Part shown: positions 1 to 64,000 of the stretch, one piece after another
Numbering within the stretch: position 1 is the first letter of the stretch
Layout of the letters: each line of letters starts with the position of its first letter
NCBI GenBank assembly: GCA_900169975.1
Contig: LT827124.1
Location: 186,001-250,000 of the forward strand
DNA from: Pseudoflavonifractor sp. Marseille-P3106
GTDB lineage: Bacteria > Bacillota > Clostridia > Oscillospirales > Oscillospiraceae
DNA length: 64,000 bases
Reading direction: 5' to 3'
Program-made: the position numbers and the translations under genes
Notes under the pieces: generated by a model
Databases searched by the model: none
Seen by the model: the letters and a program-made list of their open reading frames with translations, nothing else
What the model was told of the DNA's origin: nothing

Positions 1-777
1 ACATCGGTTATTTATGGTCTGCTGATCCCTTTTGTGGGCACCTCGCTGGGGTCCGCCTGCGTCTTTTTCCTGAAGAAAGGTTTGGGGGATCGGGTGCAGC
101 GGGGGCTGACCGGCTTCGCCTCCGGCGTCATGGTGGCCGCGTCGATCTGGAGCCTGCTGATCCCCGCCATGGATCAGTCCGCCGGGGCAGGGACCTGGGC
201 CTTCCTGCCGGCGGTCATTGGCTTTTGGGTTGGTATTCTCTTTCTGCTGGGGTTGGATCATCTGATCCCTCACCTCCACCAAAAGAGTTCCCGCGCGGAA
301 GGGCCCCATACGCAGCTGCGGCGCTCCACCATGATGGTACTGGCGGTTACCCTCCATAACATCCCGGAAGGAATGGCAGTCGGTGTGGTCTATGCGGGCT
401 ATCTGGCCGGAGACGGTCAAATCACCATGATGGGCGCTCTGGCCTTATCTCTGGGCATCGCCATTCAGAACTTCCCCGAGGGAGCGATTATCTCCATGCC
501 CCTGCGCGCGGAGGGAATGAGCAAGCCCTGGGCTTTCGCAGGAGGCGTACTTTCCGGGGCGGTAGAACCGCTGGGCGCCCTGCTGACGATTCTGGCCTCA
601 GGGCTGGTGGTTCCGGCTCTTCCATATCTTCTGAGTTTTGCCGCCGGCGCTATGATCTATGTGGTGGTGGAAGAATTAATCCCTGAGATGTCCCAGGGAG
701 AGCACTCAGATGTGGGCGCGCTGACCTTTGCTTTGGGCTTCACCCTGATGATGGCCCTTGATGTGGCACTGGGATAG
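1..777 (+). CDS. ZIP-family metal transporter, 5' end cut by window
   Basis: An integral membrane transporter that would bring divalent metal (zinc, iron or manganese) into the cytoplasm. The frame is open from base 1, so the protein starts outside the window; the GTG at 34 is an internal codon in a typical ZIP helix. The family signatures are the HNIPEG motif at bases 355-372 (transmembrane metal site), QNFPEG at about 466-483 and EELIPE near 670. The rest is long hydrophobic helices with a His-containing loop around residues 80-92. This is the GufA/ZupT-like bacterial branch. It ends at a TAG followed by a strong hairpin at 795. Metal specificity cannot be read from the sequence, but the metal genes downstream fit. 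Confidence 0.93.
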   Translation, partial: TSVIYGLLIPFVGTSLGSACVFFLKKGLGDRVQRGLTGFASGVMVAASIWSLLIPAMDQSAGAGTWAFLPAVIGFWVGILFLLGLDHLIPHLHQKSSRAEGPHTQLRRSTMMVLAVTLHNIPEGMAVGVVYAGYLAGDGQITMMGALALSLGIAIQNFPEGAIISMPLRAEGMSKPWAFAGGVLSGAVEPLGALLTILASGLVVPALPYLLSFAAGAMIYVVVEELIPEMSQGEHSDVGALTFALGFTLMMALDVALG

Positions 778-794
778 AGACTCCCGCATAACAT

Positions 795-834
795 GGAAGC
801 GGAAGGGGGTACCCCCTTCCGCTTCCGTGTTTTT
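795..834 (+). terminator. Rho-independent terminator after ZIP gene
   Basis: A perfect 32-nt palindrome (795-826, arms of 16 nt beginning GGAAGCGG) is followed by GTGTTTTT. It lies between the convergent ZIP gene and the gene ending at 850, so it may serve both strands. Confidence 0.85.
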
Positions 835-849
835 CACAGTATATTAAAC

Positions 850-1788
850 CTAGGATTGCTTCTTGATTCGCTGAATCGGGTCGGTTGCTGTTGGAAGTTT
901 ATTACAGTACAGGCCATAGAAATCGTCCCGGGCGAGGGTGTCCAGCCACACCGCGGAGGGGCAGCAGACCCGCTCGCCCTCTTGGCTGCTGTGCAGTTGG
1001 GTGCAGGCCGGAAAGAGGATCAGATCCCCGTTGGACACATAGAAATCGCACAGCTCCCGGCACAAGATCTCCTCTGCCACCCGCCGGGCCGCCCACTCGG
1101 GGGCAGAGGTCCGCGCGCACAGATAGGACGGGATCAGCACCGGCCCCTCTTGGGGCGTGCGGAGGAAGGTGCTCTGCCCATCCGCCCGCAGTGCGTAGAG
1201 AGAGGGCACCAGGGCGGTACGGGCCTGTCCCTGGCGCACAGTTTGAAATGCTCCGATGGGCATATCCGTTACAAAGCTGCGGTCCAGCAGGCCGGAGGCT
1301 GCCTCCCGGCCCCATGTTTCCCAGACAACCTTTACTACCGTCTTGACGGCAGAGTTGTTGATCCCGCCGAAGGCCAGCCCGTCCCAGTCCGGCAGCCGCA
1401 TCTGCTCGCATATCCCCAGCTCGCGGGTATAGTAGACCAGAGGGATGGCCGCCGCGGGCAGGAGTTTGTCGCCCCGCCGCACGGCGTCCAGAGCAGGACT
1501 TTCCCGCAGGGAGACCCAATCTGCCGCCGGGTACAGCTCCGGTTCCATCTTGGAAAAAATGGCCCGATCCTCGAACACCTCCAGATCCGCCGAAACGATG
1601 AGGTCTGGGAGCACCGCATCCGGCCGGGCCAGATACTCCGACATATGCTCCGGGTATCCCAAGCCGAAAAAACGAACCTCCAGCTCAATGTCTTCCCGGT
1701 GCAGCCGCCCGGCCAGCTCCTGCAAAAACGCCTTTTCCTGGCGGTGCAGGACGCAGATGTGGTTCCAATAAAGCAGAATGTGTGTCAT
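850..1788 (-). CDS. Solute-binding-protein-like protein without signal peptide
   Basis: A 312-residue protein with the fold signature of periplasmic/extracellular solute-binding proteins (a central PDLIVSADLEVFED stretch and a hinge-like middle), but it begins MTHILLYWNH with no signal peptide or lipobox. It is therefore probably cytoplasmic. Its ATG overlaps the stop of the upstream ATPase gene by 4 nt (ATGA), so the two are translationally coupled, and the GTPase gene is first in the operon. A role as an intracellular metal or cofactor carrier that works with the ATPase and GTPase is inference. It could also be a degenerate ABC importer component. A box resembling the GGTTAG-N6-CTAACC site lies in front of the operon at 3255. 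Confidence 0.6.
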   Translation of the reverse strand: MTHILLYWNHICVLHRQEKAFLQELAGRLHREDIELEVRFFGLGYPEHMSEYLARPDAVLPDLIVSADLEVFEDRAIFSKMEPELYPAADWVSLRESPALDAVRRGDKLLPAAAIPLVYYTRELGICEQMRLPDWDGLAFGGINNSAVKTVVKVVWETWGREAASGLLDRSFVTDMPIGAFQTVRQGQARTALVPSLYALRADGQSTFLRTPQEGPVLIPSYLCARTSAPEWAARRVAEEILCRELCDFYVSNGDLILFPACTQLHSSQEGERVCCPSAVWLDTLARDDFYGLYCNKLPTATDPIQRIKKQS

Positions 1789-2528
1789 GCCAGATGATCT
1801 CCTCTCCGAAGCGATGCCTGATAGGTTTGTTGCCGGCGGTACAGCTCGCCTAATTCCATATAGAGTGCGGCCTCCTGTGGGCTGCGCTCCACCACTGCAG
1901 CCACCGCGCCGCCCCCCATGACGATGCGCCGCCGGGACATCAAGGCGGTGTGCGGGTCATGGGTGACCACCAGCACCAACTTGTCATGACGCTGAAGCAG
2001 GCCCAGCGCCCGCTCTTTGTCGATGCCGGCGTTCTCAATCTCGTCGATGAGGACAATGGGGCTGTCGCAGAGCAGGGCGATGTCGGCGATCATCAGCGCC
2101 CGGGACTGGCCGCCGCTGAGCTGGTTCAGGCTCTGGCCCAGGGCAACAGGCTCCGGGGTGATCTCATTGGCCAGGGCCAGCACCTCCACCGGCGGGGTCT
2201 CCTTCCCCCTGCACTGGGCATGGAGGGCCAGGAACTCTTCCACCGAGGCGTCCAGCACGAAGCGCATATTCTGCCCCAAGTGGGCCACCAGTTGGGAAGA
2301 CAAGGACTGGCGGCGTTCCGCCGGGATCTCCACGCCGTCCAGGAGCACCCGGCGGCGGGTGACCGAGTCCCCATGGGCCAGCTGCTCTACATCCTTGATG
2401 AACCGGGACTTCCCGGAGCCGGTGTTGCCCACGATGGTACACAGTTCGCCCCGCTCCAGGGTGATGCCCTGGAAGGGTTCCGGCTTCCCGGTCTTGTCCC
2501 GGCCGGGAAGAATGGTCACAGACTGCAT
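1785..2528 (-). CDS. ABC-type ATPase, stand-alone
   Basis: A 247-residue ABC ATPase with Walker A GNTGSGKS (residues 34-41), signature LSGGQ (137-141), Walker B IVLIDEIE (158-165) and switch His190. No permease gene is next to it. The partners are a CobW/HypB-like GTPase upstream (13-nt overlap) and a signal-less binding-protein-like gene downstream (4-nt overlap). Stand-alone ABC ATPases in such settings often power maturation or assembly rather than transport; the A2 component of methyl-CoM reductase activation is a known example of that idea. That role is only an analogy here. The start is chosen at ATG 2528 because the coding pattern begins directly there. Confidence 0.75.
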   Translation of the reverse strand: MQSVTILPGRDKTGKPEPFQGITLERGELCTIVGNTGSGKSRFIKDVEQLAHGDSVTRRRVLLDGVEIPAERRQSLSSQLVAHLGQNMRFVLDASVEEFLALHAQCRGKETPPVEVLALANEITPEPVALGQSLNQLSGGQSRALMIADIALLCDSPIVLIDEIENAGIDKERALGLLQRHDKLVLVVTHDPHTALMSRRRIVMGGGAVAAVVERSPQEAALYMELGELYRRQQTYQASLRRGDHLA

Positions 2529-3229
2529 ACTTCCGCCTCCTCAAAGTTGATCTTGCCCACCACGCCCTGCTGGAATGCGCTGCCCACACGCTGCTCTCCC
2601 ACGCAGTAGGAGCAGACCCCGCTGGGCATGGTGTGCCGCAGAATGTCCCCCTCAAAGCTGCCGCACGCAGGCCGGTCCAGCAGCCACCGGGCCAAAAGGT
2701 CGGTTCCATAGCCCGCCAGACCGTCCACCGGAAAAAGCGCCGCTCCGGGGTTGATCTGCCGGATCTGCCAGGAGATGATCTCCAGTTCCGCCTGGGAGAC
2801 CATGTCGATCTTGGTGAGCACCACAAAGTCCGCCTGGGTGAGCATTGGGCCAAGCTGTCCCGACGCCCGGCAGCTGGCGGTGCAGTCCAGCACACATCCG
2901 GCCGTCATGTGCTGCGTGGCCGGGGAACAGCGGTGGCAAAGTCCGGCAGTCTCGATGACCAGGGTGTCCCGCTTCAATCGGTCCGCCCAGTCCCAGAGCT
3001 CCGGCAGGTTGGAGACAAGAAAATGATCCGGGCAGATGTCCCCGCTCAGACCCGTCACACAGGGTAGCCCCATGCGCTGAAAGAGCGCCCCGTCCCCGGT
3101 CTTCAGGCAATCGATCTTGCAGACGCAGGGAGCGGTGCCGCCCTCTTCCAGCAGGGGAAGCAGGGCCTTCAGCGCCGAGGTCTTCCCCACGGCGGAAGCC
3201 CCGGAAAACAGATAGACATGGCGCGGCAC
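2516..3229 (-). CDS. CobW/HypB/UreG-like P-loop GTPase
   Basis: A 237-residue GTPase of the SIMIBI metallochaperone type. It shows the P-loop GASAVGKT (10-17), an ETAG motif (93-96) followed by C98-x2-C101, a TKID guanine-specificity motif (139-142) and a C-terminal CSYC pair (206-209). Family members insert metal ions into enzymes using GTP hydrolysis. The two Cys pairs are candidate metal ligands. It is the first gene of a three-gene operon with an ABC ATPase and a binding-protein-like gene. The upstream GGTTAG-type box at 3255-3272 points to metal-responsive control. The target enzyme is unknown; the giant activase fusion nearby (6573-10436) is a reasonable candidate partner. Confidence 0.75.
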   Translation of the reverse strand: MPRHVYLFSGASAVGKTSALKALLPLLEEGGTAPCVCKIDCLKTGDGALFQRMGLPCVTGLSGDICPDHFLVSNLPELWDWADRLKRDTLVIETAGLCHRCSPATQHMTAGCVLDCTASCRASGQLGPMLTQADFVVLTKIDMVSQAELEIISWQIRQINPGAALFPVDGLAGYGTDLLARWLLDRPACGSFEGDILRHTMPSGVCSYCVGEQRVGSAFQQGVVGKINFEEAEVCSL

Positions 3230-3254
3230 GGCAGTTCCTCCTCGTATTGAAATC

Positions 3255-3272
3255 GGTTAGCCATAACTTACC
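3255..3272. promoter_or_regulatory. GGTTAG-N6-CTTACC box (one mismatch)
   Basis: An imperfect copy of the palindrome that recurs in this window, 26 nt upstream of the GTPase start on the minus strand. The right half reads CTTACC in place of CTAACC. Confidence 0.55.
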
Positions 3273-3328
3273 ACAGGAAACACAAGTTTGTCAGTACCAA
3301 GTGAGACTCCGGCAATCTCGATTGATAC

Positions 3329-3385
3329 TTGACGGACGCCTCCGAACCCGGTAAAATATACGCCAGAGGTTAGCAGTAACTAACC
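3329..3385 (+). promoter_or_regulatory. Promoter and GGTTAG-N6-CTAACC operator of Crp/ABC operon
   Basis: The -35 is TTGACG (3329-3334) and the -10 is TAAAAT (3352-3357), with 17 nt between them. A perfect GGTTAG-N6-CTAACC palindrome lies at 3368-3385, across the expected transcription start, so binding there would repress. Confidence 0.75.
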
Positions 3386-3401
3386 AGAGAGGAGGGGTAT
3401 T

Positions 3402-4073
3402 TTGGAGCAGGTGGAACTGGAACGGAGGCTGGCACAGTCGCCTCTTCTGGCAGGGGTCTCCCTGCCGGCGGAGCAGGCGCGCGTCCAGTCATTTCCGGCG
3501 GGCCATATCCTCAGCGACCGGCCCGGCGGCGTGCCCTCCGTAGGGCTGATCCTGTCCGGGCGGGTAGAGGTCTACTCCGTGGCCCTGGACGGCAAAGATG
3601 TCCAGCTCAGCACGCTCCCTGCCGGGGAGTGCTTCGGTGTCTGCAATCTGCTGGCCGGCGCTGAACTGGAAACGGTCCTGCGCTGCGGGGAGGAAACCGA
3701 AGTTCTTTATATCCCTAAACCCGTACTGCTGGCGTGTATGGAGCGGGACGCCGGATTGTCCCTCCGGTACGCGGAGCTGTGCAACCAAAAGCTCCAGTTT
3801 CTGCTCCGGCGCATCGAACTGCTCACCATGCAGTCCTGCCGTGGGCGGGTCATCGCCCATCTGTTGGCCGGTCAGGACAGGAACGGGTGTGTGAAGCCCA
3901 CCGGCTCCCGGGAGGACCTCGCACGCCAGCTGGGCGTCAGCCGGGCGGCGCTGTTCCGGGAACTGGCGGCCCTTCAATCCATGGGCGTCCTGCGGTCAGA
4001 GGGAAATCTCCTCACCGTGCTGGATACGCCCGCGCTGGAAAAGCTGCTCTACCACCCCTCCCGCACCAAATGA
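3402..4073 (+). CDS. Crp/Fnr-family transcriptional regulator
   Basis: A 223-residue regulator with an N-terminal cyclic-nucleotide-binding-type beta roll (about residues 30-115) and a C-terminal winged helix-turn-helix (about 168-195, including EDLARQLGVSRAALFREL). It starts with TTG at 3402 behind a strong GGAGGGG; no ATG fits. The Cys residues are not in the Fnr Fe-S pattern, so the effector is unknown. It is followed after 23 nt by a lipoprotein-permease-ATPase importer and probably controls it. A second Crp/Fnr gene heads the related importer operon at 10562. Confidence 0.85.
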   Translation: MEQVELERRLAQSPLLAGVSLPAEQARVQSFPAGHILSDRPGGVPSVGLILSGRVEVYSVALDGKDVQLSTLPAGECFGVCNLLAGAELETVLRCGEETEVLYIPKPVLLACMERDAGLSLRYAELCNQKLQFLLRRIELLTMQSCRGRVIAHLLAGQDRNGCVKPTGSREDLARQLGVSRAALFRELAALQSMGVLRSEGNLLTVLDTPALEKLLYHPSRTK

Positions 4074-4096
4074 TCAGGAAAGGAAGTACCGTACCA

Positions 4097-5167
4097 ATGA
4101 AAAAACTGCTCTCTCTGTTTTGCACACTGTCCCTGTCTGCCGCACTTCTGGCCGGATGCTCCGGCGGAAACGGCAACACCAATGCAGCGGCGGATGGTGC
4201 GGAGTCCACTTCTCCGACCTTAACGGAGCCGGAAACTACGTCCCAGCAGGAGACGGCTGCTCCGGTGGATGTCAATGTGATGGCCCTCAAGGGGCCTACT
4301 GCCATGGGCATGGTGGAATTCATGAGCCAGGCAGACACGGGCGAACTCACCGACAACAACTATCACTTCAGCATCACCGCGGCCACCGATGAGGTCTCCG
4401 CCGCTCTGGCCCAAGGGACTACGGATCTTGCTGCGGTCCCGGCCAATCTGGCTTCCGTCCTCTATAACAACACCGAGGGCGGCGTGCAGGTGCTGGCCAT
4501 CAACACCCTGGGTGTGCTTTACATCGTAGAGAGCGGCGATACCGTCCACTCTGTGGAGGATCTGCGGGGCAAGACCATCTACGCCAGCGGAAAGGGCAAT
4601 ACGCCGGAGTATGCCCTCAACTATGTGCTGACCCAGAACGGCATTGACCCGGCCTCCGATGTGACTATCGAGTGGAAGAGCGAACAGGCTGAGTGCCTGT
4701 CGGCCCTTATGGCGGAGGAGAACACCATCGCCATGCTGCCTCAGCCCTTCGTCACCACCGCTCAGACAAAGAGCGAAAATATCCGTGTGGCGCTGGATCT
4801 GACCGAGGAGTGGGACGAGATCCAGGCGGAGAGCGACGCCCCCTCCACGCTGGTCACCGGTGTGGTGGTTGGCCGCACGGAGTTTGTAGCGGAGCACCCT
4901 GAAGCGGTCTCCGCGTTCCTGGAGCACTACCGGGCGTCGGTGGAGTATGTGAACGCCAATGTGGATGAAGCCGCACAGCTCGTAGGCCAGTATGAGATCG
5001 TCGCCGCAGAAGTGGCACAGAAGGCCCTGCCGGAGTGCAATATTGTCTTTATCGAGGGTGTGGAGATGAAGGACAGCCTCTCCGGGTATCTTTCCGTCCT
5101 GTTTGAGCAGAACCCCAAATCTGTGGGCGGTGCCCTGCCCGATGATGCCTTCTACTACAGCCGCTGA
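4097..5167 (+). CDS. ABC importer substrate-binding lipoprotein (NMT1/SsuA-like)
   Basis: A 356-residue secreted lipoprotein. The N-terminus has a signal peptide ending in a lipobox, LLAGC, with the acylated Cys at residue 21, followed by an Asn/Thr/Glu-rich linker. The mature part is the periplasmic-binding-protein fold of the nitrate/sulfonate/thiamine-precursor (NMT1/THI5-like) group, with the usual DLRGKTIYASGKGN hinge region. The start at 4097 was chosen over upstream in-frame codons because the signal peptide begins there. It supplies substrate to the permease (5174) and ATPase (5927). The substrate cannot be told; the setting suggests a metal complex or cofactor precursor. Confidence 0.88.
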   Translation: MKKLLSLFCTLSLSAALLAGCSGGNGNTNAAADGAESTSPTLTEPETTSQQETAAPVDVNVMALKGPTAMGMVEFMSQADTGELTDNNYHFSITAATDEVSAALAQGTTDLAAVPANLASVLYNNTEGGVQVLAINTLGVLYIVESGDTVHSVEDLRGKTIYASGKGNTPEYALNYVLTQNGIDPASDVTIEWKSEQAECLSALMAEENTIAMLPQPFVTTAQTKSENIRVALDLTEEWDEIQAESDAPSTLVTGVVVGRTEFVAEHPEAVSAFLEHYRASVEYVNANVDEAAQLVGQYEIVAAEVAQKALPECNIVFIEGVEMKDSLSGYLSVLFEQNPKSVGGALPDDAFYYSR

Positions 5168-5173
5168 GTTTTC

Positions 5174-5923
5174 ATGAGACGCCCTCGAACCATACGCGCC
5201 TGGGCGGTGCTCGTCTGGCTTGCCCTTTGGCAGCTGGGCGCTATGGCGATCGACCAGCAGATCATCCTGGTTTCTCCGCTGCGGGTGCTGTCCCGGCTCT
5301 GGGAGTTGATCCCCACACCGGATTTCTGGGGGAGCATCGCCTACTCCCTGGTGCGGATCACCGCAGGCTTCCTTCTGGGGGTGGCGGCGGGCACGGTGCT
5401 GGCGGCCCTCTCCGCGCGGTTTCGCCGGGTGGAGGAGCTGCTGGCCCCCGCCATGCTGGCCATCAAGTCCATCCCGGTGGCCTCGTTCATCATCCTGGCC
5501 CTGATCCTGTTTTCCTCCCGGAATCTGGCGGTACCCATCTCATTTCTGATCGTCCTGCCTGTACTCTATTCCAATGTCCTGGGCGGCATCCGGGCTGCTG
5601 ACTCACAGCTGATGGAGATGGTCCGTGTATTCCGCATCCCGGTGGGGCGGAGCATCCGCTATGTGTATTTGCCCCAGGTGATGCCCTATTTCCTGTCGGC
5701 CTGCGGCTCCGCTCTGGGCCTGTGCTGGAAGTCAGGGATTGCCGCGGAGGTCATCGGTATGCCGGAGGGCTCTATCGGCGAGCAGCTCCAGCAGGCCAAG
5801 GTCTATCTGGATACCCCGGACCTGTTTGCCTGGACTCTGGTGATTGTGCTGGTGAGCCTGGCCTTTGAGCGGGCGTTCCTGGCGCTGCTGCGGCGGGGCG
5901 CCAGAGCGATGGAGAGGATGTGA
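5174..5923 (+). CDS. ABC importer permease (SsuC/TauC-like)
   Basis: A 249-residue membrane protein with about six hydrophobic helices and a cytoplasmic EAA-type loop (DSQLMEMVRVFRIP near residues 144-157) that would dock with the ATPase. It belongs to the BPD_transp_1 permease family of nitrate/taurine/sulfonate-type importers and is usual in length. It begins 6 nt after the binding-protein gene and stops 3 nt before the ATPase gene, so the three form one operon. Confidence 0.9.
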   Translation: MRRPRTIRAWAVLVWLALWQLGAMAIDQQIILVSPLRVLSRLWELIPTPDFWGSIAYSLVRITAGFLLGVAAGTVLAALSARFRRVEELLAPAMLAIKSIPVASFIILALILFSSRNLAVPISFLIVLPVLYSNVLGGIRAADSQLMEMVRVFRIPVGRSIRYVYLPQVMPYFLSACGSALGLCWKSGIAAEVIGMPEGSIGEQLQQAKVYLDTPDLFAWTLVIVLVSLAFERAFLALLRRGARAMERM

Positions 5924-5926
5924 GCC

Positions 5927-6508
5927 ATGGAGGACATTGTGATCCGAAACCTGTGCAAGTCCTTTGCTGGAAAGCCGGTACTGCGGGATTTCTCCGCCGT
6001 ACTCCCGGTCGGGCAGGTGACCGGCCTCATGGCCCCGTCCGGGGCGGGCAAGACCACTTTGCTGCGTATCCTGATGGGGCTGGAGCGGCCGGACGGCGGC
6101 ACCATAGACGGCCTTGCCGGCCTGCGGCTCAGCGCGGTCTTTCAGGAGGACCGGCTCTGTGACAATCTGGACCCGTCCGCAAATATCCGCCTGATCAATC
6201 CGACCCTGGGACGGAGAGAAACGGAGGACGCCTTGGCGGCGGTGGGGCTGGCCGGCTGTCTGCGGCAGCCAGCCCGGGAACTCTCCGGCGGAATGCGCCG
6301 CCGGGTGGCGATCTTGCGGGCACTGCTGGCGGAATACGACCTGCTCTTCCTGGATGAGCCGTTCAAGGGTCTGGACCGGGAGACCAAAGAAACCGTGATG
6401 GCGGACACACGCCGGCGCTGCGCTGGACGGACAGTGCTCCTGGTCACCCATGATGTTGCGGAGCTGGATGCCATGGGCGCGGTTGTACGGCTTGATTTGA
6501 GTACATGA
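5927..6508 (+). CDS. ABC importer ATPase, short (SsuB-like)
   Basis: Energises the importer at 4097-5923. It shows Walker A APSGAGKTT (36-44), Q-loop FQED (72-75), signature LSGGM (119-123), Walker B LLFLDEP (139-145) and switch His175. At 193 residues it is well below the roughly 250 of SsuB/TauB, mainly because the C-terminal tail is missing; the catalytic core is complete. A strong terminator follows at 6525. Confidence 0.88.
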   Translation: MEDIVIRNLCKSFAGKPVLRDFSAVLPVGQVTGLMAPSGAGKTTLLRILMGLERPDGGTIDGLAGLRLSAVFQEDRLCDNLDPSANIRLINPTLGRRETEDALAAVGLAGCLRQPARELSGGMRRRVAILRALLAEYDLLFLDEPFKGLDRETKETVMADTRRRCAGRTVLLVTHDVAELDAMGAVVRLDLST

Positions 6509-6524
6509 GCGCCTATCCGCAAAC

Positions 6525-6566
6525 AGGGAGACCCCGCACCTCAAGGTGCAGGGTCTCCCTTTGCAT
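6525..6566. terminator. Terminator between convergent ATPase and activase genes
   Basis: The arms AGGGAGACCC / GGGTCTCCCT with an inner GCACC/GGTGC stem (6525-6560) are followed by a T-rich run. It separates the rightward importer operon from the leftward fusion gene ending at 6573. Confidence 0.8.
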
Positions 6567-6572
6567 TTATTT

Positions 6573-9500
6573 TCAAGACAAATAGTACAAGAACGAACGA
6601 AGGCGCGACCGGGCAGCCTCATCCCAGTCGTGATCCATGGCCAGGTGGAAGTGCGGTACGCCGTCCAGCGCACCGGTCATCTCCAAGATCGCGGTGGTAT
6701 TTTCATATCTGGGCGCCATGGTCAGCACCCCGGCGCACCGTCCGCCTAACTCCAGCCCTTTAGCCAAACGATGCCGGCCATTGGCTCCGGAAAATCCGGG
6801 CAGAAGGCGGTCTGCGGAGGAGCGCAGAGACTCCAGTTCAGGGGAAAAACTGCTGCGGGGGCCCAGCAGACGGCCGAGTACTTCCACGCGGCCCGCCCAC
6901 TCCCGGCAGGCCGAGCTTCCCGCATCCCGCCAGAGGAACCACAGATATTCGCTCAGCGGCGCCCGGAGCAGCCGCCAGCCCTCCTGTTCCAGTGTATCGG
7001 GGACGCCGTCATGAAGGGTGAAGAGGGTGAACGGCTCACCCACGATCCCAAGCGTCCGTCCCTCCGGCGGAATGGCGCCGATGTGCGCCGCAAGGGTTTC
7101 CAGCTCTGCCCAGCCTGGCACACCCGCCGGAGCCAGTGCGTCCCGCTGTTCCGGCGGAGCGCACAGCAGGAGATCTCCGACGAGGAACGCCCGGAACAGC
7201 AGATCCGGCTCCGGGCAGCGCTCCGGAAGCGTCTCCAGTTCCGGCGCGATGACCTTCACGCGGCAAAGCCCCTGGCGTTCCAATACCGTCTCCACGCCCC
7301 AGGGGTATTGCCCGTCTGCCTCCGCGCCCTGGGTGGAGGGAAGAAGCACCTGAAACGGGCCGCTCTCCGCTTCTGCCGCCGTCAGGACGCCGCCCAGCAG
7401 GGCCGGGAATGGCAAATACTCCTTGGAGCTGGTCTCCGCCCTCCCCAGCGGCAGGGTGGTACTGTCGAGCCGCAGGGTGCGCGTCTCCGTTTCCCAGGCC
7501 GCCTCACAATATGCGCGGAGATAAGCGGTAAACGGCGGAAGGTCAGGCACGAGCAGCGGCCCTCCGGTTCTCTCCGGCACGGCGGCCACCGCAGTAGGGC
7601 GGTGTACCACGGAGGTGAGGGAAAAGCCCGCCGGAAGCGGCTGGGCAGGGCGGCCCTCCAGGCTCTGAAGAAACGCCTCGATCCGTGTGATCACGCCCAC
7701 GGGAGAGAAATGCTCGTCCACCTCGATCTGCAGATAGGGCTTGTCTCCCATTTCCTTCCGAAACAGATAGGAAAGCATGGTGTCCGGGCCGCAGCCGTGG
7801 TTGGTCAGATAGACGGCATACAGGTTTGGATGATGGGCCACGAGCTTGGCCCCGGACAGGATGTGCTGACCAAAGGGCCAGTACAGATTGGGGTAGTCCT
7901 CCGACAGATCCAGGTCGTGGGCGGGCAAGTGGGACAGGGTGATGACCTTATGCCCGCGCTCCAGCAGCAGCCGGGGAATACCCATGTTGAGCACCGGATC
8001 GGAAAGGCCGTAGTTCCGGGTAATGAGTACCAGCACCTTGTCGTCCGGTCTGAGGGACGCCAGCAGTTCCTGCCCCTGCTTCTCCACCGCCGCGGTATGC
8101 CGCCGCACCGCCTTGGCCCCGGATAGCAGGGCGGGCAGACAGCGCGGCTTTGGTATTCCCAGCTGCTTCCCGACGCCCAGCATGGCGGAGGCCATTGCCT
8201 CCTGTCCAAAGTCCAGGTCGAACACCGGGCTGAGCAGGGTGATTCCCCGCCGCTCCAGATCCAGGGCATTGGCCGCCAGCCGGGGCGCGGTCTGCATATA
8301 GACACAGCCATAATTGTGCTCTACATGGGAGGACTCGTGCTTCATGGTGTGGACAGAGGGCATGAAGATATAGTCCACGCCCTGTTCCGCCAGCCATGCC
8401 ATGTGGCCGTGGAGCAGCTTCACCGGGTAACAGGTCTCCGCCTGGGCAGTCTGCTGGGCCAGCCGGATGATCTCCTCATTTGTGGGCGGAGAGAGCAGGA
8501 CATTGAATCCCAAGTTCCGGAAAAATGCATTTGCCATGGGGAAGAATTTGTGGATCACCAGCGCATAGGGGACGCCCACCATCTTTTTCCCTGGGACCCG
8601 GATGGGGTCATACCCCTCCAGCAGCAGCGCCCCCGCCCGCTGGTAGAAGGCGATGTTCTCCGCCACCCCTGGCCCGGCGGCGTGTTCCGCCCCGGCCGCT
8701 GTGTCAAATCCGTGGAAGCAGGACGGGCCGCGGACTGACTCCAGCGCCAGCAGGGCCGCTCCATAGGCGCCGCTGATGGGGAAACAGGGTGAAACTGTGA
8801 GCCGCTCCCCCAATTCCTGCTGAAAGGCGGCCACGATCCCGGGATTGTAGGCAACACCGCCCTGAAGCACCACGCGGCTTCCGACAGGCTTGGCCCCAAC
8901 GACCTTGTGGAGGTAGTTGCGGACAATGGACCGGCACAGGCCAGCCGCCACCTCTGCCTGGGAGGCGCCCCGGGAGAGTGCGGACTGGATGGCTGTCTCG
9001 ATAAACACCGTACACCGCTCTCCCAGCTCCACCGCGCTGGGCGCGCTGAGGGCCAGAGGGCCGAACTCCGCCAATGGGATACCCATGCGCGCGGCCTGCT
9101 CTTCTACAAAGGAGCCGGTTCCGGCGGCGCAGATCCTGTTCATCTGAAAGTCGGCCACCTGTCCGCCCCGTAGGGAGATATACTTGGAGTCCTGCCCTCC
9201 GATCTCAAAGACCGTATCCACATCCGGCGACCAGTGGACAGCCGCCCGAGCTTGGGCGGTAATCTCATCCCGCACGGCGTCTGCCCCGATGAGGCGGCCA
9301 ATGCGCTCCCGGCCGGAGCCGGTGACGCCCACTGCCAGGAAGGACACCGGCCCAAAGCGTTCATGGATGACATCCAGGCCCCGGCGCACCGCCCCCTCCG
9401 TGTCCCCGGCTGTGCGGAGATACTGGTAGTCGATCAGCGTACCGTCCCGGCCGGTGAGCACCAGATCCGTGCTGGTGGACCCCACATCAATCCCCAGGAC

Positions 9501-10436
9501 ACACCCATCCGGCGGGATGGTACCGGTGGCCGCGGGGACAGACGGAGGTGTACCGGGAAGTACGCGCAGCGCCGGCTGACGGCACAGCCGATCCCCACCT
9601 TCCAGCGCCCCGCCGCATAAACTGGCCAGCAGTTCCCCCATAGAGCAGGTGGCGGTCTCCATGGCTGCCTCCGCGGCTCCCGCGGCGCCGGCGTAAGGGA
9701 ATTTCTCCGGCAGGATCAGCTCTGCTTCCGTCAATCCGAAGACCTCCCGCACAGCCTGGATCACACCCTGATTATGCCCGATGCCGCCGCACAGGGCCAC
9801 GGGCTTTTCCACGGGAAGCCCCCGGACGATCACCGCCTTGTAGTTGCGCACCATGGCGTAGCAAAGGCCCAGGAGGATGTCCGGTGTGGGCACCCCCTCC
9901 TGCTGCCGATGGATGATGTCCGTTTTGGCGAAGACCGCGCAGCGGCCGGAGAGCCTTGGGATGGAGCGGGCCTGCCCCACCAGGCGGGAGTAGTCCTCCA
10001 GTTTCAGTCCCAGCCGGGACATCTGATCCTCAAAGAAGGAGCCGGTACCTCCGGCGCAGTGTTCATTTACCGCAAACCGGGGCGGGGTGTTCTGATCCAA
10101 GCCGGTGAGGAAGCGGGCGCTCTGGCTGCCGATTTCAATGGCGGAGCGGGCTTCCGGGGCCAACAGCCGGACGCCGAGGTGGATGGCTGGGATCTCCCCC
10201 AGCACGGCCAGGGCATCGCACCCCTCTTTCAGCCGGTCGCCCGCGTTTCCGGTGATGACCACCGGGCAGCCGCAGGCCCCCGGGTCCGCGGCTAAAAGCG
10301 CCCCCAGCAGACGGCGGGCGCTCTGAACCACCGCTCCATAGTGGAAAGCCGTTTTTTCCCAAAGGAACTTTCCCTCCGGGGAAAGCAGGACGAGCTTCAA
10401 TGTGGCGTTTCCACAATCTAATCCGATTCCGTTCAT
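6573..10436 (-). CDS. Giant acyl-CoA dehydratase activase / DUF2229 / HgdB-like fusion protein
   Basis: A 1287-residue soluble protein. Residues 1-290 and 315-580 are two BadF/BcrA/HgdC ASKHA ATPase domains. Each keeps both cysteines that hold the [4Fe-4S] cluster between HgdC-type subunits: C127 (CAGGTGSF) with C166 (GRCAVFA) in the first, and C436 (CAAGTGSF) with C475 (GERCTVF) in the second. Residues about 615-940 are DUF2229, with candidate cluster cysteines C669 (ETCYPVK), C711 (NYGCVY) and C882 (NHGCGPD). The tail is HgdB-like. The family uses ATP to drive low-potential electrons onto a cluster, as in 2-hydroxyacyl-CoA dehydratases and double-cubane-cluster proteins; here donor and acceptor appear fused. 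The start is set at 10436, where GGGAGG sits at proper spacing. The substrate is unknown. Confidence 0.85.
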   Translation of the reverse strand: MNGIGLDCGNATLKLVLLSPEGKFLWEKTAFHYGAVVQSARRLLGALLAADPGACGCPVVITGNAGDRLKEGCDALAVLGEIPAIHLGVRLLAPEARSAIEIGSQSARFLTGLDQNTPPRFAVNEHCAGGTGSFFEDQMSRLGLKLEDYSRLVGQARSIPRLSGRCAVFAKTDIIHRQQEGVPTPDILLGLCYAMVRNYKAVIVRGLPVEKPVALCGGIGHNQGVIQAVREVFGLTEAELILPEKFPYAGAAGAAEAAMETATCSMGELLASLCGGALEGGDRLCRQPALRVLPGTPPSVPAATGTIPPDGCVLGIDVGSTSTDLVLTGRDGTLIDYQYLRTAGDTEGAVRRGLDVIHERFGPVSFLAVGVTGSGRERIGRLIGADAVRDEITAQARAAVHWSPDVDTVFEIGGQDSKYISLRGGQVADFQMNRICAAGTGSFVEEQAARMGIPLAEFGPLALSAPSAVELGERCTVFIETAIQSALSRGASQAEVAAGLCRSIVRNYLHKVVGAKPVGSRVVLQGGVAYNPGIVAAFQQELGERLTVSPCFPISGAYGAALLALESVRGPSCFHGFDTAAGAEHAAGPGVAENIAFYQRAGALLLEGYDPIRVPGKKMVGVPYALVIHKFFPMANAFFRNLGFNVLLSPPTNEEIIRLAQQTAQAETCYPVKLLHGHMAWLAEQGVDYIFMPSVHTMKHESSHVEHNYGCVYMQTAPRLAANALDLERRGITLLSPVFDLDFGQEAMASAMLGVGKQLGIPKPRCLPALLSGAKAVRRHTAAVEKQGQELLASLRPDDKVLVLITRNYGLSDPVLNMGIPRLLLERGHKVITLSHLPAHDLDLSEDYPNLYWPFGQHILSGAKLVAHHPNLYAVYLTNHGCGPDTMLSYLFRKEMGDKPYLQIEVDEHFSPVGVITRIEAFLQSLEGRPAQPLPAGFSLTSVVHRPTAVAAVPERTGGPLLVPDLPPFTAYLRAYCEAAWETETRTLRLDSTTLPLGRAETSSKEYLPFPALLGGVLTAAEAESGPFQVLLPSTQGAEADGQYPWGVETVLERQGLCRVKVIAPELETLPERCPEPDLLFRAFLVGDLLLCAPPEQRDALAPAGVPGWAELETLAAHIGAIPPEGRTLGIVGEPFTLFTLHDGVPDTLEQEGWRLLRAPLSEYLWFLWRDAGSSACREWAGRVEVLGRLLGPRSSFSPELESLRSSADRLLPGFSGANGRHRLAKGLELGGRCAGVLTMAPRYENTTAILEMTGALDGVPHFHLAMDHDWDEAARSRLRSFLYYLS

Positions 10437-10460
10437 CGTCATCCTCCCATTCCGCGCTCG

Positions 10461-10509
10461 TTGACATTTGCCAGGCAAAGCGCTATAATGCGGTTAGCAT
10501 TTACTAACC
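10461..10509 (+). promoter_or_regulatory. Near-consensus promoter with two nested palindromes
   Basis: The -35 is TTGACA (10461-10466) and the -10 is TATAAT (10484-10489), 17 nt apart, both perfect consensus. The spacer holds the palindrome TTTGCC-A-GGCAAA (10467-10479). GGTTAG-N6-CTAACC follows at 10492-10509, across the expected start of transcription. Such a strong promoter is probably kept under repression. Confidence 0.85.
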
Positions 10510-10535
10510 ATAGCAGTTTACAGCACAGTTGTCGA

Positions 10536-10547
10536 TTGCCACGGCAA
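10536..10547. promoter_or_regulatory. TTGCC-N2-GGCAA palindrome
   Basis: The sequence TTGCCACGGCAA lies in the leader of the Crp/Fnr gene, just before its Shine-Dalgarno. The same site recurs at 13806 and, as TTGCCATGGCAA, inside the terminator at 11254. It may be an autoregulatory site of the Crp/Fnr protein. Confidence 0.45.
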
Positions 10548-10561
10548 CATGGAGGTATCTC

Positions 10562-11239
10562 ATGAACCCAATTACTACGGTGATGCGTCAGTGCCGCCTG
10601 TTTGACGGCATCCCGGAAGAGAAATATCAAAATGTACTGGCCTGCCTTCGGGGAGAAACCAAATTGTTTCGTAAGGATGCCATCCTCCTCCAGATCGGCG
10701 AGTGCCAGAAGCGGCCCGGCGTTGTGATGGATGGGACGCTGCGGATCTCCCTGTATAGTGAGGACGGCAATCTGGTCACCATCGAGCGGCTGGGGCGGGG
10801 GCAGGTATTTGGGGAGACTCTGGTGTGCTCCATGGCGGAGGACAGTCCCATCCAGATCGACGCGCTGACCGATGTGCAGGTGCTCTATCTGGATTTTGAC
10901 CCGCTGCTTCTTCAGCAGGAATGCGCTTGCCCGCACAAAGCCCAGGTCACCGCCAACCTGCTCCGTGAAATGGGGCGGAGCGCCCTTTTTCTCAATCAGA
11001 AAATGCGGATCTTGGCCCAGAACCGGCTCCGCAACCGGATCAAGCTTTATCTCCAGATGCTCCCTGTCAAGCCCGGCGGCGAACTCCATCTGGACATGGG
11101 GCGGGGCGAACTGGCCGACTATCTGTGTGTAGACCGCAGCGCCCTCTCCCGGGAACTGGGGCGTATGCAGAAAGAGGGGATTCTCGCCTTTCAGGGCCAA
11201 CAGGTGCGTATTCTGGATCAGAGTTTTCTCAGCGTATAA
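10562..11239 (+). CDS. Crp/Fnr-family transcriptional regulator
   Basis: A 225-residue regulator with an N-terminal cNMP-binding-like beta roll (residues about 15-110) and a C-terminal winged helix (GRGELADYLCVDRSALSREL, near 180-199). Cysteines at 11, 28, 48 and 125 are not in a clear Fnr cluster motif. ATG 10562 was chosen over the earlier in-frame codon at 10529 because GGAGG precedes it by 7 nt. It has its own near-consensus promoter and terminator, with palindromes in both, so autoregulation is likely. The following importer operon (11350-14559) is the natural target. It resembles the regulator at 3402 in architecture but is clearly diverged. Confidence 0.88.
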   Translation: MNPITTVMRQCRLFDGIPEEKYQNVLACLRGETKLFRKDAILLQIGECQKRPGVVMDGTLRISLYSEDGNLVTIERLGRGQVFGETLVCSMAEDSPIQIDALTDVQVLYLDFDPLLLQQECACPHKAQVTANLLREMGRSALFLNQKMRILAQNRLRNRIKLYLQMLPVKPGGELHLDMGRGELADYLCVDRSALSRELGRMQKEGILAFQGQQVRILDQSFLSV

Positions 11240-11244
11240 ATTTT

Positions 11245-11280
11245 GCCTGTCCGTTGCCATGGCAACGGACAGGCTTTTTT
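11245..11280 (+). terminator. Terminator of Crp/Fnr gene with embedded palindrome
   Basis: A perfect 30-nt palindrome (11245-11274) is followed by TTTTTT. Its centre is TTGCCATGGCAA, which matches the candidate operator seen at 10536 and 13806. Confidence 0.9.
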
Positions 11281-11306
11281 GCGGGTGCTATCATATCGCT
11301 GCAACA

Positions 11307-11324
11307 GGTTAGCTGTTGCTAACC
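11307..11324. promoter_or_regulatory. GGTTAG-N6-CTAACC operator before second importer operon
   Basis: A perfect palindrome with spacer CTGTTG, 25 nt upstream of the binding-protein start at 11350. The -35 and -10 elements upstream are not clear. Confidence 0.7.
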
Positions 11325-11349
11325 AAAATTCTTGAAAGGAGAGTCGCAC

Positions 11350-12375
11350 ATGAAACGCGCTCTTGCATCCCTGGTAGCATCTGCGATGCTGCTGTTTGCC
11401 CTGGCTGGCTGCTCCAACGGAAATAATCCGGCCGAAAATCCCGCCGCATCCCCCACATCCCCGCCGGCCAGTTCCACGCAGGCCGCCGAGCCGGTGACCA
11501 TCTCAGTGGGTGTGCCTACCGCGCCCCCGGCGCTTCCCGTCCTGCACATGATGGAGGCCGGACTGCTGGGAGAGAATGTGACCATCGACCTGAATGTGTG
11601 GAACTCCCCCGAGGAGCTGCTGGCCATGGTTCAGGGCGGGGAGCACGACCTGTACGCCTTCCCGCTCACTGTGGTTTCCACACTCTACAACAAGGGCCTG
11701 GATGTGCGCCTGATGAATGTGAATACCTGGGGCGTCACGTATTTCATGACCACGGATCCTGCGTTTGAAACCTGGGCCGATCTGGCCGGCAAGACCGTCT
11801 ATATCCCCCTCCAGTCCTCTCCTCCGGACGCTCTGACCCAGTATTTCCTGAATGAAGCCGGGCTGACGGTGGGCGAGGATGTGGAGATCGTCTACGCCAG
11901 CACCGCAGAGGTAGCCGCCCTGCTGGCCTCCGGCGAGGCGGAATACGCCACCCTGATCGAGCCGCAGGTCACATCTGCGATGAGCCAGAACAGCGAAGTA
12001 CGCCGGGCGCTCAGCTTTGAAGAGGAGTGGCAGCGGGTCACCGGCACCGACACCATGATCCCCAACGCCGGCTTCGGCACCACCCAGGGCTTCATTGACG
12101 AAAACCCGGAGCTGACAGAGCAGTTCCAGGCCGCCTACGCCGAGAGTGTCCAGTGGGTGCTGGATCACCCCGCCGAGGCCGCCGCTCTGGCCGAGGAGCA
12201 CCTGGGCATGAAGGCCGCCGTGGTGGAGGCCGCGATCCCCAATATGGGCCTGACCTTCAAAAGCGCCCAGGACGCCTGGGGAGAACTGGATACATTCTAT
12301 AACCTGCTCAACGACTTTGACCCCTCGATGATCGGCGGAAAACTCCCCAACGACGGGTTATACTATGCGGGGTAA
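11350..12375 (+). CDS. ABC importer substrate-binding lipoprotein (NMT1/SsuA-like), second copy
   Basis: A 341-residue lipoprotein with signal peptide and lipobox ALAGC (acylated Cys21), then a Pro/Ala/Ser linker and a binding-protein fold of the NMT1/THI5-like group. Features such as WADLAGKTVYIP and the C-terminal GGKLPNDGLYYAG mirror the first lipoprotein (4097), whose end reads GGALPDDAFYYSR, so the two are paralogues. ATG 11350 was chosen because GAAAGGAG precedes it and the signal peptide starts there. The permease gene overlaps its end by 11 nt. Confidence 0.88.
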   Translation: MKRALASLVASAMLLFALAGCSNGNNPAENPAASPTSPPASSTQAAEPVTISVGVPTAPPALPVLHMMEAGLLGENVTIDLNVWNSPEELLAMVQGGEHDLYAFPLTVVSTLYNKGLDVRLMNVNTWGVTYFMTTDPAFETWADLAGKTVYIPLQSSPPDALTQYFLNEAGLTVGEDVEIVYASTAEVAALLASGEAEYATLIEPQVTSAMSQNSEVRRALSFEEEWQRVTGTDTMIPNAGFGTTQGFIDENPELTEQFQAAYAESVQWVLDHPAEAAALAEEHLGMKAAVVEAAIPNMGLTFKSAQDAWGELDTFYNLLNDFDPSMIGGKLPNDGLYYAG

Positions 12376-13114
12376 GGCGGCCCTCTGGCTCCGCCGCGCC
12401 CTGGGCGTGGGCCTGCTGCTGGGTGTCTGGCAGCTGGCCTCGCTCTGTTTCTCCCCTCTGGTGCTCCCTCCCGTTCCACAGGTCGCGGGCACGCTGGCGT
12501 GGCTGATCCGGGAGCCGGACTTCTGGCCCACCGTCGGTACCACCCTGCTGCGCCTGGCGCTCGGCCTTGGGATCGGGATTGCGGTGGGTTCCATTCTGGG
12601 TCTGCTGTTCGGCCTGTGCCCCAAACTGGAGGATGTGGGGGCGCCGTTCATCCATGTGCTCCAGTCGGTGCCGCCGGTATGCTGGGTTGTGCTGGCTCTG
12701 GTATGGTTTGGGTTTAACGGCTGGCCCTGTGTATTCATCGTGGCCGCATCCACCATTCCGACGGTGGTGATCAACCTGAGCCACGGCGTGCGGGGCGTAG
12801 ACCCGGAACTTCTGGAGATGGCGAGGCTCTACCGCTTTTCCCGCCGGAAAGTCCTGCTTCATGTGACGCTGCCCTCTATCCGCCCCTATTTCCTCTCCGC
12901 GTTAGAGATCGTCGTGGGCGGCGGGTGGAAACTGGCGGTGATGGGAGAGGTCCTCACCACGAACAGCGGGATCGGCGGCGCCATCACCACCGCGCGGCTG
13001 AATATTCAGCCCGATGCGATCATCGCGTGGGCATTCCTGCTGGTGGCAGGGTGCTTTATTACGCAGAAGCTGGTGTGCCTGCTTCTGTCCAGGAGAGGGG
13101 GAGCCCCATGCTGA
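12365..13114 (+). CDS. ABC importer permease (SsuC/TauC-like), second copy
   Basis: A 249-residue protein, the same length as the permease at 5174, with six or so hydrophobic helices and an EAA loop (DPELLEMARLYRFSRRK near residues 146-162). It overlaps the preceding lipoprotein gene by 11 nt and the following ATPase gene by 7 nt, which points to tight translational coupling. It forms the membrane channel of the importer. Confidence 0.9.
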   Translation: MRGKAALWLRRALGVGLLLGVWQLASLCFSPLVLPPVPQVAGTLAWLIREPDFWPTVGTTLLRLALGLGIGIAVGSILGLLFGLCPKLEDVGAPFIHVLQSVPPVCWVVLALVWFGFNGWPCVFIVAASTIPTVVINLSHGVRGVDPELLEMARLYRFSRRKVLLHVTLPSIRPYFLSALEIVVGGGWKLAVMGEVLTTNSGIGGAITTARLNIQPDAIIAWAFLLVAGCFITQKLVCLLLSRRGGAPC

Positions 13115-13794
13115 GACTGAGCGGGATCTGCAAACGCTTTGAGGATCTGCCCGTACTCTCAAACCTGTCCCTCACCCTGTCCCGGGGCGAGATCGTCGCC
13201 TTGATTGGCCCCTCCGGCTGCGGGAAAACCACGCTGCTGAACATCATTTCCGGCCTGACGGCGCCGGACGCCGGTACGGTGGAGGGTGCGGACGGCAGGC
13301 TGAGCTATATGTTTCAGAGCGCCCGGCTGCTTCCTTGGCGCACGGTGGAGGAAAACATCCGGCTGGTGCGGGAGGAAGCGCCCGCCGGGGAAGTGCGCTC
13401 CCTCATCACCGCTGTGGGGCTGGAGGGGTTTGAACGCTATTATCCCGGCCAACTCTCCGGCGGCATGGCCCGCCGGTGCGCCCTGGCCCGGGCATTCCAC
13501 TTCGGCGGTGAGATTTTCCTGATGGACGAGCCATTTCAGGGGCTGGACTACGGAATCCGCATGGAGATGCTGTCCATGCTGTTATCCATCTGGCAGCGGG
13601 AGCGGCCCGGGGTGCTTTTTGTCACACATGAAATCGACGAAGCGCTCACTGTGGCGACCCGCATCGCCGTGCTCGCTCCGCGCCCCACTGCAATCTGCCA
13701 GTGGTTTGACCTCCCCGGCCCGGAGGGGCGGGACGCCTCCGCCCCTGAACTGGCCCGGCTGCGCCAAGAGATCATCCGGCGGATCACCGGTTAG
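13108..13794 (+). CDS. ABC importer ATPase (SsuB-like), second copy
   Basis: A 228-residue ATPase with Walker A GPSGCGKTT (34-42), the Q-loop and the LLPWRTV motif typical of nitrate/sulfonate importers (74-80), signature LSGGM (116-120), Walker B IFLMDEP (136-142) and a THEID switch. ATG 13108 was chosen because the ABC core starts there and the codon lies in the end of the permease gene, behind GAGAGGGGGAG. It drives the importer of 11350-13114. Confidence 0.9.
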   Translation: MLRLSGICKRFEDLPVLSNLSLTLSRGEIVALIGPSGCGKTTLLNIISGLTAPDAGTVEGADGRLSYMFQSARLLPWRTVEENIRLVREEAPAGEVRSLITAVGLEGFERYYPGQLSGGMARRCALARAFHFGGEIFLMDEPFQGLDYGIRMEMLSMLLSIWQRERPGVLFVTHEIDEALTVATRIAVLAPRPTAICQWFDLPGPEGRDASAPELARLRQEIIRRITG

Positions 13795-13805
13795 AACCGG
13801 TCTGG

Positions 13806-13817
13806 TTGCCACGGCAA
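13806..13817. promoter_or_regulatory. TTGCC-N2-GGCAA palindrome before cupin genes
   Basis: TTGCCACGGCAA lies in the 82-nt gap between the importer ATPase and the first cupin. TATATT at about 13840 could be a -10 element, so the cupins may have a second promoter. Confidence 0.45.
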
Positions 13818-13876
13818 TGGCGTCCCACAAGGAAATGTGATATATTAGCTTTTAGAACACGGAAGGAGGCTCAGAA

Positions 13877-14212
13877 ATGGACATTCTCCGCAATCTGCCG
13901 GTTCAGCAGCCGGCGGCTCTGAGGGAACTCATCTCCATCCAGCCGGGGCGCGTGGTGAGCATGGCCCTTTCCCGCAGCGAGCACTGCCAAATGACGCTGC
14001 TGGCTTTTGGGGACGGAGAGAGCATCAGTGAGGAGCGCTACTTCGGCGACACGGTCTATTATGTGCTGGAGGGTGATATGCCTCTGCGCCTGGAGGGACA
14101 CGAGGTCCGCCTGGGCGCAGGGGATTGTCTGGCTGTCCCGGCGCAGACCACCCACGCCATTGGCGGGAGCGGCCCCTTCAAACTGCTGCAAATTACCATC
14201 CAATCAAACTGA
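13877..14212 (+). CDS. Small cupin-domain protein
   Basis: A 111-residue single-domain cupin. The pattern YYVLEGDMPLRLEGHEV-LGAGDCLAVPAQTTH matches the two cupin motifs, but the usual HxH metal ligands of motif 1 are not complete, so enzymatic activity is uncertain. It follows a GGAGG 8 nt before the ATG. The next gene is a second cupin of exactly the same length, so this is a tandem duplication. Cupins of this size are often sensor or storage proteins for small ligands. Confidence 0.8.
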   Translation: MDILRNLPVQQPAALRELISIQPGRVVSMALSRSEHCQMTLLAFGDGESISEERYFGDTVYYVLEGDMPLRLEGHEVRLGAGDCLAVPAQTTHAIGGSGPFKLLQITIQSN

Positions 14213-14223
14213 GGAGGATCTGT

Positions 14224-14559
14224 ATGGAACCGTTGATCAAAAACCTGCCCCATGCACGGCCCTTTCCCCTGAAGGATCAGGTCGGGTACGAGCCCGGTAA
14301 AGTCGTCAGCCTGACCCTGGCCCAGCGGCCTGGTGTGGGGATGACGCTGTTCGCCTTTGATGCGGGCGAGGCCATCAGTACCCACGCCGCCCCCGGGGAC
14401 GCCATGGCCACCATCCTGGAGGGCACCGCTCAGATCACCATTGACGGTGTCCCGCACACGCTGAACGCCGGGGAGGCTGTCATCATGCCGGCCGGCATCC
14501 CCCATGCGGTCCAGGCCGTAACCCCATTCAAAATGTACCTGGTAGTTGCGAAACAGTGA
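14224..14559 (+). CDS. Small cupin-domain protein, tandem paralogue
   Basis: A 111-residue cupin, the same length as its neighbour. It shares the layout (an NLP start, a PGKVVSLTLA strand, ATILEGTAQITIDG, then LNAGEAVIMPAGIPHAV). One motif-2 His is present (GIPHAV), while motif 1 lacks the His pair. ATG 14224 was chosen for the GAGGAGG just upstream. It is the last gene of the operon; a strong bidirectional hairpin follows. Confidence 0.82.
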   Translation: MEPLIKNLPHARPFPLKDQVGYEPGKVVSLTLAQRPGVGMTLFAFDAGEAISTHAAPGDAMATILEGTAQITIDGVPHTLNAGEAVIMPAGIPHAVQAVTPFKMYLVVAKQ

Positions 14560-14622
14560 CCCTTTCCCGTCCAACGCTCCGTGGACAAACCCAGGCAGGG
14601 GTACGACAAATCACAGCATAAG

Positions 14623-14668
14623 ACACAGCCCCGTCTGGCCTTGTTCATACGGTCAGACGGGGCTGTGT
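14623..14668. terminator. Bidirectional terminator between cupins and P1B ATPase
   Basis: The 15-nt arms ACACAGCCCCGTCTG and CAGACGGGGCTGTGT lie between convergent genes ending at 14559 and 14669. Confidence 0.8.
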
Positions 14669-16756
14669 TCATGCTTTTGCCGGCGGCAGCAGACTGGTCA
14701 TGCTGCGCAGGCTGATGCCCAGAGTGGACAGGTTATGGAGCGTGGCGGAGGTGGCCGGTGCCAGGACGCCCAAGGCACCCAAGGCGATGAGACCACCGTT
14801 GAAGCCGATGACAAAGCGGTAATTGGACTGGATGCGGTTCATCAGGGCCATGGACAGCCGCCGCAGCTGCACCAGCTCGAACAGGTCGTTTGCCGCGATG
14901 GTGATGTCCGCGATCTCCCGGGCGATGGCGGCACCGTCGCTGATTGCGATACCAACATTGGCAGCGGACAGAGCCGGGGAATCGTTGACCCCGTCGCCGA
15001 TCATGACCACCGTGCGGCCTTGCGAACGCTCGGCCTGCACAAAGTGGGCCTTGTCCTCCGGCAGCACCTCAGCCCGGTACTCGTCCACCCCTACCTGGGC
15101 GGCGATGGCCGCCGCGGTGCGCTCACTGTCGCCGGTGAGCATGACGATCTTGCCCACTCCCAGGCTGTGGAGGGCAGCTACCGCATCCGCAGCCTCGGCG
15201 CGCAGCGGGTCGGAGATGCAGATAACCGCGGCCAGCACGCCGCCAACCGCCAGATACAGATGGCTGTACTGCTTGGGCAGGGTGTCGAAGGCGGCCTGCT
15301 CTCCCGGCGGGACAGTGCAGCCCTCATCCTCAAAGACGAAGTGGGCGCTGCCAATGATGACCCGCCTGCCGTCTACCGTACTGGCGATGCCGTGGGCCAC
15401 CAGGTACTCCACCTGGGAGTGCATCTCCTCATGGGCCAAATCCCGCTCCCTGGCGGCCTGAACCACGGCGTTGGCCATGGAGTGGGGGAAATGCTCCTCC
15501 AGGCAGGCGGCCAGCCGGAGCATTTCCAGCTCCTTGTTCCCACCGAATGGGACCACCTGAGCCACCACGGGGTTGGCATGGGTCAGGGTACCCGTCTTGT
15601 CAAAAACAATGGTATCCGCCTGGGCCACAGCTTCCAGGTACTTTCCACCTTTCACGGTCACATGGAAGCGGCTGGCCTCGCTCATGGCGGAGAGAACCGC
15701 CAGGGGCATGGACAGTTTCAAAGCGCAGGAGAAGTCCACCATCAGCACGGACAGGGCGCGGGTGACATTGCGGGTGAGCAGATAGACCAGCACACTCCCC
15801 GCCAGCGTGTAGGGTACCAGTCGATCAGCCAGATGCGCTGCGTGATTTTCCGCTGTGGACTTGAGCTGCTCCGACTCCTCAATCATGGCCACGATCTTGT
15901 CATAGCGGCCCTTGCCGGACTGCTGGGTGACCGTAAGGACGCACTCGCCCTCCTCCACCACCGTTCCGGCATAGACGCTGCTCCCAGGCCGCTTGGGGAC
16001 GGGGATGGACTCGCCGGTGAGGGACGCCTGGTTGAGCATGACCTCGCCCTCCGCAATGGTGCCGTCCAGGGGAATCATGCCGCCCATGCGGATGACCACC
16101 TGATCTCCGGCCTGTACCTGGTGGAGCGGGACCAGTTCCTCTCCGCTTTCGGTTTTCATCCAGACCCGGTCGATATTCAGGGACATGCTCCTGGCCAAGT
16201 TTTCCACGGACTTTTTGTGGGTCCACTCCTCCAGAAGCTCGCCCAGCCGCAGCAGGAACATCACGGAACTGGCCGTGTCGAAGTCCCGCCGTACCATGGA
16301 CAGGCAGACGGAGATTCCATCCAACAACTCCACATGGAGCTGTCTCCGCAGCAGACACCGAAGCGCCCGGAACAGATAAGGAGCCGACCGAATAACTGTG
16401 TAGACCGCACGAAGCGGAGCCGGGAAGAACAGGGATCGGACGGCCTTAAACGCCACCATACCCACCAGTTTTTCCTCATAGGCACGGTTGAGCGCCCGGC
16501 TGCTGTGGACCGGGACCAGCTCCGCCAGCGCATGATCCTGATAGGAGAAGCCAGCGAGAATCCTCAGTAAATCCTTCCGATCCCCCTGATACTCGATCAC
16601 TGCGCAACGAGTTCTTTCATGGACAGACGCACACTCCACCTGCGGCAGAGTCAGCAGCCACGCCTCCAGCATATCGGCCTGCTCCAGCGTCATGCGCTGC
16701 TGCACAGCCTGAACACGGATTCGCCCGCGGCATTCGTGTTTGATTTGAAATTTCAT
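14669..16756 (-). CDS. P1B-type metal-transporting ATPase with SCA motif
   Basis: A 695-residue pump that would move a transition metal across the membrane using ATP. It has an N-terminal HMA_2-like domain (RGRIRV near residue 10) without a CxxC, then SLTGES, the phosphorylation motif DKTGTLT (bases about 15587-15607), an HFPHSMANAVV nucleotide-site region, and the hinge GDGVNDSPAL (about 14970-15000). The membrane motif usually CPC, SPC or TPC reads SCALKLSMP here (about 15708-15735), so the metal may be unusual (manganese or iron are possibilities, copper less so). ATG 16756 follows GGAGG. It is the last gene of the HMA-AraC-peptide-PacL-like operon. Confidence 0.9.
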   Translation of the reverse strand: MKFQIKHECRGRIRVQAVQQRMTLEQADMLEAWLLTLPQVECASVHERTRCAVIEYQGDRKDLLRILAGFSYQDHALAELVPVHSSRALNRAYEEKLVGMVAFKAVRSLFFPAPLRAVYTVIRSAPYLFRALRCLLRRQLHVELLDGISVCLSMVRRDFDTASSVMFLLRLGELLEEWTHKKSVENLARSMSLNIDRVWMKTESGEELVPLHQVQAGDQVVIRMGGMIPLDGTIAEGEVMLNQASLTGESIPVPKRPGSSVYAGTVVEEGECVLTVTQQSGKGRYDKIVAMIEESEQLKSTAENHAAHLADRLVPYTLAGSVLVYLLTRNVTRALSVLMVDFSCALKLSMPLAVLSAMSEASRFHVTVKGGKYLEAVAQADTIVFDKTGTLTHANPVVAQVVPFGGNKELEMLRLAACLEEHFPHSMANAVVQAARERDLAHEEMHSQVEYLVAHGIASTVDGRRVIIGSAHFVFEDEGCTVPPGEQAAFDTLPKQYSHLYLAVGGVLAAVICISDPLRAEAADAVAALHSLGVGKIVMLTGDSERTAAAIAAQVGVDEYRAEVLPEDKAHFVQAERSQGRTVVMIGDGVNDSPALSAANVGIAISDGAAIAREIADITIAANDLFELVQLRRLSMALMNRIQSNYRFVIGFNGGLIALGALGVLAPATSATLHNLSTLGISLRSMTSLLPPAKA

Positions 16757-16816
16757 GATTGCCTCCACAGAACAAGAGGGACCGCCCCCGGCGGCCCCTC
16801 TCTCATTTCTTGCGCG

Positions 16817-17080
16817 TTACGCTTCAGAGCACTCCACGCTGGTGGCCTCCTCCGCTTTCGCACGCTGCTCGTTGATCTCCTTAGCGGAAGCCAGGATGTC
16901 AGCAGCATTCTCCTGAACGGAAGTGACCGTTTCCATCACGGACTCCTGCACACGCAGTGCGGCCGCGGTCATGTGGGTATAGGCCTTCTTCGCATCCTTG
17001 CTGGACAGCAGCTTGAAGCCGGCAGAGCCGAACAGCACCCCGCCCACAAACAGGGCGGCTCCTTTATGGAAATTCATCAT
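16817..17080 (-). CDS. PacL/DUF1490-like small membrane-anchored protein (candidate P1B partner)
   Basis: An 87-residue protein: an N-terminal hydrophobic anchor (ALFVGGVLFGSAGFKLL), then an amphipathic, probably coiled-coil segment with Lys, Glu and Ala (residues 28-75), and an acidic tail ending ECSEA. The layout matches mycobacterial PacL proteins (DUF1490), which are membrane metallochaperones for the P1B ATPases CtpC, CtpG and CtpV. It sits directly upstream of a P1B gene, as PacL genes do. The relation is by layout and context, not clear sequence identity. ATG 17080 is preferred to GTG 17092 because GAGGTG is 9 nt before it. Confidence 0.65.
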   Translation of the reverse strand: MMNFHKGAALFVGGVLFGSAGFKLLSSKDAKKAYTHMTAAALRVQESVMETVTSVQENAADILASAKEINEQRAKAEEATSVECSEA

Positions 17081-17099
17081 TATGGTGTTCACCTCACAT

Positions 17100-17180
17100 T
17101 CAGCGGTGCCGGTACCCGGTAATGAAAGTCATGACCATGCAGATAACAGCGCCCCAGGCCCAGAAACGGTGGTGCTTCAT
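17100..17180 (-). CDS. 26-residue membrane peptide in P1B operon
   Basis: A very short gene: the peptide begins MKHHRFWAWG, continues with a hydrophobic stretch (AVICMVMTFITG) and ends YRHR. The basic, His-bearing ends flank one membrane helix. GGGAGGGA lies 9 nt before the ATG, and it is followed 19 nt later by the PacL-like gene. I believe similar peptides occur beside P1B ATPases in Clostridia, but this is from memory. A role as a small regulator or third subunit of the pump is inference; the His pair could bind metal. Confidence 0.6.
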   Translation of the reverse strand: MKHHRFWAWGAVICMVMTFITGYRHR

Positions 17181-17254
17181 TGGATAGTCCCTCCCTCGCC
17201 AGACATGGCACCTTATTTCGGTCGCTTATAATAACATAAGAATTTGAGGTTTTT

Positions 17255-18157
17255 CTATCTGTTCTGGTCAGGAACCGTTGTAAATGGATTTTTATTTGCG
17301 TTCCGGCGGAATTGGGCGGGCGGCATATGGTAACGCCGCTTAAAGGCGATTCCAAATTGGCTGACGCTGGAATAGCCCACCACCGTGGAGATCTGGAGTA
17401 CGGACTGGGTCGTAGTCGTGAGGAGCTCCGCGGCCCGGGCCATGCGCTGCTCCAGAAGATACTGGTGGACTGGGACCCCATAAACCTGGCGGAAACAGGA
17501 CTTCAACGCTGTGCCGGAAATTCGGAACTGCTGAGACAGGCTCCGAACTGTCAACCGCTCGTCCAGGTGTCCCACCATGTATTTCTGGATCTCGCGTATG
17601 GTCTCGATCTGGCTTTGGGTATGGTAATCGCACTGCGGTGTCAGGGCCAGCCCCTCCCGCTGCGCGTGGAGCAGGAACAGGACTTCCAGCGCCTTGATAA
17701 CATAGTAGTCCCCGATATGTCCCAGCTGCATATAGTCCAAGGCAGAAAACAGAGCTTCGCTCCAGAGTGCCGCTCTCAACATACAGGGATCATTCCAGGC
17801 GCGGGAGATGGACTCTCCCAGGTCGGAGTGCATGGCACGCAGGGTCGACCATGCGGTTTTCGCTTCCATCCGAACAAGGGTGCCGTAGAATGGCTCTGAA
17901 GCAAACCGTCCCCGGTACGCTTCTGTGCGGACCGGGAGAAACAGCACCTGATCGGTGCTGAGGCTAAGACGCCGGTGGCCGGCCCATTCCAAAAAAAGCC
18001 CGCCTTTGCGGCAGAATAGGATCTCCAGCGCCTCAGACTCCTGAATAAACAGGAACTCTTCCGAGGGGGGTACCCCTTCCAGCCGGAAGATAGCCGCCTG
18101 CTCCGCGGGCAACTGGGTAACGGTCCAGCCGTCCCAGGATAAAAGTGCGTCCAGCAT
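17255..18157 (-). CDS. AraC-family transcriptional regulator
   Basis: A 300-residue regulator: residues 1-190 form a cupin-like sensing half, and about 195-295 is the double helix-turn-helix of AraC (LSQQFRISGTALKSCFRQVYG, then a second helix pair with VGYSSVSQFGIAFKRRY). It is placed 5 nt after the HMA gene and is followed by the peptide and pump genes, so it probably activates this operon in response to a metal or metal-loaded ligand. It resembles in architecture the AraC proteins of the two uptake cassettes (45017, 56244). Confidence 0.88.
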   Translation of the reverse strand: MLDALLSWDGWTVTQLPAEQAAIFRLEGVPPSEEFLFIQESEALEILFCRKGGLFLEWAGHRRLSLSTDQVLFLPVRTEAYRGRFASEPFYGTLVRMEAKTAWSTLRAMHSDLGESISRAWNDPCMLRAALWSEALFSALDYMQLGHIGDYYVIKALEVLFLLHAQREGLALTPQCDYHTQSQIETIREIQKYMVGHLDERLTVRSLSQQFRISGTALKSCFRQVYGVPVHQYLLEQRMARAAELLTTTTQSVLQISTVVGYSSVSQFGIAFKRRYHMPPAQFRRNANKNPFTTVPDQNR

Positions 18158-18162
18158 GGCGC

Positions 18163-18417
18163 TTACTTTCGGAAGGAGAACAGGCCCTTCTTCTCATAAG
18201 GGGCTGACTGGATGGAAAGGACCTGATAGCCTGTGGCGGAGATCGCACCGCGCAGGGCGTCCTCGTCCAATCTATTCTCACACAGAATCTGCGTCTGCCC
18301 TTTGCTGTGAGACGAGGTGACCTTTTTAACGGGAAATGCCTTGCGGATCGCGTCGTTGACATGGGCTTCACACATAGAGCAGGCCATTCCTTCCACCACG
18401 ATGGTATATTGGAGCAT
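18163..18417 (-). CDS. HMA-domain metal-binding protein (CopZ-like)
   Basis: An 84-residue soluble heavy-metal-associated domain with the ferredoxin-like fold and a metal motif GMACSMC (residues 10-16), giving two Cys ligands. It is first in the operon with the P1B ATPase, so it probably delivers or buffers the ion, although the pump's own N-terminal HMA domain lacks CxxC. A short tail (KKGLFSFRK) follows the domain. Two GGTTAG-type boxes and a promoter lie upstream (18437-18580). Confidence 0.85.
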   Translation of the reverse strand: MLQYTIVVEGMACSMCEAHVNDAIRKAFPVKKVTSSHSKGQTQILCENRLDEDALRGAISATGYQVLSIQSAPYEKKGLFSFRK

Positions 18418-18436
18418 AACAGTTTCCTCCTCATTT

Positions 18437-18580
18437 TGTTAGTTTTAGCTAACCTCTCAGCAAAATGAAACGCCAAAGAAACAGTTTTCAGGTACCTTCG
18501 CGTATCTGAACTCCTGATTTTGGCGCCCAGAAGTTAGTTCTTGCTAACCCAATAATAGCATAAATCTCAAGATTCTGCAA
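18437..18580 (-). promoter_or_regulatory. Promoter with two GGTTAG-N6-CTAACC-type boxes (HMA/P1B operon)
   Basis: On the minus strand, -35 TTGCAG (18580-18575) and -10 TATTAT (18557-18552) are 17 nt apart. One box (18532-18549, GGTTAG-N6-CTAACT on this strand) starts 2 nt after the -10, and a second (18437-18454) lies about 80 nt downstream, close to the start codon at 18417. Two boxes could allow looping or stronger repression. Confidence 0.7.
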
Positions 18581-18683
18581 GTCTTTTGGTGGGCGAAGCA
18601 ATCATAAGTGTGCGTTTTACAGCCAATCTATCCTGGCAAAAAGCGCAACTGTTCAAGAGATGAAAAAGGTGGTATGCTCTACT

Positions 18684-18829
18684 TGTATTTAGGTCAGATT
18701 TTGTAGGTCAGATTTTTACCCGCGAGGGGCCAATGCGCCCCGAGCGGAGACTTGTCAGAACCTAAATACCGGACCGACCACGCACAAAAACCGCAGTTGC
18801 CCCATTCAGGGGTGGCTGCGGCTTTTTTT
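18684..18829 (+). ncRNA. Candidate structured small RNA upstream of helicase gene
   Basis: The closing stem would be GTATTTAGGT (18685-18694) paired with ACCTAAATAC (18760-18769). Inside are a direct repeat (AGGTCAGATTTT twice, 18691-18702 and 18705-18716) and a GC-rich hairpin (GAGGGGC...GCCCCGAG, near 18724-18743). An extended -10 (TGGTATGCT, ending 18678) lies just before it and a strong terminator ends it at 18829. No long reading frame covers it. This is about 145 nt of possible free RNA, or alternatively a leader, origin or attachment structure of the element. It also fills most of the gene-free stretch 18418-18862. Confidence 0.5.
18791..18829. terminator. Terminator before the helicase gene
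   Basis: The stem CCGCAGTTGCCCC / GGGGTGGCTGCGG with one bulge is followed by CTTTTTTT. A-rich sequence on the other side makes it bidirectional. The helicase start is only 33 nt downstream, so the helicase needs read-through or its promoter is upstream of the RNA. Confidence 0.85.
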
Positions 18830-18862
18830 GTGCATCAAACACAGAAAGGAGACAGACCATGA

Positions 18863-21800
18863 ATGAGCACAAGCAAACTGATGAAGGTCACCTACTACGA
18901 CCCCAAAAGCCAAATCCGCCTCCTCTGCTACGCCGACACCGTAGTATGGGACACCAAACCCACGCCGACCCTTACCGCTTTGCGGTTTGGCGGCTACCCG
19001 GAGCGTGTGCAGGGACTCGCAGACGCAATTTATGGCGGGGCTACCATCGAAATCGAGGACGGTAAAGACACCTACTCCTTGAAAACCCTCACCAGGCAGT
19101 ACCGCCGGGAACTTAGCCATGACGGAGTGTACGCAGAGGCTACCCTGATCGCAGAGGATGACGGCCAATCCGCCAAACAGAATGCTGGCGACAAGGATGA
19201 GCCGGACAAGGACAAGAACGACGAGGACGACGATCAAATCCAGCAGGATCTCCCGCCGCGCAATACCTACATTTTCTGCACACCGGGGGAACGCCGGGAG
19301 TTGTTCGACGCGGTGGACCAAAAGACCGCCGTTCCCATGATCCCGGAGTACCAGGATTATGTCCTCACGGAACTGCAAAAGAGGAATATCCTGCGGCCAC
19401 TTCAGGTCAAGTCCCTGTCCCGTAAGCTGGAGGCGTGGCTTCTGCGCTGTGAGGAGAAGGACAAAAACATCGTCGCGGTCATGGAGGATGGACTCAAAAG
19501 CGGAGCGATCTCCATTCCGGGTGCGACCGTCGGCCTAAACCCGCTGGACGAAATCAACTCTATCACGGAATACCTCAATACCTTCGGCGTTACCGTGGCG
19601 GAGCGGATCAAGAAGCTGTTCGTACCGCTCTTTGACCCTGCAACGGAATCTCTGTCCCCGGAAGTGCTGGCAATCAACCAGTACATTGAGGATCACGCCG
19701 GCTATCCCCTCTACGACGCCCAGCTTGCGGTGGCAGAGGCCATCAAGCGCCAGCTGGAGCGGAGCAAGGTGGGGCTCATTGTGGCAGAATGCGGCTCTGG
19801 AAAATCTAAGATTGGAGCGGTATCCATCGCCGCAACGGCTGCGGGACTTCTTTCCCACCAGATGTCCGTCAAGGTGAGCAAGACTTTTAACCTGATCCTG
19901 TGCCCCTCCCATGTAACCGAGAAATGGGTGCGTGAACTGGAGGAGACCGTACCGAATGCCTTCGCCGCCGTAGTCCATACCCCTGCGGAGCTGGATCACC
20001 TGTACCAGATGTTTGAGCGGGGGAACAAATTCTGTTTCGCCGTCCTCTCCAAGGAAAAGGCCCGGGATGGCTACATGAGGGCCCCGGCGGTCATTTACCG
20101 GCCGTGGAATCGCGAGGCGCTTCCCATTGAGCGCAATCCTCCGCTTCACGATGGGGCGGACATAGACGGCAACCCGCACAAGCCGGTGTTCTGCTGCCCG
20201 GAGTGCGGCGCCGTGGTCATGGCCGAATTTACACAGGACGGCGTATCCTATCGGGTCCCGGCCAAGTCCTACTATTTTCGGCGGGAGCACAGCGGCAATC
20301 ACAAATGCGCCGCCTGCGGCGCCCCTCTGTGGTCAGCCCTGAATCCGGATGCCTGGCGTAGGCAGAAAAAGTGGGCCAAGATCGGGGATTACGGCTTTGT
20401 TTACCGCCCGCTGGTCTATGAGCACTTCAAAAAAGCCGGCGGAGAGGGTCAGCTCCAGAAGCTCTATGAGATTCAAGACCACCCGGACGCCTGCTTTCCG
20501 GCCAGAGGCGCTTACCGCGCTTATGCGCTGAGCTCCTACATCAAACGCAAGTACAAAGGCAAAATCTATGGCCTGATTGTGGATGAACTTCACGAATACT
20601 CCAATAAGTCGGGCCAGGGAGAAGCCATGGCCGAGCTCTACGGCACGGCAAAAAAGGTGGTAGGCATGACCGCCACCCTGATCAACGGGTACAGCTCGGG
20701 GATATTCCATCTCCTCTACCGGATCTGCCCCGCACAGATGCGCAAGGACAACAAACGGTATGAAAATCCCTCCAAATTTGATGCGGAGTACGGCGTGATC
20801 CAGAACACCTATGTGGAACAGGAGCCGGAATACAATTCCAACCGCCGTACCGTGCAGAGCAAGAAGAACTCCCGGCTTCTGCCGGGCGTCTCGCCGCTGG
20901 TCTATTCCCGCTTCCTGCTGGACAAGGCCGCGTTTCTTTCCCTGACCGACATGGGCAAGGACCTGCCGGAGTACGAGGAGATCCCTGTTGCGCTGAAGAT
21001 GCCCGCAGCGGTGGAAGCAGAGTACAAGGAAATCGAAAAAGAACTCAAATTTGTCCTGAAAAATGACAAAAAGGCCGCAAAGAAAATTTTGTCCGCCTAT
21101 CTCAATCTTCTGACCGCCTACCCGGATCAGCCCTATGAGCAAAAGCCCGTTTATCATCCTTTGGACGGCCACCCGATTGTAACACCGGAAGACACAGTGG
21201 CTCCCGGTACAATCCTCCCTAAGGATGAAGAGGTGCTGAATATCGTGGAGCGGAAGATTGCCGCAGGGGAAAAGGTGCTCATCTACACCAACTGGACGCG
21301 GCTGGACAGCCAGATGAGGCTTCAAACGCTGCTAACCGCCCGTGGGTGGAACACCATCATTATGCCGGCCAAGGTCAAACCGGCAAAGCGGGAGCAATGG
21401 GTAGCGGACCGGCTCAGCGCCGGGCTCCAGGTCCTGATTGCAAATCCGACCCTTGTGCAAACGGGCCTTGACCTGAACGCTTTTACCACGCTGATCTTTT
21501 ATGACACCGGCTATAAGCTGTTCACACTGAGGCAGGCCAGCCGGCGGAGCTGGCGGATCAACCAGACTGCCCCGCGGGTAGAGGTCTATATGTTTTACTA
21601 TCGGGACACCATGCAGCACAAGGCGATCAAGCTCATGGCCTCCAAGCTGGCTGTGGCGGGAATTATCGAGGGCTCGTTCTCAGAGGAGGGCCTTGCCGCC
21701 ATGTCCGAGTGCGAGGATATGACCACCCTGATGGCCAAGGAGCTGATGCTTGGCATCAAGGACAGCGTGGAGGATGTTTCCGCCATGTTCAAGCGCATGG

Positions 21801-22072
21801 CAAATCTCAAACCTCAGGCCGCCGCATGGTCTATTTTCGCGGAGGCCCCCACCGCCCAGGATGAAACGGTACTGGTAAAGAAAGCAGTCAATGAGCCAAT
21901 CGTGGAATTCACCTTTGGAAATCCAGTCCCGCTCCAGACGCCAAAGCCGGTTATCGCGGCAACACCTGTTTCGACACCTATGCCGAAGGCCGCAGTCAAG
22001 CCCCACGCAAAGCGCAAGTCGGCCAAGGCTGTGATCAGTGAGGACCAGATCCCGCTGTTCAAAATTGCATAA
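18863..22072 (+). CDS. SF2 (SNF2-like) helicase with zinc fingers, mobile element
   Basis: A 1069-residue ATP-dependent helicase or translocase. It has Walker A AECGSGKSK (bases about 19785-19811), a DELH box (20582-20593), motif III GMTATL (about 20662-20680) and a C-terminal RecA domain with QTGLDLN and RQASRRSWRINQ. Between the RecA motifs is a zinc-ribbon pair, CPEC (about 20197) and CAAC (about 20308). An acidic Asp/Glu-rich linker lies near residues 105-130. The start is uncertain: GGAGA precedes an out-of-frame ATG at 18859, so 18863 or ATG 18881 may be used. It is the first gene of a long rightward operon. Confidence 0.85.
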   Translation: MSTSKLMKVTYYDPKSQIRLLCYADTVVWDTKPTPTLTALRFGGYPERVQGLADAIYGGATIEIEDGKDTYSLKTLTRQYRRELSHDGVYAEATLIAEDDGQSAKQNAGDKDEPDKDKNDEDDDQIQQDLPPRNTYIFCTPGERRELFDAVDQKTAVPMIPEYQDYVLTELQKRNILRPLQVKSLSRKLEAWLLRCEEKDKNIVAVMEDGLKSGAISIPGATVGLNPLDEINSITEYLNTFGVTVAERIKKLFVPLFDPATESLSPEVLAINQYIEDHAGYPLYDAQLAVAEAIKRQLERSKVGLIVAECGSGKSKIGAVSIAATAAGLLSHQMSVKVSKTFNLILCPSHVTEKWVRELEETVPNAFAAVVHTPAELDHLYQMFERGNKFCFAVLSKEKARDGYMRAPAVIYRPWNREALPIERNPPLHDGADIDGNPHKPVFCCPECGAVVMAEFTQDGVSYRVPAKSYYFRREHSGNHKCAACGAPLWSALNPDAWRRQKKWAKIGDYGFVYRPLVYEHFKKAGGEGQLQKLYEIQDHPDACFPARGAYRAYALSSYIKRKYKGKIYGLIVDELHEYSNKSGQGEAMAELYGTAKKVVGMTATLINGYSSGIFHLLYRICPAQMRKDNKRYENPSKFDAEYGVIQNTYVEQEPEYNSNRRTVQSKKNSRLLPGVSPLVYSRFLLDKAAFLSLTDMGKDLPEYEEIPVALKMPAAVEAEYKEIEKELKFVLKNDKKAAKKILSAYLNLLTAYPDQPYEQKPVYHPLDGHPIVTPEDTVAPGTILPKDEEVLNIVERKIAAGEKVLIYTNWTRLDSQMRLQTLLTARGWNTIIMPAKVKPAKREQWVADRLSAGLQVLIANPTLVQTGLDLNAFTTLIFYDTGYKLFTLRQASRRSWRINQTAPRVEVYMFYYRDTMQHKAIKLMASKLAVAGIIEGSFSEEGLAAMSECEDMTTLMAKELMLGIKDSVEDVSAMFKRMANLKPQAAAWSIFAEAPTAQDETVLVKKAVNEPIVEFTFGNPVPLQTPKPVIAATPVSTPMPKAAVKPHAKRKSAKAVISEDQIPLFKIA

Positions 22073-22085
22073 AGGAGAATGACCT

Positions 22086-22574
22086 ATGAATGATAATCCT
22101 TTTGAAATCAAGGAGGAAGCGTGCGCTTCCTCCCCGGACCACCGCCGCTACCTGCTGATCCAGGCCGTAGACACGGAGACCGGGGAAATTGTTTGGGCCG
22201 TGGGCGACGACCAGATATGCGCCGTCACGCGTGCCGACTTTATCCGAACGCCTGAAATCCGGTACAACGATGTTCTCATCCAGGAGTTTCCCTACAAGGA
22301 GAACACACCGGAGAGCGTCGGCCGCTGGCGCCCTCTGATTGAGGAACTGGTAAAGCTCACGCTGGCAAAATACCGGACACTGGACGGCCTTGCCCGTGCA
22401 TACCCTCAGTGGGTCCCAGAGGAAACGGTTTTGCCGTTCCCCCGGCAGGCTCTTGAGAGCGCCGAGCACATCATTTTCCACGACAATGGGATCTGCGAGA
22501 TGATTCCGCGTGCGGGCAGTTCCAAGGCAAACATCGTCCCGCCCACCGCCGCTGATTGTGGGGAGGAGTGCTGA
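22086..22574 (+). CDS. Hypothetical protein, mobile element
   Basis: A 162-residue soluble protein that I do not recognise. It has a beta-rich start (RYLLIQAVDTETGEIVWAVG) and a helical middle with RWRPLIEELVKLTLAKY. There is no clear motif, signal or membrane helix. GGAGA lies before the ATG and it sits 13 nt after the helicase. The beta-clamp gene follows with 1 nt between stop and start. Confidence 0.7.
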   Translation: MNDNPFEIKEEACASSPDHRRYLLIQAVDTETGEIVWAVGDDQICAVTRADFIRTPEIRYNDVLIQEFPYKENTPESVGRWRPLIEELVKLTLAKYRTLDGLARAYPQWVPEETVLPFPRQALESAEHIIFHDNGICEMIPRAGSSKANIVPPTAADCGEEC

Positions 22575-22575
22575 A

Positions 22576-23688
22576 ATGCTCGTTCATGTCAAACGCGATG
22601 AACTCCTTGCCATCGCCGCCCAGACCGCAAAGGCGGCGCCGAAAACCGCAACCTCAGAGGCAGTCCTGGGCATTCATGTAGAGGCGGACAGCCGAAGGTC
22701 CATGCTCACGCTGACCGCTACCAACTACGAAATCGTGATCCGCGCCTCCATGGGCGCCTCTGTGGAACAGTCCGGAAGCGTTGTCATCAGCGCCGCCTTA
22801 TTCCCCGCGGCCATAGCCAGCCTTCCCGAACAGGATGTGGACCTGGAGACGGAACATCCCGGCCAGCTGACCATTCGCTCCGGGCACGCACGATTTCGCC
22901 TGTCCGCGCTCTCCGGGGACAAGTACCCCATGCCGGAGCTCCCCTTTCCGGACGACACCCTGCCTGTCAGCGGGCTTCGTTCGCTGGCGCGCAATACACT
23001 GTTCGCCGTTGCGGAAGATGGGGTGCCCTCGCCGCCCATGAAATGCGTCCGGCTCCATGTCGGACCGGACGGACTGAAAGCGTCCGCCTCAAATGGCTTT
23101 TGCATCATGGAGGCAGATGGCGATAAGCAGTGCAAAGGGCAGATCGAGCTGCTGCTGCCTGCCCGATCTCTCAAAGTCCTGGCCTCCCTCTCAAATGACA
23201 GCGATGTTTACGAGATGGGGGTGACTGGGAAAAGCCTGGTGTTCTGGAGCGGCACCTTGCTCTTTTCCGCCCGGCTGGTGGAAGGGAAATTCCCGAATAC
23301 CAGCGGTATTTTTGAGCAGTTCAAGTGCCAATACTCCGTCCATCTGGATGCCGCCGAGTTTATCCGCGCCCTTGAGGTCGCAGAGTCCGTCTCGGAAAGC
23401 AACCACCGGGTCGAGCTTACCTTTGGTGAGCATGAGATTACGGTAAGCGCCGAAAGCGCCTGCGGCAGATCTTCCGCCCCGGTCAAGGCCCTGGTGCTCA
23501 ATGCACCCAAACAGCCATTTTACTACAACTCCAGGAAACTGCTAGAGTATTTGCGCCTGGAGAAGGAGAAGATCACGCTGGAATTTGACAAATTCGGCCT
23601 TCTCGTGGTCCGTTCCGGCTCCACCCGGTATGTGCAGTCTCCCATGAGGGCGCCTGTTCAGGCGGCTGAAACCGGCAAGGCGGCGTAA
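22576..23688 (+). CDS. dnaN: DNA polymerase III beta sliding clamp homologue (element-encoded)
   Basis: A 370-residue ring protein of the DnaN family. The three-domain pattern is visible: residues 1-120 (MLVHVKRDELLAIAAQTAKA... with DRR-like and LTATNYEI motifs), 125-245 and 250-360, and the usual FRLSALSGDKYPMPE segment. The length is close to the normal 370-380. ATG 22576 was chosen because GGGAGGAG precedes it. This is not the chromosomal dnaN, which sits beside dnaA; a clamp carried by a mobile element would recruit host or element polymerase to its own forks. Confidence 0.9.
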   Translation: MLVHVKRDELLAIAAQTAKAAPKTATSEAVLGIHVEADSRRSMLTLTATNYEIVIRASMGASVEQSGSVVISAALFPAAIASLPEQDVDLETEHPGQLTIRSGHARFRLSALSGDKYPMPELPFPDDTLPVSGLRSLARNTLFAVAEDGVPSPPMKCVRLHVGPDGLKASASNGFCIMEADGDKQCKGQIELLLPARSLKVLASLSNDSDVYEMGVTGKSLVFWSGTLLFSARLVEGKFPNTSGIFEQFKCQYSVHLDAAEFIRALEVAESVSESNHRVELTFGEHEITVSAESACGRSSAPVKALVLNAPKQPFYYNSRKLLEYLRLEKEKITLEFDKFGLLVVRSGSTRYVQSPMRAPVQAAETGKAA

Positions 23689-23712
23689 GAAACGGAGGCG
23701 ATCCATGCCTAT

Positions 23713-24090
23713 ATGAAAATTCCCACGATCTGCCGCTACTGCGGCGGAAAAATCATCAAGTCCACGACCCGGGCGCTCTACCCCAAAGGCAGCGAGCCGA
23801 TTTATCTGTGCGTCAACTGCAACGCCTATGTAGGCTGTTACCCCGACGGAAGCCCAATGGGGAAAGTAGCCAACACGGTCCTGCGGCTAAAGCGTCAGGA
23901 GACACATCGGATCTTCGACCGCTTTTGGCGGGAGCAGGGCTGGACGCGGAGCGCGGCCTACCGCTGGCTGGCGCAAAATCTTCACCTGAAGGAACACGAA
24001 ACCCACATCGGCATGATGGAAATGGACGAATGCGAACAGGTGATCCGACTGTGCCGGAAATACGGCAAACACAAAAAGGAGGCGGCATAA
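23713..24090 (+). CDS. Zinc-finger protein (DUF3268-like)
   Basis: A 125-residue protein with an N-terminal CRYCG (residues 8-12) and a CVNCN pair (33-37) that form one zinc ribbon, then a helical part with HRIFDRFWREQGW typical of the DUF3268 zinc-finger family of phages and conjugative elements. GGAGG lies rather far upstream (about 15 nt) and covers a 3-codon reading frame (ATG CCT ATA TGA at 23705). Its TAA overlaps the next ATG by 1 nt. Confidence 0.75.
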   Translation: MKIPTICRYCGGKIIKSTTRALYPKGSEPIYLCVNCNAYVGCYPDGSPMGKVANTVLRLKRQETHRIFDRFWREQGWTRSAAYRWLAQNLHLKEHETHIGMMEMDECEQVIRLCRKYGKHKKEAA

Positions 24091-24536
24091 TGCCAACTTG
24101 TCAAAAGAAAGATCAGCTCTGCCGGTGCATCGACTGGCCCGATGAAGATTTCGATGTGGAAATCGACCACTTCATCCGAAACTTTGAATTTCTCCATGTA
24201 GAACTGGAGTACGCTTCCCTGGACGCAAGGGAGCCTGTCCGTGTGTGCAGAATCGGCCGGTGCCGCGTGTGCGGGGGCCGTATGTGCGACGGCACAACAC
24301 TGCCACCCGAAAAAACAGTCAGAGAACTGATGCCGACAATCTGCCTTTTGGCCGGTCTGGCGTTCCAGCAGTTCGGGTATCCTCTTCCGGCCGGAACGAG
24401 CAGCTTTCGGGAAGTGTTTCCGACGCTGTTTCACGAGGAGGACCAAGCCTTTGCAAAGCAATGGCTCTCGGAGCCAGAAGGCTGGCATCTTATGGAGCTG
24501 TGCTGCGGCGACGGAAGCGGGGGTACGGAGAGATGA
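24090..24536 (+). CDS. Cys-rich hypothetical protein
   Basis: A 148-residue protein with C-x2-CGG (RCRVCGG, near residues 53-59) in the middle and the pattern LFHEEDQAFAKQWL near the end. The same pattern, with LEY-SL-EP before the Cys pair, occurs in the gene at 25339, so the two share a domain. The start overlaps the previous stop (TAATG), as expected in a compact operon. Function unknown. Confidence 0.72.
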   Translation: MPTCQKKDQLCRCIDWPDEDFDVEIDHFIRNFEFLHVELEYASLDAREPVRVCRIGRCRVCGGRMCDGTTLPPEKTVRELMPTICLLAGLAFQQFGYPLPAGTSSFREVFPTLFHEEDQAFAKQWLSEPEGWHLMELCCGDGSGGTER

Positions 24537-25063
24537 AGAAAAAGAAGATCACCTTTTCTGAGCCCAACTGCCGTTTCGGCTGCCCGCATTTCAAGAGCGT
24601 CGGGTCTGTGCTGAACGAAACCTGCTACTGCATGAAAAAGGGCAAAAAGGGCAGGCGTTTGGGGAAGAAAGACCTGAAACGCAGACCTCCCGAATGGTGC
24701 CCCCGCCGCCTGAAAACACCCGTCTGCCGTATCTACGGCTTCAAGGACGAGATGCACGAGGCCCTGGAGCTGGATAACCGGCTGAACTTTGAGCCGGACA
24801 AACACGATTGGTATTTTCCATCGTCCCACCACTACCAGCTCCAGAGCGAGTTTCCACTGGGCATGACTGCTGAGCAGTTTTACAACGCGCTCCAGGAGGA
24901 GCCGGTGGAGAGTGTGCTCAACGGCACGCCGCTGAAAAATGGCGAATTGATCGAAATTGACGACGGCCTGGCTTCTCATTTCTTCTACTGTTATAGCCAG
25001 AGTACCGTCCTTCCGGCAAAGGTGTTCGGCCTCGAACATGAGGGAGGCGCGCACCATGCCTGA
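24533..25063 (+). CDS. Hypothetical protein with N-terminal Cys cluster
   Basis: A 176-residue protein beginning with a basic stretch and cysteines at residues 13, 17, 31, 33 and 56, then a helical acidic part. I do not recognise it. It overlaps its neighbours by 4 and 8 nt. The Cys cluster suggests metal binding, perhaps a zinc-stabilised fold, as in many genes of this operon. Confidence 0.68.
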   Translation: MKKKKITFSEPNCRFGCPHFKSVGSVLNETCYCMKKGKKGRRLGKKDLKRRPPEWCPRRLKTPVCRIYGFKDEMHEALELDNRLNFEPDKHDWYFPSSHHYQLQSEFPLGMTAEQFYNALQEEPVESVLNGTPLKNGELIEIDDGLASHFFYCYSQSTVLPAKVFGLEHEGGAHHA

Positions 25064-25346
25064 GCACACCGCCGCTCCAAGTGAGCAGACAGCACCCATG
25101 CGGCTTGCTAAAATCCTGGATAGCTTTATCCCGGGGATGCACGACACTCCCTGCAGAATCGCTATCTTTACCGATGGCCGCAAAATCAAAGTATTTGAAA
25201 AGGTCTATTTCCGCAGGCCGGCGTTCGATCCCCCGCTTCCGCAGACCTGGGAACGAAACTACTGGCTGGAGCGGTATCAGACTCCGCAGGCGGTGGAAAA
25301 CCATCTGCAAAAAAATGGACTGTTAAAGGAGAATAGCCATGAATGA
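25056..25346 (+). CDS. Small hypothetical protein
   Basis: A 96-residue protein. A central basic, aromatic segment (KIKVFEKVYFRRPAFDPP) suggests nucleic-acid contact, but no family is recognised. ATG 25056 follows GGAGG at suitable spacing and overlaps the previous stop by 8 nt; its own end overlaps the next gene by 8 nt. Confidence 0.65.
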   Translation: MPEHTAAPSEQTAPMRLAKILDSFIPGMHDTPCRIAIFTDGRKIKVFEKVYFRRPAFDPPLPQTWERNYWLERYQTPQAVENHLQKNGLLKENSHE

Positions 25347-26259
25347 GCATCGAAACTGCACTTGTCCCGCCTCAAAGAGCGGGAGTTTCCAGATCGCCAC
25401 AGACCATTACAGCCGCAACTTCATTCCTACGGGCTGGAAGCTGGAGTACACCTCTCTTGAACAGCACGAGCCACAGCGGTTTCTGTATATGACCGGCTGG
25501 TGCCTGCGCTGTGGTGGGCAGGACCTGCAAAGCGGCATATCTATCCCGGATGAGCTTTCCGGTGACGCTCTCCTGGAGCGTATCTATCGGGAGATGGAAC
25601 ACTACCGTCCCTTTGAACACCGGCGCAGTGACGGTACATACAATCGTAGCCTGTTAGGACGCGCAGCGTGGTACATGGAACAGGACGATCTCACGCTGGG
25701 CGAAAAAAACGCCCAGTTCCTCAAGCTGTTCCACGAGGAGGATCAGCGCGCAGTAGAGGACTGGATCTGCCGCAACCGGGCTGAGGAGCCCTATACCGTT
25801 CCCCGGCGGGACCGGAAAAGCACGCTGCTGTATGCCGTGCTGGACCGGGCCAGGGCCAACGGCGATCTGAGGGAGATCGAGCCCATTTGGGACTACTATC
25901 TCCCCAACAAAAATGAGCCGCTGTCTCCGGATAAGGACTCCTATCTGACAAACTACGCCTTTTCCGCAGTATCTACCATAGACTTTGGCTGCGAGGGGAT
26001 CTATGTGGAGCTGTTCCTTGAGGGACAGTTTGACGAGTCCGGAAATGACCGCTGCTCCATCGGCACATTCAAGACGCTTCGGGACGACGCCGAGGCCTGT
26101 CGGCTGATGGGTCAGCTGTGCGGGGTGTTGATGTACCATACAGCGAAATATGTCAACGAAAACCTGCACCGCTATACGCCAAAGCGGGAACTGGAAGCGG
26201 AGCTGCACAGAAAATCCGCCGTGACGGAAAGTACCAGTGAGGACAGCCGCCATGCCTGA
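25339..26259 (+). CDS. Hypothetical protein sharing a domain with 24090 gene
   Basis: A 306-residue protein. Residues 30-165 hold the same set of motifs as the shorter gene at 24090: LEYTSLEQHEPQR, a C-x2-CGG pair (CLRCGG) and LFHEEDQRAVEDWI. A long C-terminal part (residues 170-306) has no obvious motif. GGAG precedes the ATG. The pair probably arose by duplication within the element. Confidence 0.7.
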   Translation: MNEHRNCTCPASKSGSFQIATDHYSRNFIPTGWKLEYTSLEQHEPQRFLYMTGWCLRCGGQDLQSGISIPDELSGDALLERIYREMEHYRPFEHRRSDGTYNRSLLGRAAWYMEQDDLTLGEKNAQFLKLFHEEDQRAVEDWICRNRAEEPYTVPRRDRKSTLLYAVLDRARANGDLREIEPIWDYYLPNKNEPLSPDKDSYLTNYAFSAVSTIDFGCEGIYVELFLEGQFDESGNDRCSIGTFKTLRDDAEACRLMGQLCGVLMYHTAKYVNENLHRYTPKRELEAELHRKSAVTESTSEDSRHA

Positions 26260-26809
26260 GCCTTTGAGCAATCAATCCGGGGCGGAGCAGGAACTCCCCC
26301 AGTATATCGAATGCCTGCTGAGCGTCAGCGGGGACGCGGCGTTTCTCAACACCTTTGACAAGGCTTTTCGGAGCGGATGCGGCCCACAGTGGGCCGACCG
26401 CCCCCCAAACACCAAGCCCAGGTATTCGTTCCACGCGCTGTTTCCGGTGCCGGAGGAGATCCAGCGCCGCGGCTTTCTCAAGGCCGGACGCCTGTGGTGC
26501 GCGGGTTATTGGGAAGCCGGCGGAGACCTGTGTGAAATGCAGGTCAAACGGGTATTGGGAGAACGGCGCTACCGTTTCTTCGTATGGGACACGCTCCCCA
26601 AAAATATGTTTCGCGTTGTCTCCCGGCATTATCCAACCCTGAAGTTTTGCTTGACCGCGCTTATCAAGGACGACAATTCCGTACTATGGGACAACGAATT
26701 GACCCTGCGCGAGTACATGATCGCAAATGGGCAGTACATGGGAAGCTACCGCCGGAATGAAACCGATGCTTTCGCCCAAATAAGAGAAGGGATGGGTTTT
26801 CAGCCATGA
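26252..26809 (+). CDS. Hypothetical protein
   Basis: A 185-residue protein that I do not recognise. Many Trp, Arg and aromatic residues (GRLWCAGYWEAGGDLC, RRYRFFVWDTLP) suggest a globular soluble fold. It overlaps the previous gene by 8 nt and the next by 4 nt. Confidence 0.65.
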   Translation: MPEPLSNQSGAEQELPQYIECLLSVSGDAAFLNTFDKAFRSGCGPQWADRPPNTKPRYSFHALFPVPEEIQRRGFLKAGRLWCAGYWEAGGDLCEMQVKRVLGERRYRFFVWDTLPKNMFRVVSRHYPTLKFCLTALIKDDNSVLWDNELTLREYMIANGQYMGSYRRNETDAFAQIREGMGFQP

Positions 26810-27063
26810 CCTTTTTAGAGTGCTGCCAAACTGTACGCGAACATGGGCTGCGTATGATCCGCCCGCGGGAGCATACTCCCGGATTGTATGACATACGCGA
26901 ACCCTTTGAAGCGGGGGCCGGCTGGGTCTGGCTGGACGCGACCACTGCGAATGTCGTCTGCCAGATCTTCGACGCCCTCTCGCCGGACCGGCAAGAGACA
27001 TTCAAGACCCTGCCGGCATCCGTGATCCTGAAATTCTGCTGGAGGGTCGCAAATGGCATATAG
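26806..27063 (+). CDS. Small hypothetical protein
   Basis: An 85-residue protein. The central stretch GAGWVWLDATTANVVCQIFDAL could be a small beta-alpha unit. It overlaps the previous stop (ATGA) and the next start by 11 nt. No family recognised. Confidence 0.62.
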   Translation: MTFLECCQTVREHGLRMIRPREHTPGLYDIREPFEAGAGWVWLDATTANVVCQIFDALSPDRQETFKTLPASVILKFCWRVANGI

Positions 27064-27377
27064 CCTTTATCTGATCCGCAACACCAGAGACACCGATCTA
27101 TACTATGCCGAGCACGGCGAAATAGGCGGGGTCCCGGATGCCGTTGGCTATGACGAGCCGCTTCACGCCATGAAATTCCGCACTTATGAGGAGGCGCAGG
27201 CATACATCGACACCAGCTCCCGGAGTGGACAAGAGACTGCCATCGTCCGGCGGAGCTTACCGCCTCGCATTTTACCTGGCTCGGCTGTGGAATTACGGCT
27301 ATGCTCCGCAGCGGCAAGCCGATCCCGGACCGCCTGCTGGCGCCGACGCCCGGCCGGCTTCGTCTCTGGAGATGCTA
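27053..27377 (+). pseudogene. Small element gene with apparent one-base frameshift
   Basis: The frame opened by ATG 27053 gives a normal-looking start (MAYSLYLIRNTRDTDLYY) to about residue 54, then becomes Arg/Ser-rich and runs 70 nt into the MoxR gene. In the frame shifted by one base, the sequence from about 27208 continues plausibly (QLPEWTRDCHRPAEL) and stops with TAA at 27375, exactly before the AAGGAGG of the next gene. One missing C near 27212 would join the two parts into a roughly 108-residue protein. Either the gene is broken, the base call is wrong, or a frameshift is used. Confidence 0.55.
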
Positions 27378-27392
27378 AAGGAGGAAAAACAA

Positions 27393-28757
27393 ATGAGTCA
27401 AACACCGAGAAACAAGATGCTCACCCGGATGGAGGAAGTCCGGGCACAGGTGGCCGAGCGTGATGAGCTCATTGAGATCATCGCCATCGCCCTGCTCACC
27501 CGCAAGAATGTCTTTATCCTGGGCGATACCGGCCAGGCCAAGAGCGCCGTTATCAACCTGTTCCGCGCCGGCATCACCGGCACCAACCAGTTTGAGCGGC
27601 TGATGTCCAAGCAGACCGATGAAGAGGCGTTGTTCGGGCGTCTGGACCTCTCCAGCCTCATCCCCGGCGGCGTGCCGGAGGAGGTGTTGGAGAAAGACCA
27701 GCACTATCAGGAGCTGCGCCGGAAGCTGGAGACAGAACTTCAGACCGGTGGGCCGAACAGCGCAAGTCAACTCGCGGACCTGACCGCGGAGATGGAACAG
27801 TACCGTAAGGCGCTCGCTGAGCTGCACAGCGGCGAGCCCCGGATCATCACCAAAGGAAAGCTGCCGGACAGCCATATTGTCTTTTTAGACGAGATTTTTA
27901 AGGCGTCCGACGGTATCCTCAACGCCCTCCTGACCGCGCTCAACGAGCGCCGGTACACCAATGAGGGCAAAACCATCCACATCCCCACGATCTCTTTCTT
28001 TTCCGCCTCCAATGAAATTCCGAATTTCGCAAATCCGGAGGAGAAGATCCTCAAGCCGCTCTATGACCGGTTTGAGCTCAAGGTGGTCACTGAGTATGTG
28101 GAAGACAGGGACGCCCGCCTGACGATTCTGAAGCAGAAGCAGGCGGCGCAGGGCACGGCGCAAAATCCGTCGGCCGTCATTTCCCTGGCGGAGCTGCAGG
28201 CCATGCAGGACGAAGTGCTTCAGGTCCGCGTCCCGGACCAGGTAAATGAGCTGATGGACGATGTGCTGTGTGAGCTGCGCGGCAAGGGCATCCATATCTC
28301 TGACCGGAAATATTTTAACTACGCCCCTATCGCACAGGCAAAGGCCTGGCTCAGCGGCAGGGACACCGTGGAGCCGTCTGATCTGACCACGCTCTGCGCC
28401 TACCTGTGGACCGCTCCGGAGGAGCGGACTATCATCCAATCCACCTTGGAGCGGATGTGCAACGATCCCCTCAAGGACCGGCTGGACACCATTCTGGCGG
28501 AAGCCGTGGAGGGGTATCAGGAGTTTACCGATACGGCCGACGCCCCTGCGGCCCGCCGGATCGGAAAACTGCGGGATGAATTTATGTCCCTCTATATCAC
28601 GCTCAGTCAAATGCTCTCCAATGCTCAGAGCGATGCGGAGCGGGAAAAGATCAACGCCTGTCTGGAAGAACTGGAGCGGTACAGCAAGGAGGCCCATGCG
28701 TCGGTCCAATACTCTTATGTTCCGCTTCGGGAGCTCTATGACCTGAAGGCCAGTTGA
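27393..28757 (+). CDS. MoxR-family AAA+ ATPase
   Basis: A 454-residue AAA+ chaperone-type ATPase: Walker A GDTGQAKS (44-51), Walker B IVFLDEIFKA (162-171), sensor 1 SASNE (204-208) and an alpha-helical tail from about residue 330. The RavA/MoxR group works with a partner bearing a VWA (MIDAS) domain, and such a gene follows at 33772, broken by an amber codon. ATG 27393 lies behind AAGGAGG. Possible roles are remodelling of a replication or transfer complex, or a defence or lysis control function. Confidence 0.85.
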   Translation: MSQTPRNKMLTRMEEVRAQVAERDELIEIIAIALLTRKNVFILGDTGQAKSAVINLFRAGITGTNQFERLMSKQTDEEALFGRLDLSSLIPGGVPEEVLEKDQHYQELRRKLETELQTGGPNSASQLADLTAEMEQYRKALAELHSGEPRIITKGKLPDSHIVFLDEIFKASDGILNALLTALNERRYTNEGKTIHIPTISFFSASNEIPNFANPEEKILKPLYDRFELKVVTEYVEDRDARLTILKQKQAAQGTAQNPSAVISLAELQAMQDEVLQVRVPDQVNELMDDVLCELRGKGIHISDRKYFNYAPIAQAKAWLSGRDTVEPSDLTTLCAYLWTAPEERTIIQSTLERMCNDPLKDRLDTILAEAVEGYQEFTDTADAPAARRIGKLRDEFMSLYITLSQMLSNAQSDAEREKINACLEELERYSKEAHASVQYSYVPLRELYDLKAS

Positions 28758-28790
28758 CAGCATCCAATGATAAAGAAAGAGGTGCCAATT

Positions 28791-29327
28791 ATGTTAAATT
28801 ACAATCTGCCGCTGACTGAAGCTGAATCAGAATTTGCTGCCGAACATCACTCCGTTATCTATGGGTATCTGCGCAAGGCGGGGCTGCCGGAGGATGACTT
28901 TTACGATGTTGTGGTCTTTGGCTACCTGCGGGCAGTCCGCAAATATCTGGCCCGGCCAGAACTGCGCAAGTACAGCTTTTCCACCATTGCCTACCGGGCC
29001 ATGAGCTGCGATGTCCACCACTCCAAGGAGTATTGGATGCGCAAGAAGCGCCGTGCCCTGGTAGAGTCCCTGGATGAAGAGCTTCATACCCGGGATCTGC
29101 TGGACCCCGTATCGGCGGCCTATGAAAATGTGCTGTCTTTTCAGGAACTCTCCGGCAAGCTGACGCAAAAGCAGCGGCAGATCGCCGCATTGCGCGCACA
29201 GGGCTACCACGACCTGGAGATTGCCCGTATGTTTCAGGTCAAACCCGGTGAAATCAAGCTGGAGATGGACCAGGCGCGCTCGAAGGTCGTGCCGTTCCCC
29301 ACGGAAACCGCCGCACTTGCGGCTTAA
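28791..29327 (+). CDS. Sigma-70-like RNA polymerase factor, element-encoded
   Basis: A 178-residue protein with a sigma region 2-like N-half (RKYSFSTIAYRAMSCDVHH, near residues 64-82) and a C-terminal HTH that resembles region 4 (LTQKQRQIAALRAQGYHDLEIARMF). The domain order and size fit ECF-like or phage sigma factors. ATG 28791 is preferred to 28767 because AGAGGTG is well spaced. It could direct transcription of the element's late or transfer genes. Confidence 0.7.
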   Translation: MLNYNLPLTEAESEFAAEHHSVIYGYLRKAGLPEDDFYDVVVFGYLRAVRKYLARPELRKYSFSTIAYRAMSCDVHHSKEYWMRKKRRALVESLDEELHTRDLLDPVSAAYENVLSFQELSGKLTQKQRQIAALRAQGYHDLEIARMFQVKPGEIKLEMDQARSKVVPFPTETAALAA

Positions 29328-29343
29328 ATTCAGGAGGTATCCT

Positions 29344-29568
29344 ATGTCGAACATGAGCTACTGCCGATTCCAAAACACCTATGGAGATGCGGCCGAGTGT
29401 CTGGACGCACTGGAGCAGCAAAAAGAACTCAGCGGCGACGAGTACAACGCCGCCCGGAATATGTTCCTGGAATTTCTGCGCTTCTGTGTAGATATGGAGA
29501 TCATCGAGGATTTCGATAAGGAGCGCTTTGGCGAATACCTCGGCGAGCTTCGCACCGGGAGGGACTGA
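29344..29568 (+). CDS. Small conserved-type hypothetical protein
   Basis: A 74-residue acidic protein starting MSNMSYCRFQNT, then a helical region with many Glu and Leu. Proteins with this start are common in phages and conjugative elements of Firmicutes, but no function is known. GGAGG lies 8 nt before the ATG. Confidence 0.68.
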   Translation: MSNMSYCRFQNTYGDAAECLDALEQQKELSGDEYNAARNMFLEFLRFCVDMEIIEDFDKERFGEYLGELRTGRD

Positions 29569-29569
29569 C

Positions 29570-30253
29570 ATGGCAAATTGCCTTGAGATCACTCTCTGGT
29601 ATCCGGAAGACAAATTCAATGCGCTATCCACTGCACTGGAGCCTGCGGGCTCCAGTGTGGAGGAAGAGCTGGGCAGGGTCTTGACGGAACTCTACGAACG
29701 CCTGGTCCCATCCGAACAGCGCGTTGAGATTGCCGAAAAGCTGGCCCGGGAGGAACAGCATGAAGCGGAGGAGCGGGTGCGGCACGAGGCGGAGACCTAC
29801 CGCGTGTCCGTCCTCAAGCTGACCGCCGGCCGGGCCTGCGAGTACCATAAGCTCACGCGGGCCTGGGACCTCCTTGCCCTGGCCGCCTTTATCCGGGAGA
29901 CGGTGCGAAAGTCGCCGTCATCCCCAAGCGGCGATTTTCGTTCCAGGCTGGGAGAGACGGAACGCCTTTCTACTCAAGACTTTGCCGAGCTGTCGATGGC
30001 GCGCTTTCGCAATGATCCTCATGTGAACGGTGCCTTCCAGGTCGATTTTCCCTCCGGAAGGTTTTCCTTTGTCATGCCCGGCGAGGGCTGGCGGAGCTAT
30101 GCGCTCAAAGACATCTCCGCCGCTATTTACAAAGCGGGGCGGAAAAGCGGCCTGTCCAAGCTGGAAAGGCTTCACCGATTCTTCGACGCTCTGACCGACA
30201 AGCTGTATTTCACCTCGGAGGTTGAGTGGAACGGAGGCTCCGGCGATGTGTAA
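29570..30253 (+). CDS. Hypothetical protein, DUF6103-like N-terminus
   Basis: A 227-residue protein. Residues 1-70 (FNALSTALEPAGSSVEEELG..LTELYERLVP) resemble the DUF6103 family of element proteins; a Glu-rich helix follows, and residues 135-227 (FPSGRFSFVMPGEGWRSYALKDISAAIYKAG) form a second domain that I do not recognise. It begins 1 nt after the previous gene and overlaps the next by 8 nt. Confidence 0.62.
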   Translation: MANCLEITLWYPEDKFNALSTALEPAGSSVEEELGRVLTELYERLVPSEQRVEIAEKLAREEQHEAEERVRHEAETYRVSVLKLTAGRACEYHKLTRAWDLLALAAFIRETVRKSPSSPSGDFRSRLGETERLSTQDFAELSMARFRNDPHVNGAFQVDFPSGRFSFVMPGEGWRSYALKDISAAIYKAGRKSGLSKLERLHRFFDALTDKLYFTSEVEWNGGSGDV

Positions 30254-30428
30254 AGATTCGGAAAAGGACTGTAACACCTGCCGCCACAATCCCGGCTGCC
30301 TGAAAAAGGGGCTGGCAGTCTTTCTCCTGTTCATCCAGACTGGCCGCGACCGGGAGCTCTCCCGTGACCCTGACGGCCATCTGAAGACGGCATTTCGGTG
30401 CCGGGACTGGGAGGAGAAAGCGCCATGA
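30246..30428 (+). CDS. Small Cys-rich protein
   Basis: A 60-residue protein with five Cys (C2, C9, C12, C18 and C52), consistent with a small zinc knuckle. It overlaps both neighbours. Unknown function. Confidence 0.6.
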   Translation: MCKDSEKDCNTCRHNPGCLKKGLAVFLLFIQTGRDRELSRDPDGHLKTAFRCRDWEEKAP

Positions 30429-30586
30429 GCTACACTGGCGGCGGCCCGTATTACGCGCAGCAGTACCCGGAGTACAACGGCATTCTGTGGAATGGGCGCT
30501 GTGGAAATCCTGAGTGCATATATCACTGGCATCCTCCAGAGGATGCTCCGGCGGAGCCTTCCCACAAGGAGGGCAGCTCCGGATGA
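30425..30586 (+). CDS. Very small protein with C-x4-C pair
   Basis: A 53-residue protein rich in Tyr, Gly and Pro, with a CGNPEC pair near residue 28. Its ATG overlaps the previous stop (ATGA) and its own stop overlaps the next start. Probably real because of the coupling, but unknown. Confidence 0.55.
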   Translation: MSYTGGGPYYAQQYPEYNGILWNGRCGNPECIYHWHPPEDAPAEPSHKEGSSG

Positions 30587-30777
30587 TGAAACTGTTCCGA
30601 GTCCATCATGTCCATGCCAATGGGCTGGAAACCCTGGCGCTGACGGTCAGCGCCGGCGGTCTGAAAAGCGCGGTCAAGCGGGTGCGCGAGCACCCCTTGA
30701 TCCGGCTGCCAAATGGGACTTACTACATCTTTGAAGCAGGCAATTACAGTGATGGCCTGCAAATCACATTCTCATGA
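30583..30777 (+). CDS. Small hypothetical protein
   Basis: A 64-residue basic protein (MMKLFRVHHVHANG start) with three His near the N-terminus. It is followed 19 nt later by the SSB gene. Unknown function. Confidence 0.55.
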   Translation: MMKLFRVHHVHANGLETLALTVSAGGLKSAVKRVREHPLIRLPNGTYYIFEAGNYSDGLQITFS

Positions 30778-30796
30778 TCAAGAGGAGGACAACCTT

Positions 30797-31219
30797 ATGT
30801 TAAACCGTATCACTATGACCGGCCGCCTGGTTGCAGACCCTGAGCTGCGCCGCACCCAAAGCGGCGTCTCCGTCACCTCTTTCCGGATTGCCAATGACCG
30901 GGATTATGGCAAGGGCGAGGAGAAAGAGACGGACTTTTTCGATGTCGTGGCCTGGAGATCCACCGCTGAGTTTATCTGCAAGTATTTCACCAAGGGGCGC
31001 ATGATCTCGGTGGACGGCCGGCTTCAGACAAGAGGCTGGAAAGACCGGGAAGGCAACAACCGCGTCAGCATTGAGATTCTTGTGGACAACGCCTACTTTG
31101 CCGACAGCAAGAAGGATGATGCCGCCGGCGACTTCCCCGCCGACGACCAGTTTGCGGGCTACGGCGCCTATCAGGGCTCTGTGCCGGGCGGCGGCGATGA
31201 CTTTGCGCCGGATTTCTAA
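30797..31219 (+). CDS. ssb: Single-stranded DNA-binding protein (element-encoded)
   Basis: A 140-residue SSB with the OB fold start MLNRITMTGRLVADPELR, the central ETDFFDVVAWRSTAEFICKY and a Gly/Asp-rich tail ending DDFAPDF, near the acidic tip that recruits partner proteins (normally DDxPF). The size is close to usual. AGGAGG precedes the ATG. It covers single-stranded DNA during replication or transfer of the element. Confidence 0.92.
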   Translation: MLNRITMTGRLVADPELRRTQSGVSVTSFRIANDRDYGKGEEKETDFFDVVAWRSTAEFICKYFTKGRMISVDGRLQTRGWKDREGNNRVSIEILVDNAYFADSKKDDAAGDFPADDQFAGYGAYQGSVPGGGDDFAPDF

Positions 31220-31317
31220 TTCCGGCAAAACAACACGCGGGGGAGGCTTCGTCCTCTCCCGCGCTGTATTTCTTCCCTGCAAAAGCAAATATACCAAGAT
31301 ACAGGAGACGATGATAC

Positions 31318-32373
31318 ATGAGCTTTCCGGAACAGGATCGCGCAGTACAGATATTGGAGAAAGAGTTCGGCCCCCGCTGGAAACAGATTGTCCAGGAACT
31401 GGGGACCAAAGAGCTTCGCCAGCGTGTGGGTAAGGAACTCACTTCTTTTATGGCTTTCCCGGAACGCGGCAGCGGCGGGAACAACAAGTGGCGTGGAAAC
31501 TGCTCGCCGGAGGTCGTGCGGGCGATTCTCCGCTATGTGCTTGAGTGCAAGCATTACTACGGGAAGCAGACACAGGACTTTACGCTCCTTGATCCTATGT
31601 CCGGCTCTGGGACGAGCCAGGCGGCGGCGCAGAGCCTTGGTGTGCGCTCGCTTCTGTATGACCTCAATCCCGCCCCTGCCTGCGGTATTGGCGGATGGGA
31701 TGCGCTGCGGGACGAAGTGGACGATTCGGCAGATTTGATTTTTCTCCACCCGCCCTACCATAATCTGATCCCTTACTCCGGAAATATGTGGGGCACGCCG
31801 CATAAGGATGACCTTTCCAGGTGTTCCAGCTATCCCGAGTTTGTGGAAAAGCTGAATTACATTGTCCAGAAGCTCTTTATGGCCCTGCGCAGGGACGGCC
31901 GGCTTGCCATCCTGGTTGGGGACATCCGCACCAAAGGGAGTTTCTACTCTATGCAGCATGACCTTATGCGCGTGGGACAGATGGAAGCGTTCATCGTAAA
32001 AGGGCAATACAACTGCGTCAGCGACACCCGCAGCTACAAAAAGCCATTCATCCCTGTGGTAACGGAGTATTTGCTCCTTTTCCATAAACAGGATGCACTC
32101 TTTTTCCCTTTCGCGGTGCGCCGGGAGACCACCGTGGATCTACGGAAGGAGGACATCCCTGGCTTGACTTGGCACCACCTGATTCGGTTGACCATGGAGG
32201 AGCTGAGCGGCCGCGCCAAGCTGTCCGACTTGGGAGACCGTCTGGCCGCTCACCCAAAAGCAAAGAAAAACCCGCATTTTCGGGATCGCATACGGGCCAC
32301 CGCCTATGAGCACCCGGGACAATATATTTCCTGCGGAAACGGCTTCTATGCCCTGAATTATGCCGTGGCCTAA
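31318..32373 (+). CDS. DNA methyltransferase (N4/N6 type)
   Basis: A 351-residue amino-methyltransferase. Motif I, LDPMSGSGTS (91-100), binds S-adenosylmethionine, and motif IV reads HPPYHN (144-149) in place of the usual D/N/S-PPY. The first residue of motif IV being His is odd but the PPY core is kept. A C-terminal helical part is probably the target-recognition region. No restriction endonuclease is adjacent, so it probably protects or marks element DNA. The gene follows a 98-nt spacer. Confidence 0.85.
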   Translation: MSFPEQDRAVQILEKEFGPRWKQIVQELGTKELRQRVGKELTSFMAFPERGSGGNNKWRGNCSPEVVRAILRYVLECKHYYGKQTQDFTLLDPMSGSGTSQAAAQSLGVRSLLYDLNPAPACGIGGWDALRDEVDDSADLIFLHPPYHNLIPYSGNMWGTPHKDDLSRCSSYPEFVEKLNYIVQKLFMALRRDGRLAILVGDIRTKGSFYSMQHDLMRVGQMEAFIVKGQYNCVSDTRSYKKPFIPVVTEYLLLFHKQDALFFPFAVRRETTVDLRKEDIPGLTWHHLIRLTMEELSGRAKLSDLGDRLAAHPKAKKNPHFRDRIRATAYEHPGQYISCGNGFYALNYAVA

Positions 32374-32399
32374 ATCAAAAACAGGAGGCAGAGATCTCA

Positions 32400-32672
32400 A
32401 TGAAGATCACAAAAGAAGAGAAGATGTATCTTGAACGCTGCGGATATGGCAGAAAAGACTTCGCCCAGATCCAAGAAGCCACCAGAAGAGACAAAACAAC
32501 TTACGAGATGGACGGCGCCCCTATTACCAGAGATGAGGCCGTCACCCGTTTGGGCCGCCTGGACTACCTATCCGGTATCGCCAGGAGTGCATTTCACTTC
32601 ACAGCCATGCGTATCACGGAGGACGGGAAAGTAATCCTGTTCGACTCGTCCAGGCTGTTTGGAAAGGAATAG
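32400..32672 (+). CDS. Small hypothetical protein
   Basis: A 90-residue protein with mixed charge (EEKMYLERCGYGRKDF at the start). Its frame ends with TAG, which shows that amber is a normal stop in this element. Unknown. Confidence 0.62.
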   Translation: MKITKEEKMYLERCGYGRKDFAQIQEATRRDKTTYEMDGAPITRDEAVTRLGRLDYLSGIARSAFHFTAMRITEDGKVILFDSSRLFGKE

Positions 32673-32676
32673 TACA

Positions 32677-32943
32677 ATGGACAATCCATACTTAAAAGCT
32701 CAATGCCAAAACATGGTCTCCGCCCTCGCCGCCTTTTCCACAGCCTGCGAACTGGCGGCCTATGAAGATGACGGGTCCCTTTCCAAAGAGGAACTTCGTC
32801 AACTGCGGAGAATCCACGCCGCTGCCGCCCGTTTTCAAGCGGAGCTTCAGCGAGAAATGGAGAAGCGCCATGTCCCAACCGCCAAGCGCCTCTCCGCTGG
32901 ATGCAGGTCACAGAAGGACGGTGAATACGATGCTCTTATCTGA
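32677..32943 (+). CDS. Small helical protein
   Basis: An 88-residue protein with a helical middle (NMVSALAAFSTACELAAYEDD..SLSKEELRQLRR) and a basic tail. Its end overlaps the next gene by 14 nt. Unknown. Confidence 0.58.
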   Translation: MDNPYLKAQCQNMVSALAAFSTACELAAYEDDGSLSKEELRQLRRIHAAAARFQAELQREMEKRHVPTAKRLSAGCRSQKDGEYDALI

Positions 32944-33706
32944 GCCTGGAAAAGTCATCCGCTGCGCAGATCACCTCCAGGTTTTACTGGCGCTGCCCGC
33001 GGAGACCATAGATTTGATTCTGGCCGCTCCAGGCAAGCAGGAGTTTTTTCAAAAAGGCCGGCCATCCGATTACCTGTTTCGGAGGACTGCGGTTGAGCTC
33101 TTACGGGTTTTGAAGCCGGGCGGGGTGCTGGTCTGGCATGTCCCCAATGAGCGCGGGGAGGCCACCTTTTCCACCGCGCAATTCCGTCAGGTAGTCTACT
33201 TTCAATCAATCCAGTTGAGACTGATCGACACCATCCTTGTGGAAAAGGAAAGGAACACGCCGCCCACCCCTGTCCGATATGGAGACGCTTTTGAGTCCAT
33301 GTATATCCTCGCAAAGGGCAAGCCCAAGACCGTTCATATTTTGAAAGACAAGCCCAACAAGTGGGCAGGTACAAAGACCTGGGGATGCCTCACCAAGCGT
33401 GAAGTGAACGGCACGCTCACTCCAAAAGGCCGAAAGACGATTCAGAAATTCGGCGCCCGCACAAATGTCTGGCACTACGGCACTGTTTTACCGATGGAGA
33501 GCGAGCTGTTCGGCGGCAAAGCTGTGAGCCTATCAGAACGGCTGGCCGAAGATCACATCCGGACCTGGAGCAACGAGGGTGATCTGGTGCTCGCTCCATT
33601 TGACAAGGACGGCACCGTGGCAAAAATAGCGCCGCTGTTGGAGCGGCGCTGGCTGTCGCTCCAAAATGCGGCAGACTGCGATGGCCTGAGAGACAACGCG
33701 GGATAA
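32930..33706 (+). CDS. Methyltransferase-like protein with degenerate catalytic motifs
   Basis: A 258-residue protein with the fold order of the DNA-methylase family: DLILAAPG (28-35) stands where DLI-x-x-PPY is expected, LKPGG (61-65) and the C-terminal VLAPFDKDGTVAKIA where the SAM-binding FxGSGT motif should be. Both the PPY and the Gly-rich loop are altered, so it is probably catalytically dead. It may be a regulator, recognition subunit or decayed duplicate of the methyltransferase at 31318. ATG 32930 overlaps the previous gene. Confidence 0.65.
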   Translation: MLLSEPGKVIRCADHLQVLLALPAETIDLILAAPGKQEFFQKGRPSDYLFRRTAVELLRVLKPGGVLVWHVPNERGEATFSTAQFRQVVYFQSIQLRLIDTILVEKERNTPPTPVRYGDAFESMYILAKGKPKTVHILKDKPNKWAGTKTWGCLTKREVNGTLTPKGRKTIQKFGARTNVWHYGTVLPMESELFGGKAVSLSERLAEDHIRTWSNEGDLVLAPFDKDGTVAKIAPLLERRWLSLQNAADCDGLRDNAG

Positions 33707-33771
33707 GATTGATCCCGAAGAGGATTTCGATCATAACAGGACTTTGAAAATGACAAAGGAAGGAAAGTAAT

Positions 33772-35370
33772 ATGCGTACTTATTTTCGCTCTTTAAGCGA
33801 TGTGCTGGGCTCTCCCCTGGCACAGACCGCGCAGACATTCTCCCCCCGGCACGCCGGCGGACATCGGGTGCTGAAATCAACCAAACTGGAGGACGCGGCA
33901 TACCGGGACCTGCGCCGGGGTGATAACGAGCTGGATGCGCTGGAAAAAGCCTGCGGCGAAAAGCTGTCCACCTTTCCCGCTCTGAGCAGGGACATCTATC
34001 AGAGCTTTTATTCCCTGAATGTGCGGCGGCAGCCAGAAGATGCCATTTCCGAGCAGGCCCGCCGCTTCAATGCACCGATCCTAAATGAGGTGATGGACGG
34101 CGAGGACTATCCCGCCATCAAAGCCGCCTGTGAGGGGCGGCAGCTCCCCGCCTATGAGGCCGCTTCGGAATTTATCAGTCAGGTGGCTGGAAACCTGGAT
34201 GAGCTGCTGGAAAAAGCCAGTGGAAAAAAAGGGGCGCTGAATACCCTGGAGCGCCTGGAACAAAAAAGGGACAGGAGCATGGAGGAGCTTCAAAAACTGA
34301 TGAAGCAAATCGCACAGGCCGGCCCTGAGCAGCTTCCCGAACTGGAGAAGCAGGCCGTCAAGGCTGCCAATCAGGCCCAGAGCCAGGTCAACCAGACGGA
34401 AGCCGTGGGCCATATGGTCCGCGACCAGATGCTCCAAAATAAAGAGGCCGTCTCCGGCTGTTTTGCACAGGCGGTACGGGCGGCGGCACAGAAAGCCGAA
34501 AGCGTTTCGTCGGCGCTTCTGGCCTGGGGCTACGGCCCTGACAGCAATGATCCGGAGCGGAGAGCGGCGGACCTGGAGTTGGCCGCCCGCGTCGGCAAGA
34601 GTCCCACGCTCATGGAGGTGGCCCGCTATCTGGGGCGCCTGAAGGAGCTGATGGACGGCAAGCGCAAAAACGGCTATGCCTATGGCCGCGGCGAGAAGTA
34701 CAGCCTGGAGCTGGGCGGCGACATCAACAGGGCCATTGCCTCGGAGTTCGCCATGCTTGCCGCGCCGGAGACGCTGCCGCTTTTCCTGCGCAAGCTCCAG
34801 CGAAAGGCACTCAAGCAGTACCAGCGCCGGGAGCCCATCTGCAAGGGAAGCGGCGACATCATCTGTATGCTGGACGAGTCCAGTTCTGCGTAGAGCCAAG
34901 CACCCTGGTGTAAGGCGGTGGCCCTGGCCCTGCTGGACATTGCCATGCGGGACCAGCGCCGGTTTGCCGTGATCCATTTTGCCGGGGTTGGAGATGTTCA
35001 GACTGATCTCTTCCTGCCGGGGCAGTACGACCGTGAGGATGTTCTGCGCTGTGCCGAGACCTTCCTAAACGGAAACACCGACTACGAGACGCCGCTGCGG
35101 GAGGCCCTGCGCCTCATGGAGCAGGAGGGCTTTGAAAATGCCGACATGGTGTTCGTCACGGACGGTGAATGTGTTTTGCCGGACAGTTTCCTGGAAAAGC
35201 TGAAGGCGGAACAGTCCGCCAGAGGCTTCCAGATCACCGGCATCCTGCTGGATCAGGAGGACGCCGGGTTTGAGTTCAGCCTCCGGGAGTTCTGCACCAA
35301 TGTCTACCGCACCAGCCAGCTCTCCCGCGATCAAATCGCGGAGCAGCTGGTGGTGAGCCGGGTGGCATAG
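33772..35370 (+). pseudogene. VWA-domain partner of MoxR, interrupted by in-frame amber codon
   Basis: Bases 33772-34893 encode a helical N-part (373 residues) ending in the MIDAS start, CMLDESSSA, followed by TAG. The same frame goes on without a break (SQAPWCKAVALALLDIAMRD) and continues the VWA domain to 35370. The full protein would be 532 residues. The amber codon falls inside the metal-ion site loop (DxSxS), so the product ending there would lack the domain. A single GAG-to-TAG change would explain it. Other genes of the element end with TAG normally, so recoding is unlikely. It was probably the MoxR partner (27393). Confidence 0.8.
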
Positions 35371-35399
35371 CGGCGAGAAAACATCTTATTACACAGAGA

Positions 35400-35434
35400 A
35401 CACGGACGGAGAGTTGCGAACTATCCGTCCGTGT
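35400..35434. terminator. Hairpin after VWA gene
   Basis: The arms ACACGGACGGA and TCCGTCCGTGT surround a 13-nt loop. No T run follows, so it may be an RNA processing or weak termination site; a second, looser pairing (GGCGAGA near 35372 with TCTCGCC near 35455) brackets it. Confidence 0.5.
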
Positions 35435-35496
35435 CACTCTGCCGCCAAAGGCGTCTCGCCGCGAATCTCCAGACTTGCCTCATTCACCATCTCGAC

Positions 35497-35525
35497 TTGA
35501 TTTATCTCTAAAATCTGATTATACT
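35497..35525 (+). promoter_or_regulatory. Promoter of ATPase/nuclease pair
   Basis: TTGATT (35497-35502) and TATACT (35520-35525) are 17 nt apart, in an AT-rich stretch unlike the GC-rich element around it. Confidence 0.65.
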
Positions 35526-35573
35526 AACAACAAATACAGAACTTAAAATCGCTTTGGAAAAGGAGTGTGCCGC

Positions 35574-36890
35574 ATGGATCACAAGCTCCGGTTATATCAT
35601 GTTGGTCCTATTCAAGAATGTGATTTGGACCTGAACGACTTCACCGTTTTGACTGGCCCGCAGTCCAGCGGAAAAAGCACCGTTGCAAAAGCCGTCTATT
35701 TTTTCAGGACGGTCAAACAGGATATTTTGAATATTATCATGCAGGGAGGCCCGCAAGCAGTATCGGACCGGGATGACGCTTCCTGGTCCATGGTCTTGGA
35801 ACAGCGCCTGAAGAACAAATTCCTGCAGCTTTTTGGGACCTCCTGGGTCATGCCGCTGGATATGAAGATGGAATACACCTATAAAAAGAATGTCTCTATC
35901 CGGGTATCCCTGACTGAAAATTATGATGATCCCCTGAAAAACTATATCGAAATTGAATTTAGCGGCTCTGTGAAAGAGTATTTCACAGAGCTGGGCTGGC
36001 GGAATTTTTCCAATATCTCTCCCGGCCAGAGGGACTATGCCGAGAAACAGCTCAGCCAGTTGTTTAATGATCCGTATGAAACCGTCTTTATTCCGGCCGG
36101 GCGCAATTTGATTACACTGCTGAGCGCGCAGCTCAACTATATTTTTACTTCGCTGGAGGAGTCCCAACTCCGTAATATCGACTATATCACCAAGCGATAC
36201 ACGGAATTGATCCTAAAGCTCAAGCCGACCTTCGGCTACGGGATGGATGGCGTTATCCGGGAAATTGAGGCTGACCCGATTCGGCTGAAAAAGTACAAGG
36301 AGATCAGGCCCGCGGTCAACCTCTTGAGAACAGCCGCGGAGCAGGTGTTGAACGGCAGCTACCGATATACGGAAAATGAGGAGCGTCTATATCTTTCAGA
36401 CGGCAAATATGTGAAAATCAACCTGGCTTCCTCCGGCCAGCAGGAAGTTGTGTGGCTTTTTAACCTTCTGTTCTATTATCTGATTGAGCAGAGAAAGGTG
36501 TTCCTGATCGTGGAAGAGCCGGAGTCCCACCTTTATCCGGCCTCCCAGCAGACAATCTCCCATGTGCTCGCTTTGATGCTTACCAGCGGGAACACAGGCA
36601 TCGTGACCACACACAGCCCCTATGTGCTCAGCACACTGAACTATCTGATGCTCGCCGGCCAGGTTCCTGTTCAGCGTCAAGAAGAGGTCAAGCCGCGTCT
36701 CAACAAGAGGTTTTGGCTTGATGCGGAAAGATCAAACGCCTATTATATTCATGACGGCAAGCTGGAAACGGCTGTGAACGAGGATGATGGGCTGAAGCTG
36801 ATCAAGAATGAACTGATTGACGGCGCCTCCACTGAGATCAATGCGTTAAGCGATTTCCTTCTCGGATTTTTGTTTTCTGAGGAGGGATAG
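35574..36890 (+). CDS. AAA ATPase of OLD/AAA_15 type (candidate defence ATPase)
   Basis: A 438-residue ATPase with Walker A GPQSSGKST (28-36), a FIPAGRN motif near residues 176-182 typical of this group, Walker B VFLIVEEPESH (near 305) and the TTHSPYVLSTLN sensor (near 344). It has no separate nuclease domain, unlike OLD proteins with TOPRIM. ATG 35574 lies behind AAGGAG. The following gene starts 2 nt after its stop and encodes a small PD-(D/E)xK-like protein, so the two probably make a defence pair in which the ATPase senses invading DNA. Confidence 0.8.
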   Translation: MDHKLRLYHVGPIQECDLDLNDFTVLTGPQSSGKSTVAKAVYFFRTVKQDILNIIMQGGPQAVSDRDDASWSMVLEQRLKNKFLQLFGTSWVMPLDMKMEYTYKKNVSIRVSLTENYDDPLKNYIEIEFSGSVKEYFTELGWRNFSNISPGQRDYAEKQLSQLFNDPYETVFIPAGRNLITLLSAQLNYIFTSLEESQLRNIDYITKRYTELILKLKPTFGYGMDGVIREIEADPIRLKKYKEIRPAVNLLRTAAEQVLNGSYRYTENEERLYLSDGKYVKINLASSGQQEVVWLFNLLFYYLIEQRKVFLIVEEPESHLYPASQQTISHVLALMLTSGNTGIVTTHSPYVLSTLNYLMLAGQVPVQRQEEVKPRLNKRFWLDAERSNAYYIHDGKLETAVNEDDGLKLIKNELIDGASTEINALSDFLLGFLFSEEG

Positions 36891-36892
36891 GT

Positions 36893-37321
36893 ATGTGCTG
36901 CAACATCAATGATTTTACGCCGCATCGGGCGGGACAGCACTCCGTATTTACTTCGGCGGAAAATCGCTGTACCCATGTCGGCAAGAACAAAAATAGGCAC
37001 ATGATCCGGCAGTTCAAGGTGGATGGAGAGGTGGTCGCAGCGGAGGATATGTCTCCGCGCTGTGATTATCTCCTTTTGAACGATGATGCAAAGACTTCCT
37101 ACTACATCGAATTGAAGGGCTCCGATCTGGTCAAGGCCATTGAGCAGATTGAGACTACCGTCGCCATGATTGCCCCCTCCATTCCGGAATATGCAGTCCT
37201 GCGCCGTATCGTTTTCAGAACGGGTACCCATGGAATACAAACCAGGCCCGTACTCTCCTGGAAAAGGAAGCATGGAAATACCGTCGTCATCAAAGAGCGG
37301 CTTTTAGAGGAAACGATCTGA
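36893..37321 (+). CDS. Small PD-(D/E)xK nuclease-like protein
   Basis: A 142-residue protein. The candidate catalytic triad is D58 (CDYLLL), E73 and K75 in YYIELKG, the beta-hairpin pattern of restriction-type nucleases, with Q85 nearby. The length is small but enough for one nuclease domain. Its gene begins 2 nt after the ATPase stop, with GGAGG in the end of that gene. I do not know a described defence system with exactly this pair; similar ATPase/effector pairs are PARIS and Septu. Confidence 0.65.
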   Translation: MCCNINDFTPHRAGQHSVFTSAENRCTHVGKNKNRHMIRQFKVDGEVVAAEDMSPRCDYLLLNDDAKTSYYIELKGSDLVKAIEQIETTVAMIAPSIPEYAVLRRIVFRTGTHGIQTRPVLSWKRKHGNTVVIKERLLEETI

Positions 37322-37437
37322 TTCATCTTGCGAAGGATCGGCGCACCGGGGAGTTCAAATTGCCGCCCGGTGCCGGTCCTGCTGTTTTCTCAAAAATAAA
37401 AAGCCCCTTGGAGGCGCATCGCATACTCAACGGCAAG

Positions 37438-37465
37438 TTGCAAGTTCCTTTTTTCTTACTATAAT
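37438..37465 (+). promoter_or_regulatory. Promoter of HipA-like gene
   Basis: TTGCAA (37438-37443) and TATAAT (37460-37465) are 16 nt apart, 24 nt before the ATG. The gap from 37322 also holds a CACCGGG/CCCGGTG hairpin (near 37345-37374) that may end the nuclease transcript. Confidence 0.65.
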
Positions 37466-37489
37466 CAAGCAGAAAGAGGTGAAACCAAA

Positions 37490-38716
37490 ATGGCAGACAG
37501 TCGCTATGTTCTTATGCACAAAAATACACCTGTGGCCGACCTCCAATTGGATACGGACACCGGTGTGATCCGGTCTGTCGGCCATGTTTATAACGCGCTC
37601 CATGTTCCGGTAGGTATCCCTGTGAAAAAGGGAGTCATTGACAGGAGCGCCCTCAATACATGGTGGACCGGCCGGGCCATTCCAGCCAGCCGTGACCGCA
37701 TCCGGGATGCCCTGCGAGAGTTGGAGTTGGCCTCCACACAACTGCTCCTGGACAAATGCCTGGGGCTAAGCCTGTCCGACCAATATTGGATCTGCCCGAC
37801 ATCCAGCGGCGTGCGCTGGGAGGAGGTAAACTTCTTTCAAAACGCCTTTTCCGATGATGTGGGCAATATCCTGCTCGGCCGCGGCTCATCCAGCGGCCGG
37901 GTAAGCCTGATGTCCCCGGACAACACCTCGGACGGTTGGCTGAAGAAAAAGTGGGCCATTCTGGATGAGCGCCGGTGCCTGATGAAGGGCGGAAGCGGCG
38001 CCACCCAGCAGGAGCCCTACAATGAGGTGCTGGCCAGTTCCGTGATGGAGCGTCTGGGTATCCCCCATGTGACCTATACGCTGACGGTCCAGGAGGACTA
38101 CCCGTACAGCGTATGTGAGGACTTTATCACCCCGGAAACCGAGTTGATCCCAGCGTGGTATATCATGCAGACGGTAAAGCGGCCCAATCATGTCTCGGTC
38201 TATCAGCATTATATGGACTGCTGTGAAGCCCTTGGTATTCCCGGCGTCCGGGAGGCCGTGGACCGGATGATCGTACTGGACTACCTGATCGTCAACGAGG
38301 ACCGGCACCAAAATAACTTCGGCGTGGTACGCAACGCTGAGACGCTGGAGTATTTGGGCGCCGCCCCGATCTACGACAGCGGCACATCCCTGTGGTTTGA
38401 CAAGCCCACCGGCATGGTGGGAAGCGGGCGGGTCACCTGCAAGCCGTTCAAGGACCGCCATGAGGAGCAGATCAAGCTGGTATCTTCCTTTGACTGGCTG
38501 GACCTGTCCAGGCTGGACAGTATCGAGGAGGAATGGATGGAGCTGACCAAGGGCTCCCTGTTCCTGGATGAAGCCCGCCGCATTGCTGTGGCCCGTGCCC
38601 TGCGTTGGCGCATTGAAACGCTCAAGGAGATCTCCCGCTGCGGCGTCTATGCCGTTCCGGGAACAGGCCATGATGTGACGGAGGATATTCGTTACAGCGG
38701 CCAAAGCGAACAATAA
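37490..38716 (+). CDS. HipA/CtkA-like Ser/Thr kinase
   Basis: A 408-residue kinase of the HipA family. The ATP-binding Lys is K166 (CLMKGGSG), the catalytic loop is VNEDRHQNNFG (268-278, D271 and N276), and the metal-binding Asp is D296 (IYDSG). The N-terminal 150 residues do not resemble the short HipA N-domain. No small HipB/Xre antitoxin gene is next to it; the XRE gene at 57893 is far away. It has its own promoter. It may be a toxin, a signalling kinase or an orphan defence gene. Confidence 0.82.
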   Translation: MADSRYVLMHKNTPVADLQLDTDTGVIRSVGHVYNALHVPVGIPVKKGVIDRSALNTWWTGRAIPASRDRIRDALRELELASTQLLLDKCLGLSLSDQYWICPTSSGVRWEEVNFFQNAFSDDVGNILLGRGSSSGRVSLMSPDNTSDGWLKKKWAILDERRCLMKGGSGATQQEPYNEVLASSVMERLGIPHVTYTLTVQEDYPYSVCEDFITPETELIPAWYIMQTVKRPNHVSVYQHYMDCCEALGIPGVREAVDRMIVLDYLIVNEDRHQNNFGVVRNAETLEYLGAAPIYDSGTSLWFDKPTGMVGSGRVTCKPFKDRHEEQIKLVSSFDWLDLSRLDSIEEEWMELTKGSLFLDEARRIAVARALRWRIETLKEISRCGVYAVPGTGHDVTEDIRYSGQSEQ

Positions 38717-38732
38717 TATCGGATCAAAGAAC

Positions 38733-38763
38733 ACAGGCCGGCAGCTTTGCGCTGTCGGCCTGT
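38733..38763. terminator. Hairpin between convergent genes
   Basis: ACAGGCCGGCAGC pairs with GCTGTCGGCCTGT with one mismatch. It lies between the ends of the HipA-like gene (38716) and the leftward gene ending at 38796; no long T run follows. Confidence 0.45.
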
Positions 38764-38795
38764 AAAACACAGTATGGGTTATTTACAAAAATCAT

Positions 38796-39218
38796 TTAGC
38801 CTGGTCCCATACATGGGAGTGATGAGGCAGCGTCCGCATATTCTGGGAAACGGAGCCGCACCGCCTCAAAGAAGCAGGACTGAAACCCACAGCAGAATAT
38901 CTCATCCGGCAGGAATGCCGCAGAGACCCGTTCATCCTCCGGTTGCTCCTGCCCATAGCCGTTCCACAGGTTAAATGCCAGCCTGGTGATTCTTTTGCTC
39001 GTACCAGTCTGCCAGCCGTCAGCCAGCGCCTCCGGGCAGATACACCACTCCCGCCAGTCAAATAAACGATGGAAGTGGCTCCTGGTATCTGGGCACAGCC
39101 CGCACAGATAGAGGAAAGAACGAAAATAGTTGTCTGGAGTACGCCCGGATGCTGCGGCCCGCTCCAATTTCTCACGGAAAAACGCTTCGTGCGCATCGTC
39201 ATAAAAATGTACCGTCAT
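38796..39218 (-). CDS. DUF6075-like hypothetical protein
   Basis: A 140-residue protein. The pattern FYDDAHEAFFREKLERA..NYFRSFLYLCGLCPDTRSHFHRLFDW..WQTGTSKRITRLAFNLWNG matches the DUF6075 family common on mobile elements of Clostridia. ATG 39218 follows AAGGA, and it overlaps the stop of the upstream gene by 4 nt. Function unknown. Confidence 0.72.
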   Translation of the reverse strand: MTVHFYDDAHEAFFREKLERAAASGRTPDNYFRSFLYLCGLCPDTRSHFHRLFDWREWCICPEALADGWQTGTSKRITRLAFNLWNGYGQEQPEDERVSAAFLPDEIFCCGFQSCFFEAVRLRFPEYADAASSLPCMGPG

Positions 39219-39724
39219 GTATTCCTTCGATCTCCTTTCACCTGCCCTATGTAAGAGTAGATGGACACAAGCGCATCCAGGCCATCGTCTCTGCGCTTGA
39301 GCAGTGTCCGCGGCGCCAGATGCATTTCCCGCTGTAATTCTCCCCAAGTTTTCCCCTCAAAATAATATTTTCGGATCACTTCGGCCTGTTTTTCTTCTAA
39401 TTGTGAGACATAGAACTCCAGCTTGGAGATCTGTTGTTCAACGGTATAAAGCTCCTGGGCGATCTCCATAATGGTTTCTTGGTTGAGTCGGTCTTTCTTG
39501 TCCCGGAACTGTGTGGCGATACGCATGGTCTTATCTGAGATAAATCCCGCCGGTCGAATGCCGTCGCTCACCGGCCGTGAAAGCGCCATGCTGTCGATCA
39601 CCTCGCTGTCTGAAATCTTGGCGGGGTGTTCCTGCTCATAGCGAAGCAAGATGACTTTCTTCTTCAGCTCCGGATATTGCTTCAAGTCATCAATTACCTG
39701 TTCTCTTATTTTCGTTTGCTCCAT
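39215..39724 (-). CDS. Sigma-like / ArpU-type helix-turn-helix protein
   Basis: A 169-residue protein with a helical N-part and a C-terminal HTH (KTWGELQREMHLAPRTLLKRRDDGLDAL) like phage late-gene activators of the sigma-related group. ATG 39724 was chosen because GGGGGGAT precedes it; the longer frame starting at 39859 has an unnatural-looking prefix. It and the DUF6075-like gene are coupled by a 4-nt overlap. Confidence 0.68.
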   Translation of the reverse strand: MEQTKIREQVIDDLKQYPELKKKVILLRYEQEHPAKISDSEVIDSMALSRPVSDGIRPAGFISDKTMRIATQFRDKKDRLNQETIMEIAQELYTVEQQISKLEFYVSQLEEKQAEVIRKYYFEGKTWGELQREMHLAPRTLLKRRDDGLDALVSIYSYIGQVKGDRRNT

Positions 39725-39882
39725 GATGATCCCCCCGCCTTTCTTTCTGAAATAAAATTTTTCAGCACAAGGAGACATCATGCGAGGAATTCTTATCCAA
39801 GGCAAGAAAATTGGCACCGGAGAATAGGATAGCGGTAGACCAAGCTGTTGCCCTGCCATGGTGGAAAAGTGGAGGCGCAGAC

Positions 39883-39978
39883 CTATTCATATTCCCCCAT
39901 CTCATTCCATGCTTTGAAAGCAAATTTCGTCGCGATGTGGGTTCTTGTGCCGTTATCCACAGAATAGCGGTGCATCAT
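39883..39978 (-). CDS. Possible 31-residue peptide gene
   Basis: A short frame, MMHRYSVDNGTRTHIATKFA..., behind AAGGAAACC at good spacing. It is the only candidate gene in the 320-nt stretch 39725-40044, which otherwise shows no clear feature. Confidence is low because of length. Confidence 0.35.
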   Translation of the reverse strand: MMHRYSVDNGTRTHIATKFAFKAWNEMGEYE

Positions 39979-40044
39979 GGTTTCCTTACGCTCCCAAAGT
40001 GGACTTAAAAGAGAATTTGCGGCGGAATATGTGTTATTTCGACA

Positions 40045-40755
40045 TTATGGAGCGAAACAGTACCCGACTCCCTTGACTGTCTTGATATAATCGGTATCTT
40101 TAGGAGACAGGCCCATCTTCTTTCGTATAGAACAGATCAGGTCGTTAACGCTCTTACTGCCGTAGAGACTGCTCTCCCTCCAGACCCGTTCATAGATCAG
40201 TTCCCTGGAAAAGACGATAGAGGGATTGCTGGCCAGGAAATAGAGGAGCTTGAACTCCAGAGCTGTAAAGGAGAGCTGACTTCCGCGCATTGTGACCCTT
40301 TGGCGCAAGGGGTCCATCATCAGATCTTTATAAATGATACGGCCAGGCGGTGCGGCCTCCGTAGGGTATTCATCGGCCGACGGACGGCGAAGCAGGGCAC
40401 AGACAGCGGCAGAGCACTCCTTGGGACTGTTTTCCGCAAGGCACATATCAAACCCTCGGTTCATAAAAGCCGCCCGAACATCAGATTTACCGATTGGGAA
40501 CATAAGTAGAAGCGTATTCTTTGCGTGCCGAAGATCCAGCAGCAAACCAATCAGACGGGCAGCATCCTCGGTATCCGCGTCCAGAGCCACTACATCAAAG
40601 GTGCGGATCATCATTTGGCTGACCGCGTTTTGGATTGTCAAGGCGATGCAAGGATCAACCCCGTTTTTCCTCAATAAGGCTCGGATGCTCTCCGCCTGTG
40701 CTTGGCTTTCCTCAATTAGTAGAATACGCTTTCCTGAAATGACGCTGCTCGTAAT
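40045..40755 (-). CDS. OmpR-type response regulator with likely ATT start
   Basis: A 236-residue regulator: a receiver domain (RILLIEES, then FDVVALDAD with the phosphorylatable Asp) and a C-terminal winged helix (LSFTALEFKLLYFLASNP..., ending VKGVGYCF). The conventional start, TTG 40674, would cut away the first receiver strand. The frame stays open upstream to a TAA at 40770, with no ATG, GTG or TTG. ATT at 40755 is 5 nt after AAGGAG and restores the domain, so a rare ATT start or a small frameshift after ATG 40760 is likely. The acidic pair is EE, so it may be an atypical receiver. No kinase gene is adjacent. Confidence 0.7.
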   Translation of the reverse strand: MTSSVISGKRILLIEESQAQAESIRALLRKNGVDPCIALTIQNAVSQMMIRTFDVVALDADTEDAARLIGLLLDLRHAKNTLLLMFPIGKSDVRAAFMNRGFDMCLAENSPKECSAAVCALLRRPSADEYPTEAAPPGRIIYKDLMMDPLRQRVTMRGSQLSFTALEFKLLYFLASNPSIVFSRELIYERVWRESSLYGSKSVNDLICSIRKKMGLSPKDTDYIKTVKGVGYCFAP

Positions 40756-40890
40756 TTCATCTCCTTTTTATGGAAAATGGATGTATTATACTCTCCTGAA
40801 TTATGTTTAATTTCTGATAAATTTCTGTACTTGCGTCACGAGCAAAATGCCGGGAATAATGCCGGAGCACGGTTGAACAGCTTCAATTAA

Positions 40891-40927
40891 GGAACACCCC
40901 CTGCCAAAGCAGGGGGTGTTCCTTTCC
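40891..40927. terminator. Terminator after cassette A
   Basis: A 14-nt-arm hairpin (GGAACACCCCCTGC / GCAGGGGGTGTTCC, 40891-40922) is followed by TTTCC. It separates the DtxR gene from the response regulator, both leftward, so the latter has its own promoter within 40756-40890. Confidence 0.82.
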
Positions 40928-40972
40928 AGCTTCTTTTAAGTGTGCTTATTCAGGAGCCGAAAGAATGAGGCG

Positions 40973-41377
40973 TTACGCCTGCCTCATACCTTTAGCCGCC
41001 TCTTTCAGCCGCTCAAAAGACTCCGCGCTGATGATGTGCTCAATCCTGCAGGCGTCGGCTTCCGCCACCTTGGGGTCAACCCCTGCGGCAATCAGCTTCT
41101 CTGTAAAAAAACAATGGCGCTCGTAGATGCTCTCCGCGACCTCCCGGCCCACATCCGTCAGGCATAGGGAGAAATCCTCATCCATGGTGAGAAAACCGCC
41201 GTCCTTTAGCAACGCCACCGCATGGCACACGCTGGGCTTGGAAACTCCCAGGTGTCGGGCCACATCCACGGAGCGCACCGTGCCCTTTTTCATATGAAGG
41301 ATCAGGATGGCTTCCAGATAGTCCTCGCCTGAAGCGTGTAAGGATGCGGGATGCTGTCGCTTGCTGTTCTCCCTCAT
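40973..41377 (-). CDS. DtxR/MntR-family metal-dependent repressor (cassette A)
   Basis: A 134-residue regulator: a winged HTH (VRSVDVARHLGVSKPSVCHAVALL near residues 34-57), then the dimerisation and metal-binding helices with EADACRIEHIIS (near 105-116), where Cys, Glu and His ligands are expected. It lacks the SH3-like domain of DtxR, like MntR. It would bind iron or manganese and then DNA. It is the last gene of cassette A, with a 4-nt overlap. It is the main candidate for reading the GGTTAG-N6-CTAACC boxes. Confidence 0.88.
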   Translation of the reverse strand: MRENSKRQHPASLHASGEDYLEAILILHMKKGTVRSVDVARHLGVSKPSVCHAVALLKDGGFLTMDEDFSLCLTDVGREVAESIYERHCFFTEKLIAAGVDPKVAEADACRIEHIISAESFERLKEAAKGMRQA

Positions 41378-43122
41378 GCCAGTCTCCAGCCCTCGGCCTG
41401 TTCCCGGATCTCAATGAATCGCCGGTAAAGCCCGCCCTGGGCCATGAGCTCGTCGTGGGTACCCCGCTGAACGATGCGGCCGTCCTCCACCACCAGGATC
41501 TGGTCCGCGCTCTGGATGGTGGCCAGCCGATGGGCGATGGTAAGGATGGTTTTCCCCTTTGTCAAAGCGGACAGAGCCTGCTGAATCAGGTGCTCATTCT
41601 CCGGGTCTACGCTGGCGGTCGCTTCATCAAGGATGACGATAGGCGCGTTTTTGAGCATGGCGCGGGCGATGGAAATGCGCTGTTTCTCCCCGCCGGAGAG
41701 GGTGGAGCCGCCCTCTCCAATCACGGTATCATAGCCGTTCGGCAGGGCAGAGATGAAATCGTGGCAGCAGGCGGCCTTGGCAGCGGCCACCACCTGTTCA
41801 TGGGTGGCGTCCGGGCAGCCGAACTTGATGTTGTTCTCCACCGTGTCATGGAACAGATACACCGTTTGGAACACCATGGAGATGTTTCTCAGCAAGCTCT
41901 CGCAGGTAAACTCCCGCACATCGTGTCCGCCCACGGAGACAGAGCCGGCATTCACATCATAAAACCGGGCAACCAAATTGCAGATGGTACTCTTTCCGGA
42001 GCCGGAGGGGCCAACGATGGCGGTAGTGGTCCCCTGGGGGGCGGTAAAGGATACATCGTGGAGCACCTCGCGGCCGCCGTAGCCGAAGGACACATGGCTC
42101 AGGGCCACATCGAAGCGCTCCGGCACGACCTCCTTTCCTCCCTTGTCAATGAAATCGGTTTGCTCCAGCTCCTCCAGACGGTCCAGCACCGAGTCCGTCA
42201 CCGACAGGATGTGGGCCGCATCGTTGATGGCCTCCACACTGCCGAAGATGGTAAAGGAGAACAGGGCGATCATCAGGAAATACTGGAGGGGAAGGGCGCC
42301 GGCCAGGGCCTGCCAGCCGGCGGTGAGCACCAGCCCCACGGAAGCCGCCCGCAGAGCAAACAGGTGCAGACAGTTCCAGGGGACAAAGCCGAACTCATTT
42401 TTGATGCGGATGGCCTTGTTTGCCCGGCAGGCCTCCCGAAACCGCTGGACAGAAACGCCATCCTGGCCGAAGGACTTGACCACCGGCAGACCGTGAATGT
42501 ACTCAATGGCCGCCCCGGACAGCGCCTCCTGAGCCCGGTGGCTCACCGGGGCGGTGCGGGCGCTCTGGCGGCCGATCCCCCGCAGAGCAAAGGCGGACAC
42601 CAGCACACCGATCAGCGCCGCCAGCGCGGCAGGCGGGCAGAAAAACGCCACACACAGCAGGATCACGGCCACTTGGATATAGCCGTTCACCACCGCATCC
42701 ACCATTTTCATGCTCTGGAGCTCCAGGGTGCTCAGTTCGGTGGTGAGGGCTGCCAAAATGTCTCCCAGGTCGTTTTTGGCGAAGTACCCCAGGGACACCC
42801 GCTTGAGCACATTCCCCAGCTCCATCCGCTGCTCTGCCGCCCGTTCCGTGCCGATACTCTCCTGAAGCCGGTTTTTCCAGTAGGTGAAGAAAAACCGCAG
42901 AAGAATCAGCACCACGATCCCGCCCAGGCACAGCCAGGGAAGGTGCGGAGACAGGCGCTCCTCTCCCCAGGCGTCCACAATCAGCTGTCCCAGCGCCCAA
43001 GCCGCCAGCACCACCGGCCCGGCGGTGCACCAGGTGGCGAAGAAGGAGCACACGAAGCCCAGCACCATTCGTTTCCGGTAGGCTCCGGCCCACCGCATGA
43101 TCCGTCCTACACTGTGAAACAT
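41374..43122 (-). CDS. ABC exporter-fold half-transporter, YbtQ/IrtB-like (cassette A)
   Basis: A 582-residue half-transporter: six transmembrane helices (residues 1-310) and a nucleotide-binding domain (about 335-575) with GPSGSGKST, LSGGEKQR and ILDEATASVDPEN. Pairs of this kind either export or, as YbtPQ and IrtAB, import metal-siderophore complexes. It is coupled to the next half-transporter (43124) with 1 nt between them. The neighbouring ECF genes and metal-type regulators favour uptake. Confidence 0.88.
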   Translation of the reverse strand: MFHSVGRIMRWAGAYRKRMVLGFVCSFFATWCTAGPVVLAAWALGQLIVDAWGEERLSPHLPWLCLGGIVVLILLRFFFTYWKNRLQESIGTERAAEQRMELGNVLKRVSLGYFAKNDLGDILAALTTELSTLELQSMKMVDAVVNGYIQVAVILLCVAFFCPPAALAALIGVLVSAFALRGIGRQSARTAPVSHRAQEALSGAAIEYIHGLPVVKSFGQDGVSVQRFREACRANKAIRIKNEFGFVPWNCLHLFALRAASVGLVLTAGWQALAGALPLQYFLMIALFSFTIFGSVEAINDAAHILSVTDSVLDRLEELEQTDFIDKGGKEVVPERFDVALSHVSFGYGGREVLHDVSFTAPQGTTTAIVGPSGSGKSTICNLVARFYDVNAGSVSVGGHDVREFTCESLLRNISMVFQTVYLFHDTVENNIKFGCPDATHEQVVAAAKAACCHDFISALPNGYDTVIGEGGSTLSGGEKQRISIARAMLKNAPIVILDEATASVDPENEHLIQQALSALTKGKTILTIAHRLATIQSADQILVVEDGRIVQRGTHDELMAQGGLYRRFIEIREQAEGWRLA

Positions 43123-43123
43123 C

Positions 43124-44893
43124 TCACTGTCCCTCCTTTGCGCCCGATGTAACTGCCCAGCCTTGGGCTCCGATGTGGGCCTGCCACAGCTTCTGGTAAA
43201 GCAGGCAGCGGCGGAGCAGCTCCGCCTGGGTGCCCTGGTCCACGATATGCCCCTTTTCCAGCACCACGATCTGATCCGCGTTCTGGATGGTGCTCAGGCG
43301 GTGGGCGATGACCAGCAGGGTCTTCCCTTTGGAGAGGGCCATGATCGAGCTCTGGATTTTGTCCTCATTTTCCGGATCGGTAAACGCGGTGGCTTCGTCC
43401 AAAATCACAATGGGGGCGTCCTTCAAAATGGCGCGGGCGATGGCGATACGCTGGCGCTCCCCGCCGGAGAGCTGTCTGCCCGCCTCTCCCGCCGGGGTGT
43501 CCCAGCCCCGGTCCAGTCGGGCCAGAAACTCCTCACACTGGGCCGCCCTGGCCGCCGCCAGCACCTCCTCGTCCGAGGCGTCCGGCTTTCCCAGGCGGAT
43601 GTTCTCCTTGAGAGAGCAGTCAAAGAGGAAGTTGTCCTGGGTGACGAAGCTGATGGCCTGGGAGAGCTGTTTCAGAGGCATTTCCCGGATGTCCCGCCCA
43701 CCCAGGGTGATGGAGCCGGCCGTCACATCCCAGAAGCGGGCAGCCAGCCGGGCGATGGTGGACTTGCCGCCTCCTGAGGGCCCTACCAGGGCGGTGAAGC
43801 TCCCCTGGGGGATGTGCAGCTCCAGGTCATGGAGCACCTCCGCGCCCCCCGTCCCGCCATAGGAAAAGGCCACATTCCGAAACCGGATGCCGCTGCCGTC
43901 CAGATCCGCCTCCTGCTTCGCCTGAGAGAGCTGGGGCAGGTCCAGCAGCTCCCGGGTGTCCTTCACCGCAAACTGCATACTCTTCATGGAGTTGATGAAT
44001 GCGGTAGCTCTCATGAGCGGGGAGACGATGCCCAGGGCCATCATCAGGCAGAGCGTCACCTGAGCTGGGTCCAGCACCCCGGTCTGGTAAAGATAGATGC
44101 CCACCGGGAGGGTCCCCAGCAGGGTGGTGGGCAGGATGGACAGGCACAGATTCATGGAGGCCCAGGTGCAGCGGAACCAGTTCAGGGTAAAGTCCCGGAA
44201 AGAGCTCACAGCCTGGGCGAACTTGGCGTAGGATCGCTCCCCCTGGCTGAAGGCCTTGACCACCTGGATGCCCTCCACATATTCCACGATGACGCTGTTG
44301 ACATGGTTGTTGGCCGCCATATAGGCGGCATAGTTCTTGTTGTAGGACCGCATCCCCGCCGCCATGGGGACCAGGGCCACTGGGATGGTCACCAGCAAGG
44401 CCAGGCCCATCCGCCAGTCGATGGCGAACATGGCGATGACGACCGCCAGGGGCAGAAGCAGGTTAGAGCTCAGCTCTGGGATCATGTGGGCCAGGGGCGG
44501 CTCCACATCCTCGATGCGGTCCACGATGGTGCTCTTCATGGCCCCGATGGGCCGGGATTCCACCTCGCCCAGGGGCGCCCTCATGAGCTGATCTGCCACC
44601 TGGAGGCGAAGGCCCTCCAGAATGGTATAGGCGGATACATGGGCCAGCATGGTGGACAGGGCATAGCCCGCCACCTTGACGGCGTAGCCTGCCAGGCACA
44701 CCCCACACCACAGCAGGATGCCCTCCAGGCCCGCCCGACGCTCCACAAACAGCCGCAGGATTTGATAGACTCCCAGATACGGCACAAAGCCTCCTGCCAC
44801 GCTGACCACCGCCAGGGCCACCGAGGCGGCCATTTTGCCCCGGCAGGGTCCGGCATAGGAGAGCAGGATGCTCAGCCAGGTCCGTTCTTTCAT
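43124..44893 (-). CDS. ABC exporter-fold half-transporter, YbtP/IrtA-like (cassette A)
   Basis: A 589-residue half-transporter with six membrane helices and an ATPase domain containing GPSGGGKST, LSGGERQR and ILDEATAFTDPEN. It forms a heterodimer with the 41374 product; the small change in the D-loop (FTDPEN against SVDPEN) fits asymmetric sites. ATG 44893 lies behind AGAGGAG. An operator region lies upstream (44925-45010), so it has a promoter distinct from the S-T-AA-AraC genes. Confidence 0.88.
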   Translation of the reverse strand: MKERTWLSILLSYAGPCRGKMAASVALAVVSVAGGFVPYLGVYQILRLFVERRAGLEGILLWCGVCLAGYAVKVAGYALSTMLAHVSAYTILEGLRLQVADQLMRAPLGEVESRPIGAMKSTIVDRIEDVEPPLAHMIPELSSNLLLPLAVVIAMFAIDWRMGLALLVTIPVALVPMAAGMRSYNKNYAAYMAANNHVNSVIVEYVEGIQVVKAFSQGERSYAKFAQAVSSFRDFTLNWFRCTWASMNLCLSILPTTLLGTLPVGIYLYQTGVLDPAQVTLCLMMALGIVSPLMRATAFINSMKSMQFAVKDTRELLDLPQLSQAKQEADLDGSGIRFRNVAFSYGGTGGAEVLHDLELHIPQGSFTALVGPSGGGKSTIARLAARFWDVTAGSITLGGRDIREMPLKQLSQAISFVTQDNFLFDCSLKENIRLGKPDASDEEVLAAARAAQCEEFLARLDRGWDTPAGEAGRQLSGGERQRIAIARAILKDAPIVILDEATAFTDPENEDKIQSSIMALSKGKTLLVIAHRLSTIQNADQIVVLEKGHIVDQGTQAELLRRCLLYQKLWQAHIGAQGWAVTSGAKEGQ

Positions 44894-44924
44894 CGGCAAG
44901 ACTCCTCTCAAAAGAAATGACTGC

Positions 44925-45010
44925 GATTTGCTTTCGCTAACCGCAGCCATTGTAACTGATAAAAAAGCTCTTTTCCGCTCCGCTCCGCCGATCCTGTCCC
45001 GTTTGGACAG
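44925..45010 (-). promoter_or_regulatory. Operator/promoter region of ABC pair (cassette A)
   Basis: In transcription order: the inverted repeat CTGTCC-N5-GGACAG (45010-44994), a TACAAT -10 (44953-44948) with no good -35, and a degenerate GGTTAG-type box (44942-44925, one perfect half). The same order is found upstream of the S gene at 48666-48790. A weak -35 fits an AraC activator site upstream. Confidence 0.5.
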
Positions 45011-45016
45011 AAGAAT

Positions 45017-45967
45017 TTATTGTCCCTCCCGGCGGTATTCCAGGGGCGTTTTACCCTTTACCGCCTTGAACGCGGCGGCAAATTTGCTGGCGCTGTCATA
45101 CCCTACCCGGCCGGCGATCTCCGCCACGCCGGCATGGGGCTCCTGCCGGAGCAGGAGGGCCGCCCGGTCCATGCGCAGGCACCGCATATAGGTGTTGATG
45201 GGCTGGCCGTAGACCGATTTGAAGCACTCTTTCAAGGCCGTGGTCGGGATGGAAAAGCGCCGGGACAGCTCAGTGATGGTGTAGTGACGCTCCAGATCCC
45301 CGGTCAGCAGGCGGTGAATCGCTTTCATTTTCTCCACCTGCGTCTTGTAGAAGTAGGGCTTCTCCGACTCCGCGGGCAGTTCCAGGGCATCCAGATAGAG
45401 GAGCAGTTCCAGCGTCTTGATGCGGAAATAGGGGAGCTTGATCTGTTCCGGTACGGCATAGAGCTCCTGGAAGATATGATCCAGCGAAGGGGCCCCGTGG
45501 AGTACCTTGGGGTGGGGGCCGGAGCAGTATTTGTCTCGGAGGCGGTACAGGTCCACCGGAAAGTCCCGCACCCATTCGGCCAGGGCCTGGGCTGCCCGAG
45601 GCAGCTCCAGCCCCACCGTGATCCCGTGATAGTGGGAAAGTGGAAAGACAAAGTGCCCCCGGTGCTCCAGCCGCCGGTCCAGCTTCAGGTCCCCCGCTTC
45701 CACATAGGAATAAGCATCCGGTCCCGCCGGGTACTCCATCCGTCCCTGGCGGCAATAGTCGATGCACAGCAGATCTCCGGTAATGGTCAGGTCGGAGTCG
45801 TAATCCTCCATGTGGAAGTCGTTATACATCAAAGTGATCCCGGGGTACAGGTCGTACTGGGTCATGCTCCCATCCCCGGTGCCGCCCATCATCTGAAAGA
45901 CCCGGCAATGATCATTTTCCACCACCACTTTTGGAAAGCCATTTCCCGCTATCATCTGCTCCAGCAT
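45017..45967 (-). CDS. AraC-family regulator (cassette A, YbtA-like)
   Basis: A 316-residue regulator; the last 100 residues are the AraC double HTH (ITELSRRFSIPTTALKECFKSVYG and VGYDSASKFAAAFKAVKGKTPLEYRR). The N-part is a cupin-like ligand-sensing domain. It sits between the ECF ATPase gene (11 nt) and the ABC pair. YbtA of Yersinia, in an analogous position, activates uptake genes on binding the metallophore; that model would apply here. Confidence 0.88.
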   Translation of the reverse strand: MLEQMIAGNGFPKVVVENDHCRVFQMMGGTGDGSMTQYDLYPGITLMYNDFHMEDYDSDLTITGDLLCIDYCRQGRMEYPAGPDAYSYVEAGDLKLDRRLEHRGHFVFPLSHYHGITVGLELPRAAQALAEWVRDFPVDLYRLRDKYCSGPHPKVLHGAPSLDHIFQELYAVPEQIKLPYFRIKTLELLLYLDALELPAESEKPYFYKTQVEKMKAIHRLLTGDLERHYTITELSRRFSIPTTALKECFKSVYGQPINTYMRCLRMDRAALLLRQEPHAGVAEIAGRVGYDSASKFAAAFKAVKGKTPLEYRREGQ

Positions 45968-45978
45968 AGTTCCCCTCC

Positions 45979-47361
45979 TTACAGATGCAGGACCCGGTCA
46001 CAAGCCTGCTGCAAAAACTCCTGGTCATGTGTTACCACCAGCACGATGCGGCCCTGTCGGGCCAGATCCCGGATCACGCCGGACACCTCCACCATCCGGG
46101 CATAATCCAGGCCGCTGGTGGGCTCGTCAAAAATCAGCACCGGCTTTTCCGACAGCAGCGCGGTGGCCACCGCCAGCCGCTGTTTCTGTCCGCCAGAGAG
46201 CGCCATGGGGTGCCGCTCCCGAAAGGACAGCAGTTGAAGGCGATCCAGCACCTCGGCGATTTTTTCGTCCGGTGCATCCGGGGCGGATATTCGACACTCA
46301 CCCCACACGCTGTCCGAAAAGAGCTGGTGGTTTACATCCTGCATCACGCAGAAGGCTGCCCGCTGCCGCTCCTTGCGTCCCAGGGGGCGGCCGTGAAGCC
46401 GGACAGTCCCTGCCTGCTCCCGCAGCAGCCCGCACAGACAGCGGGAGAGCGTGGTCTTACCCACGCCGTTGGGCCCGGTGACAGCCACTACCTCACCCGG
46501 CCGGACGGAAAAGGACAGCTCACGGAACACCGCCTCTCTTTTCTGAAAGGCGCAGGTCAGCCCCTCCACAGAGAGGCCTTCCCCGGACCCGGCCGGCTTC
46601 GCCGGTGGCAGGGTACAGGGGGCCGATGACAGCGTGCGCAGGCCCAGCCTCTCCCGTTCCTCATCAGTCAGCCGCTGAAACTCCTCACGGGTGAAGCGCC
46701 GGGACAGGCTCCCCTGCCTGATATACCATGCCTGGTCGATCAGGTCGGTAAGAAAGTAGAGTCGGTGTTCGGCAATGACCACCGTGCGCCCCTGCCGCTT
46801 CAGACCGGCGATCTCGTCGTGAAGGCGGGCGATGGCCTCCTGATCCAGATTGGCGGTTGGCTCGTCCAGCACAAAGATGTCCGGGCCCATGGCGTAGACC
46901 GAGCCAAAGGCCAGCAGCTGCTTTTGTCCACCAGAGAGCGAGAAGATGCTCTGCCCGCAGAGGCTCTCCAGCCCAAGGGCCTCCACGGTCTCCGCCACCC
47001 GGGCATGGATCTCTTCCGGCGGGCATCCTGCGTTCTCCAGCCCAAAGGCCAGCTCGCTGTCCGTGTCCAGATTGAAAAACTGGGACTTGGGATTCTGGAA
47101 TACCGATCCCACCTTTCGGGCCAGCTGGTGCATGGGCGTCTTGGCGGGGTCCAGGCCGTCCACCTCCACCCGTCCCTCCAGGCGGCAGCCGGGGGTAAAG
47201 GCCGGGATCAGGCCGTTGATGAGCTTGGTCACCGTAGTCTTTCCACAGCCGGAGGCACCGCACAGCAGGACACATTCGCCCGGCCGGATGGCGGCGTTCA
47301 GGCCGGCCAGGGTCTCCCGGGAGCCGTCATAACCAAAGGAAACATACTCAAATGAGATCAT
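45979..47361 (-). CDS. ECF transporter double ATPase (cassette A)
   Basis: A 460-residue fusion of two EcfA-type ATPases. The N-half has GASGCGKTT, LSGGQKQ and FVLDEPTANLD; the C-half has GPNGVGKTT, LSGGQKQR and IFDEPTSGLDYARM. The linker lies near residues 235-265. It powers the ECF module with T (47376) and S (48043). Such fused EcfAA proteins are common for the Trep_Strep S components. Confidence 0.9.
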   Translation of the reverse strand: MISFEYVSFGYDGSRETLAGLNAAIRPGECVLLCGASGCGKTTVTKLINGLIPAFTPGCRLEGRVEVDGLDPAKTPMHQLARKVGSVFQNPKSQFFNLDTDSELAFGLENAGCPPEEIHARVAETVEALGLESLCGQSIFSLSGGQKQLLAFGSVYAMGPDIFVLDEPTANLDQEAIARLHDEIAGLKRQGRTVVIAEHRLYFLTDLIDQAWYIRQGSLSRRFTREEFQRLTDEERERLGLRTLSSAPCTLPPAKPAGSGEGLSVEGLTCAFQKREAVFRELSFSVRPGEVVAVTGPNGVGKTTLSRCLCGLLREQAGTVRLHGRPLGRKERQRAAFCVMQDVNHQLFSDSVWGECRISAPDAPDEKIAEVLDRLQLLSFRERHPMALSGGQKQRLAVATALLSEKPVLIFDEPTSGLDYARMVEVSGVIRDLARQGRIVLVVTHDQEFLQQACDRVLHL

Positions 47362-47375
47362 TCCGAGGGTCCTCC

Positions 47376-48041
47376 TTATTGTACCACAAATGACAGCGCC
47401 AGCAACACAAGGCCCGCCGCCATCCCGGCCAGGTCCACCGGGGACAGCCGCAGGAAGACGGCGCTTGTCTTAGGCGCGGGGTCCTCAATTCCCCGGGTCA
47501 CCGCCGCTGCGGAGAGCTCCTCCGCCGTCTCGGTGGCGGACACCATCAGAGGTATCACCGTGCCCTCCAGTCGGGCCAGCCCCCGGACATCCCGCAACTT
47601 CATGGCGTCCCGGATATAGCCCATCTCCTCCCGGATAGCGGGGAAGTATCGCAGAGTCACCGAGACGGCCACGATCAGCCGCTGGGGAACACGGAGCTGG
47701 CGCAGTCCCACGATGAAATACCGCAGAGGCGTACATTTCAGCATCAGCGATCCGGTCATCAGGCACGGAAACATCCGGCGGGCGTAGGTGGTAAAAACGG
47801 TAAAGCTGGTGGCGATAATCTTGGGAGAGGCGGGCAGGATGTACTGCTGAAAGAGCAGTAGGGCACAATAGCCCACCGCCCATTTGACCGCCATGGAATA
47901 CTTCCCGTGGGCAGCCATCAGGAGCAGCAGCAGGCCGACCAGTGCCAGCTCCAGCCACAGGGTATGGGGGCGGAAGGCGATGATATTGGCGGCCACCAGA
48001 AGCCACAGGCCGGCCCGTGGGTCAAAGATGCGCCGCTCCAT
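47376..48041 (-). CDS. ECF transporter T component (CbiQ-like, cassette A)
   Basis: A 221-residue membrane protein with about five hydrophobic helices and, near its end, the coupling helices with Ala-Arg-Gly-type motif (SATETAEELSAAAVTRGIEDP). It links the double ATPase to the S component. ATG 48041 is 1 nt past the S stop; an upstream in-frame start at 48119 would overlap S and has a poor N-terminus. Confidence 0.88.
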   Translation of the reverse strand: MERRIFDPRAGLWLLVAANIIAFRPHTLWLELALVGLLLLLMAAHGKYSMAVKWAVGYCALLLFQQYILPASPKIIATSFTVFTTYARRMFPCLMTGSLMLKCTPLRYFIVGLRQLRVPQRLIVAVSVTLRYFPAIREEMGYIRDAMKLRDVRGLARLEGTVIPLMVSATETAEELSAAAVTRGIEDPAPKTSAVFLRLSPVDLAGMAAGLVLLALSFVVQ

Positions 48042-48042
48042 C

Positions 48043-48648
48043 TCAGACAAGGCCTGCCTTTTCAAAGTGCTTGCGGAACATGGCCCGGGCGATAAAGCCG
48101 CCAATGATCGCGCCCACAACAGGGGCCAGGAACAGCACCACCAGCATGGAGCTGGACGACAGTGCCGCCAGGGTGTTCACATAGTCTGCGGGCATCCCCT
48201 GTTCCGTGATCTGCCGCAGGAAGTCCTCCCGCATCAGCCAGATGGGCAGCGGAGAGCCCACCATGCCCAGGGAGAACAGGACGAAGGACACAAGGTTTCC
48301 CCGGATGCTGGTATAATGGGTACAGCCACGGACCAGTTCCCCCAGGCCGCAGGCAATGACAAAGGAGACCAGGATTACCGGGGTGAACTGGCCGGTGACG
48401 AAGTAGATCAGCCCGGTGATAAGGCCCATCAGCAGGACTGAACCCACCTTCTGCACCTTGGCGCACATCATCAGGTATGGGATGCCGGTGAACAGGGCGA
48501 TAAAGCCCGGCATCAAAATCCATAGCAGCGGGTGTAGCCCGCCCAGGAGCATAAAGGCAAAGTTTATGGCAAAGTAGATGGCGGAGAAGATTCCCACGGT
48601 GATGACATCCCTGCCGCCCATTCCGCGGCGGCTGTTTGATCCAGACAT
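48043..48648 (-). CDS. ECF transporter S component (MptD/Trep_Strep type, cassette A)
   Basis: A 201-residue membrane protein with about six helices and the features of the MptD/Trep_Strep family (HLPIGMS-like region, GSPLPIWLMREDF near residues 137-149, ARAMFRKHFEKAGLV at the end). It binds the substrate. ATG 48648 was chosen over a longer frame because AAGGAG precedes it by 8 nt. It is the first gene of cassette A with a full GGTTAG box just upstream. The substrate (a metal complex, heme or tetrapyrrole) is not known. Confidence 0.85.
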   Translation of the reverse strand: MSGSNSRRGMGGRDVITVGIFSAIYFAINFAFMLLGGLHPLLWILMPGFIALFTGIPYLMMCAKVQKVGSVLLMGLITGLIYFVTGQFTPVILVSFVIACGLGELVRGCTHYTSIRGNLVSFVLFSLGMVGSPLPIWLMREDFLRQITEQGMPADYVNTLAALSSSSMLVVLFLAPVVGAIIGGFIARAMFRKHFEKAGLV

Positions 48649-48665
48649 AGCACACACTCCTTCTT

Positions 48666-48790
48666 GGTTAGATAATGCTAACCGTTTGAATAAAGAATTG
48701 GACGCCATGCGTCCCTCAACATTGCATTATTTTAGCGAAAAGAAATCGTTCTGTCCGCTCCATATAGACGATTATGCTCTGTTTGGACAG
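48666..48790 (-). promoter_or_regulatory. Operator/promoter region of S-T-AA-AraC genes (cassette A)
   Basis: A perfect GGTTAG-N6-CTAACC box (48666-48683, spacer ATAATG) lies 18 nt upstream of the S start. Further upstream are a possible promoter (TTGAGG and TTTATT, 18 nt apart, minus strand) and the halves CTGTCC (48751-48756) and GGACAG (48785-48790), with a CGCTCC element shared with 44925-45010. Confidence 0.55.
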
Positions 48791-48835
48791 ACTTTTGTGA
48801 AAGCGGCGGGCTATTGTGATCTTGACTCAGATAGA

Positions 48836-48872
48836 AAAACGCAGTTACCCATAGAGGATAACTGCGTTTTTT
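48836..48872. terminator. Bidirectional terminator between cassettes
   Basis: CGCAGTTA pairs with TAACTGCG around an 11-nt loop, followed by TTTTTT; an A run on the other side makes it work for the leftward regulator gene ending at 48891. Confidence 0.85.
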
Positions 48873-48890
48873 CGGAAAAGGCTTCTCAGG

Positions 48891-49301
48891 TTATGGAGGC
48901 AGCTCGAACTTATAGCCGCTGTGGGGTACCGTGCGGATGGGGTTGCCCGGCCCCATCTTCCGGCGGAGCTGGCTGATGATGTTGGCCACGGCCGCGCCGC
49001 AATGCTCCGGGAACTCGTGCCATACGGCCTCGTAGATCTGTTCCTGCGTGAAGACCCAGCCAGGGCGCCGGGCCAGGTAGGCCAGCGTAAAGAACTCCAG
49101 ATGCGTGAGGTGCAGGGAGCGGCCCCGCCACTTTACCGTCTGCTTGCGCAGGTGCAGCTCCAGGCCGGGAAAGGTGAGGGTGTGCTTCGTGGCGGGCGGC
49201 TCCACGATTTCAATTCCAGGCGCTTCCGCCAGGAAGTCCTTGAGCTTGTCCAGGAGCTGTTCCTCTCCATCTGTAATGGATAAAATCAGCAGCTTCCCCA
49301 T
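48891..49301 (-). CDS. Winged-helix regulator lacking a receiver domain
   Basis: A 136-residue protein whose second half is the OmpR-type winged helix (LHLTHLEFFTLAYLARRP.., PHSGYKFELPP at the end). The first 45 residues (LLILSITDGEEQLLDKLKDFL) are too short for a receiver and carry no phospho-Asp pattern. It is the last gene after cassette B, in the same position as the response regulator after cassette A (40045). Possibly a decayed response regulator or a ligand-free regulator. Confidence 0.72.
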   Translation of the reverse strand: MGKLLILSITDGEEQLLDKLKDFLAEAPGIEIVEPPATKHTLTFPGLELHLRKQTVKWRGRSLHLTHLEFFTLAYLARRPGWVFTQEQIYEAVWHEFPEHCGAAVANIISQLRRKMGPGNPIRTVPHSGYKFELPP

Positions 49302-49335
49302 GCGGGGACCACCTCTTCTTCTGATTTTCCACCGT

Positions 49336-49713
49336 TCATTCCGGCTCCACCGCCCCTTTTAACAATTCAAAGGACCGCTGGCTGATGGTGTGCTCCATCC
49401 GGCAGGCCTCCCGTTCCGCGGTCTGGGGATCGACCCCGGCTGCGACAAGCTGGCGAGTAAAGAAGCAGTGTTTCTCATAGGTCTGCTCGGCTACCTCCCG
49501 GCCCACATCCGTCAGGAACAAGAAAGAATTTTCGTCCATGGTGAGAAAACCACCCGCTTTCAAAGTGGAGACCGCATGACACACGCTGGGTTTTGATACA
49601 TCAAGGTGCCGAGCCACATCCACGGAGCGCACCATGCCTTTTTCCTTTTGGAGCACCAGCACGGCCTCCAGATAGTCCTCACCGGATGCTCGTAATTTTA
49701 TCGAAACCACCAC
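49336..49713 (-). CDS. DtxR/MntR-family metal-dependent repressor (cassette B)
   Basis: A 125-residue regulator similar to the one at 40973: VRSVDVARHLDVSKPSVCHAVS in the recognition helix region and ERACRMEHTIS-like ligands (EREACRMEHTIS) near residues 100-111. It ends cassette B, 3 nt after the ABC gene start region. Its base composition matches the GC-rich host rather than the AT-richer ABC genes next to it. The two DtxR proteins have nearly the same recognition helix, so they may share sites. Confidence 0.87.
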   Translation of the reverse strand: MVVSIKLRASGEDYLEAVLVLQKEKGMVRSVDVARHLDVSKPSVCHAVSTLKAGGFLTMDENSFLFLTDVGREVAEQTYEKHCFFTRQLVAAGVDPQTAEREACRMEHTISQRSFELLKGAVEPE

Positions 49714-49716
49714 CCC

Positions 49717-51450
49717 TTAAACTACCCAGTCAAGACTTTCCTGCTGGATATGATATAACTTTTCGTACAGTCCCTTATGGGCAATTAGTTCGTCGTGCGT
49801 TCCTCGCTCTACAAGTTTCCCGTTTTCCAGTACAAAGATTTGGTCGGCATCCACTACGGTACGCAGACGGTGAGCAATCATAATGACGGTTTTCCCCTCG
49901 ACCAATCGGGCGATAGCCCGCTGGATCAGCACCTCATTTTCAGGATCAAGGGATGCGGTCGCCTCGTCCAGCAAAATAATAGGGGCGTCTTTCAGAAGAG
50001 CGCGGGCAATCGAAATACGCTGGCGCTCTCCGCCAGAAAGGGTGCTTCCATTTTCACCGAGAACGGTTTGGTATCCATCCGAAAGCCGCATTACAAATTC
50101 GTCACAGTAGGCCGCTTTTGCAGCGGCCATAACCTGCTCCTCTGTTGCGGCCATGTTGCCGACGCGAATATTGTTATATACCGTATCGTTGAAAAGAGTA
50201 ACATCCTGGAATACAAAAGATATGCTTTTCATCAAATGCTCAGGCTCGATGTTTTTTATATTTTCTCCACCGATAGTAATTGAGCCCTTCTGAACATCCC
50301 AAAAGCGGGCAATCAGCTTGGAGATGGTACTTTTTCCGCTGCCGGACGGGCCAACCAGTGCGGTGATACTCCCCGACGGGATTTTCAGCGAGACATCCTT
50401 GATAACATCTTCCTTAGCATACGCAAAGGTAACATTCTTTAATTCAATATCGTATGTGTGAACATCCTGCTCGTTTCCCTCCATCGCGGGAGTCGTTAGA
50501 AGCATACGCATCCGTTTTGTGACTGTCCCTAAATGGAAGAGGGAGGTGAGTTGAGAAAGAATGGCAAGGATAGGGCCATAGAGTTGAGTGGAGAACATCA
50601 AAAGAACAAGCAATGGGAGTAATTCGATTTGTCCGCCCGTAATAAGCACTGTACCCACGAAAATGGCGATGCCCAAACTGGCCTGCAAAATTAAGGCGGC
50701 GGATTGTACCAACACACCAGAAACGAGTTCCGCTTGAATTGCGACCTTTTTCATGGCTAAAAGTGCGCGATTCAAAGTAGAAAACCTTTCACCGCTCAAC
50801 CCGCAGGACTTGATGATCTTGATACCCTCCAAATACTCCTGAATTTGACTTGACGCTTCCAGCTTAATACCTACCTGCCGGTCAAACATGCGTATCTGCA
50901 AGTTGCGCCCGGCCCAAATAATCAGGAATGTAATAGGCATGGTAGCAAACAATGCCAGAGCCATTCTCCAGTCGAAAAAGGCCAGACAAACACAGGTAAG
51001 AGTAACAGAGATCACATTGGCAATCAATGGTGGAATGGTGCTGCTCAGCATGGACTCCATGCTCGCACAGTCGGCCATCATATTGGTGGTTATATCAGAC
51101 AGGTCCCTGGAATTAAAGAAACTCATAGGGAGCTTACGCAAATGTTCTGCGATTCGCAGTCGTGTATTGCTGGCCTCCTTATAGGACGCCAAATAGGTTT
51201 TTCGGTAATCATTTCTTGCTGCAAGGAAGACCAGAAGTGAAGCTATGATGCCGACAATCAGTAATCCCCACATATTCCCCCAGGAAATGTCTTTCCCATA
51301 AAAGGGATTTAGTAATTGCCAAAACAGCAAAGTTGTTACGCCGGCAGGAAGTAGAAGTGCAATATTGGTCAGGGTGCAGGCGACGATGGCTTTTTTCAAA
51401 TCAGAGTAGCCTTTCTCGGACAACAGCAATTTTTCTTTCAGAAATTTCAT
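49717..51450 (-). CDS. ABC exporter-fold half-transporter (cassette B)
   Basis: A 577-residue half-transporter with six membrane helices and an ATPase domain (GPSGSGKST, LSGGERQR, LLDEATASLDPEN, HRLRTVVDADQ). It is the counterpart of 41374. It overlaps the upstream half-transporter gene by 4 nt. The codon and base use are clearly more AT-rich than cassette A. Confidence 0.88.
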   Translation of the reverse strand: MKFLKEKLLLSEKGYSDLKKAIVACTLTNIALLLPAGVTTLLFWQLLNPFYGKDISWGNMWGLLIVGIIASLLVFLAARNDYRKTYLASYKEASNTRLRIAEHLRKLPMSFFNSRDLSDITTNMMADCASMESMLSSTIPPLIANVISVTLTCVCLAFFDWRMALALFATMPITFLIIWAGRNLQIRMFDRQVGIKLEASSQIQEYLEGIKIIKSCGLSGERFSTLNRALLAMKKVAIQAELVSGVLVQSAALILQASLGIAIFVGTVLITGGQIELLPLLVLLMFSTQLYGPILAILSQLTSLFHLGTVTKRMRMLLTTPAMEGNEQDVHTYDIELKNVTFAYAKEDVIKDVSLKIPSGSITALVGPSGSGKSTISKLIARFWDVQKGSITIGGENIKNIEPEHLMKSISFVFQDVTLFNDTVYNNIRVGNMAATEEQVMAAAKAAYCDEFVMRLSDGYQTVLGENGSTLSGGERQRISIARALLKDAPIILLDEATASLDPENEVLIQRAIARLVEGKTVIMIAHRLRTVVDADQIFVLENGKLVERGTHDELIAHKGLYEKLYHIQQESLDWVV

Positions 51451-53264
51451 TCGATTGCACCCCCTTTTCCTGCGCGGATCTTCCAGCTGATAGACTCCAT
51501 GTAACTATTCCACATTTGTGTGTACTTCCCTTGCCGTTCCATCAAGGTATCGTGAGTCCCTTGCTCAATCAGCTGTCCGTGCTCCATCACAAGTATCTGA
51601 TCTGCATTTCGGATCGTTGATAACCGATGGGCAATCATGATAACCGTTTTATTTTGTATTAGTTTTTCAAATGCTTTTTGAATCAGATACTCGTTTTCTG
51701 GGTCACTGAAAGCAGTTGCCTCATCTAACACAATAATGGGAGCGTCCTTGATAATCGCCCTGGCAATCGCGATGCGTTGCCGCTCACCACCGGAGAGCCG
51801 AATGCCAGACGCACCAATCATAGTATGGTAACCGTCTGGCAGTTTTTCTATAAAGTCGTGACATTGTGCTGCCTTTGCTGCCTCAATCACCTGCGCTTCT
51901 GAGGCGGTCGGATTACCCATCCGAATATTATCCAAAATGCTCTGCTTGAACAAGAAAGTATCTTGAAAGACGAAACTGACCTGCCGCATAAGCTCCGCCT
52001 GTGGTATTTTGCGGATGTCTACTCCGCCAATACGAATACATCCTTCTGTCACATCCCAGAAGCGAGAAATCAGATTGGCAATCGTGCTCTTTCCGCCACC
52101 AGAAGGACCAACAATGGCCGTTACTTCGCCCTGTCTGGCTATGAAAGATACATCGTTGAGGGCTTTAACCGAAGTGCCCGTATCGTAAGAGAATGAAACA
52201 TGGTCGAACTCAATGCTATGCCCCTGCTCTCTGGCCCCCACATCTTGATTTTGCAGAACGGGGATGCTCAATACCTCTTCCATGCGTTCCACATTTCCGT
52301 CAATTTGTGTGAAAGACTCTGAAATATACATGATCTTATTAAGTACGCCCGAAATAGCGGGAGCCAAGACAAGATAAAAAATAAAGGTCAAGGAATAAGT
52401 ACGATAGTCCTCGGCTCCCATGCCAATAAATATCCCTACCGGAATCAAGAGCAGGTAAATATTATGGATGATTGTCGTAAACCCCGGCATACAATTTTGC
52501 CAGCCCATAGCGTACTCCAGCACAAAAGAAGTATAATCAGTGATGGATTTGCTTAGACGGCGAAAAGAATCTGCGGTTTGATTAAATGCTTTGATTTCCG
52601 GCATACCACGGACATATTCTACCGAAGCATTGTTCATATCTTCCTGCGCGGTCTGATAGTGGTGCATTTTTTCTTTGGCACTCCCATTAAAACCAAGGAA
52701 TTGCACCACAAAGGCCAAGATAATTCCAAAAAGAGAAACGATACCATACCGCCAGTCAATGGCCAGCAGAAGAATTACCAGGGCGAGTGGGGCCACCAGA
52801 GAAGCAACAAAATCCGGGAACTGATGCGCGATAAATTTTTCAATGCTCTCAATGTTCTCGTCCATAATCTTCCTCATCCGACCGCTGCCAATGGTCAGAT
52901 GATACCCTAAAGGGATTTCCGTAATATGGTTCGCAAAGGCCAGCTTCAGCTCATAAAGCGTTCCGAAAGCCGCCAGATGGGAACACATCAACGCGCAGAA
53001 ATAAAGGATTACATTTCCGGCAATCCCCCCGAGAGCCATCCAGCCATATCGGAGAACAACGCTCATATTTGCGTTCGCCATATCGGGAAAAACTCCGATT
53101 AGTTCCCGCATTATAAAATAGATAGAAAGATACGGTAGGAAAGAGCACACTGCGGCTGCTGCGGCAAGAATGCCTGAGATAAAAACAAGGCCCTTATGTT
53201 GTGATGCCAATTCCAGACACCGAGCCATACCGGTTTTTTTCTTGCGCGTTTCTTCCTGTGCCAT
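51447..53264 (-). CDS. ABC exporter-fold half-transporter (cassette B)
   Basis: A 605-residue half-transporter: an N-terminal basic tip, six membrane helices (about 20-310), then GPSGGGKST, LSGGERQR and VLDEATAFSDPEN. It pairs with 49717. The same D-loop asymmetry as in cassette A (FSDPEN against SLDPEN) supports heterodimers of the YbtPQ type. It follows the double ATPase after 12 nt. Confidence 0.88.
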   Translation of the reverse strand: MAQEETRKKKTGMARCLELASQHKGLVFISGILAAAAAVCSFLPYLSIYFIMRELIGVFPDMANANMSVVLRYGWMALGGIAGNVILYFCALMCSHLAAFGTLYELKLAFANHITEIPLGYHLTIGSGRMRKIMDENIESIEKFIAHQFPDFVASLVAPLALVILLLAIDWRYGIVSLFGIILAFVVQFLGFNGSAKEKMHHYQTAQEDMNNASVEYVRGMPEIKAFNQTADSFRRLSKSITDYTSFVLEYAMGWQNCMPGFTTIIHNIYLLLIPVGIFIGMGAEDYRTYSLTFIFYLVLAPAISGVLNKIMYISESFTQIDGNVERMEEVLSIPVLQNQDVGAREQGHSIEFDHVSFSYDTGTSVKALNDVSFIARQGEVTAIVGPSGGGKSTIANLISRFWDVTEGCIRIGGVDIRKIPQAELMRQVSFVFQDTFLFKQSILDNIRMGNPTASEAQVIEAAKAAQCHDFIEKLPDGYHTMIGASGIRLSGGERQRIAIARAIIKDAPIIVLDEATAFSDPENEYLIQKAFEKLIQNKTVIMIAHRLSTIRNADQILVMEHGQLIEQGTHDTLMERQGKYTQMWNSYMESISWKIRAGKGGAIE

Positions 53265-53276
53265 AAAAGCACCTCC

Positions 53277-54779
53277 TTATGTGCCAGAATAACAAACGCC
53301 TCTTTGGCCACAGCTCTGATACCCAATTTTGTCCAAAAGAATATCTACGGAGTGGATAGGAAAGTCGTCCGTGATTGCGCCGTTTTCCAGGCGGATAGCC
53401 CGGTCACAACAAGAGAGCGCACATTCTGCGTCGTGGGTGATTACCAGAATGGTACGCCCCATTCCGGCCAGCTTGCGGATGATTTGGCTCACATTGCGCA
53501 TATTGGCGCCATCCAGTCCGCTGGTAGGCTCATCAAGAATAATAATAGGCGCGTCGTGCATCAAGGCTACCCCCAAAGCCAGTCGTTGTTTCTGCCCACC
53601 GGATAGGGTGGCCGGGTGCTGCTCGGCATACTCCTCCAGTTCCAGGGCTTTGAGAATTGTCCGGGCTCGTGCGTTGCGCTTCTCATCCGTAGGTGCCCCA
53701 GTGGTCAATTCATCAACAAGGTCTTCTCCAAATAACTGACTGTCTAAATCCTGTGGAATGTACCATACTTTGCCCATCCGCTCTCTTGGCCGGGTCTTAT
53801 GACCAAACAGGAATACCTCACCGGAGTTTTCCTTCAAAAGGCCGGCAAAGATGCGCCCAAATGTACTTTTCCCTGTGCCGTTCGGCCCGATGATACCGAC
53901 GATTTCTCCTCTGTGGCAGACAAAATCCAAGTGTTCAGCCACCACCGTGCCATCAAAGGCTTTATGGAGCCCCTGCGTCTCCAGCACTACTTCGTCTGTG
54001 GCGGCCGATGGCATCTGCTGAAACGCCATTTGATAGAGGTCCGGCGTCCGCAAGCCAAGCGTATGCACTTCTGCCGATGGGAGGCTCTTCATTTCTTCCC
54101 TTGAGAACTCTCGCACAATCGCACCGTGCTGAATACAGAAAAATCGGTCCGCAACATCCATGAGATAGTACAAGCGGTGCTCTGCGATTACAATGGTTTT
54201 TCCCTGTGCCTTCAGATTGCGGATAATATCCCCGAAGCGGTAGGTGGATTCGATGTCCAGATTTGCGGAAGGCTCGTCCATGACATAGATCTCCGGCTCA
54301 ATGGCCTGAGCGGAGGCGATGGCTACCTTTTGCCGCATTCCATAGGACAGTGTGTGCAGGCTGTGATCCAAAAGGTCCTCAATTTTATTGTACTGGGCTG
54401 CCTGGAGTACATGGGACTGGATTTCCTCATGGGTATATCCGTAATTTTCACAGCCGAAAGCGATTTCTCCGGCTACCTCATTGGCAAAAAATTGACTCCG
54501 GGGGTCTTGGAACACATTACCTACCAGCTTCCCGCGTTCCCAGGAGTGGATTTCCTCCAAAGGTTTATCCCCTACACGGATTTGCCCGCTCAGCTCCCCC
54601 TCATAGAAATAGGGGATCAACCCATTGATTACACGGGTCAAAGAGCTTTTTCCGCTTCCGGATGGGCCAGTCAGTACGATTACTTCCCCAGCGCGAATGT
54701 CCAGTGTAACATGACTGATCTGATCGCCCCGACCACTATAAGAAAATGTAAGATCCCGAATTGCGATTTCTTTTCCCAT
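53277..54779 (-). CDS. ECF transporter double ATPase (cassette B)
   Basis: A 500-residue fusion of two EcfA-type ATPases. The N-half has GPSGSGKSS, then HTLSYGMRQK where the LSGGQ signature should be (LSYGM, a changed signature) and YVMDEPSANLD; the C-half has GPNGTGKST, LSGGQKQR and ILDEPTSGLD. The altered signature in the first half suggests asymmetric ATPase sites. It partners T (54792) and S (55493). Confidence 0.88.
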   Translation of the reverse strand: MGKEIAIRDLTFSYSGRGDQISHVTLDIRAGEVIVLTGPSGSGKSSLTRVINGLIPYFYEGELSGQIRVGDKPLEEIHSWERGKLVGNVFQDPRSQFFANEVAGEIAFGCENYGYTHEEIQSHVLQAAQYNKIEDLLDHSLHTLSYGMRQKVAIASAQAIEPEIYVMDEPSANLDIESTYRFGDIIRNLKAQGKTIVIAEHRLYYLMDVADRFFCIQHGAIVREFSREEMKSLPSAEVHTLGLRTPDLYQMAFQQMPSAATDEVVLETQGLHKAFDGTVVAEHLDFVCHRGEIVGIIGPNGTGKSTFGRIFAGLLKENSGEVFLFGHKTRPRERMGKVWYIPQDLDSQLFGEDLVDELTTGAPTDEKRNARARTILKALELEEYAEQHPATLSGGQKQRLALGVALMHDAPIIILDEPTSGLDGANMRNVSQIIRKLAGMGRTILVITHDAECALSCCDRAIRLENGAITDDFPIHSVDILLDKIGYQSCGQRGVCYSGT

Positions 54780-54791
54780 TGTGATACCCCT

Positions 54792-55496
54792 TTACAGCAG
54801 AACGCAGCATACGATTCCAGCTGCAGTGCTGACCAACATGAGGAACGCGTCCAGCGGTGAGATGCGGCTGACATAGTAACTTTGCTTTTTGTAAGGACTC
54901 TCAATGCCGCGGACAATAGCCGAGGCGGAGAGCTCATCCGCAATTTTTAGAGAGCGGAATACCATAGGCACGATTGCATATTCCAGCGTATTCAATGGGT
55001 GCCGCAGGACCGTAGGTACCGACCGAAGAAAGCCTCGGATTTTCATAGCCTCCCGAACTTCTCCGAACTCCAGGATGATCGTCGGAGCAAAGCGTAGCAT
55101 GACGACCAGGACCAGCATAGCCTTGGCTGGGATAGGCAGTTTCCGCAGACTGGCCGTGAGCTTGCCGGAGGGAATACGGAAAAGCAGATATGCTGGCATA
55201 GCGGGAAGGAGCAGCTTGTAGATCATGCTCAGCAAAAGCGGAGATGGAAATGATATGCTGTATTTTGTCTCCAAATATAGGCCAACAACGGTTACCAAAT
55301 AGACTGTATAACAGCCGATCCCCTGCTTATATAGCCCAAAATAACAGAGAATCAAGAGTAGCCAGAAAGTGAACACCGCATGGCCAATCAGGTCTGTGGT
55401 TAGAAAACTGACCAGGCAGGAGCAGACGGTCAAAAATAAGACCGTCCGCCCATCTACCTGCTCGATTCGCTTTTGTGTCGTACCTGTTCTGTTCAT
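54792..55496 (-). CDS. ECF transporter T component (CbiQ-like, cassette B)
   Basis: A 234-residue membrane protein with about five helices and the coupling motif near the end (SLKIADELSASAIVRGIESP). It overlaps the S gene by 4 nt. The lower GC content of this region is easy to see in its A/T-rich third positions. Confidence 0.86.
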   Translation of the reverse strand: MNRTGTTQKRIEQVDGRTVLFLTVCSCLVSFLTTDLIGHAVFTFWLLLILCYFGLYKQGIGCYTVYLVTVVGLYLETKYSISFPSPLLLSMIYKLLLPAMPAYLLFRIPSGKLTASLRKLPIPAKAMLVLVVMLRFAPTIILEFGEVREAMKIRGFLRSVPTVLRHPLNTLEYAIVPMVFRSLKIADELSASAIVRGIESPYKKQSYYVSRISPLDAFLMLVSTAAGIVCCVLL

Positions 55497-56113
55497 CCCA
55501 CAATACCGGCTTTTTGGAAGTGCTTCCGCAATAGGCGCTGACCAAACAATGTCCCGAGGAAAGTAAGTACAGCGGTAATTGCCGCTCCCAGCAGCATCAG
55601 GGCCGGGGAAGTTACCATAGCCATCTGCATTTCTAAGGTTTCAGAGGTAAATCCACTCTCCAGAGCCATTGCCGTATAGCTGTCCCATGCCCACCAGAGG
55701 GGAACAGCACAGCCGACAAAGTTACCCACGCAGTTAATCGTCCAGCCGATACGAGTTCGGAGCGGGTTGCGGTAGGTGTCTTTACCAAGCATGGAGAGTT
55801 CTGCAATAAGTCCTACCGCCAGGAAATACGGGAAGAGGAACATGTAGCCCATGACGCCTTGGATCAGGCCGTAGATACCCGCCCAGGCAAAAAGAAGACC
55901 ATGCTTATTGACGCGGTTAGCAGCCACCAGGAAAAAGACTGCGCAGATGAAACCGTCAATTCCGGCTGAGCCATACAGATATACGAGTGGGAAAGGGAGT
56001 GTAAGCGAACTCATTACCATCATGATGATAAAACAAATCACCATCATAGCGGCTATTGTCATGATATCGCGTATGCTAAACTTTTTCTTTGCGCTTGGAA
56101 CTGATTTCTCCAT
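55493..56113 (-). CDS. ECF transporter S component (MptD/Trep_Strep type, cassette B)
   Basis: A 206-residue membrane protein with about six helices, ending RLLRKHFQKAGIVG, close to the end of the cassette A S protein (ARAMFRKHFEKAGLV). This shared tail shows that both are of one S family, though the rest differs. GGAGG lies before ATG 56113. The large hairpin at 56140 carries the GGTTAG box just upstream. Confidence 0.85.
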   Translation of the reverse strand: MEKSVPSAKKKFSIRDIMTIAAMMVICFIIMMVMSSLTLPFPLVYLYGSAGIDGFICAVFFLVAANRVNKHGLLFAWAGIYGLIQGVMGYMFLFPYFLAVGLIAELSMLGKDTYRNPLRTRIGWTINCVGNFVGCAVPLWWAWDSYTAMALESGFTSETLEMQMAMVTSPALMLLGAAITAVLTFLGTLFGQRLLRKHFQKAGIVG

Positions 56114-56139
56114 ATTGAACGACCCTCCTGTAAAAATAT

Positions 56140-56175
56140 AAATCCGTTGGTTAGCTGCGTCTAACCAACGGATTT
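56140..56175. promoter_or_regulatory. GGTTAG-N6-CTAACC box within a 15-nt-arm hairpin
   Basis: Arms 56140-56154 and 56161-56175 are perfectly complementary; the central 18 nt are the box (56149-56166, spacer CTGCGT). It lies between the AraC gene end (56244) and the S gene start, so it may be both operator and terminator or attenuator. Confidence 0.75.
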
Positions 56176-56243
56176 ATTATACAAGAACCGATTTTTGTTC
56201 TCTACTCCATTTCATAAATGCAGGGTCGAAAATAGCCCGAAAA

Positions 56244-57236
56244 CTAAATGGCTTTTTGCGCAGTCCGGTAATCCTTGGGAAGCACCCCGAACACATCCCG
56301 GAAAGCGCGGGCAAACTTGCTGGCGTTGCTGTATCCCAGTGAGAGTGCGATTTGATTGATGGACTCATTACTCTCTCGAAGTTGAACTGCGGCACTATTC
56401 ATCCGGTAATGTTTCAAATAAGCATATGGGCTACGCCCATATATTTGCTTGAAAATGGTCTGGAATGTAACGGTACTGATTGCCTCACCTCGTAGGAATT
56501 GCTCCAGCGGAGTACTGCGGCTTAAATCCTTAAGCATAGCTTTACGAACTCGCTTCACAATTTCAATATGTTCTCGGGCATAATAAGTGGCGGCTACACG
56601 ATCTTCCTTGCGCAGTTTTGTGGCGTGGTAGAGCAGTTCCAATACTTTGATGCGAAAGTATTGGGAAGTTTCATGCTCTTTGGCCGCATACAACTCCTCA
56701 AACACATGACACATGGAGGGAGGTGTTTTACAAATATACCATTGATGGGCTGTGTCTAAGTCCTCCTCCAAAACAGAAATATCAATCTGGAAGAGGGCGA
56801 GCTGAGATCTGGTCACTTCCGTCATTGAATTTTTATCGAGCACCAAGCTCAGTCCACTACAATAGTCAAATGGGAATGAGTACCGAGCCGGCATATTCAG
56901 CATACCGTTTACACAAAATTCATCCTGCTGCAGGTGAAACACTTTGTCACCCTCAAACTCAAATTCAACCCGGCCTTCTTGATAATGCCGAATTTCCAAC
57001 ACATTTCGCATTTCATTCGGCTCATCAAAAATATCTGAACAGTTGAAATCCATGAAAATCAGGTCGATACCCGGAAATATGGAGTAATCATATAAAATCC
57101 CAGTACCATTACACTGATAGGAAATGACGGAACAACCCGGCTTACGGCTTATCAATTTTGCGTTTTTATCATACCAGTCAGGATGGTAGCCATTTAGAGT
57201 CGGGTCCAAATTCTGATAAATACTTCTTTGCGTCAT
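56244..57236 (-). CDS. AraC-family regulator (cassette B)
   Basis: A 330-residue regulator. The N-part is a cupin-like sensor (ISYQCNGTGILYDYSIFPGI); the C-part has the double HTH (AISTVTFQTIFKQIYGRSPYAYLKHYR and LGYSNASKFARAFRDVFG). It is the first gene of cassette B, whereas in cassette A the AraC gene is internal. A GGTTAG-type box lies 29 nt upstream of its start. Confidence 0.87.
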   Translation of the reverse strand: MTQRSIYQNLDPTLNGYHPDWYDKNAKLISRKPGCSVISYQCNGTGILYDYSIFPGIDLIFMDFNCSDIFDEPNEMRNVLEIRHYQEGRVEFEFEGDKVFHLQQDEFCVNGMLNMPARYSFPFDYCSGLSLVLDKNSMTEVTRSQLALFQIDISVLEEDLDTAHQWYICKTPPSMCHVFEELYAAKEHETSQYFRIKVLELLYHATKLRKEDRVAATYYAREHIEIVKRVRKAMLKDLSRSTPLEQFLRGEAISTVTFQTIFKQIYGRSPYAYLKHYRMNSAAVQLRESNESINQIALSLGYSNASKFARAFRDVFGVLPKDYRTAQKAI

Positions 57237-57264
57237 AACTCTGTTTCACCTCTATAAGCAGAAG

Positions 57265-57282
57265 GGTTAGCTTTCGCTAATC
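57265..57282. promoter_or_regulatory. GGTTAG-N6-CTAATC box (one mismatch)
   Basis: Spacer CTTTCG is the same as in the degenerate box at 44925. It lies upstream of the leftward AraC gene starting at 57236. Confidence 0.6.
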
Positions 57283-57357
57283 ATCAATGTACGCTATTTC
57301 ACAAGTTCCGTCAAGATACATTCAGATTAAAACTTGGGCCGCAAAATGACCGCAAAC

Positions 57358-57705
57358 TTAATATACAACTCTGTTTATCATATAGAGCCCTAGCCGCAGG
57401 AAGGCCATACTCTGAGGCGGCCGTGCTGGGACATCGCCGACGCGCTCATTCGAGAAACGATCCGGTGCCATACGGAAAGCATGGGCAATCTCACGCCGCA
57501 CGCACGCCAGCACATTTTCCCGCTTTTGTCCGAAGTGGATCGCCGTTAGCTCCCAGATCGAGTTTTGAAACGGGGTCCCGCATTGTAACTGAGTCAAAGC
57601 AAAGAGCAAGTATTGATAGGCCTTGCTGGAGGGGCGTATTCCCATTTCCCTCAAGTACGAAGCGGCCCGGTCAGCCGCAACCTCAGAACGCTGCTTCATG
57701 GTCAT
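57358..57705 (-). CDS. Spo0A C-terminal-domain-like protein
   Basis: A 115-residue protein that matches the DNA-binding part of Spo0A in pattern: YLREMGIRPSSKAYQYLLFAL, then SIWELTAIHFGQKRENVLACVRREIAHAFRM, where Spo0A has the HTH helices. It lacks the receiver. Orphan Spo0A-C-like proteins are known on mobile elements of spore-formers. A short tail (RVGDVPARPPQSMAF) follows the domain. It may tie element control to sporulation signals, by inference. Confidence 0.65.
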   Translation of the reverse strand: MTMKQRSEVAADRAASYLREMGIRPSSKAYQYLLFALTQLQCGTPFQNSIWELTAIHFGQKRENVLACVRREIAHAFRMAPDRFSNERVGDVPARPPQSMAFLRLGLYMINRVVY

Positions 57706-57892
57706 GCTCCCTTTCCTATTTCGCTCGGCAGTATCAACTCTACCGATTACAGCGGAATGATATAAATAAAATTATACAAGTATAAGCGGTAAATAACAAG
57801 TGACAGCGGCCTAATACCAAAATATAATCACGCTGCCAGCGAACATTGTTTTTGAATAATCGGGTATCATCAACATAAAGAGGTGATACCTG

Positions 57893-58228
57893 TTGGAGGA
57901 AAGCTATATCGCAAAGCGTATTACTCAACTCCGGATGGCTCGGAATATCTCAGAATATCAGATGTCGCTGGAGCTGGGCCACAGCAAAAGCTATATCCAG
58001 AGCATTACCTCCGGAAAGTCCAAGCCATCAACACAGGAGCTATTTAATATCGCGGATTATTTCAATATGAGCCTGTCTGAGTTCTTTGACGAGGAGAATG
58101 TTGAGTCTCCCACCGTGCAAAAAGCCATTGACGCCATCCGGAAGTTGAGCGAACAGGATGCGGCCCTGGCACTGGCCATGATCCAGCGCCTTTCCCTTCC
58201 TCTGCGGGAGGGTGGAGCGGAGCAGTAA
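57893..58228 (+). CDS. XRE-family transcriptional regulator
   Basis: A 111-residue regulator with an N-terminal Cro/CI HTH (AKRITQLRMARNISEYQMSLELGHSKSYIQSI, residues 7-38) and a helical tail. It starts with TTG at 57893 behind AGAGGTG. It is the only rightward gene of this region, divergent from the Spo0A-C-like gene across 187 nt with AT-rich sequence. Likely the element's repressor. A strong terminator follows. Confidence 0.85.
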   Translation: MEESYIAKRITQLRMARNISEYQMSLELGHSKSYIQSITSGKSKPSTQELFNIADYFNMSLSEFFDEENVESPTVQKAIDAIRKLSEQDAALALAMIQRLSLPLREGGAEQ

Positions 58229-58247
58229 GCCGTCTCTCAATAAAAGT

Positions 58248-58290
58248 GCCCGAGGGGTACGCTATGCGGCGTATCCCCTCGGGCTTTTTT
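58248..58290 (+). terminator. Terminator of XRE gene
   Basis: GCCCGAGGGGTACGC pairs with GTATCCCCTCGGGC around a short loop and is followed by TTTTTT. Confidence 0.9.
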
Positions 58291-58345
58291 CATTGGCCGC
58301 GCCTGCGGCCGGAGCGTTGATTGGCTCTTTACTTAATTTGGTGTG

Positions 58346-58654
58346 TTACATATTGGGTGGCGGCGTCCCGCGCTCTACGGTCTCGCCCGAAAAACAATGT
58401 CCACAATACTCCCAGATACCGGAGACATCCAGACAACGCTTGAATGTGGCGTAGGTGGATCTCCATGCCCCAGTTGTAGGGTCCTGGCGCATACCATAGG
58501 GGTCCCCCATTTGCGCGCAGGCGCTGCTCATGCAGATGGGCGGCAGGCAGTTCATCGCCGCATCCACCACGGCCTCCTCTACATAGTCTCCAGGCTTTGC
58601 GGCGGCATAGTCGAAATCGTCCGAGGTAAAAACTTCTTTCCCTTGGTAGGTCAT
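58346..58654 (-). CDS. Hypothetical Cys-containing protein
   Basis: A 102-residue protein with Cys residues at 36, 41, 46, 74, 84 and 87 and a C-terminal EYCGHCFSG (C-x2-C), so metal binding is possible. GGAGAGGAG lies before the ATG. No family recognised. Confidence 0.65.
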   Translation of the reverse strand: MTYQGKEVFTSDDFDYAAAKPGDYVEEAVVDAAMNCLPPICMSSACAQMGDPYGMRQDPTTGAWRSTYATFKRCLDVSGIWEYCGHCFSGETVERGTPPPNM

Positions 58655-58732
58655 ATCAAGGTGCTCCTCTCCGGTTTGTTTTTTATGCGGCGTCCCGAAC
58701 TTGTTCCGCCAGAAAAGCGGGGACGCGGTTTA

Positions 58733-59149
58733 TCAGGTTTCCTCATAGGGCGGATGGCGGTAGATCTCCATGTTGCGTGCTTCGATGTTATACACAAAAT
58801 TGACTTCACGCCATCGTCCCTGAAAGAAGGGGATGCCCTCCCAACGCCCGCTACTGTCCACGGCAATAATACCCCAGCAGCTGTATTCTGGTCCGCACTC
58901 CCACCAGGCGGGAGTGCCGTCCATCTCCTGAAGCTGCGCCAGGGAGAGCGGAAGGTTTACACGGCTTTCGTCCTCATCGGAATCATAGTCTGTCCAAAGG
59001 CAGCAATGGGCACAGGCTTTCATTCCCCATCCCAGGCAGAGCGGATAGGGATTGCGTGTTTCCGAACGGTAACACGGCGGGTGCTTATCTGGATGCTTGA
59101 CTGCTTGGGGGGCTTCGATGCTCGGCCTATCCTTCTTTTCCTTGTTCAT
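58733..59149 (-). CDS. Hypothetical protein
   Basis: A 138-residue protein with several Cys and Trp (MKACAHCCLWTDYDSDEDE near residue 43) and an aromatic C-terminal half. Unknown; it is one of the small cargo-type genes of the element. It follows the 331-residue gene after 23 nt. Confidence 0.65.
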   Translation of the reverse strand: MNKEKKDRPSIEAPQAVKHPDKHPPCYRSETRNPYPLCLGWGMKACAHCCLWTDYDSDEDESRVNLPLSLAQLQEMDGTPAWWECGPEYSCWGIIAVDSSGRWEGIPFFQGRWREVNFVYNIEARNMEIYRHPPYEET

Positions 59150-59172
59150 CTTGCTCCTCCATTCCAGGTATT

Positions 59173-60168
59173 TTAAGCGGCCTTTTGATGGACGCGGAGC
59201 CCTGCCGCTCTGATCCGAAGCTCGTCCGACAGGTAGCGGAGAGAGGTAAACTCCTCGTCCAGGTCGGTAAGCTCGCGCTTTAGAATATTCTCATAATTCC
59301 GCTTCTTCTCCTCCAGGCCCTGGATGCGCATGACCCAGCGATCCATGATCTTGGGGCTCTGGCTTCCGCTCTGGATCAGGTGGGTGACGCGCTCCTCATA
59401 CTCGGCAATCTCCCTGCGGACAGACCGATAGAAGGCGGCAGTCATCTTCTTGCGCTGTTTGGCGTCGTCTACAACATAAATGCTGTTGACCTCCAGCGGA
59501 TCACGGTCGGGACGCTTGAGCTGGTTATGCTCCTCCAGCATCTCCACAAAGTCCTCAAACACCTGCAATCTGGCGGCAAAGTCCCGGGGAACGAAAAAGA
59601 AATGCCCCCGGCCTATTTTGACGGCCTGCATAGAGTCCACATAGTTCTCCAGTAGGGTTTCAATCTGCCGCCGGCCGGCGCAGTTCTGGTAGAGTTCAAA
59701 AAGCCTCTGCGCCTCCATACAGTACGGAAGCGGGTCGATGAACGGATCGGAGACAAGATTATCATAGGAAAACAGCTTGCTGGTCTTATTGAAGGTGATG
59801 TTGGCCAGCTTGCGGTATTCATTGGTGTCCTCATGCACGGTCTCCTTGACCAGCTCACGGGAGATCACAGAGGCGTTTCCACCTTTGTTATCCCGGCAGT
59901 ACACCTTGAAGATCTGTGGGCCGCTGTCGGTTTTCACTACCCGGCGCTCGTAAATATCGCCGGTGGCGGAACGAAAAGCGTCCCCCATGGCAGTCCGATT
60001 GCTCCTGCCCTTGGGAAATCCTACGGCGTCACACAGGCTTTCCAACTCGTCCCGGTCGATCAGGATGCTGGAAAGTGAATAGTACAGCACCTTTCCCAAA
60101 ACATCTCCGCCGTCCTGAGAAACGGCGGCAAAGTCTTCAAAGCGGATGGTTTTCTCATTGTTCAACAT
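59173..60168 (-). CDS. Hypothetical coiled-coil protein
   Basis: A 331-residue soluble protein. The first part is mixed (IRFEDFAAVSQDGGDVLG), the middle contains an aromatic segment (GHFFFVPRDFAARL) and the last 110 residues are a long coiled coil (EKKRNYENILKRELTDLDEEF). It lies in the same operon as the Rad50-like and primase-like genes, so a part in DNA processing is likely but not proven. Its start overlaps the small gene at 60155. Confidence 0.7.
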   Translation of the reverse strand: MLNNEKTIRFEDFAAVSQDGGDVLGKVLYYSLSSILIDRDELESLCDAVGFPKGRSNRTAMGDAFRSATGDIYERRVVKTDSGPQIFKVYCRDNKGGNASVISRELVKETVHEDTNEYRKLANITFNKTSKLFSYDNLVSDPFIDPLPYCMEAQRLFELYQNCAGRRQIETLLENYVDSMQAVKIGRGHFFFVPRDFAARLQVFEDFVEMLEEHNQLKRPDRDPLEVNSIYVVDDAKQRKKMTAAFYRSVRREIAEYEERVTHLIQSGSQSPKIMDRWVMRIQGLEEKKRNYENILKRELTDLDEEFTSLRYLSDELRIRAAGLRVHQKAA

Positions 60169-60331
60169 TGTTTTTTACCTCCGAAATCAAATCTTTGGTT
60201 GCCTTTTGATGGCAGGCCGCACACTCAAAGTACCGGCTTGCCTGTTCGTATTCCGTGTCCACATAAATCGTCCGGTATGTGGAAAACTCTGCCGGAGCTC
60301 CACACCAGCAGCATAAACGGTTGGTTGGCAA
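60155..60331 (-). CDS. Small zinc-ribbon protein (TTG start)
   Basis: A 58-residue protein beginning with TTG at 60331 behind AAAGGAG. It has CCWCG near residues 7-11 and CAAC near 37-40, the spacing of a small zinc ribbon. It overlaps the next gene by 14 nt. It is too short to appear in most ORF searches. Confidence 0.7.
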   Translation of the reverse strand: MPTNRLCCWCGAPAEFSTYRTIYVDTEYEQASRYFECAACHQKATKDLISEVKNNVEQ

Positions 60332-60356
60332 AGCGTTCTCCTTTCGCTGGCGGGCC

Positions 60357-61787
60357 CTATGCCGCTGTGGGCATGGCCCACGGCTTGTTCTGATAGACCG
60401 TCACCGTCTGATACCCCATCTGCTGATAGGCCCAGAATCGGTGCAGGCCGTCGATCACCACGCCGTTGACGCTGACAAGGGGCGGAAAGTCCACTTTGCC
60501 TGCCCACAGGAGCTTCAGATAGTATTGCGCTTTCTTCATGTCCGCAGGTTTCCCGGCAGTCAGCTGGTCTATCGGAACTGTTAATTCCTCCCACTCGCAG
60601 GTGTGGATAAAGCCGCGGTCCTGCTCGGGATATTCCTGTTTCCACAGGCTTTCCAGGCGCATGGTGATAAAGTTTGAAGTCATATCCAAAATGTTCACAC
60701 CCTTTGAGGCCGCTTCATTGCGGGCCTTGTAGAAGTCGTCCACGCCCTTGAAGGTCATGTTCCAGTTCATCAGGCGTACCCGGAGATTGGGTATGCTCTG
60801 TACCGTTTCCAGGATTTTTCCCAGGGCGTTTCGCACCCGCCAGTTGACCAGCTTATCCATGTCCAGGGCAACCACGACCTCTTCCAGATTCTCCATGGAC
60901 TGGAGCGCATCCTTGAGGCCGACGATGGCCGTCACGCCAGCAAAGCAGAGAAAGAGCGCGTCGTGATCCAGGAAGCTGGCCACATCGCCTTTTAAGCCTC
61001 CCTCTGTGAGATAGGCGGTCCTGGCATGGATATTCCCGGTGACATGGATATAGGAGTAGCTGCGGGTCCCATGAGCCTTGCCGCGGCTGGAGAGCCACCG
61101 GTATTTTCGATCCGGCTTGGTCTCATCATCCAGCCGGATCTGGAGACCCTGGATATAGCCGTTCCTGTCGCGGCACGGCACCAGAAGCCCCGAATGGCCG
61201 AGGATGTTCCAGTATCCCCGGTCAACATAGAAGCCCGGGACGCCCTCCAGATTGTGAAAGTCGGAAAGGATGCCCGCCAGAAAACGCCGGGCGGAGCTGG
61301 ACATGGGCAGAGTGCGGTACATGTTTTGCTCAATACGCTCCTCACTCAATCCCCGAGCCAAAAGATCGGCTTTGTGCTTGGGGGAGAGCTCCAGGTGCAT
61401 GAGCATATCATAGTAGACATTGTGCCGGACGGCCAGGGAGCTGGGCTCCCGTTCCGCCGGTTTTTGTGACAGGGGCTGCTGGGGAAACCGGTAAAGAACG
61501 CTGTCCTCCGATAACGCCCGAAACGCCTGCCGGTTTGAAACCCCCTCCATCTTGGCATAGAGGGACACGCTGTTGCCCTTTTCTCCGCAGAGCACACAGC
61601 GGAAAATATTTCTGGTGGTGTTGAGAAAGAGATGGTGTTTCCCTGGCCCGTGGTCGCCGCAGAATGGGCAGGAGGCTTCCACCTCCTCCCATTCCAGCGT
61701 GCGGTCATTCAGGACAAGCCCACATCTTCTCGCCACATTCAGGATCGGAAATTCCTGATAAGAATGGCCGGAACGGTGCTTGCCCAT
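60357..61787 (-). CDS. CHC2 zinc-finger / TOPRIM primase-like protein with ParB-like tail
   Basis: A 476-residue protein of three parts. Residues 35-80 are a CHC2-type zinc finger (C40-x2-C43, C64-x2-C67, with GDHGPGKHHLF). Residues about 220-360 look like a TOPRIM domain: YLTEGGLKGDVASF and VVVALDMDKLVN, with DDFYKAR further on. Residues 395-476 look like a ParB-type domain (PPLVSVNGVVIDGLHRFWAYQQMGY). It probably makes primers for element replication; the ParB-like tail, which usually binds DNA or cleaves NTPs, is an unusual addition. It lies between Rad50-like and coiled-coil genes. Confidence 0.8.
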   Translation of the reverse strand: MGKHRSGHSYQEFPILNVARRCGLVLNDRTLEWEEVEASCPFCGDHGPGKHHLFLNTTRNIFRCVLCGEKGNSVSLYAKMEGVSNRQAFRALSEDSVLYRFPQQPLSQKPAEREPSSLAVRHNVYYDMLMHLELSPKHKADLLARGLSEERIEQNMYRTLPMSSSARRFLAGILSDFHNLEGVPGFYVDRGYWNILGHSGLLVPCRDRNGYIQGLQIRLDDETKPDRKYRWLSSRGKAHGTRSYSYIHVTGNIHARTAYLTEGGLKGDVASFLDHDALFLCFAGVTAIVGLKDALQSMENLEEVVVALDMDKLVNWRVRNALGKILETVQSIPNLRVRLMNWNMTFKGVDDFYKARNEAASKGVNILDMTSNFITMRLESLWKQEYPEQDRGFIHTCEWEELTVPIDQLTAGKPADMKKAQYYLKLLWAGKVDFPPLVSVNGVVIDGLHRFWAYQQMGYQTVTVYQNKPWAMPTAA

Positions 61788-61801
61788 AGGCGCTCACCGT
61801 T

Positions 61802-63670
61802 TTATGCGGCTTTCGGGACACCCGTATTGTCGGCCACCTGGACCTGCAGCGCGGTGCCCTTGATCACTTTGGCGATAAACACCTGCCCCGTGGGGCGCAC
61901 ATTGTCGATGACGGGAACGGACTCCACATCGTCGATAAAAGTCGGGTACTCGACGCCCAGCAGACGCTTGATCAGCTCCGCAACTTCCAGTCCAGCCCGA
62001 ATTCGCTCGGAGTGAGACAGACAAATGTAGTCGCGGCCCTCATAGGTGAAGCGGAATACATCCTTGACTTCGCCGGTGCTCTTCACCACATCATAGAGGG
62101 TGATCGACACCCGGTTCATCCTGAGCTTAGAGAAGTTGATCTCCACCCGCTTTGAGATATAGAAGGCCAGGGCGGAAAGAAGCTCCTTCTTTTGCTGGAT
62201 GGAGGCCTGCATCTGCTTGATGTCCTGCTCCTGCTTCCCCGCAGCCTCCGGAGAGGCCTGGACCAGCTTCGACAGCACCTCAATTTTGGCATTGAGCCCG
62301 GCAAACTCCGTGCGGGCCCTGTTCAGTTCCTCGATTTCCTCCTGGCTGAGCATACCGCATTCCCGGTCCAGCTCGGTGCTCTGGATCTCGCTGTGCAGGC
62401 GCTCAAGCTCTTGCTGGTGGAAATTTCGCCGTTCCTCCGCCTGTTCAAGCGCCTGTTTACGTTGGCCGCTGAGTTCCTCAAGCTCGGCTTCTCCGGCGGC
62501 AATATCGTCCTCCCGAAACTGCTCAAAAACGGTCCGCGCCTTGGCGTCCAACTCCTGGACTTCTTTGCACTGGGCGGTGAGCTGGCAGCCTTCGGCCTGG
62601 ATGCGGCGCAGGGAGGCGGCAAATTCCCCCTTCACCTGCGGCAATGTCTGCTCCGTGATGGTCTGGCGGCACATGGGGCACTGCACCCCCGCCGTCAGGC
62701 CGTCGTGGATATGCTTGGTTCGCTTGAACTCCATACTGAGCCTGTGGATACGCTCCTGCGCCTGGGCCAGTGCGGCGGCATACTTGCTCTGGTAGGCGTC
62801 CGCCTTGCGGCGGGCCAGCTTCTCAGCTGCGGCGTGAATTTGAAGATCCAGGTTTGCCGTATCGGCAATCACTGGATTCTCCCGCTGTAATTCTTCATAA
62901 CGGGCGTATAAGTCGGCCAGACGGTCGATCATACTGTTTCCGTCAAAACCTGTGGTGCGCTTACGCTCCAGTTCACCGATTCGCTCCTGAAGCTGTGTAT
63001 GCCTTACCTGAGCTTCCATGAGCTCCTGTGCCTGCTCCTTCTGTTGAGAGGCGTGCAGGTCAATCTGCCCCTGGATATAGACCATATCCTTTTCTATGTC
63101 GGTCACTTGTTCGCGCAGCTGCTTGGAGTAAGCCTCCGCGGATAGAAACTCCTGCTTTTCCAGCAGTGCCCGCGTCTGGTCGCTGAGCTGAGCGAGAACT
63201 TCCGCCTTGGGCACCTCCGGCAGATACCGCTCCAAAAGGTTGCGGCCCTTACTGCCCAAAACATTGATAAAGTATTGCGGGTTGAACATCGACAGGAAAA
63301 GATCGCGCTCTCCAAACATGGTGGTGAGATCCCCCTGGCCGATGCGGACACCATCCAGCGTGATGTCCATTTTGTCATCCTTGCGATGGCGGGCGAGGGT
63401 CCGAAGTTTGCCGGACTCATCCTCAAACTCCAGCTCTACCAGCAAATCACGGGTATCCTGATGATAGAGGTAGTCAATCTTCGCGCCGGCATAGAAGCCT
63501 ACGCCGGTGATGGCAAAGGCGATGGCGTCGGCAATGCTGCTTTTCCCCACGCCCATATGGCCGGAGATCACATTCATGCCGCCAAACTGAAAGGTCTTCT
63601 GGTCCGCATATCCCTTAAACCCGCTGATTGTAAGCCGGGTCACGCGGAATTGCTTGATCGGTTGGATCAT
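61802..63670 (-). CDS. Rad50/SbcC-like ATPase with zinc hook
   Basis: A 622-residue SMC-type ATPase: N-terminal P-loop GHMGVGKSS (37-45), two long coiled-coil arms separated by a CPMC zinc hook (near residue 332), and a C-terminal Walker B region (YPTFIDDVESV near 578). It is shorter than SbcC (about 1000), as many phage or plasmid versions are. No SbcD nuclease gene is adjacent in the window. It probably tethers or repairs DNA ends during element replication. Confidence 0.85.
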   Translation of the reverse strand: MIQPIKQFRVTRLTISGFKGYADQKTFQFGGMNVISGHMGVGKSSIADAIAFAITGVGFYAGAKIDYLYHQDTRDLLVELEFEDESGKLRTLARHRKDDKMDITLDGVRIGQGDLTTMFGERDLFLSMFNPQYFINVLGSKGRNLLERYLPEVPKAEVLAQLSDQTRALLEKQEFLSAEAYSKQLREQVTDIEKDMVYIQGQIDLHASQQKEQAQELMEAQVRHTQLQERIGELERKRTTGFDGNSMIDRLADLYARYEELQRENPVIADTANLDLQIHAAAEKLARRKADAYQSKYAAALAQAQERIHRLSMEFKRTKHIHDGLTAGVQCPMCRQTITEQTLPQVKGEFAASLRRIQAEGCQLTAQCKEVQELDAKARTVFEQFREDDIAAGEAELEELSGQRKQALEQAEERRNFHQQELERLHSEIQSTELDRECGMLSQEEIEELNRARTEFAGLNAKIEVLSKLVQASPEAAGKQEQDIKQMQASIQQKKELLSALAFYISKRVEINFSKLRMNRVSITLYDVVKSTGEVKDVFRFTYEGRDYICLSHSERIRAGLEVAELIKRLLGVEYPTFIDDVESVPVIDNVRPTGQVFIAKVIKGTALQVQVADNTGVPKAA

Positions 63671-63686
63671 TTGATTGCCTCCTTAC

Positions 63687-64000
63687 TTATGCGGCCTGTT
63701 CTGAGCCCAGGTCGAGGATCTGGTATGCCTCCAAAATATAGAAGGTGACGCCGTTGCTGTGCTGCGTGGAAAAATTCGCGTTTGTCAGGATCAGTCCCGG
63801 CGCAAGCCGGCTGTCGGCGCCCCGGGTATATGCCTGAAAGACCTGTCCCGCGCTGTCCCTGACCTGGACGCTGGTGCGGCTGTTTCCGCTCATCGTCGGC
63901 TTGAGGACAGCGCCGGTCACCAGATAGCACCCGGCCGGGATGCCGGAAGCGGAGGTCTGGCCTTGGGAAGGCTGTCCCTGCATCTGAGGGGCTTGCTGGG
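63687..64000 (-). CDS. Hypothetical protein, 5' end cut by window
   Basis: The C-terminal 104 residues of a protein that begins beyond the window; the frame is open to base 64000. It has a Gln/Pro/Gly-rich part (QMQGQPSQGQTSASG) followed by a beta-rich domain (CYLVTGAVLKPTMSGN.., YILEAYQILDLG). Unknown. It lies upstream of the Rad50-like gene. Confidence 0.65.
   Translation of the reverse strand, partial: QQAPQMQGQPSQGQTSASGIPAGCYLVTGAVLKPTMSGNSRTSVQVRDSAGQVFQAYTRGADSRLAPGLILTNANFSTQHSNGVTFYILEAYQILDLGSEQAA

Follow-up and report, generated by a model that had tools for sequence, protein, structure and literature searches.

In Actinobacteria, the usual iron box of IdeR/DtxR is 19 bp long, with CCTAA repeats and two dimers, each of which reads a TTAG-N6-CTAA half-site pair, and single-dimer IdeR sites are known as well, as described in PMC8464063. 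The EqbA/eqbB operator of the ICESe2 equibactin locus of Streptococcus equi, according to the account in PMC3672683, contains GTTAG-N6-CTAAC inside a 36-bp palindrome, and its binding by EqbA depends on the palindrome and responds to Fe2+, Zn2+ and Mn2+. EqbA is described there as a short DtxR-like repressor without SH3 domain and with Cys at the DtxR C102 position, encoded in a locus with importer genes and carried by an integrative conjugative element. The mobile element 023_CTn1 of Clostridioides difficile RT023 resembles the present locus in its DtxR/MntR-type regulator, AraC, ABC proteins and ECF transporter, but differs in having a siderophore biosynthesis cluster, and the pertinent part of its description gives no operator (PMC6814731).

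The 64-kb window (the whole stretch of DNA that was analysed) carries boxes of the form GGTTAGYnnnnRCTAACC, each very probably a ferrous-iron operator for one dimer of an EqbA/MntR-like DtxR repressor of the short kind, about 125 aa long and lacking SH3. The likeness to EqbA covers the type of repressor, the Cys, the GTTAG-N6-CTAAC sequence found with these DtxRs, the 36-bp palindrome and the importer genes. The locus differs from that described for EqbA in the outer G/C base pair (GGTTAG/CTAACC), in 19 boxes and four repressors versus one operator, in Asp instead of Asn at the DtxR M10 position, and in also including activase, peroxiredoxin, P1B and CRP genes. Compared with the actinobacterial iron box, the TTAG half-sites are shared, but the proposed site is for one dimer, CTAA is preceded mostly by G or A and not by C, and is followed by CC, His is found at the IdeR Gln43 position of the island proteins, and the SH3 domain is missing. 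MntR of Bacillus subtilis and E. coli has the same two-domain architecture; here, however, its Glu99 position is Cys and feo is among the targets. As in MntR, the N-terminal metal ligands include Asp and Glu. The first-pass annotation had assigned the half-site to DtxR/IdeR iron boxes and had set their 1-nt gap against the 6 nt seen here; the half-site holds, but the contrast is only formal, as 6-nt spacing is not foreign to the family, given the IdeR dimer (PMC8464063) and the EqbA operator (PMC3672683) as described.

Boxes of the window and the genes behind them

All ten boxes previously claimed for the window were located, five perfect, four with one mismatch and one with two. Shuffled sequences gave 1.27±1.08 boxes with up to two mismatches, and at least 10 were reached in 0 of 100 shuffles. 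The boxes and genes are as follows (window coordinates):

-256 (C18:185744), box outside the window, with TTGACA-17-TATAAT, ahead of the ZIP gene
1..777, + strand, ZIP-family transporter (gene start at -5) behind box C18:185744
2516..3229, - strand, CobW/HypB/UreG-type nucleotide-binding protein, then ABC-type ATPase 1785-2528
3255..3272, box with one mismatch, 25 nt before the CobW-type gene
3368..3385, perfect box, 16 nt before the CRP-type gene 3402-4073
3402..4073, + strand, CRP-type regulator (cNMP_binding and HTH_Crp_2)
6573..10436, - strand, giant acyl-CoA-dehydratase-type activase (BcrAD/BadFG and DUF2229, about 1287 aa)
10492..10509, perfect box between the divergent activase (55 nt) and CRP-type (52 nt) genes; TTGACA-17-TATAAT on the + strand ends 2 nt before it
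10562..11239, + strand, CRP-type regulator
11307..11324, perfect box, 25 nt before the solute-binding protein gene
11350..12375, + strand, NMT1-type solute-binding protein, then permease 12365-13114
14669..16768, - strand, P1B-type heavy-metal ATPase, FSCAL in place of the CPx motif usual in such ATPases
17255..18157, - strand, AraC-type regulator
18163..18417, - strand, 84-aa ORF with GMACSMC motif, HMA-like by eye
18437..18454, box with one mismatch, 19 nt before the 84-aa ORF
18532..18549, box with one mismatch, 114 nt before the 84-aa ORF; TATTAT ends 2 nt before it
40973..41377, - strand, short DtxR-family repressor, immediately following the ABC pair that box 44925 heads
41374..44893, - strand, ABC transmembrane/ATPase pair (41374-43122 and 43124-44893)
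44925..44942, box with two mismatches, 31 nt before the ABC pair
45979..48648, - strand, ECF-type importer: S 48043-48648 (Trep_Strep/MptD), T 47376-48119 (CbiQ), ATPase 45979-47361
48666..48683, perfect box, 17 nt before this S component
48891-49301, Trans_reg_C-domain gene, 34 nt after the DtxR gene 49336-49713
49336..49713, - strand, short DtxR-family repressor after importer genes headed by box 56149
49717..53264, - strand, ABC transmembrane/ATPase pair
53277..56113, - strand, second ECF-type importer: S 55493-56113 (Trep_Strep), T 54792-55496 (CbiQ), double ATPase 53277-54779
56149..56166, perfect box, centre of a 36-bp palindrome, 35 nt before this S component; TATAAT ends 9 nt before it
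56244..57236, - strand, AraC-type regulator
57265..57282, box with one mismatch, 28 nt before the AraC gene

The 84-aa ORF is masked by bigger overlapping ORFs and had no Pfam match at 1e-5. Between box C18:185744 and the ZIP gene, whose start is 233 nt from the box, lies a 54-aa Cys/His-rich ORF with the nearest ORF start.

The position of the boxes upstream of genes was confirmed, as 17 of the 19 island boxes with up to two mismatches have an ORF start with its RBS 16-56 nt downstream and the other two have one at 84 and 114 nt. Closeness to a -10 element, claimed for several boxes, applies to half: in 10 of 20 box/gene pairs a TATAAT-like hexamer (at most one mismatch) ends 2-12 nt before the box, while shuffled upstream DNA gives 21%. 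The palindrome is not equally common inside genes. Once repeated contexts and boxes closer than about 200 nt to the end of a locus are excluded, the boxes inside predicted ORFs number 5 out of 37 and 11 out of 71, versus 84% and 90% of random positions, and this scarcity rules out a coding-sequence origin.

Distribution in the genome and in relatives

The whole 3.12-Mb genome has eight perfect boxes (none in a reversed-pattern control) and 16 with up to one mismatch (control 3), 15 of which fall in one 116-kb stretch (C18:147363-263079). Chance origin is ruled out by this control and by the shuffles of the window. Weaker GTTAG-N6-CTAAC boxes occur also on C1, C15 and C19, with a genome total of 17 and control of 1. 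Within the 157 kb around and including the window, 8, 15 and 19 sites with spacing 6 occur at zero, up to one and up to two mismatches; no other spacing between 0 and 20 exceeds 0, 1 and 3. Other spacings and everted half-sites were ruled out, TTAG/CTAA being found 14 times at spacing 6, at most twice elsewhere and once everted.

The boxes extend past the window on both its sides, and of the window-wide regulon proposed at first the shared box stands, but its unit is the island of about 116 kb plus a host core. The island has 19 boxes (up to two mismatches), which head ECF/ABC importers, the ZIP transporter, the CobW-type gene, a peroxiredoxin, the P1B ATPase cluster and the giant activase with the NMT1-type ABC importer. 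The island, apparently mobile, has a VirD4-type coupling protein and a TraG P-loop protein on the left and serine recombinases on the right. Each of its four DtxR genes comes after importer genes that have a box at their head, which makes autoregulation probable. In the host core, a box lies 22 nt before the first feoA of feoA-feoA-feoB. Against the proposed reading stand the genome's own C15 DtxR, with no box at up to two mismatches in its 3.2-kb locus, and the presence of three Fur-family proteins in the genome.

In 76 genome_contigs loci around homologues of the window DtxRs, the commonest of 7,544 observed inverted-repeat dyads of 5-mers is GTTAG-N6-CTAAC, with 68 unique sites in 51 loci after removal of repeated site contexts (56 loci without removal); the next dyad has 31 in 30, and the same half-site at all other spacings of 0-15 together has one site. 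On the other side, twenty of the 76 loci are without the exact dyad, and nine of these twenty lack the 12-base box even when two mismatches are allowed. The lists of perfect boxes (97) and of DtxR genes of the family (57), in genomes with listed boxes and leaving out the weak matches in G074 and G125, were compared by position: 13 DtxR genes, from 12 genomes, are preceded by a box at 97-186 nt as measured from the profile match, and about 0.02 such pairs are expected by chance. Four listed DtxR genes have boxes within 300 nt downstream, outside this count. What speaks against the reading is that, over 150 whole genomes, presence of a perfect box is not significantly linked to this DtxR type: 68 of the 129 genomes that have the protein carry a box, as do 7 of the other 21 (Fisher p=0.16), and four of these seven (completeness 59-91%) still show no such DtxR when the threshold is relaxed to E 1e-5. 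The comparison falls short of significance, as the DtxR is nearly ubiquitous in the family, and tests at the level of positions were used instead.

Of plasmid records, those of Vescimonas and Lachnospira eligens have no box near DtxR at up to two mismatches, that of Collinsella has near DtxR only one two-mismatch match about 8.6 kb off, and that of Subdoligranulum (H1) has two one-mismatch boxes. In 33 loci of relatives, boxes adjoin 42 predicted genes, of which seven match FeoA, two FeoB, one NifH and one flavodoxin. Of the 124 references listed in the test of boxes against predicted ORFs, 117 were taken further, omitting one duplicate and six of antisense or minor appearance. Among the papers listed in searches of open-licence PMC, none describes the box in Clostridia by title or abstract start.

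The proposed binder and its metal

On comparative evidence, the candidate binders of the box are DtxR-family proteins, both the window's own and their host homologues. Both window proteins match PF01325 (Fe_dep_repress, HTH) and PF02742 (Fe_dep_repr_C, dimerisation/metal domain) above cut-off, and their nearest solved chains include MntR, IdeR and DtxR. At 125 and 134 aa they have no room for an SH3 domain; they were rejected as three-domain iron repressors of the IdeR/DtxR type proper, which would have this domain at the C-terminus. The C102 position is Cys in 126 of 130 sequences, equivalents of E105 and H106 are present in 126 each, and that of H79 in 127; the conserved metal-ligand positions are thereby H79, C102/E99, E105 and H106. 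One dimer would occupy each box, half-site to half-site, across a 6-nt gap like that spanned by each IdeR dimer in the double iron box. The Fe(II)-bound dimer, on or just after the transcription start, would block RNA polymerase, and when iron is scarce it would leave and the genes would be expressed. Host feoA-feoA-feoB is headed by the same kind of box. What the data show is the boxes, where they lie, and their association across genomes with this DtxR subfamily and with feo; binding, iron as effector, repression and operon extents are the parts that we infer.

The single metal regulon that was first suggested gains from boxes before feoA/feoB in relatives and in the host, which point to iron. 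Asp, not Met, at the DtxR M10 (MntR D8) position in 100 of 130 sequences and in all four island proteins makes Mn(II) still possible as effector, and a manganese (or zinc) regulon of MntR type with the same box and repressors could also draw on MntR as nearest solved structure, on MntR as best NCBIfam match (under its cut-off) and on the ZIP transporter. It is nevertheless improbable, as the MntR E99/DtxR C102 position has Cys for Glu in 126 of 130 sequences, feo genes of relatives and of this genome have the box, and the NifH and flavodoxin genes beside boxes are both iron-linked. Still less probable is binding by AraC- or CRP-type regulators of the cluster. AraC genes adjoin boxes in the window and elsewhere in the island and account for 11 of the 75 genes that adjoin boxes near DtxR homologues, and two CRP-type genes follow boxes. 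But in three box-bearing feo-DtxR loci of relatives (L090, L092 and L103, each 3.4 kb) inspection by eye of the listed ORFs showed none that is AraC-like, and an inverted repeat with 12-bp half-site offset, which the EqbA operator as described also has, is what a DtxR dimer reads. That the boxes are structural elements of RNA or DNA, such as attenuator stems or duplicated repeats, is hardly credible: they do lie near the 5' ends of transcripts, and box 56149 is the centre of the 36-bp palindrome, but the half-sites alone are conserved, most of the 6-nt centre varies, the flanks share no arms, and the adjoining genes are unrelated and of many genera.

The activase and the wider meaning

The BcrAD/BadFG-type activase is the least expected member of the proposed ferrous-iron regulon. 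Activase loci were taken from the first 30 of 40 listed matches, the window's own included. Boxes are kept in only one of the other 29, the relative G022 with an activase 75% identical. In G093 (51% identical) the gene lies between the ECF S components and the ABC pair of an importer cluster, with no box at up to two mismatches, and the other 27 loci, whose activases are 30-48% identical and for the most part not orthologues, lack boxes at up to one. A speculative and rather unlikely role is a direct one in iron acquisition, in which the activase, as an ATP-driven electron donor of very low potential, would reduce ferric chelates brought in by the ECF/ABC importers; strict anaerobes would then strip tightly held iron off foreign siderophores by means of the activase. 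Its placement among probable iron-starvation genes makes its role now testable.

For gut Oscillospiraceae and their relatives, the box offers a candidate iron operator from which iron-responsive genes may be read in genomes. It ties one experimentally studied streptococcal operator, that of EqbA, to a regulatory system that seems to be widespread among anaerobes. It also suggests that the importers arrive on mobile elements along with repressor copies of the elements' own, pre-matched to the iron box of the host.

The box and the genes that it heads

The palindrome GGTTAG-N6-CTAACC (the box, with mismatches counted against these half-sites) is present at all ten places named by the first-pass annotation, five times perfectly, four times with one mismatch and once with two. 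Only 1.27 ± 1.08 boxes with ≤2 mismatches were expected in the window, and none of 100 dinucleotide shuffles reached ten. Genome-wide (3.12 Mb), 8 perfect boxes and 16 with ≤1 mismatch were found, against 0 and 3 for the reversed pattern. Fifteen of the 16 lie at 147363-263079 of C18, the contig with the window, and the remaining one on the small contig C2. When spacings of 0-20 were scanned over 157 kb around the window, spacing 6 gave 8, 15 and 19 sites at 0, ≤1 and ≤2 mismatches, and any other spacing at most 0, 1 and 3. The consensus of the 19 sites is GGTTAGYnnnnRCTAACC, with bias inside the 6-nt centre mainly at its first and last base. An RBS-preceded ORF start follows at 16-56 nt for 17 of them, and at 84 and 114 nt for the other two.

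Boxes of the ~116-kb island and the genes at them (C18 coordinates; C18:189255 is window 3255)
147363: AhpC-type peroxiredoxin, then pyridine-nucleotide oxidoreductase
158873: ABC genes
166760: alpha/beta hydrolase
175070: SBP_bac_5 binding protein
176057: LysR regulator
180137, 184117, 234666, 242149, 263062: five ECF S components, Trep_Strep family
185744: 54-aa Cys/His-rich ORF, then ZIP transporter whose start is 233 nt away
189255: CobW-type protein
189368: CRP-type regulator
196492: CRP-type regulator and divergent activase (window 6573-10436, minus strand)
197307: NMT1-type binding protein
204437, 204532: 84-aa ORF with GMACSMC motif, then AraC and P1B ATPase
230925: ABC genes
243265: AraC

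The 54-aa ORF GGCCCRKNNGEHCCGRHSH (C18:185815-185979, window -185 to -21), between box and ZIP gene, possibly encodes a metal-binding peptide. The P1B-type ATPase (window 14669-16768) has FSCAL at the place of the usual CPx metal motif. Behind the box-headed peroxiredoxin at C18:147408, the oxidoreductase is AhpF/thioredoxin-reductase-like by eye; this box would join peroxide defence and iron in one regulon. A three-mismatch box at C18:149686, 19 nt before a methyltransferase-like gene, is probably a genuine copy, since the start of a similar gene of a relative (G066, locus L103:3226) is preceded, at 22 nt, by a perfect box.

The statement that several boxes begin shortly after the -10 was borne out for half of the 20 box/gene pairs: ten have a TATAAT-like hexamer (≤1 mismatch) whose end is 2-12 nt ahead of the box (shuffles 21%), and the other ten are without it. 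Two boxes have a perfect TTGACA-17-TATAAT promoter in front of them, at a distance of 8 nt for 185744 and 2 nt for 196492. Such hexamers would set the box on the transcription start, a repressor-like position.

Boxes of relatives and of the host core

Perfect boxes occur in 75 of 150 genomes of the host's family, the reversed control in 8. Boxes are not equally common inside genes: 5 of 37 in family box loci lie inside a predicted ORF of at least 100 aa (random positions 84%), as do 11 of 71 near DtxR homologues (random 90%). Within 150 nt, 26 of 37 (random 46%) and 69 of 71 (random 41%), respectively, have the RBS-preceded start of an ORF of this length. The 42 predicted box-adjacent genes from 33 of 35 fetched box loci of relatives comprise FeoA (7), FeoB (2), DUF2325 (5), DUF3793 (3), Trep_Strep (3), ABC (4), and NifH and flavodoxin with one match each; the remainder have other or no families. 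Among 75 box-adjacent genes near DtxR homologues, Trep_Strep (36), ABC (23) and AraC (11) were recorded. At three loci of relatives (L090, L092, L103), feoB and/or feoA and a DtxR gene adjoin boxes, and Pfam confirms the families of the genes scanned. In the host itself, AGTTAGCCTAAACTAACT lies 22 nt before the first feoA of a feoA-feoA-feoB operon on contig C15, and a box lies 17 nt upstream of a DUF3793 gene on contig C1. The feo boxes of relatives and host argue for the single metal regulon that had been proposed.

DtxR-family proteins as candidate regulators

PF01325 has eight matches in the genome, seven above cut-off, and four of the eight are in the island:
C18:177115: DtxR gene
C18:227183: DtxR gene (window 40973-41377, minus strand)
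C18:235537: DtxR gene (window 49336-49713, minus strand)
C18:266005: DtxR gene

By gene order and strand, each of the four comes after ECF or ABC genes with a box at their head, and would be autoregulated. The 49336 gene is not the last, as a Trans_reg_C-domain gene follows 34 nt further on. Against the 49336 protein the four island proteins show 67-90% identity; both window proteins have HTH and metal/dimerisation domains and stop too early for an SH3 domain. A fifth copy is a C-terminal fragment (C18:167359-167562, 71-aa open frame), and the gene behind it has a start resembling the Trans_reg_C-domain protein of window 48891-49301.

A homologue search of genome contigs gave 76 DtxR loci, presumably of Oscillospiraceae, Lachnospiraceae, Erysipelotrichaceae, Christensenella and others. 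Every 5-mer inverted repeat there with a spacing of 0-15 was counted, with no use made of the motif from the first-pass annotation. GTTAG-N6-CTAAC ranked first among 7,544 observed dyads, with 68 unique sites in 51 loci, and the second had 31 sites in 30 loci; these are not independent events, since some stretches of the loci overlap or are homologous. At all its other spacings together, this half-site yielded one site. The exact dyad is absent from 20 of the 76 loci, 11 of which have a box with ≤2 mismatches. Among 57 DtxR genes listed, a perfect box lies upstream of 13, which come from 12 genomes, at 97-186 nt from the profile match (~0.02 expected). The dyad rank and these upstream boxes point to DtxR-family proteins as the probable binders, as first suggested.

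Presence over genomes gave no significant link between perfect box and this DtxR type (a box in 68 of 129 genomes with the protein vs 7 of 21 without, p = 0.16; one of the 21, G149, was placed there by inference). At E 1e-24 these seven box genomes lack the protein; weak relatives of it turned up in three, and the other four have none even at 1e-5. The host's C19 DtxR gene has two-mismatch boxes on either side, and no box was found near its C15 DtxR gene. Three Fur-family proteins of the host could also serve iron.

Precedents favour a DtxR dimer, presumably a repressor, as the binder. According to PMC8464063, one IdeR dimer reads TTAG-N6-CTAA, with the same spacing as here. That paper also found that IdeR does not require the contact of its Gln43 with the first C of CCTAA; the island proteins differ in having His at this position, and the operators here lack that C, which fits a shifted readout without proving it. 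EqbA of ICESe2 is a DtxR-like protein that lacks SH3; its binding to the eqbB promoter depends on the palindrome and responds to Fe2+, Zn2+ and Mn2+ (PMC3672683). The GTTAG-ATGTAT-CTAAC of its operator lies within a 36-bp palindrome, and window box 56149 also centres one of 36 bp. At the metal site, Cys stands at the DtxR C102 position in 126 of 130 sequences, and the M10 position is Asp in 100, Met in 15 and Asn in 11. These residues, together with feo, make iron the likeliest effector; manganese is possible.

The activase and the island

The most surprising box-headed member is the ~1287-aa BcrAD/BadFG-DUF2229 protein, the activase. G022, a relative, has a 75%-identical gene with the divergent CRP-like neighbour kept and a one-mismatch box in between; a perfect box precedes a nearby binding-protein-like gene. 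This 18.5-kb stretch also has P-type ATPase, AraC and DtxR-like genes (and a flavodoxin-like one by eye); boxes precede DtxR, and a FecCD permease gene lies behind a further one-mismatch box. In G093, another relative, a 51%-identical protein of 1349 aa (L253, G093:C63:8001-21000, at 5032-9081) lies in an importer cluster, with Trep_Strep S components on one side and an ABC pair on the other; no box with ≤2 mismatches occurs in these 13 kb. Both neighbourhoods suggest a link of the activase to metal-chelate uptake; a role as electron donor is speculation.

To the left of the cluster are VirD4-type and TraG P-loop proteins; on its right, serine recombinases, of which two were scanned, start ~1 kb beyond the 266005 DtxR gene. 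The four island copies score 8e-75 or better; the best DtxR matches of the same-genus genomes G014 and G116 reach 4.8e-34 and 1.5e-34. With these genes and weak matches, the island resembles one conjugative element or several nested ones, presumably mobile. Window stretches 18863-39000 and 58000-64000 carry replication/accessory genes (five proteins scanned; helicase C-terminal, DNA polymerase III beta-clamp, MoxR-type AAA and AAA_23 domains), consistent with nested mobile elements. The boxes at feo, DUF3793 and the C19 DtxR gene point to a core regulon in the host; the regulon of the island is larger, and its boxes are better.
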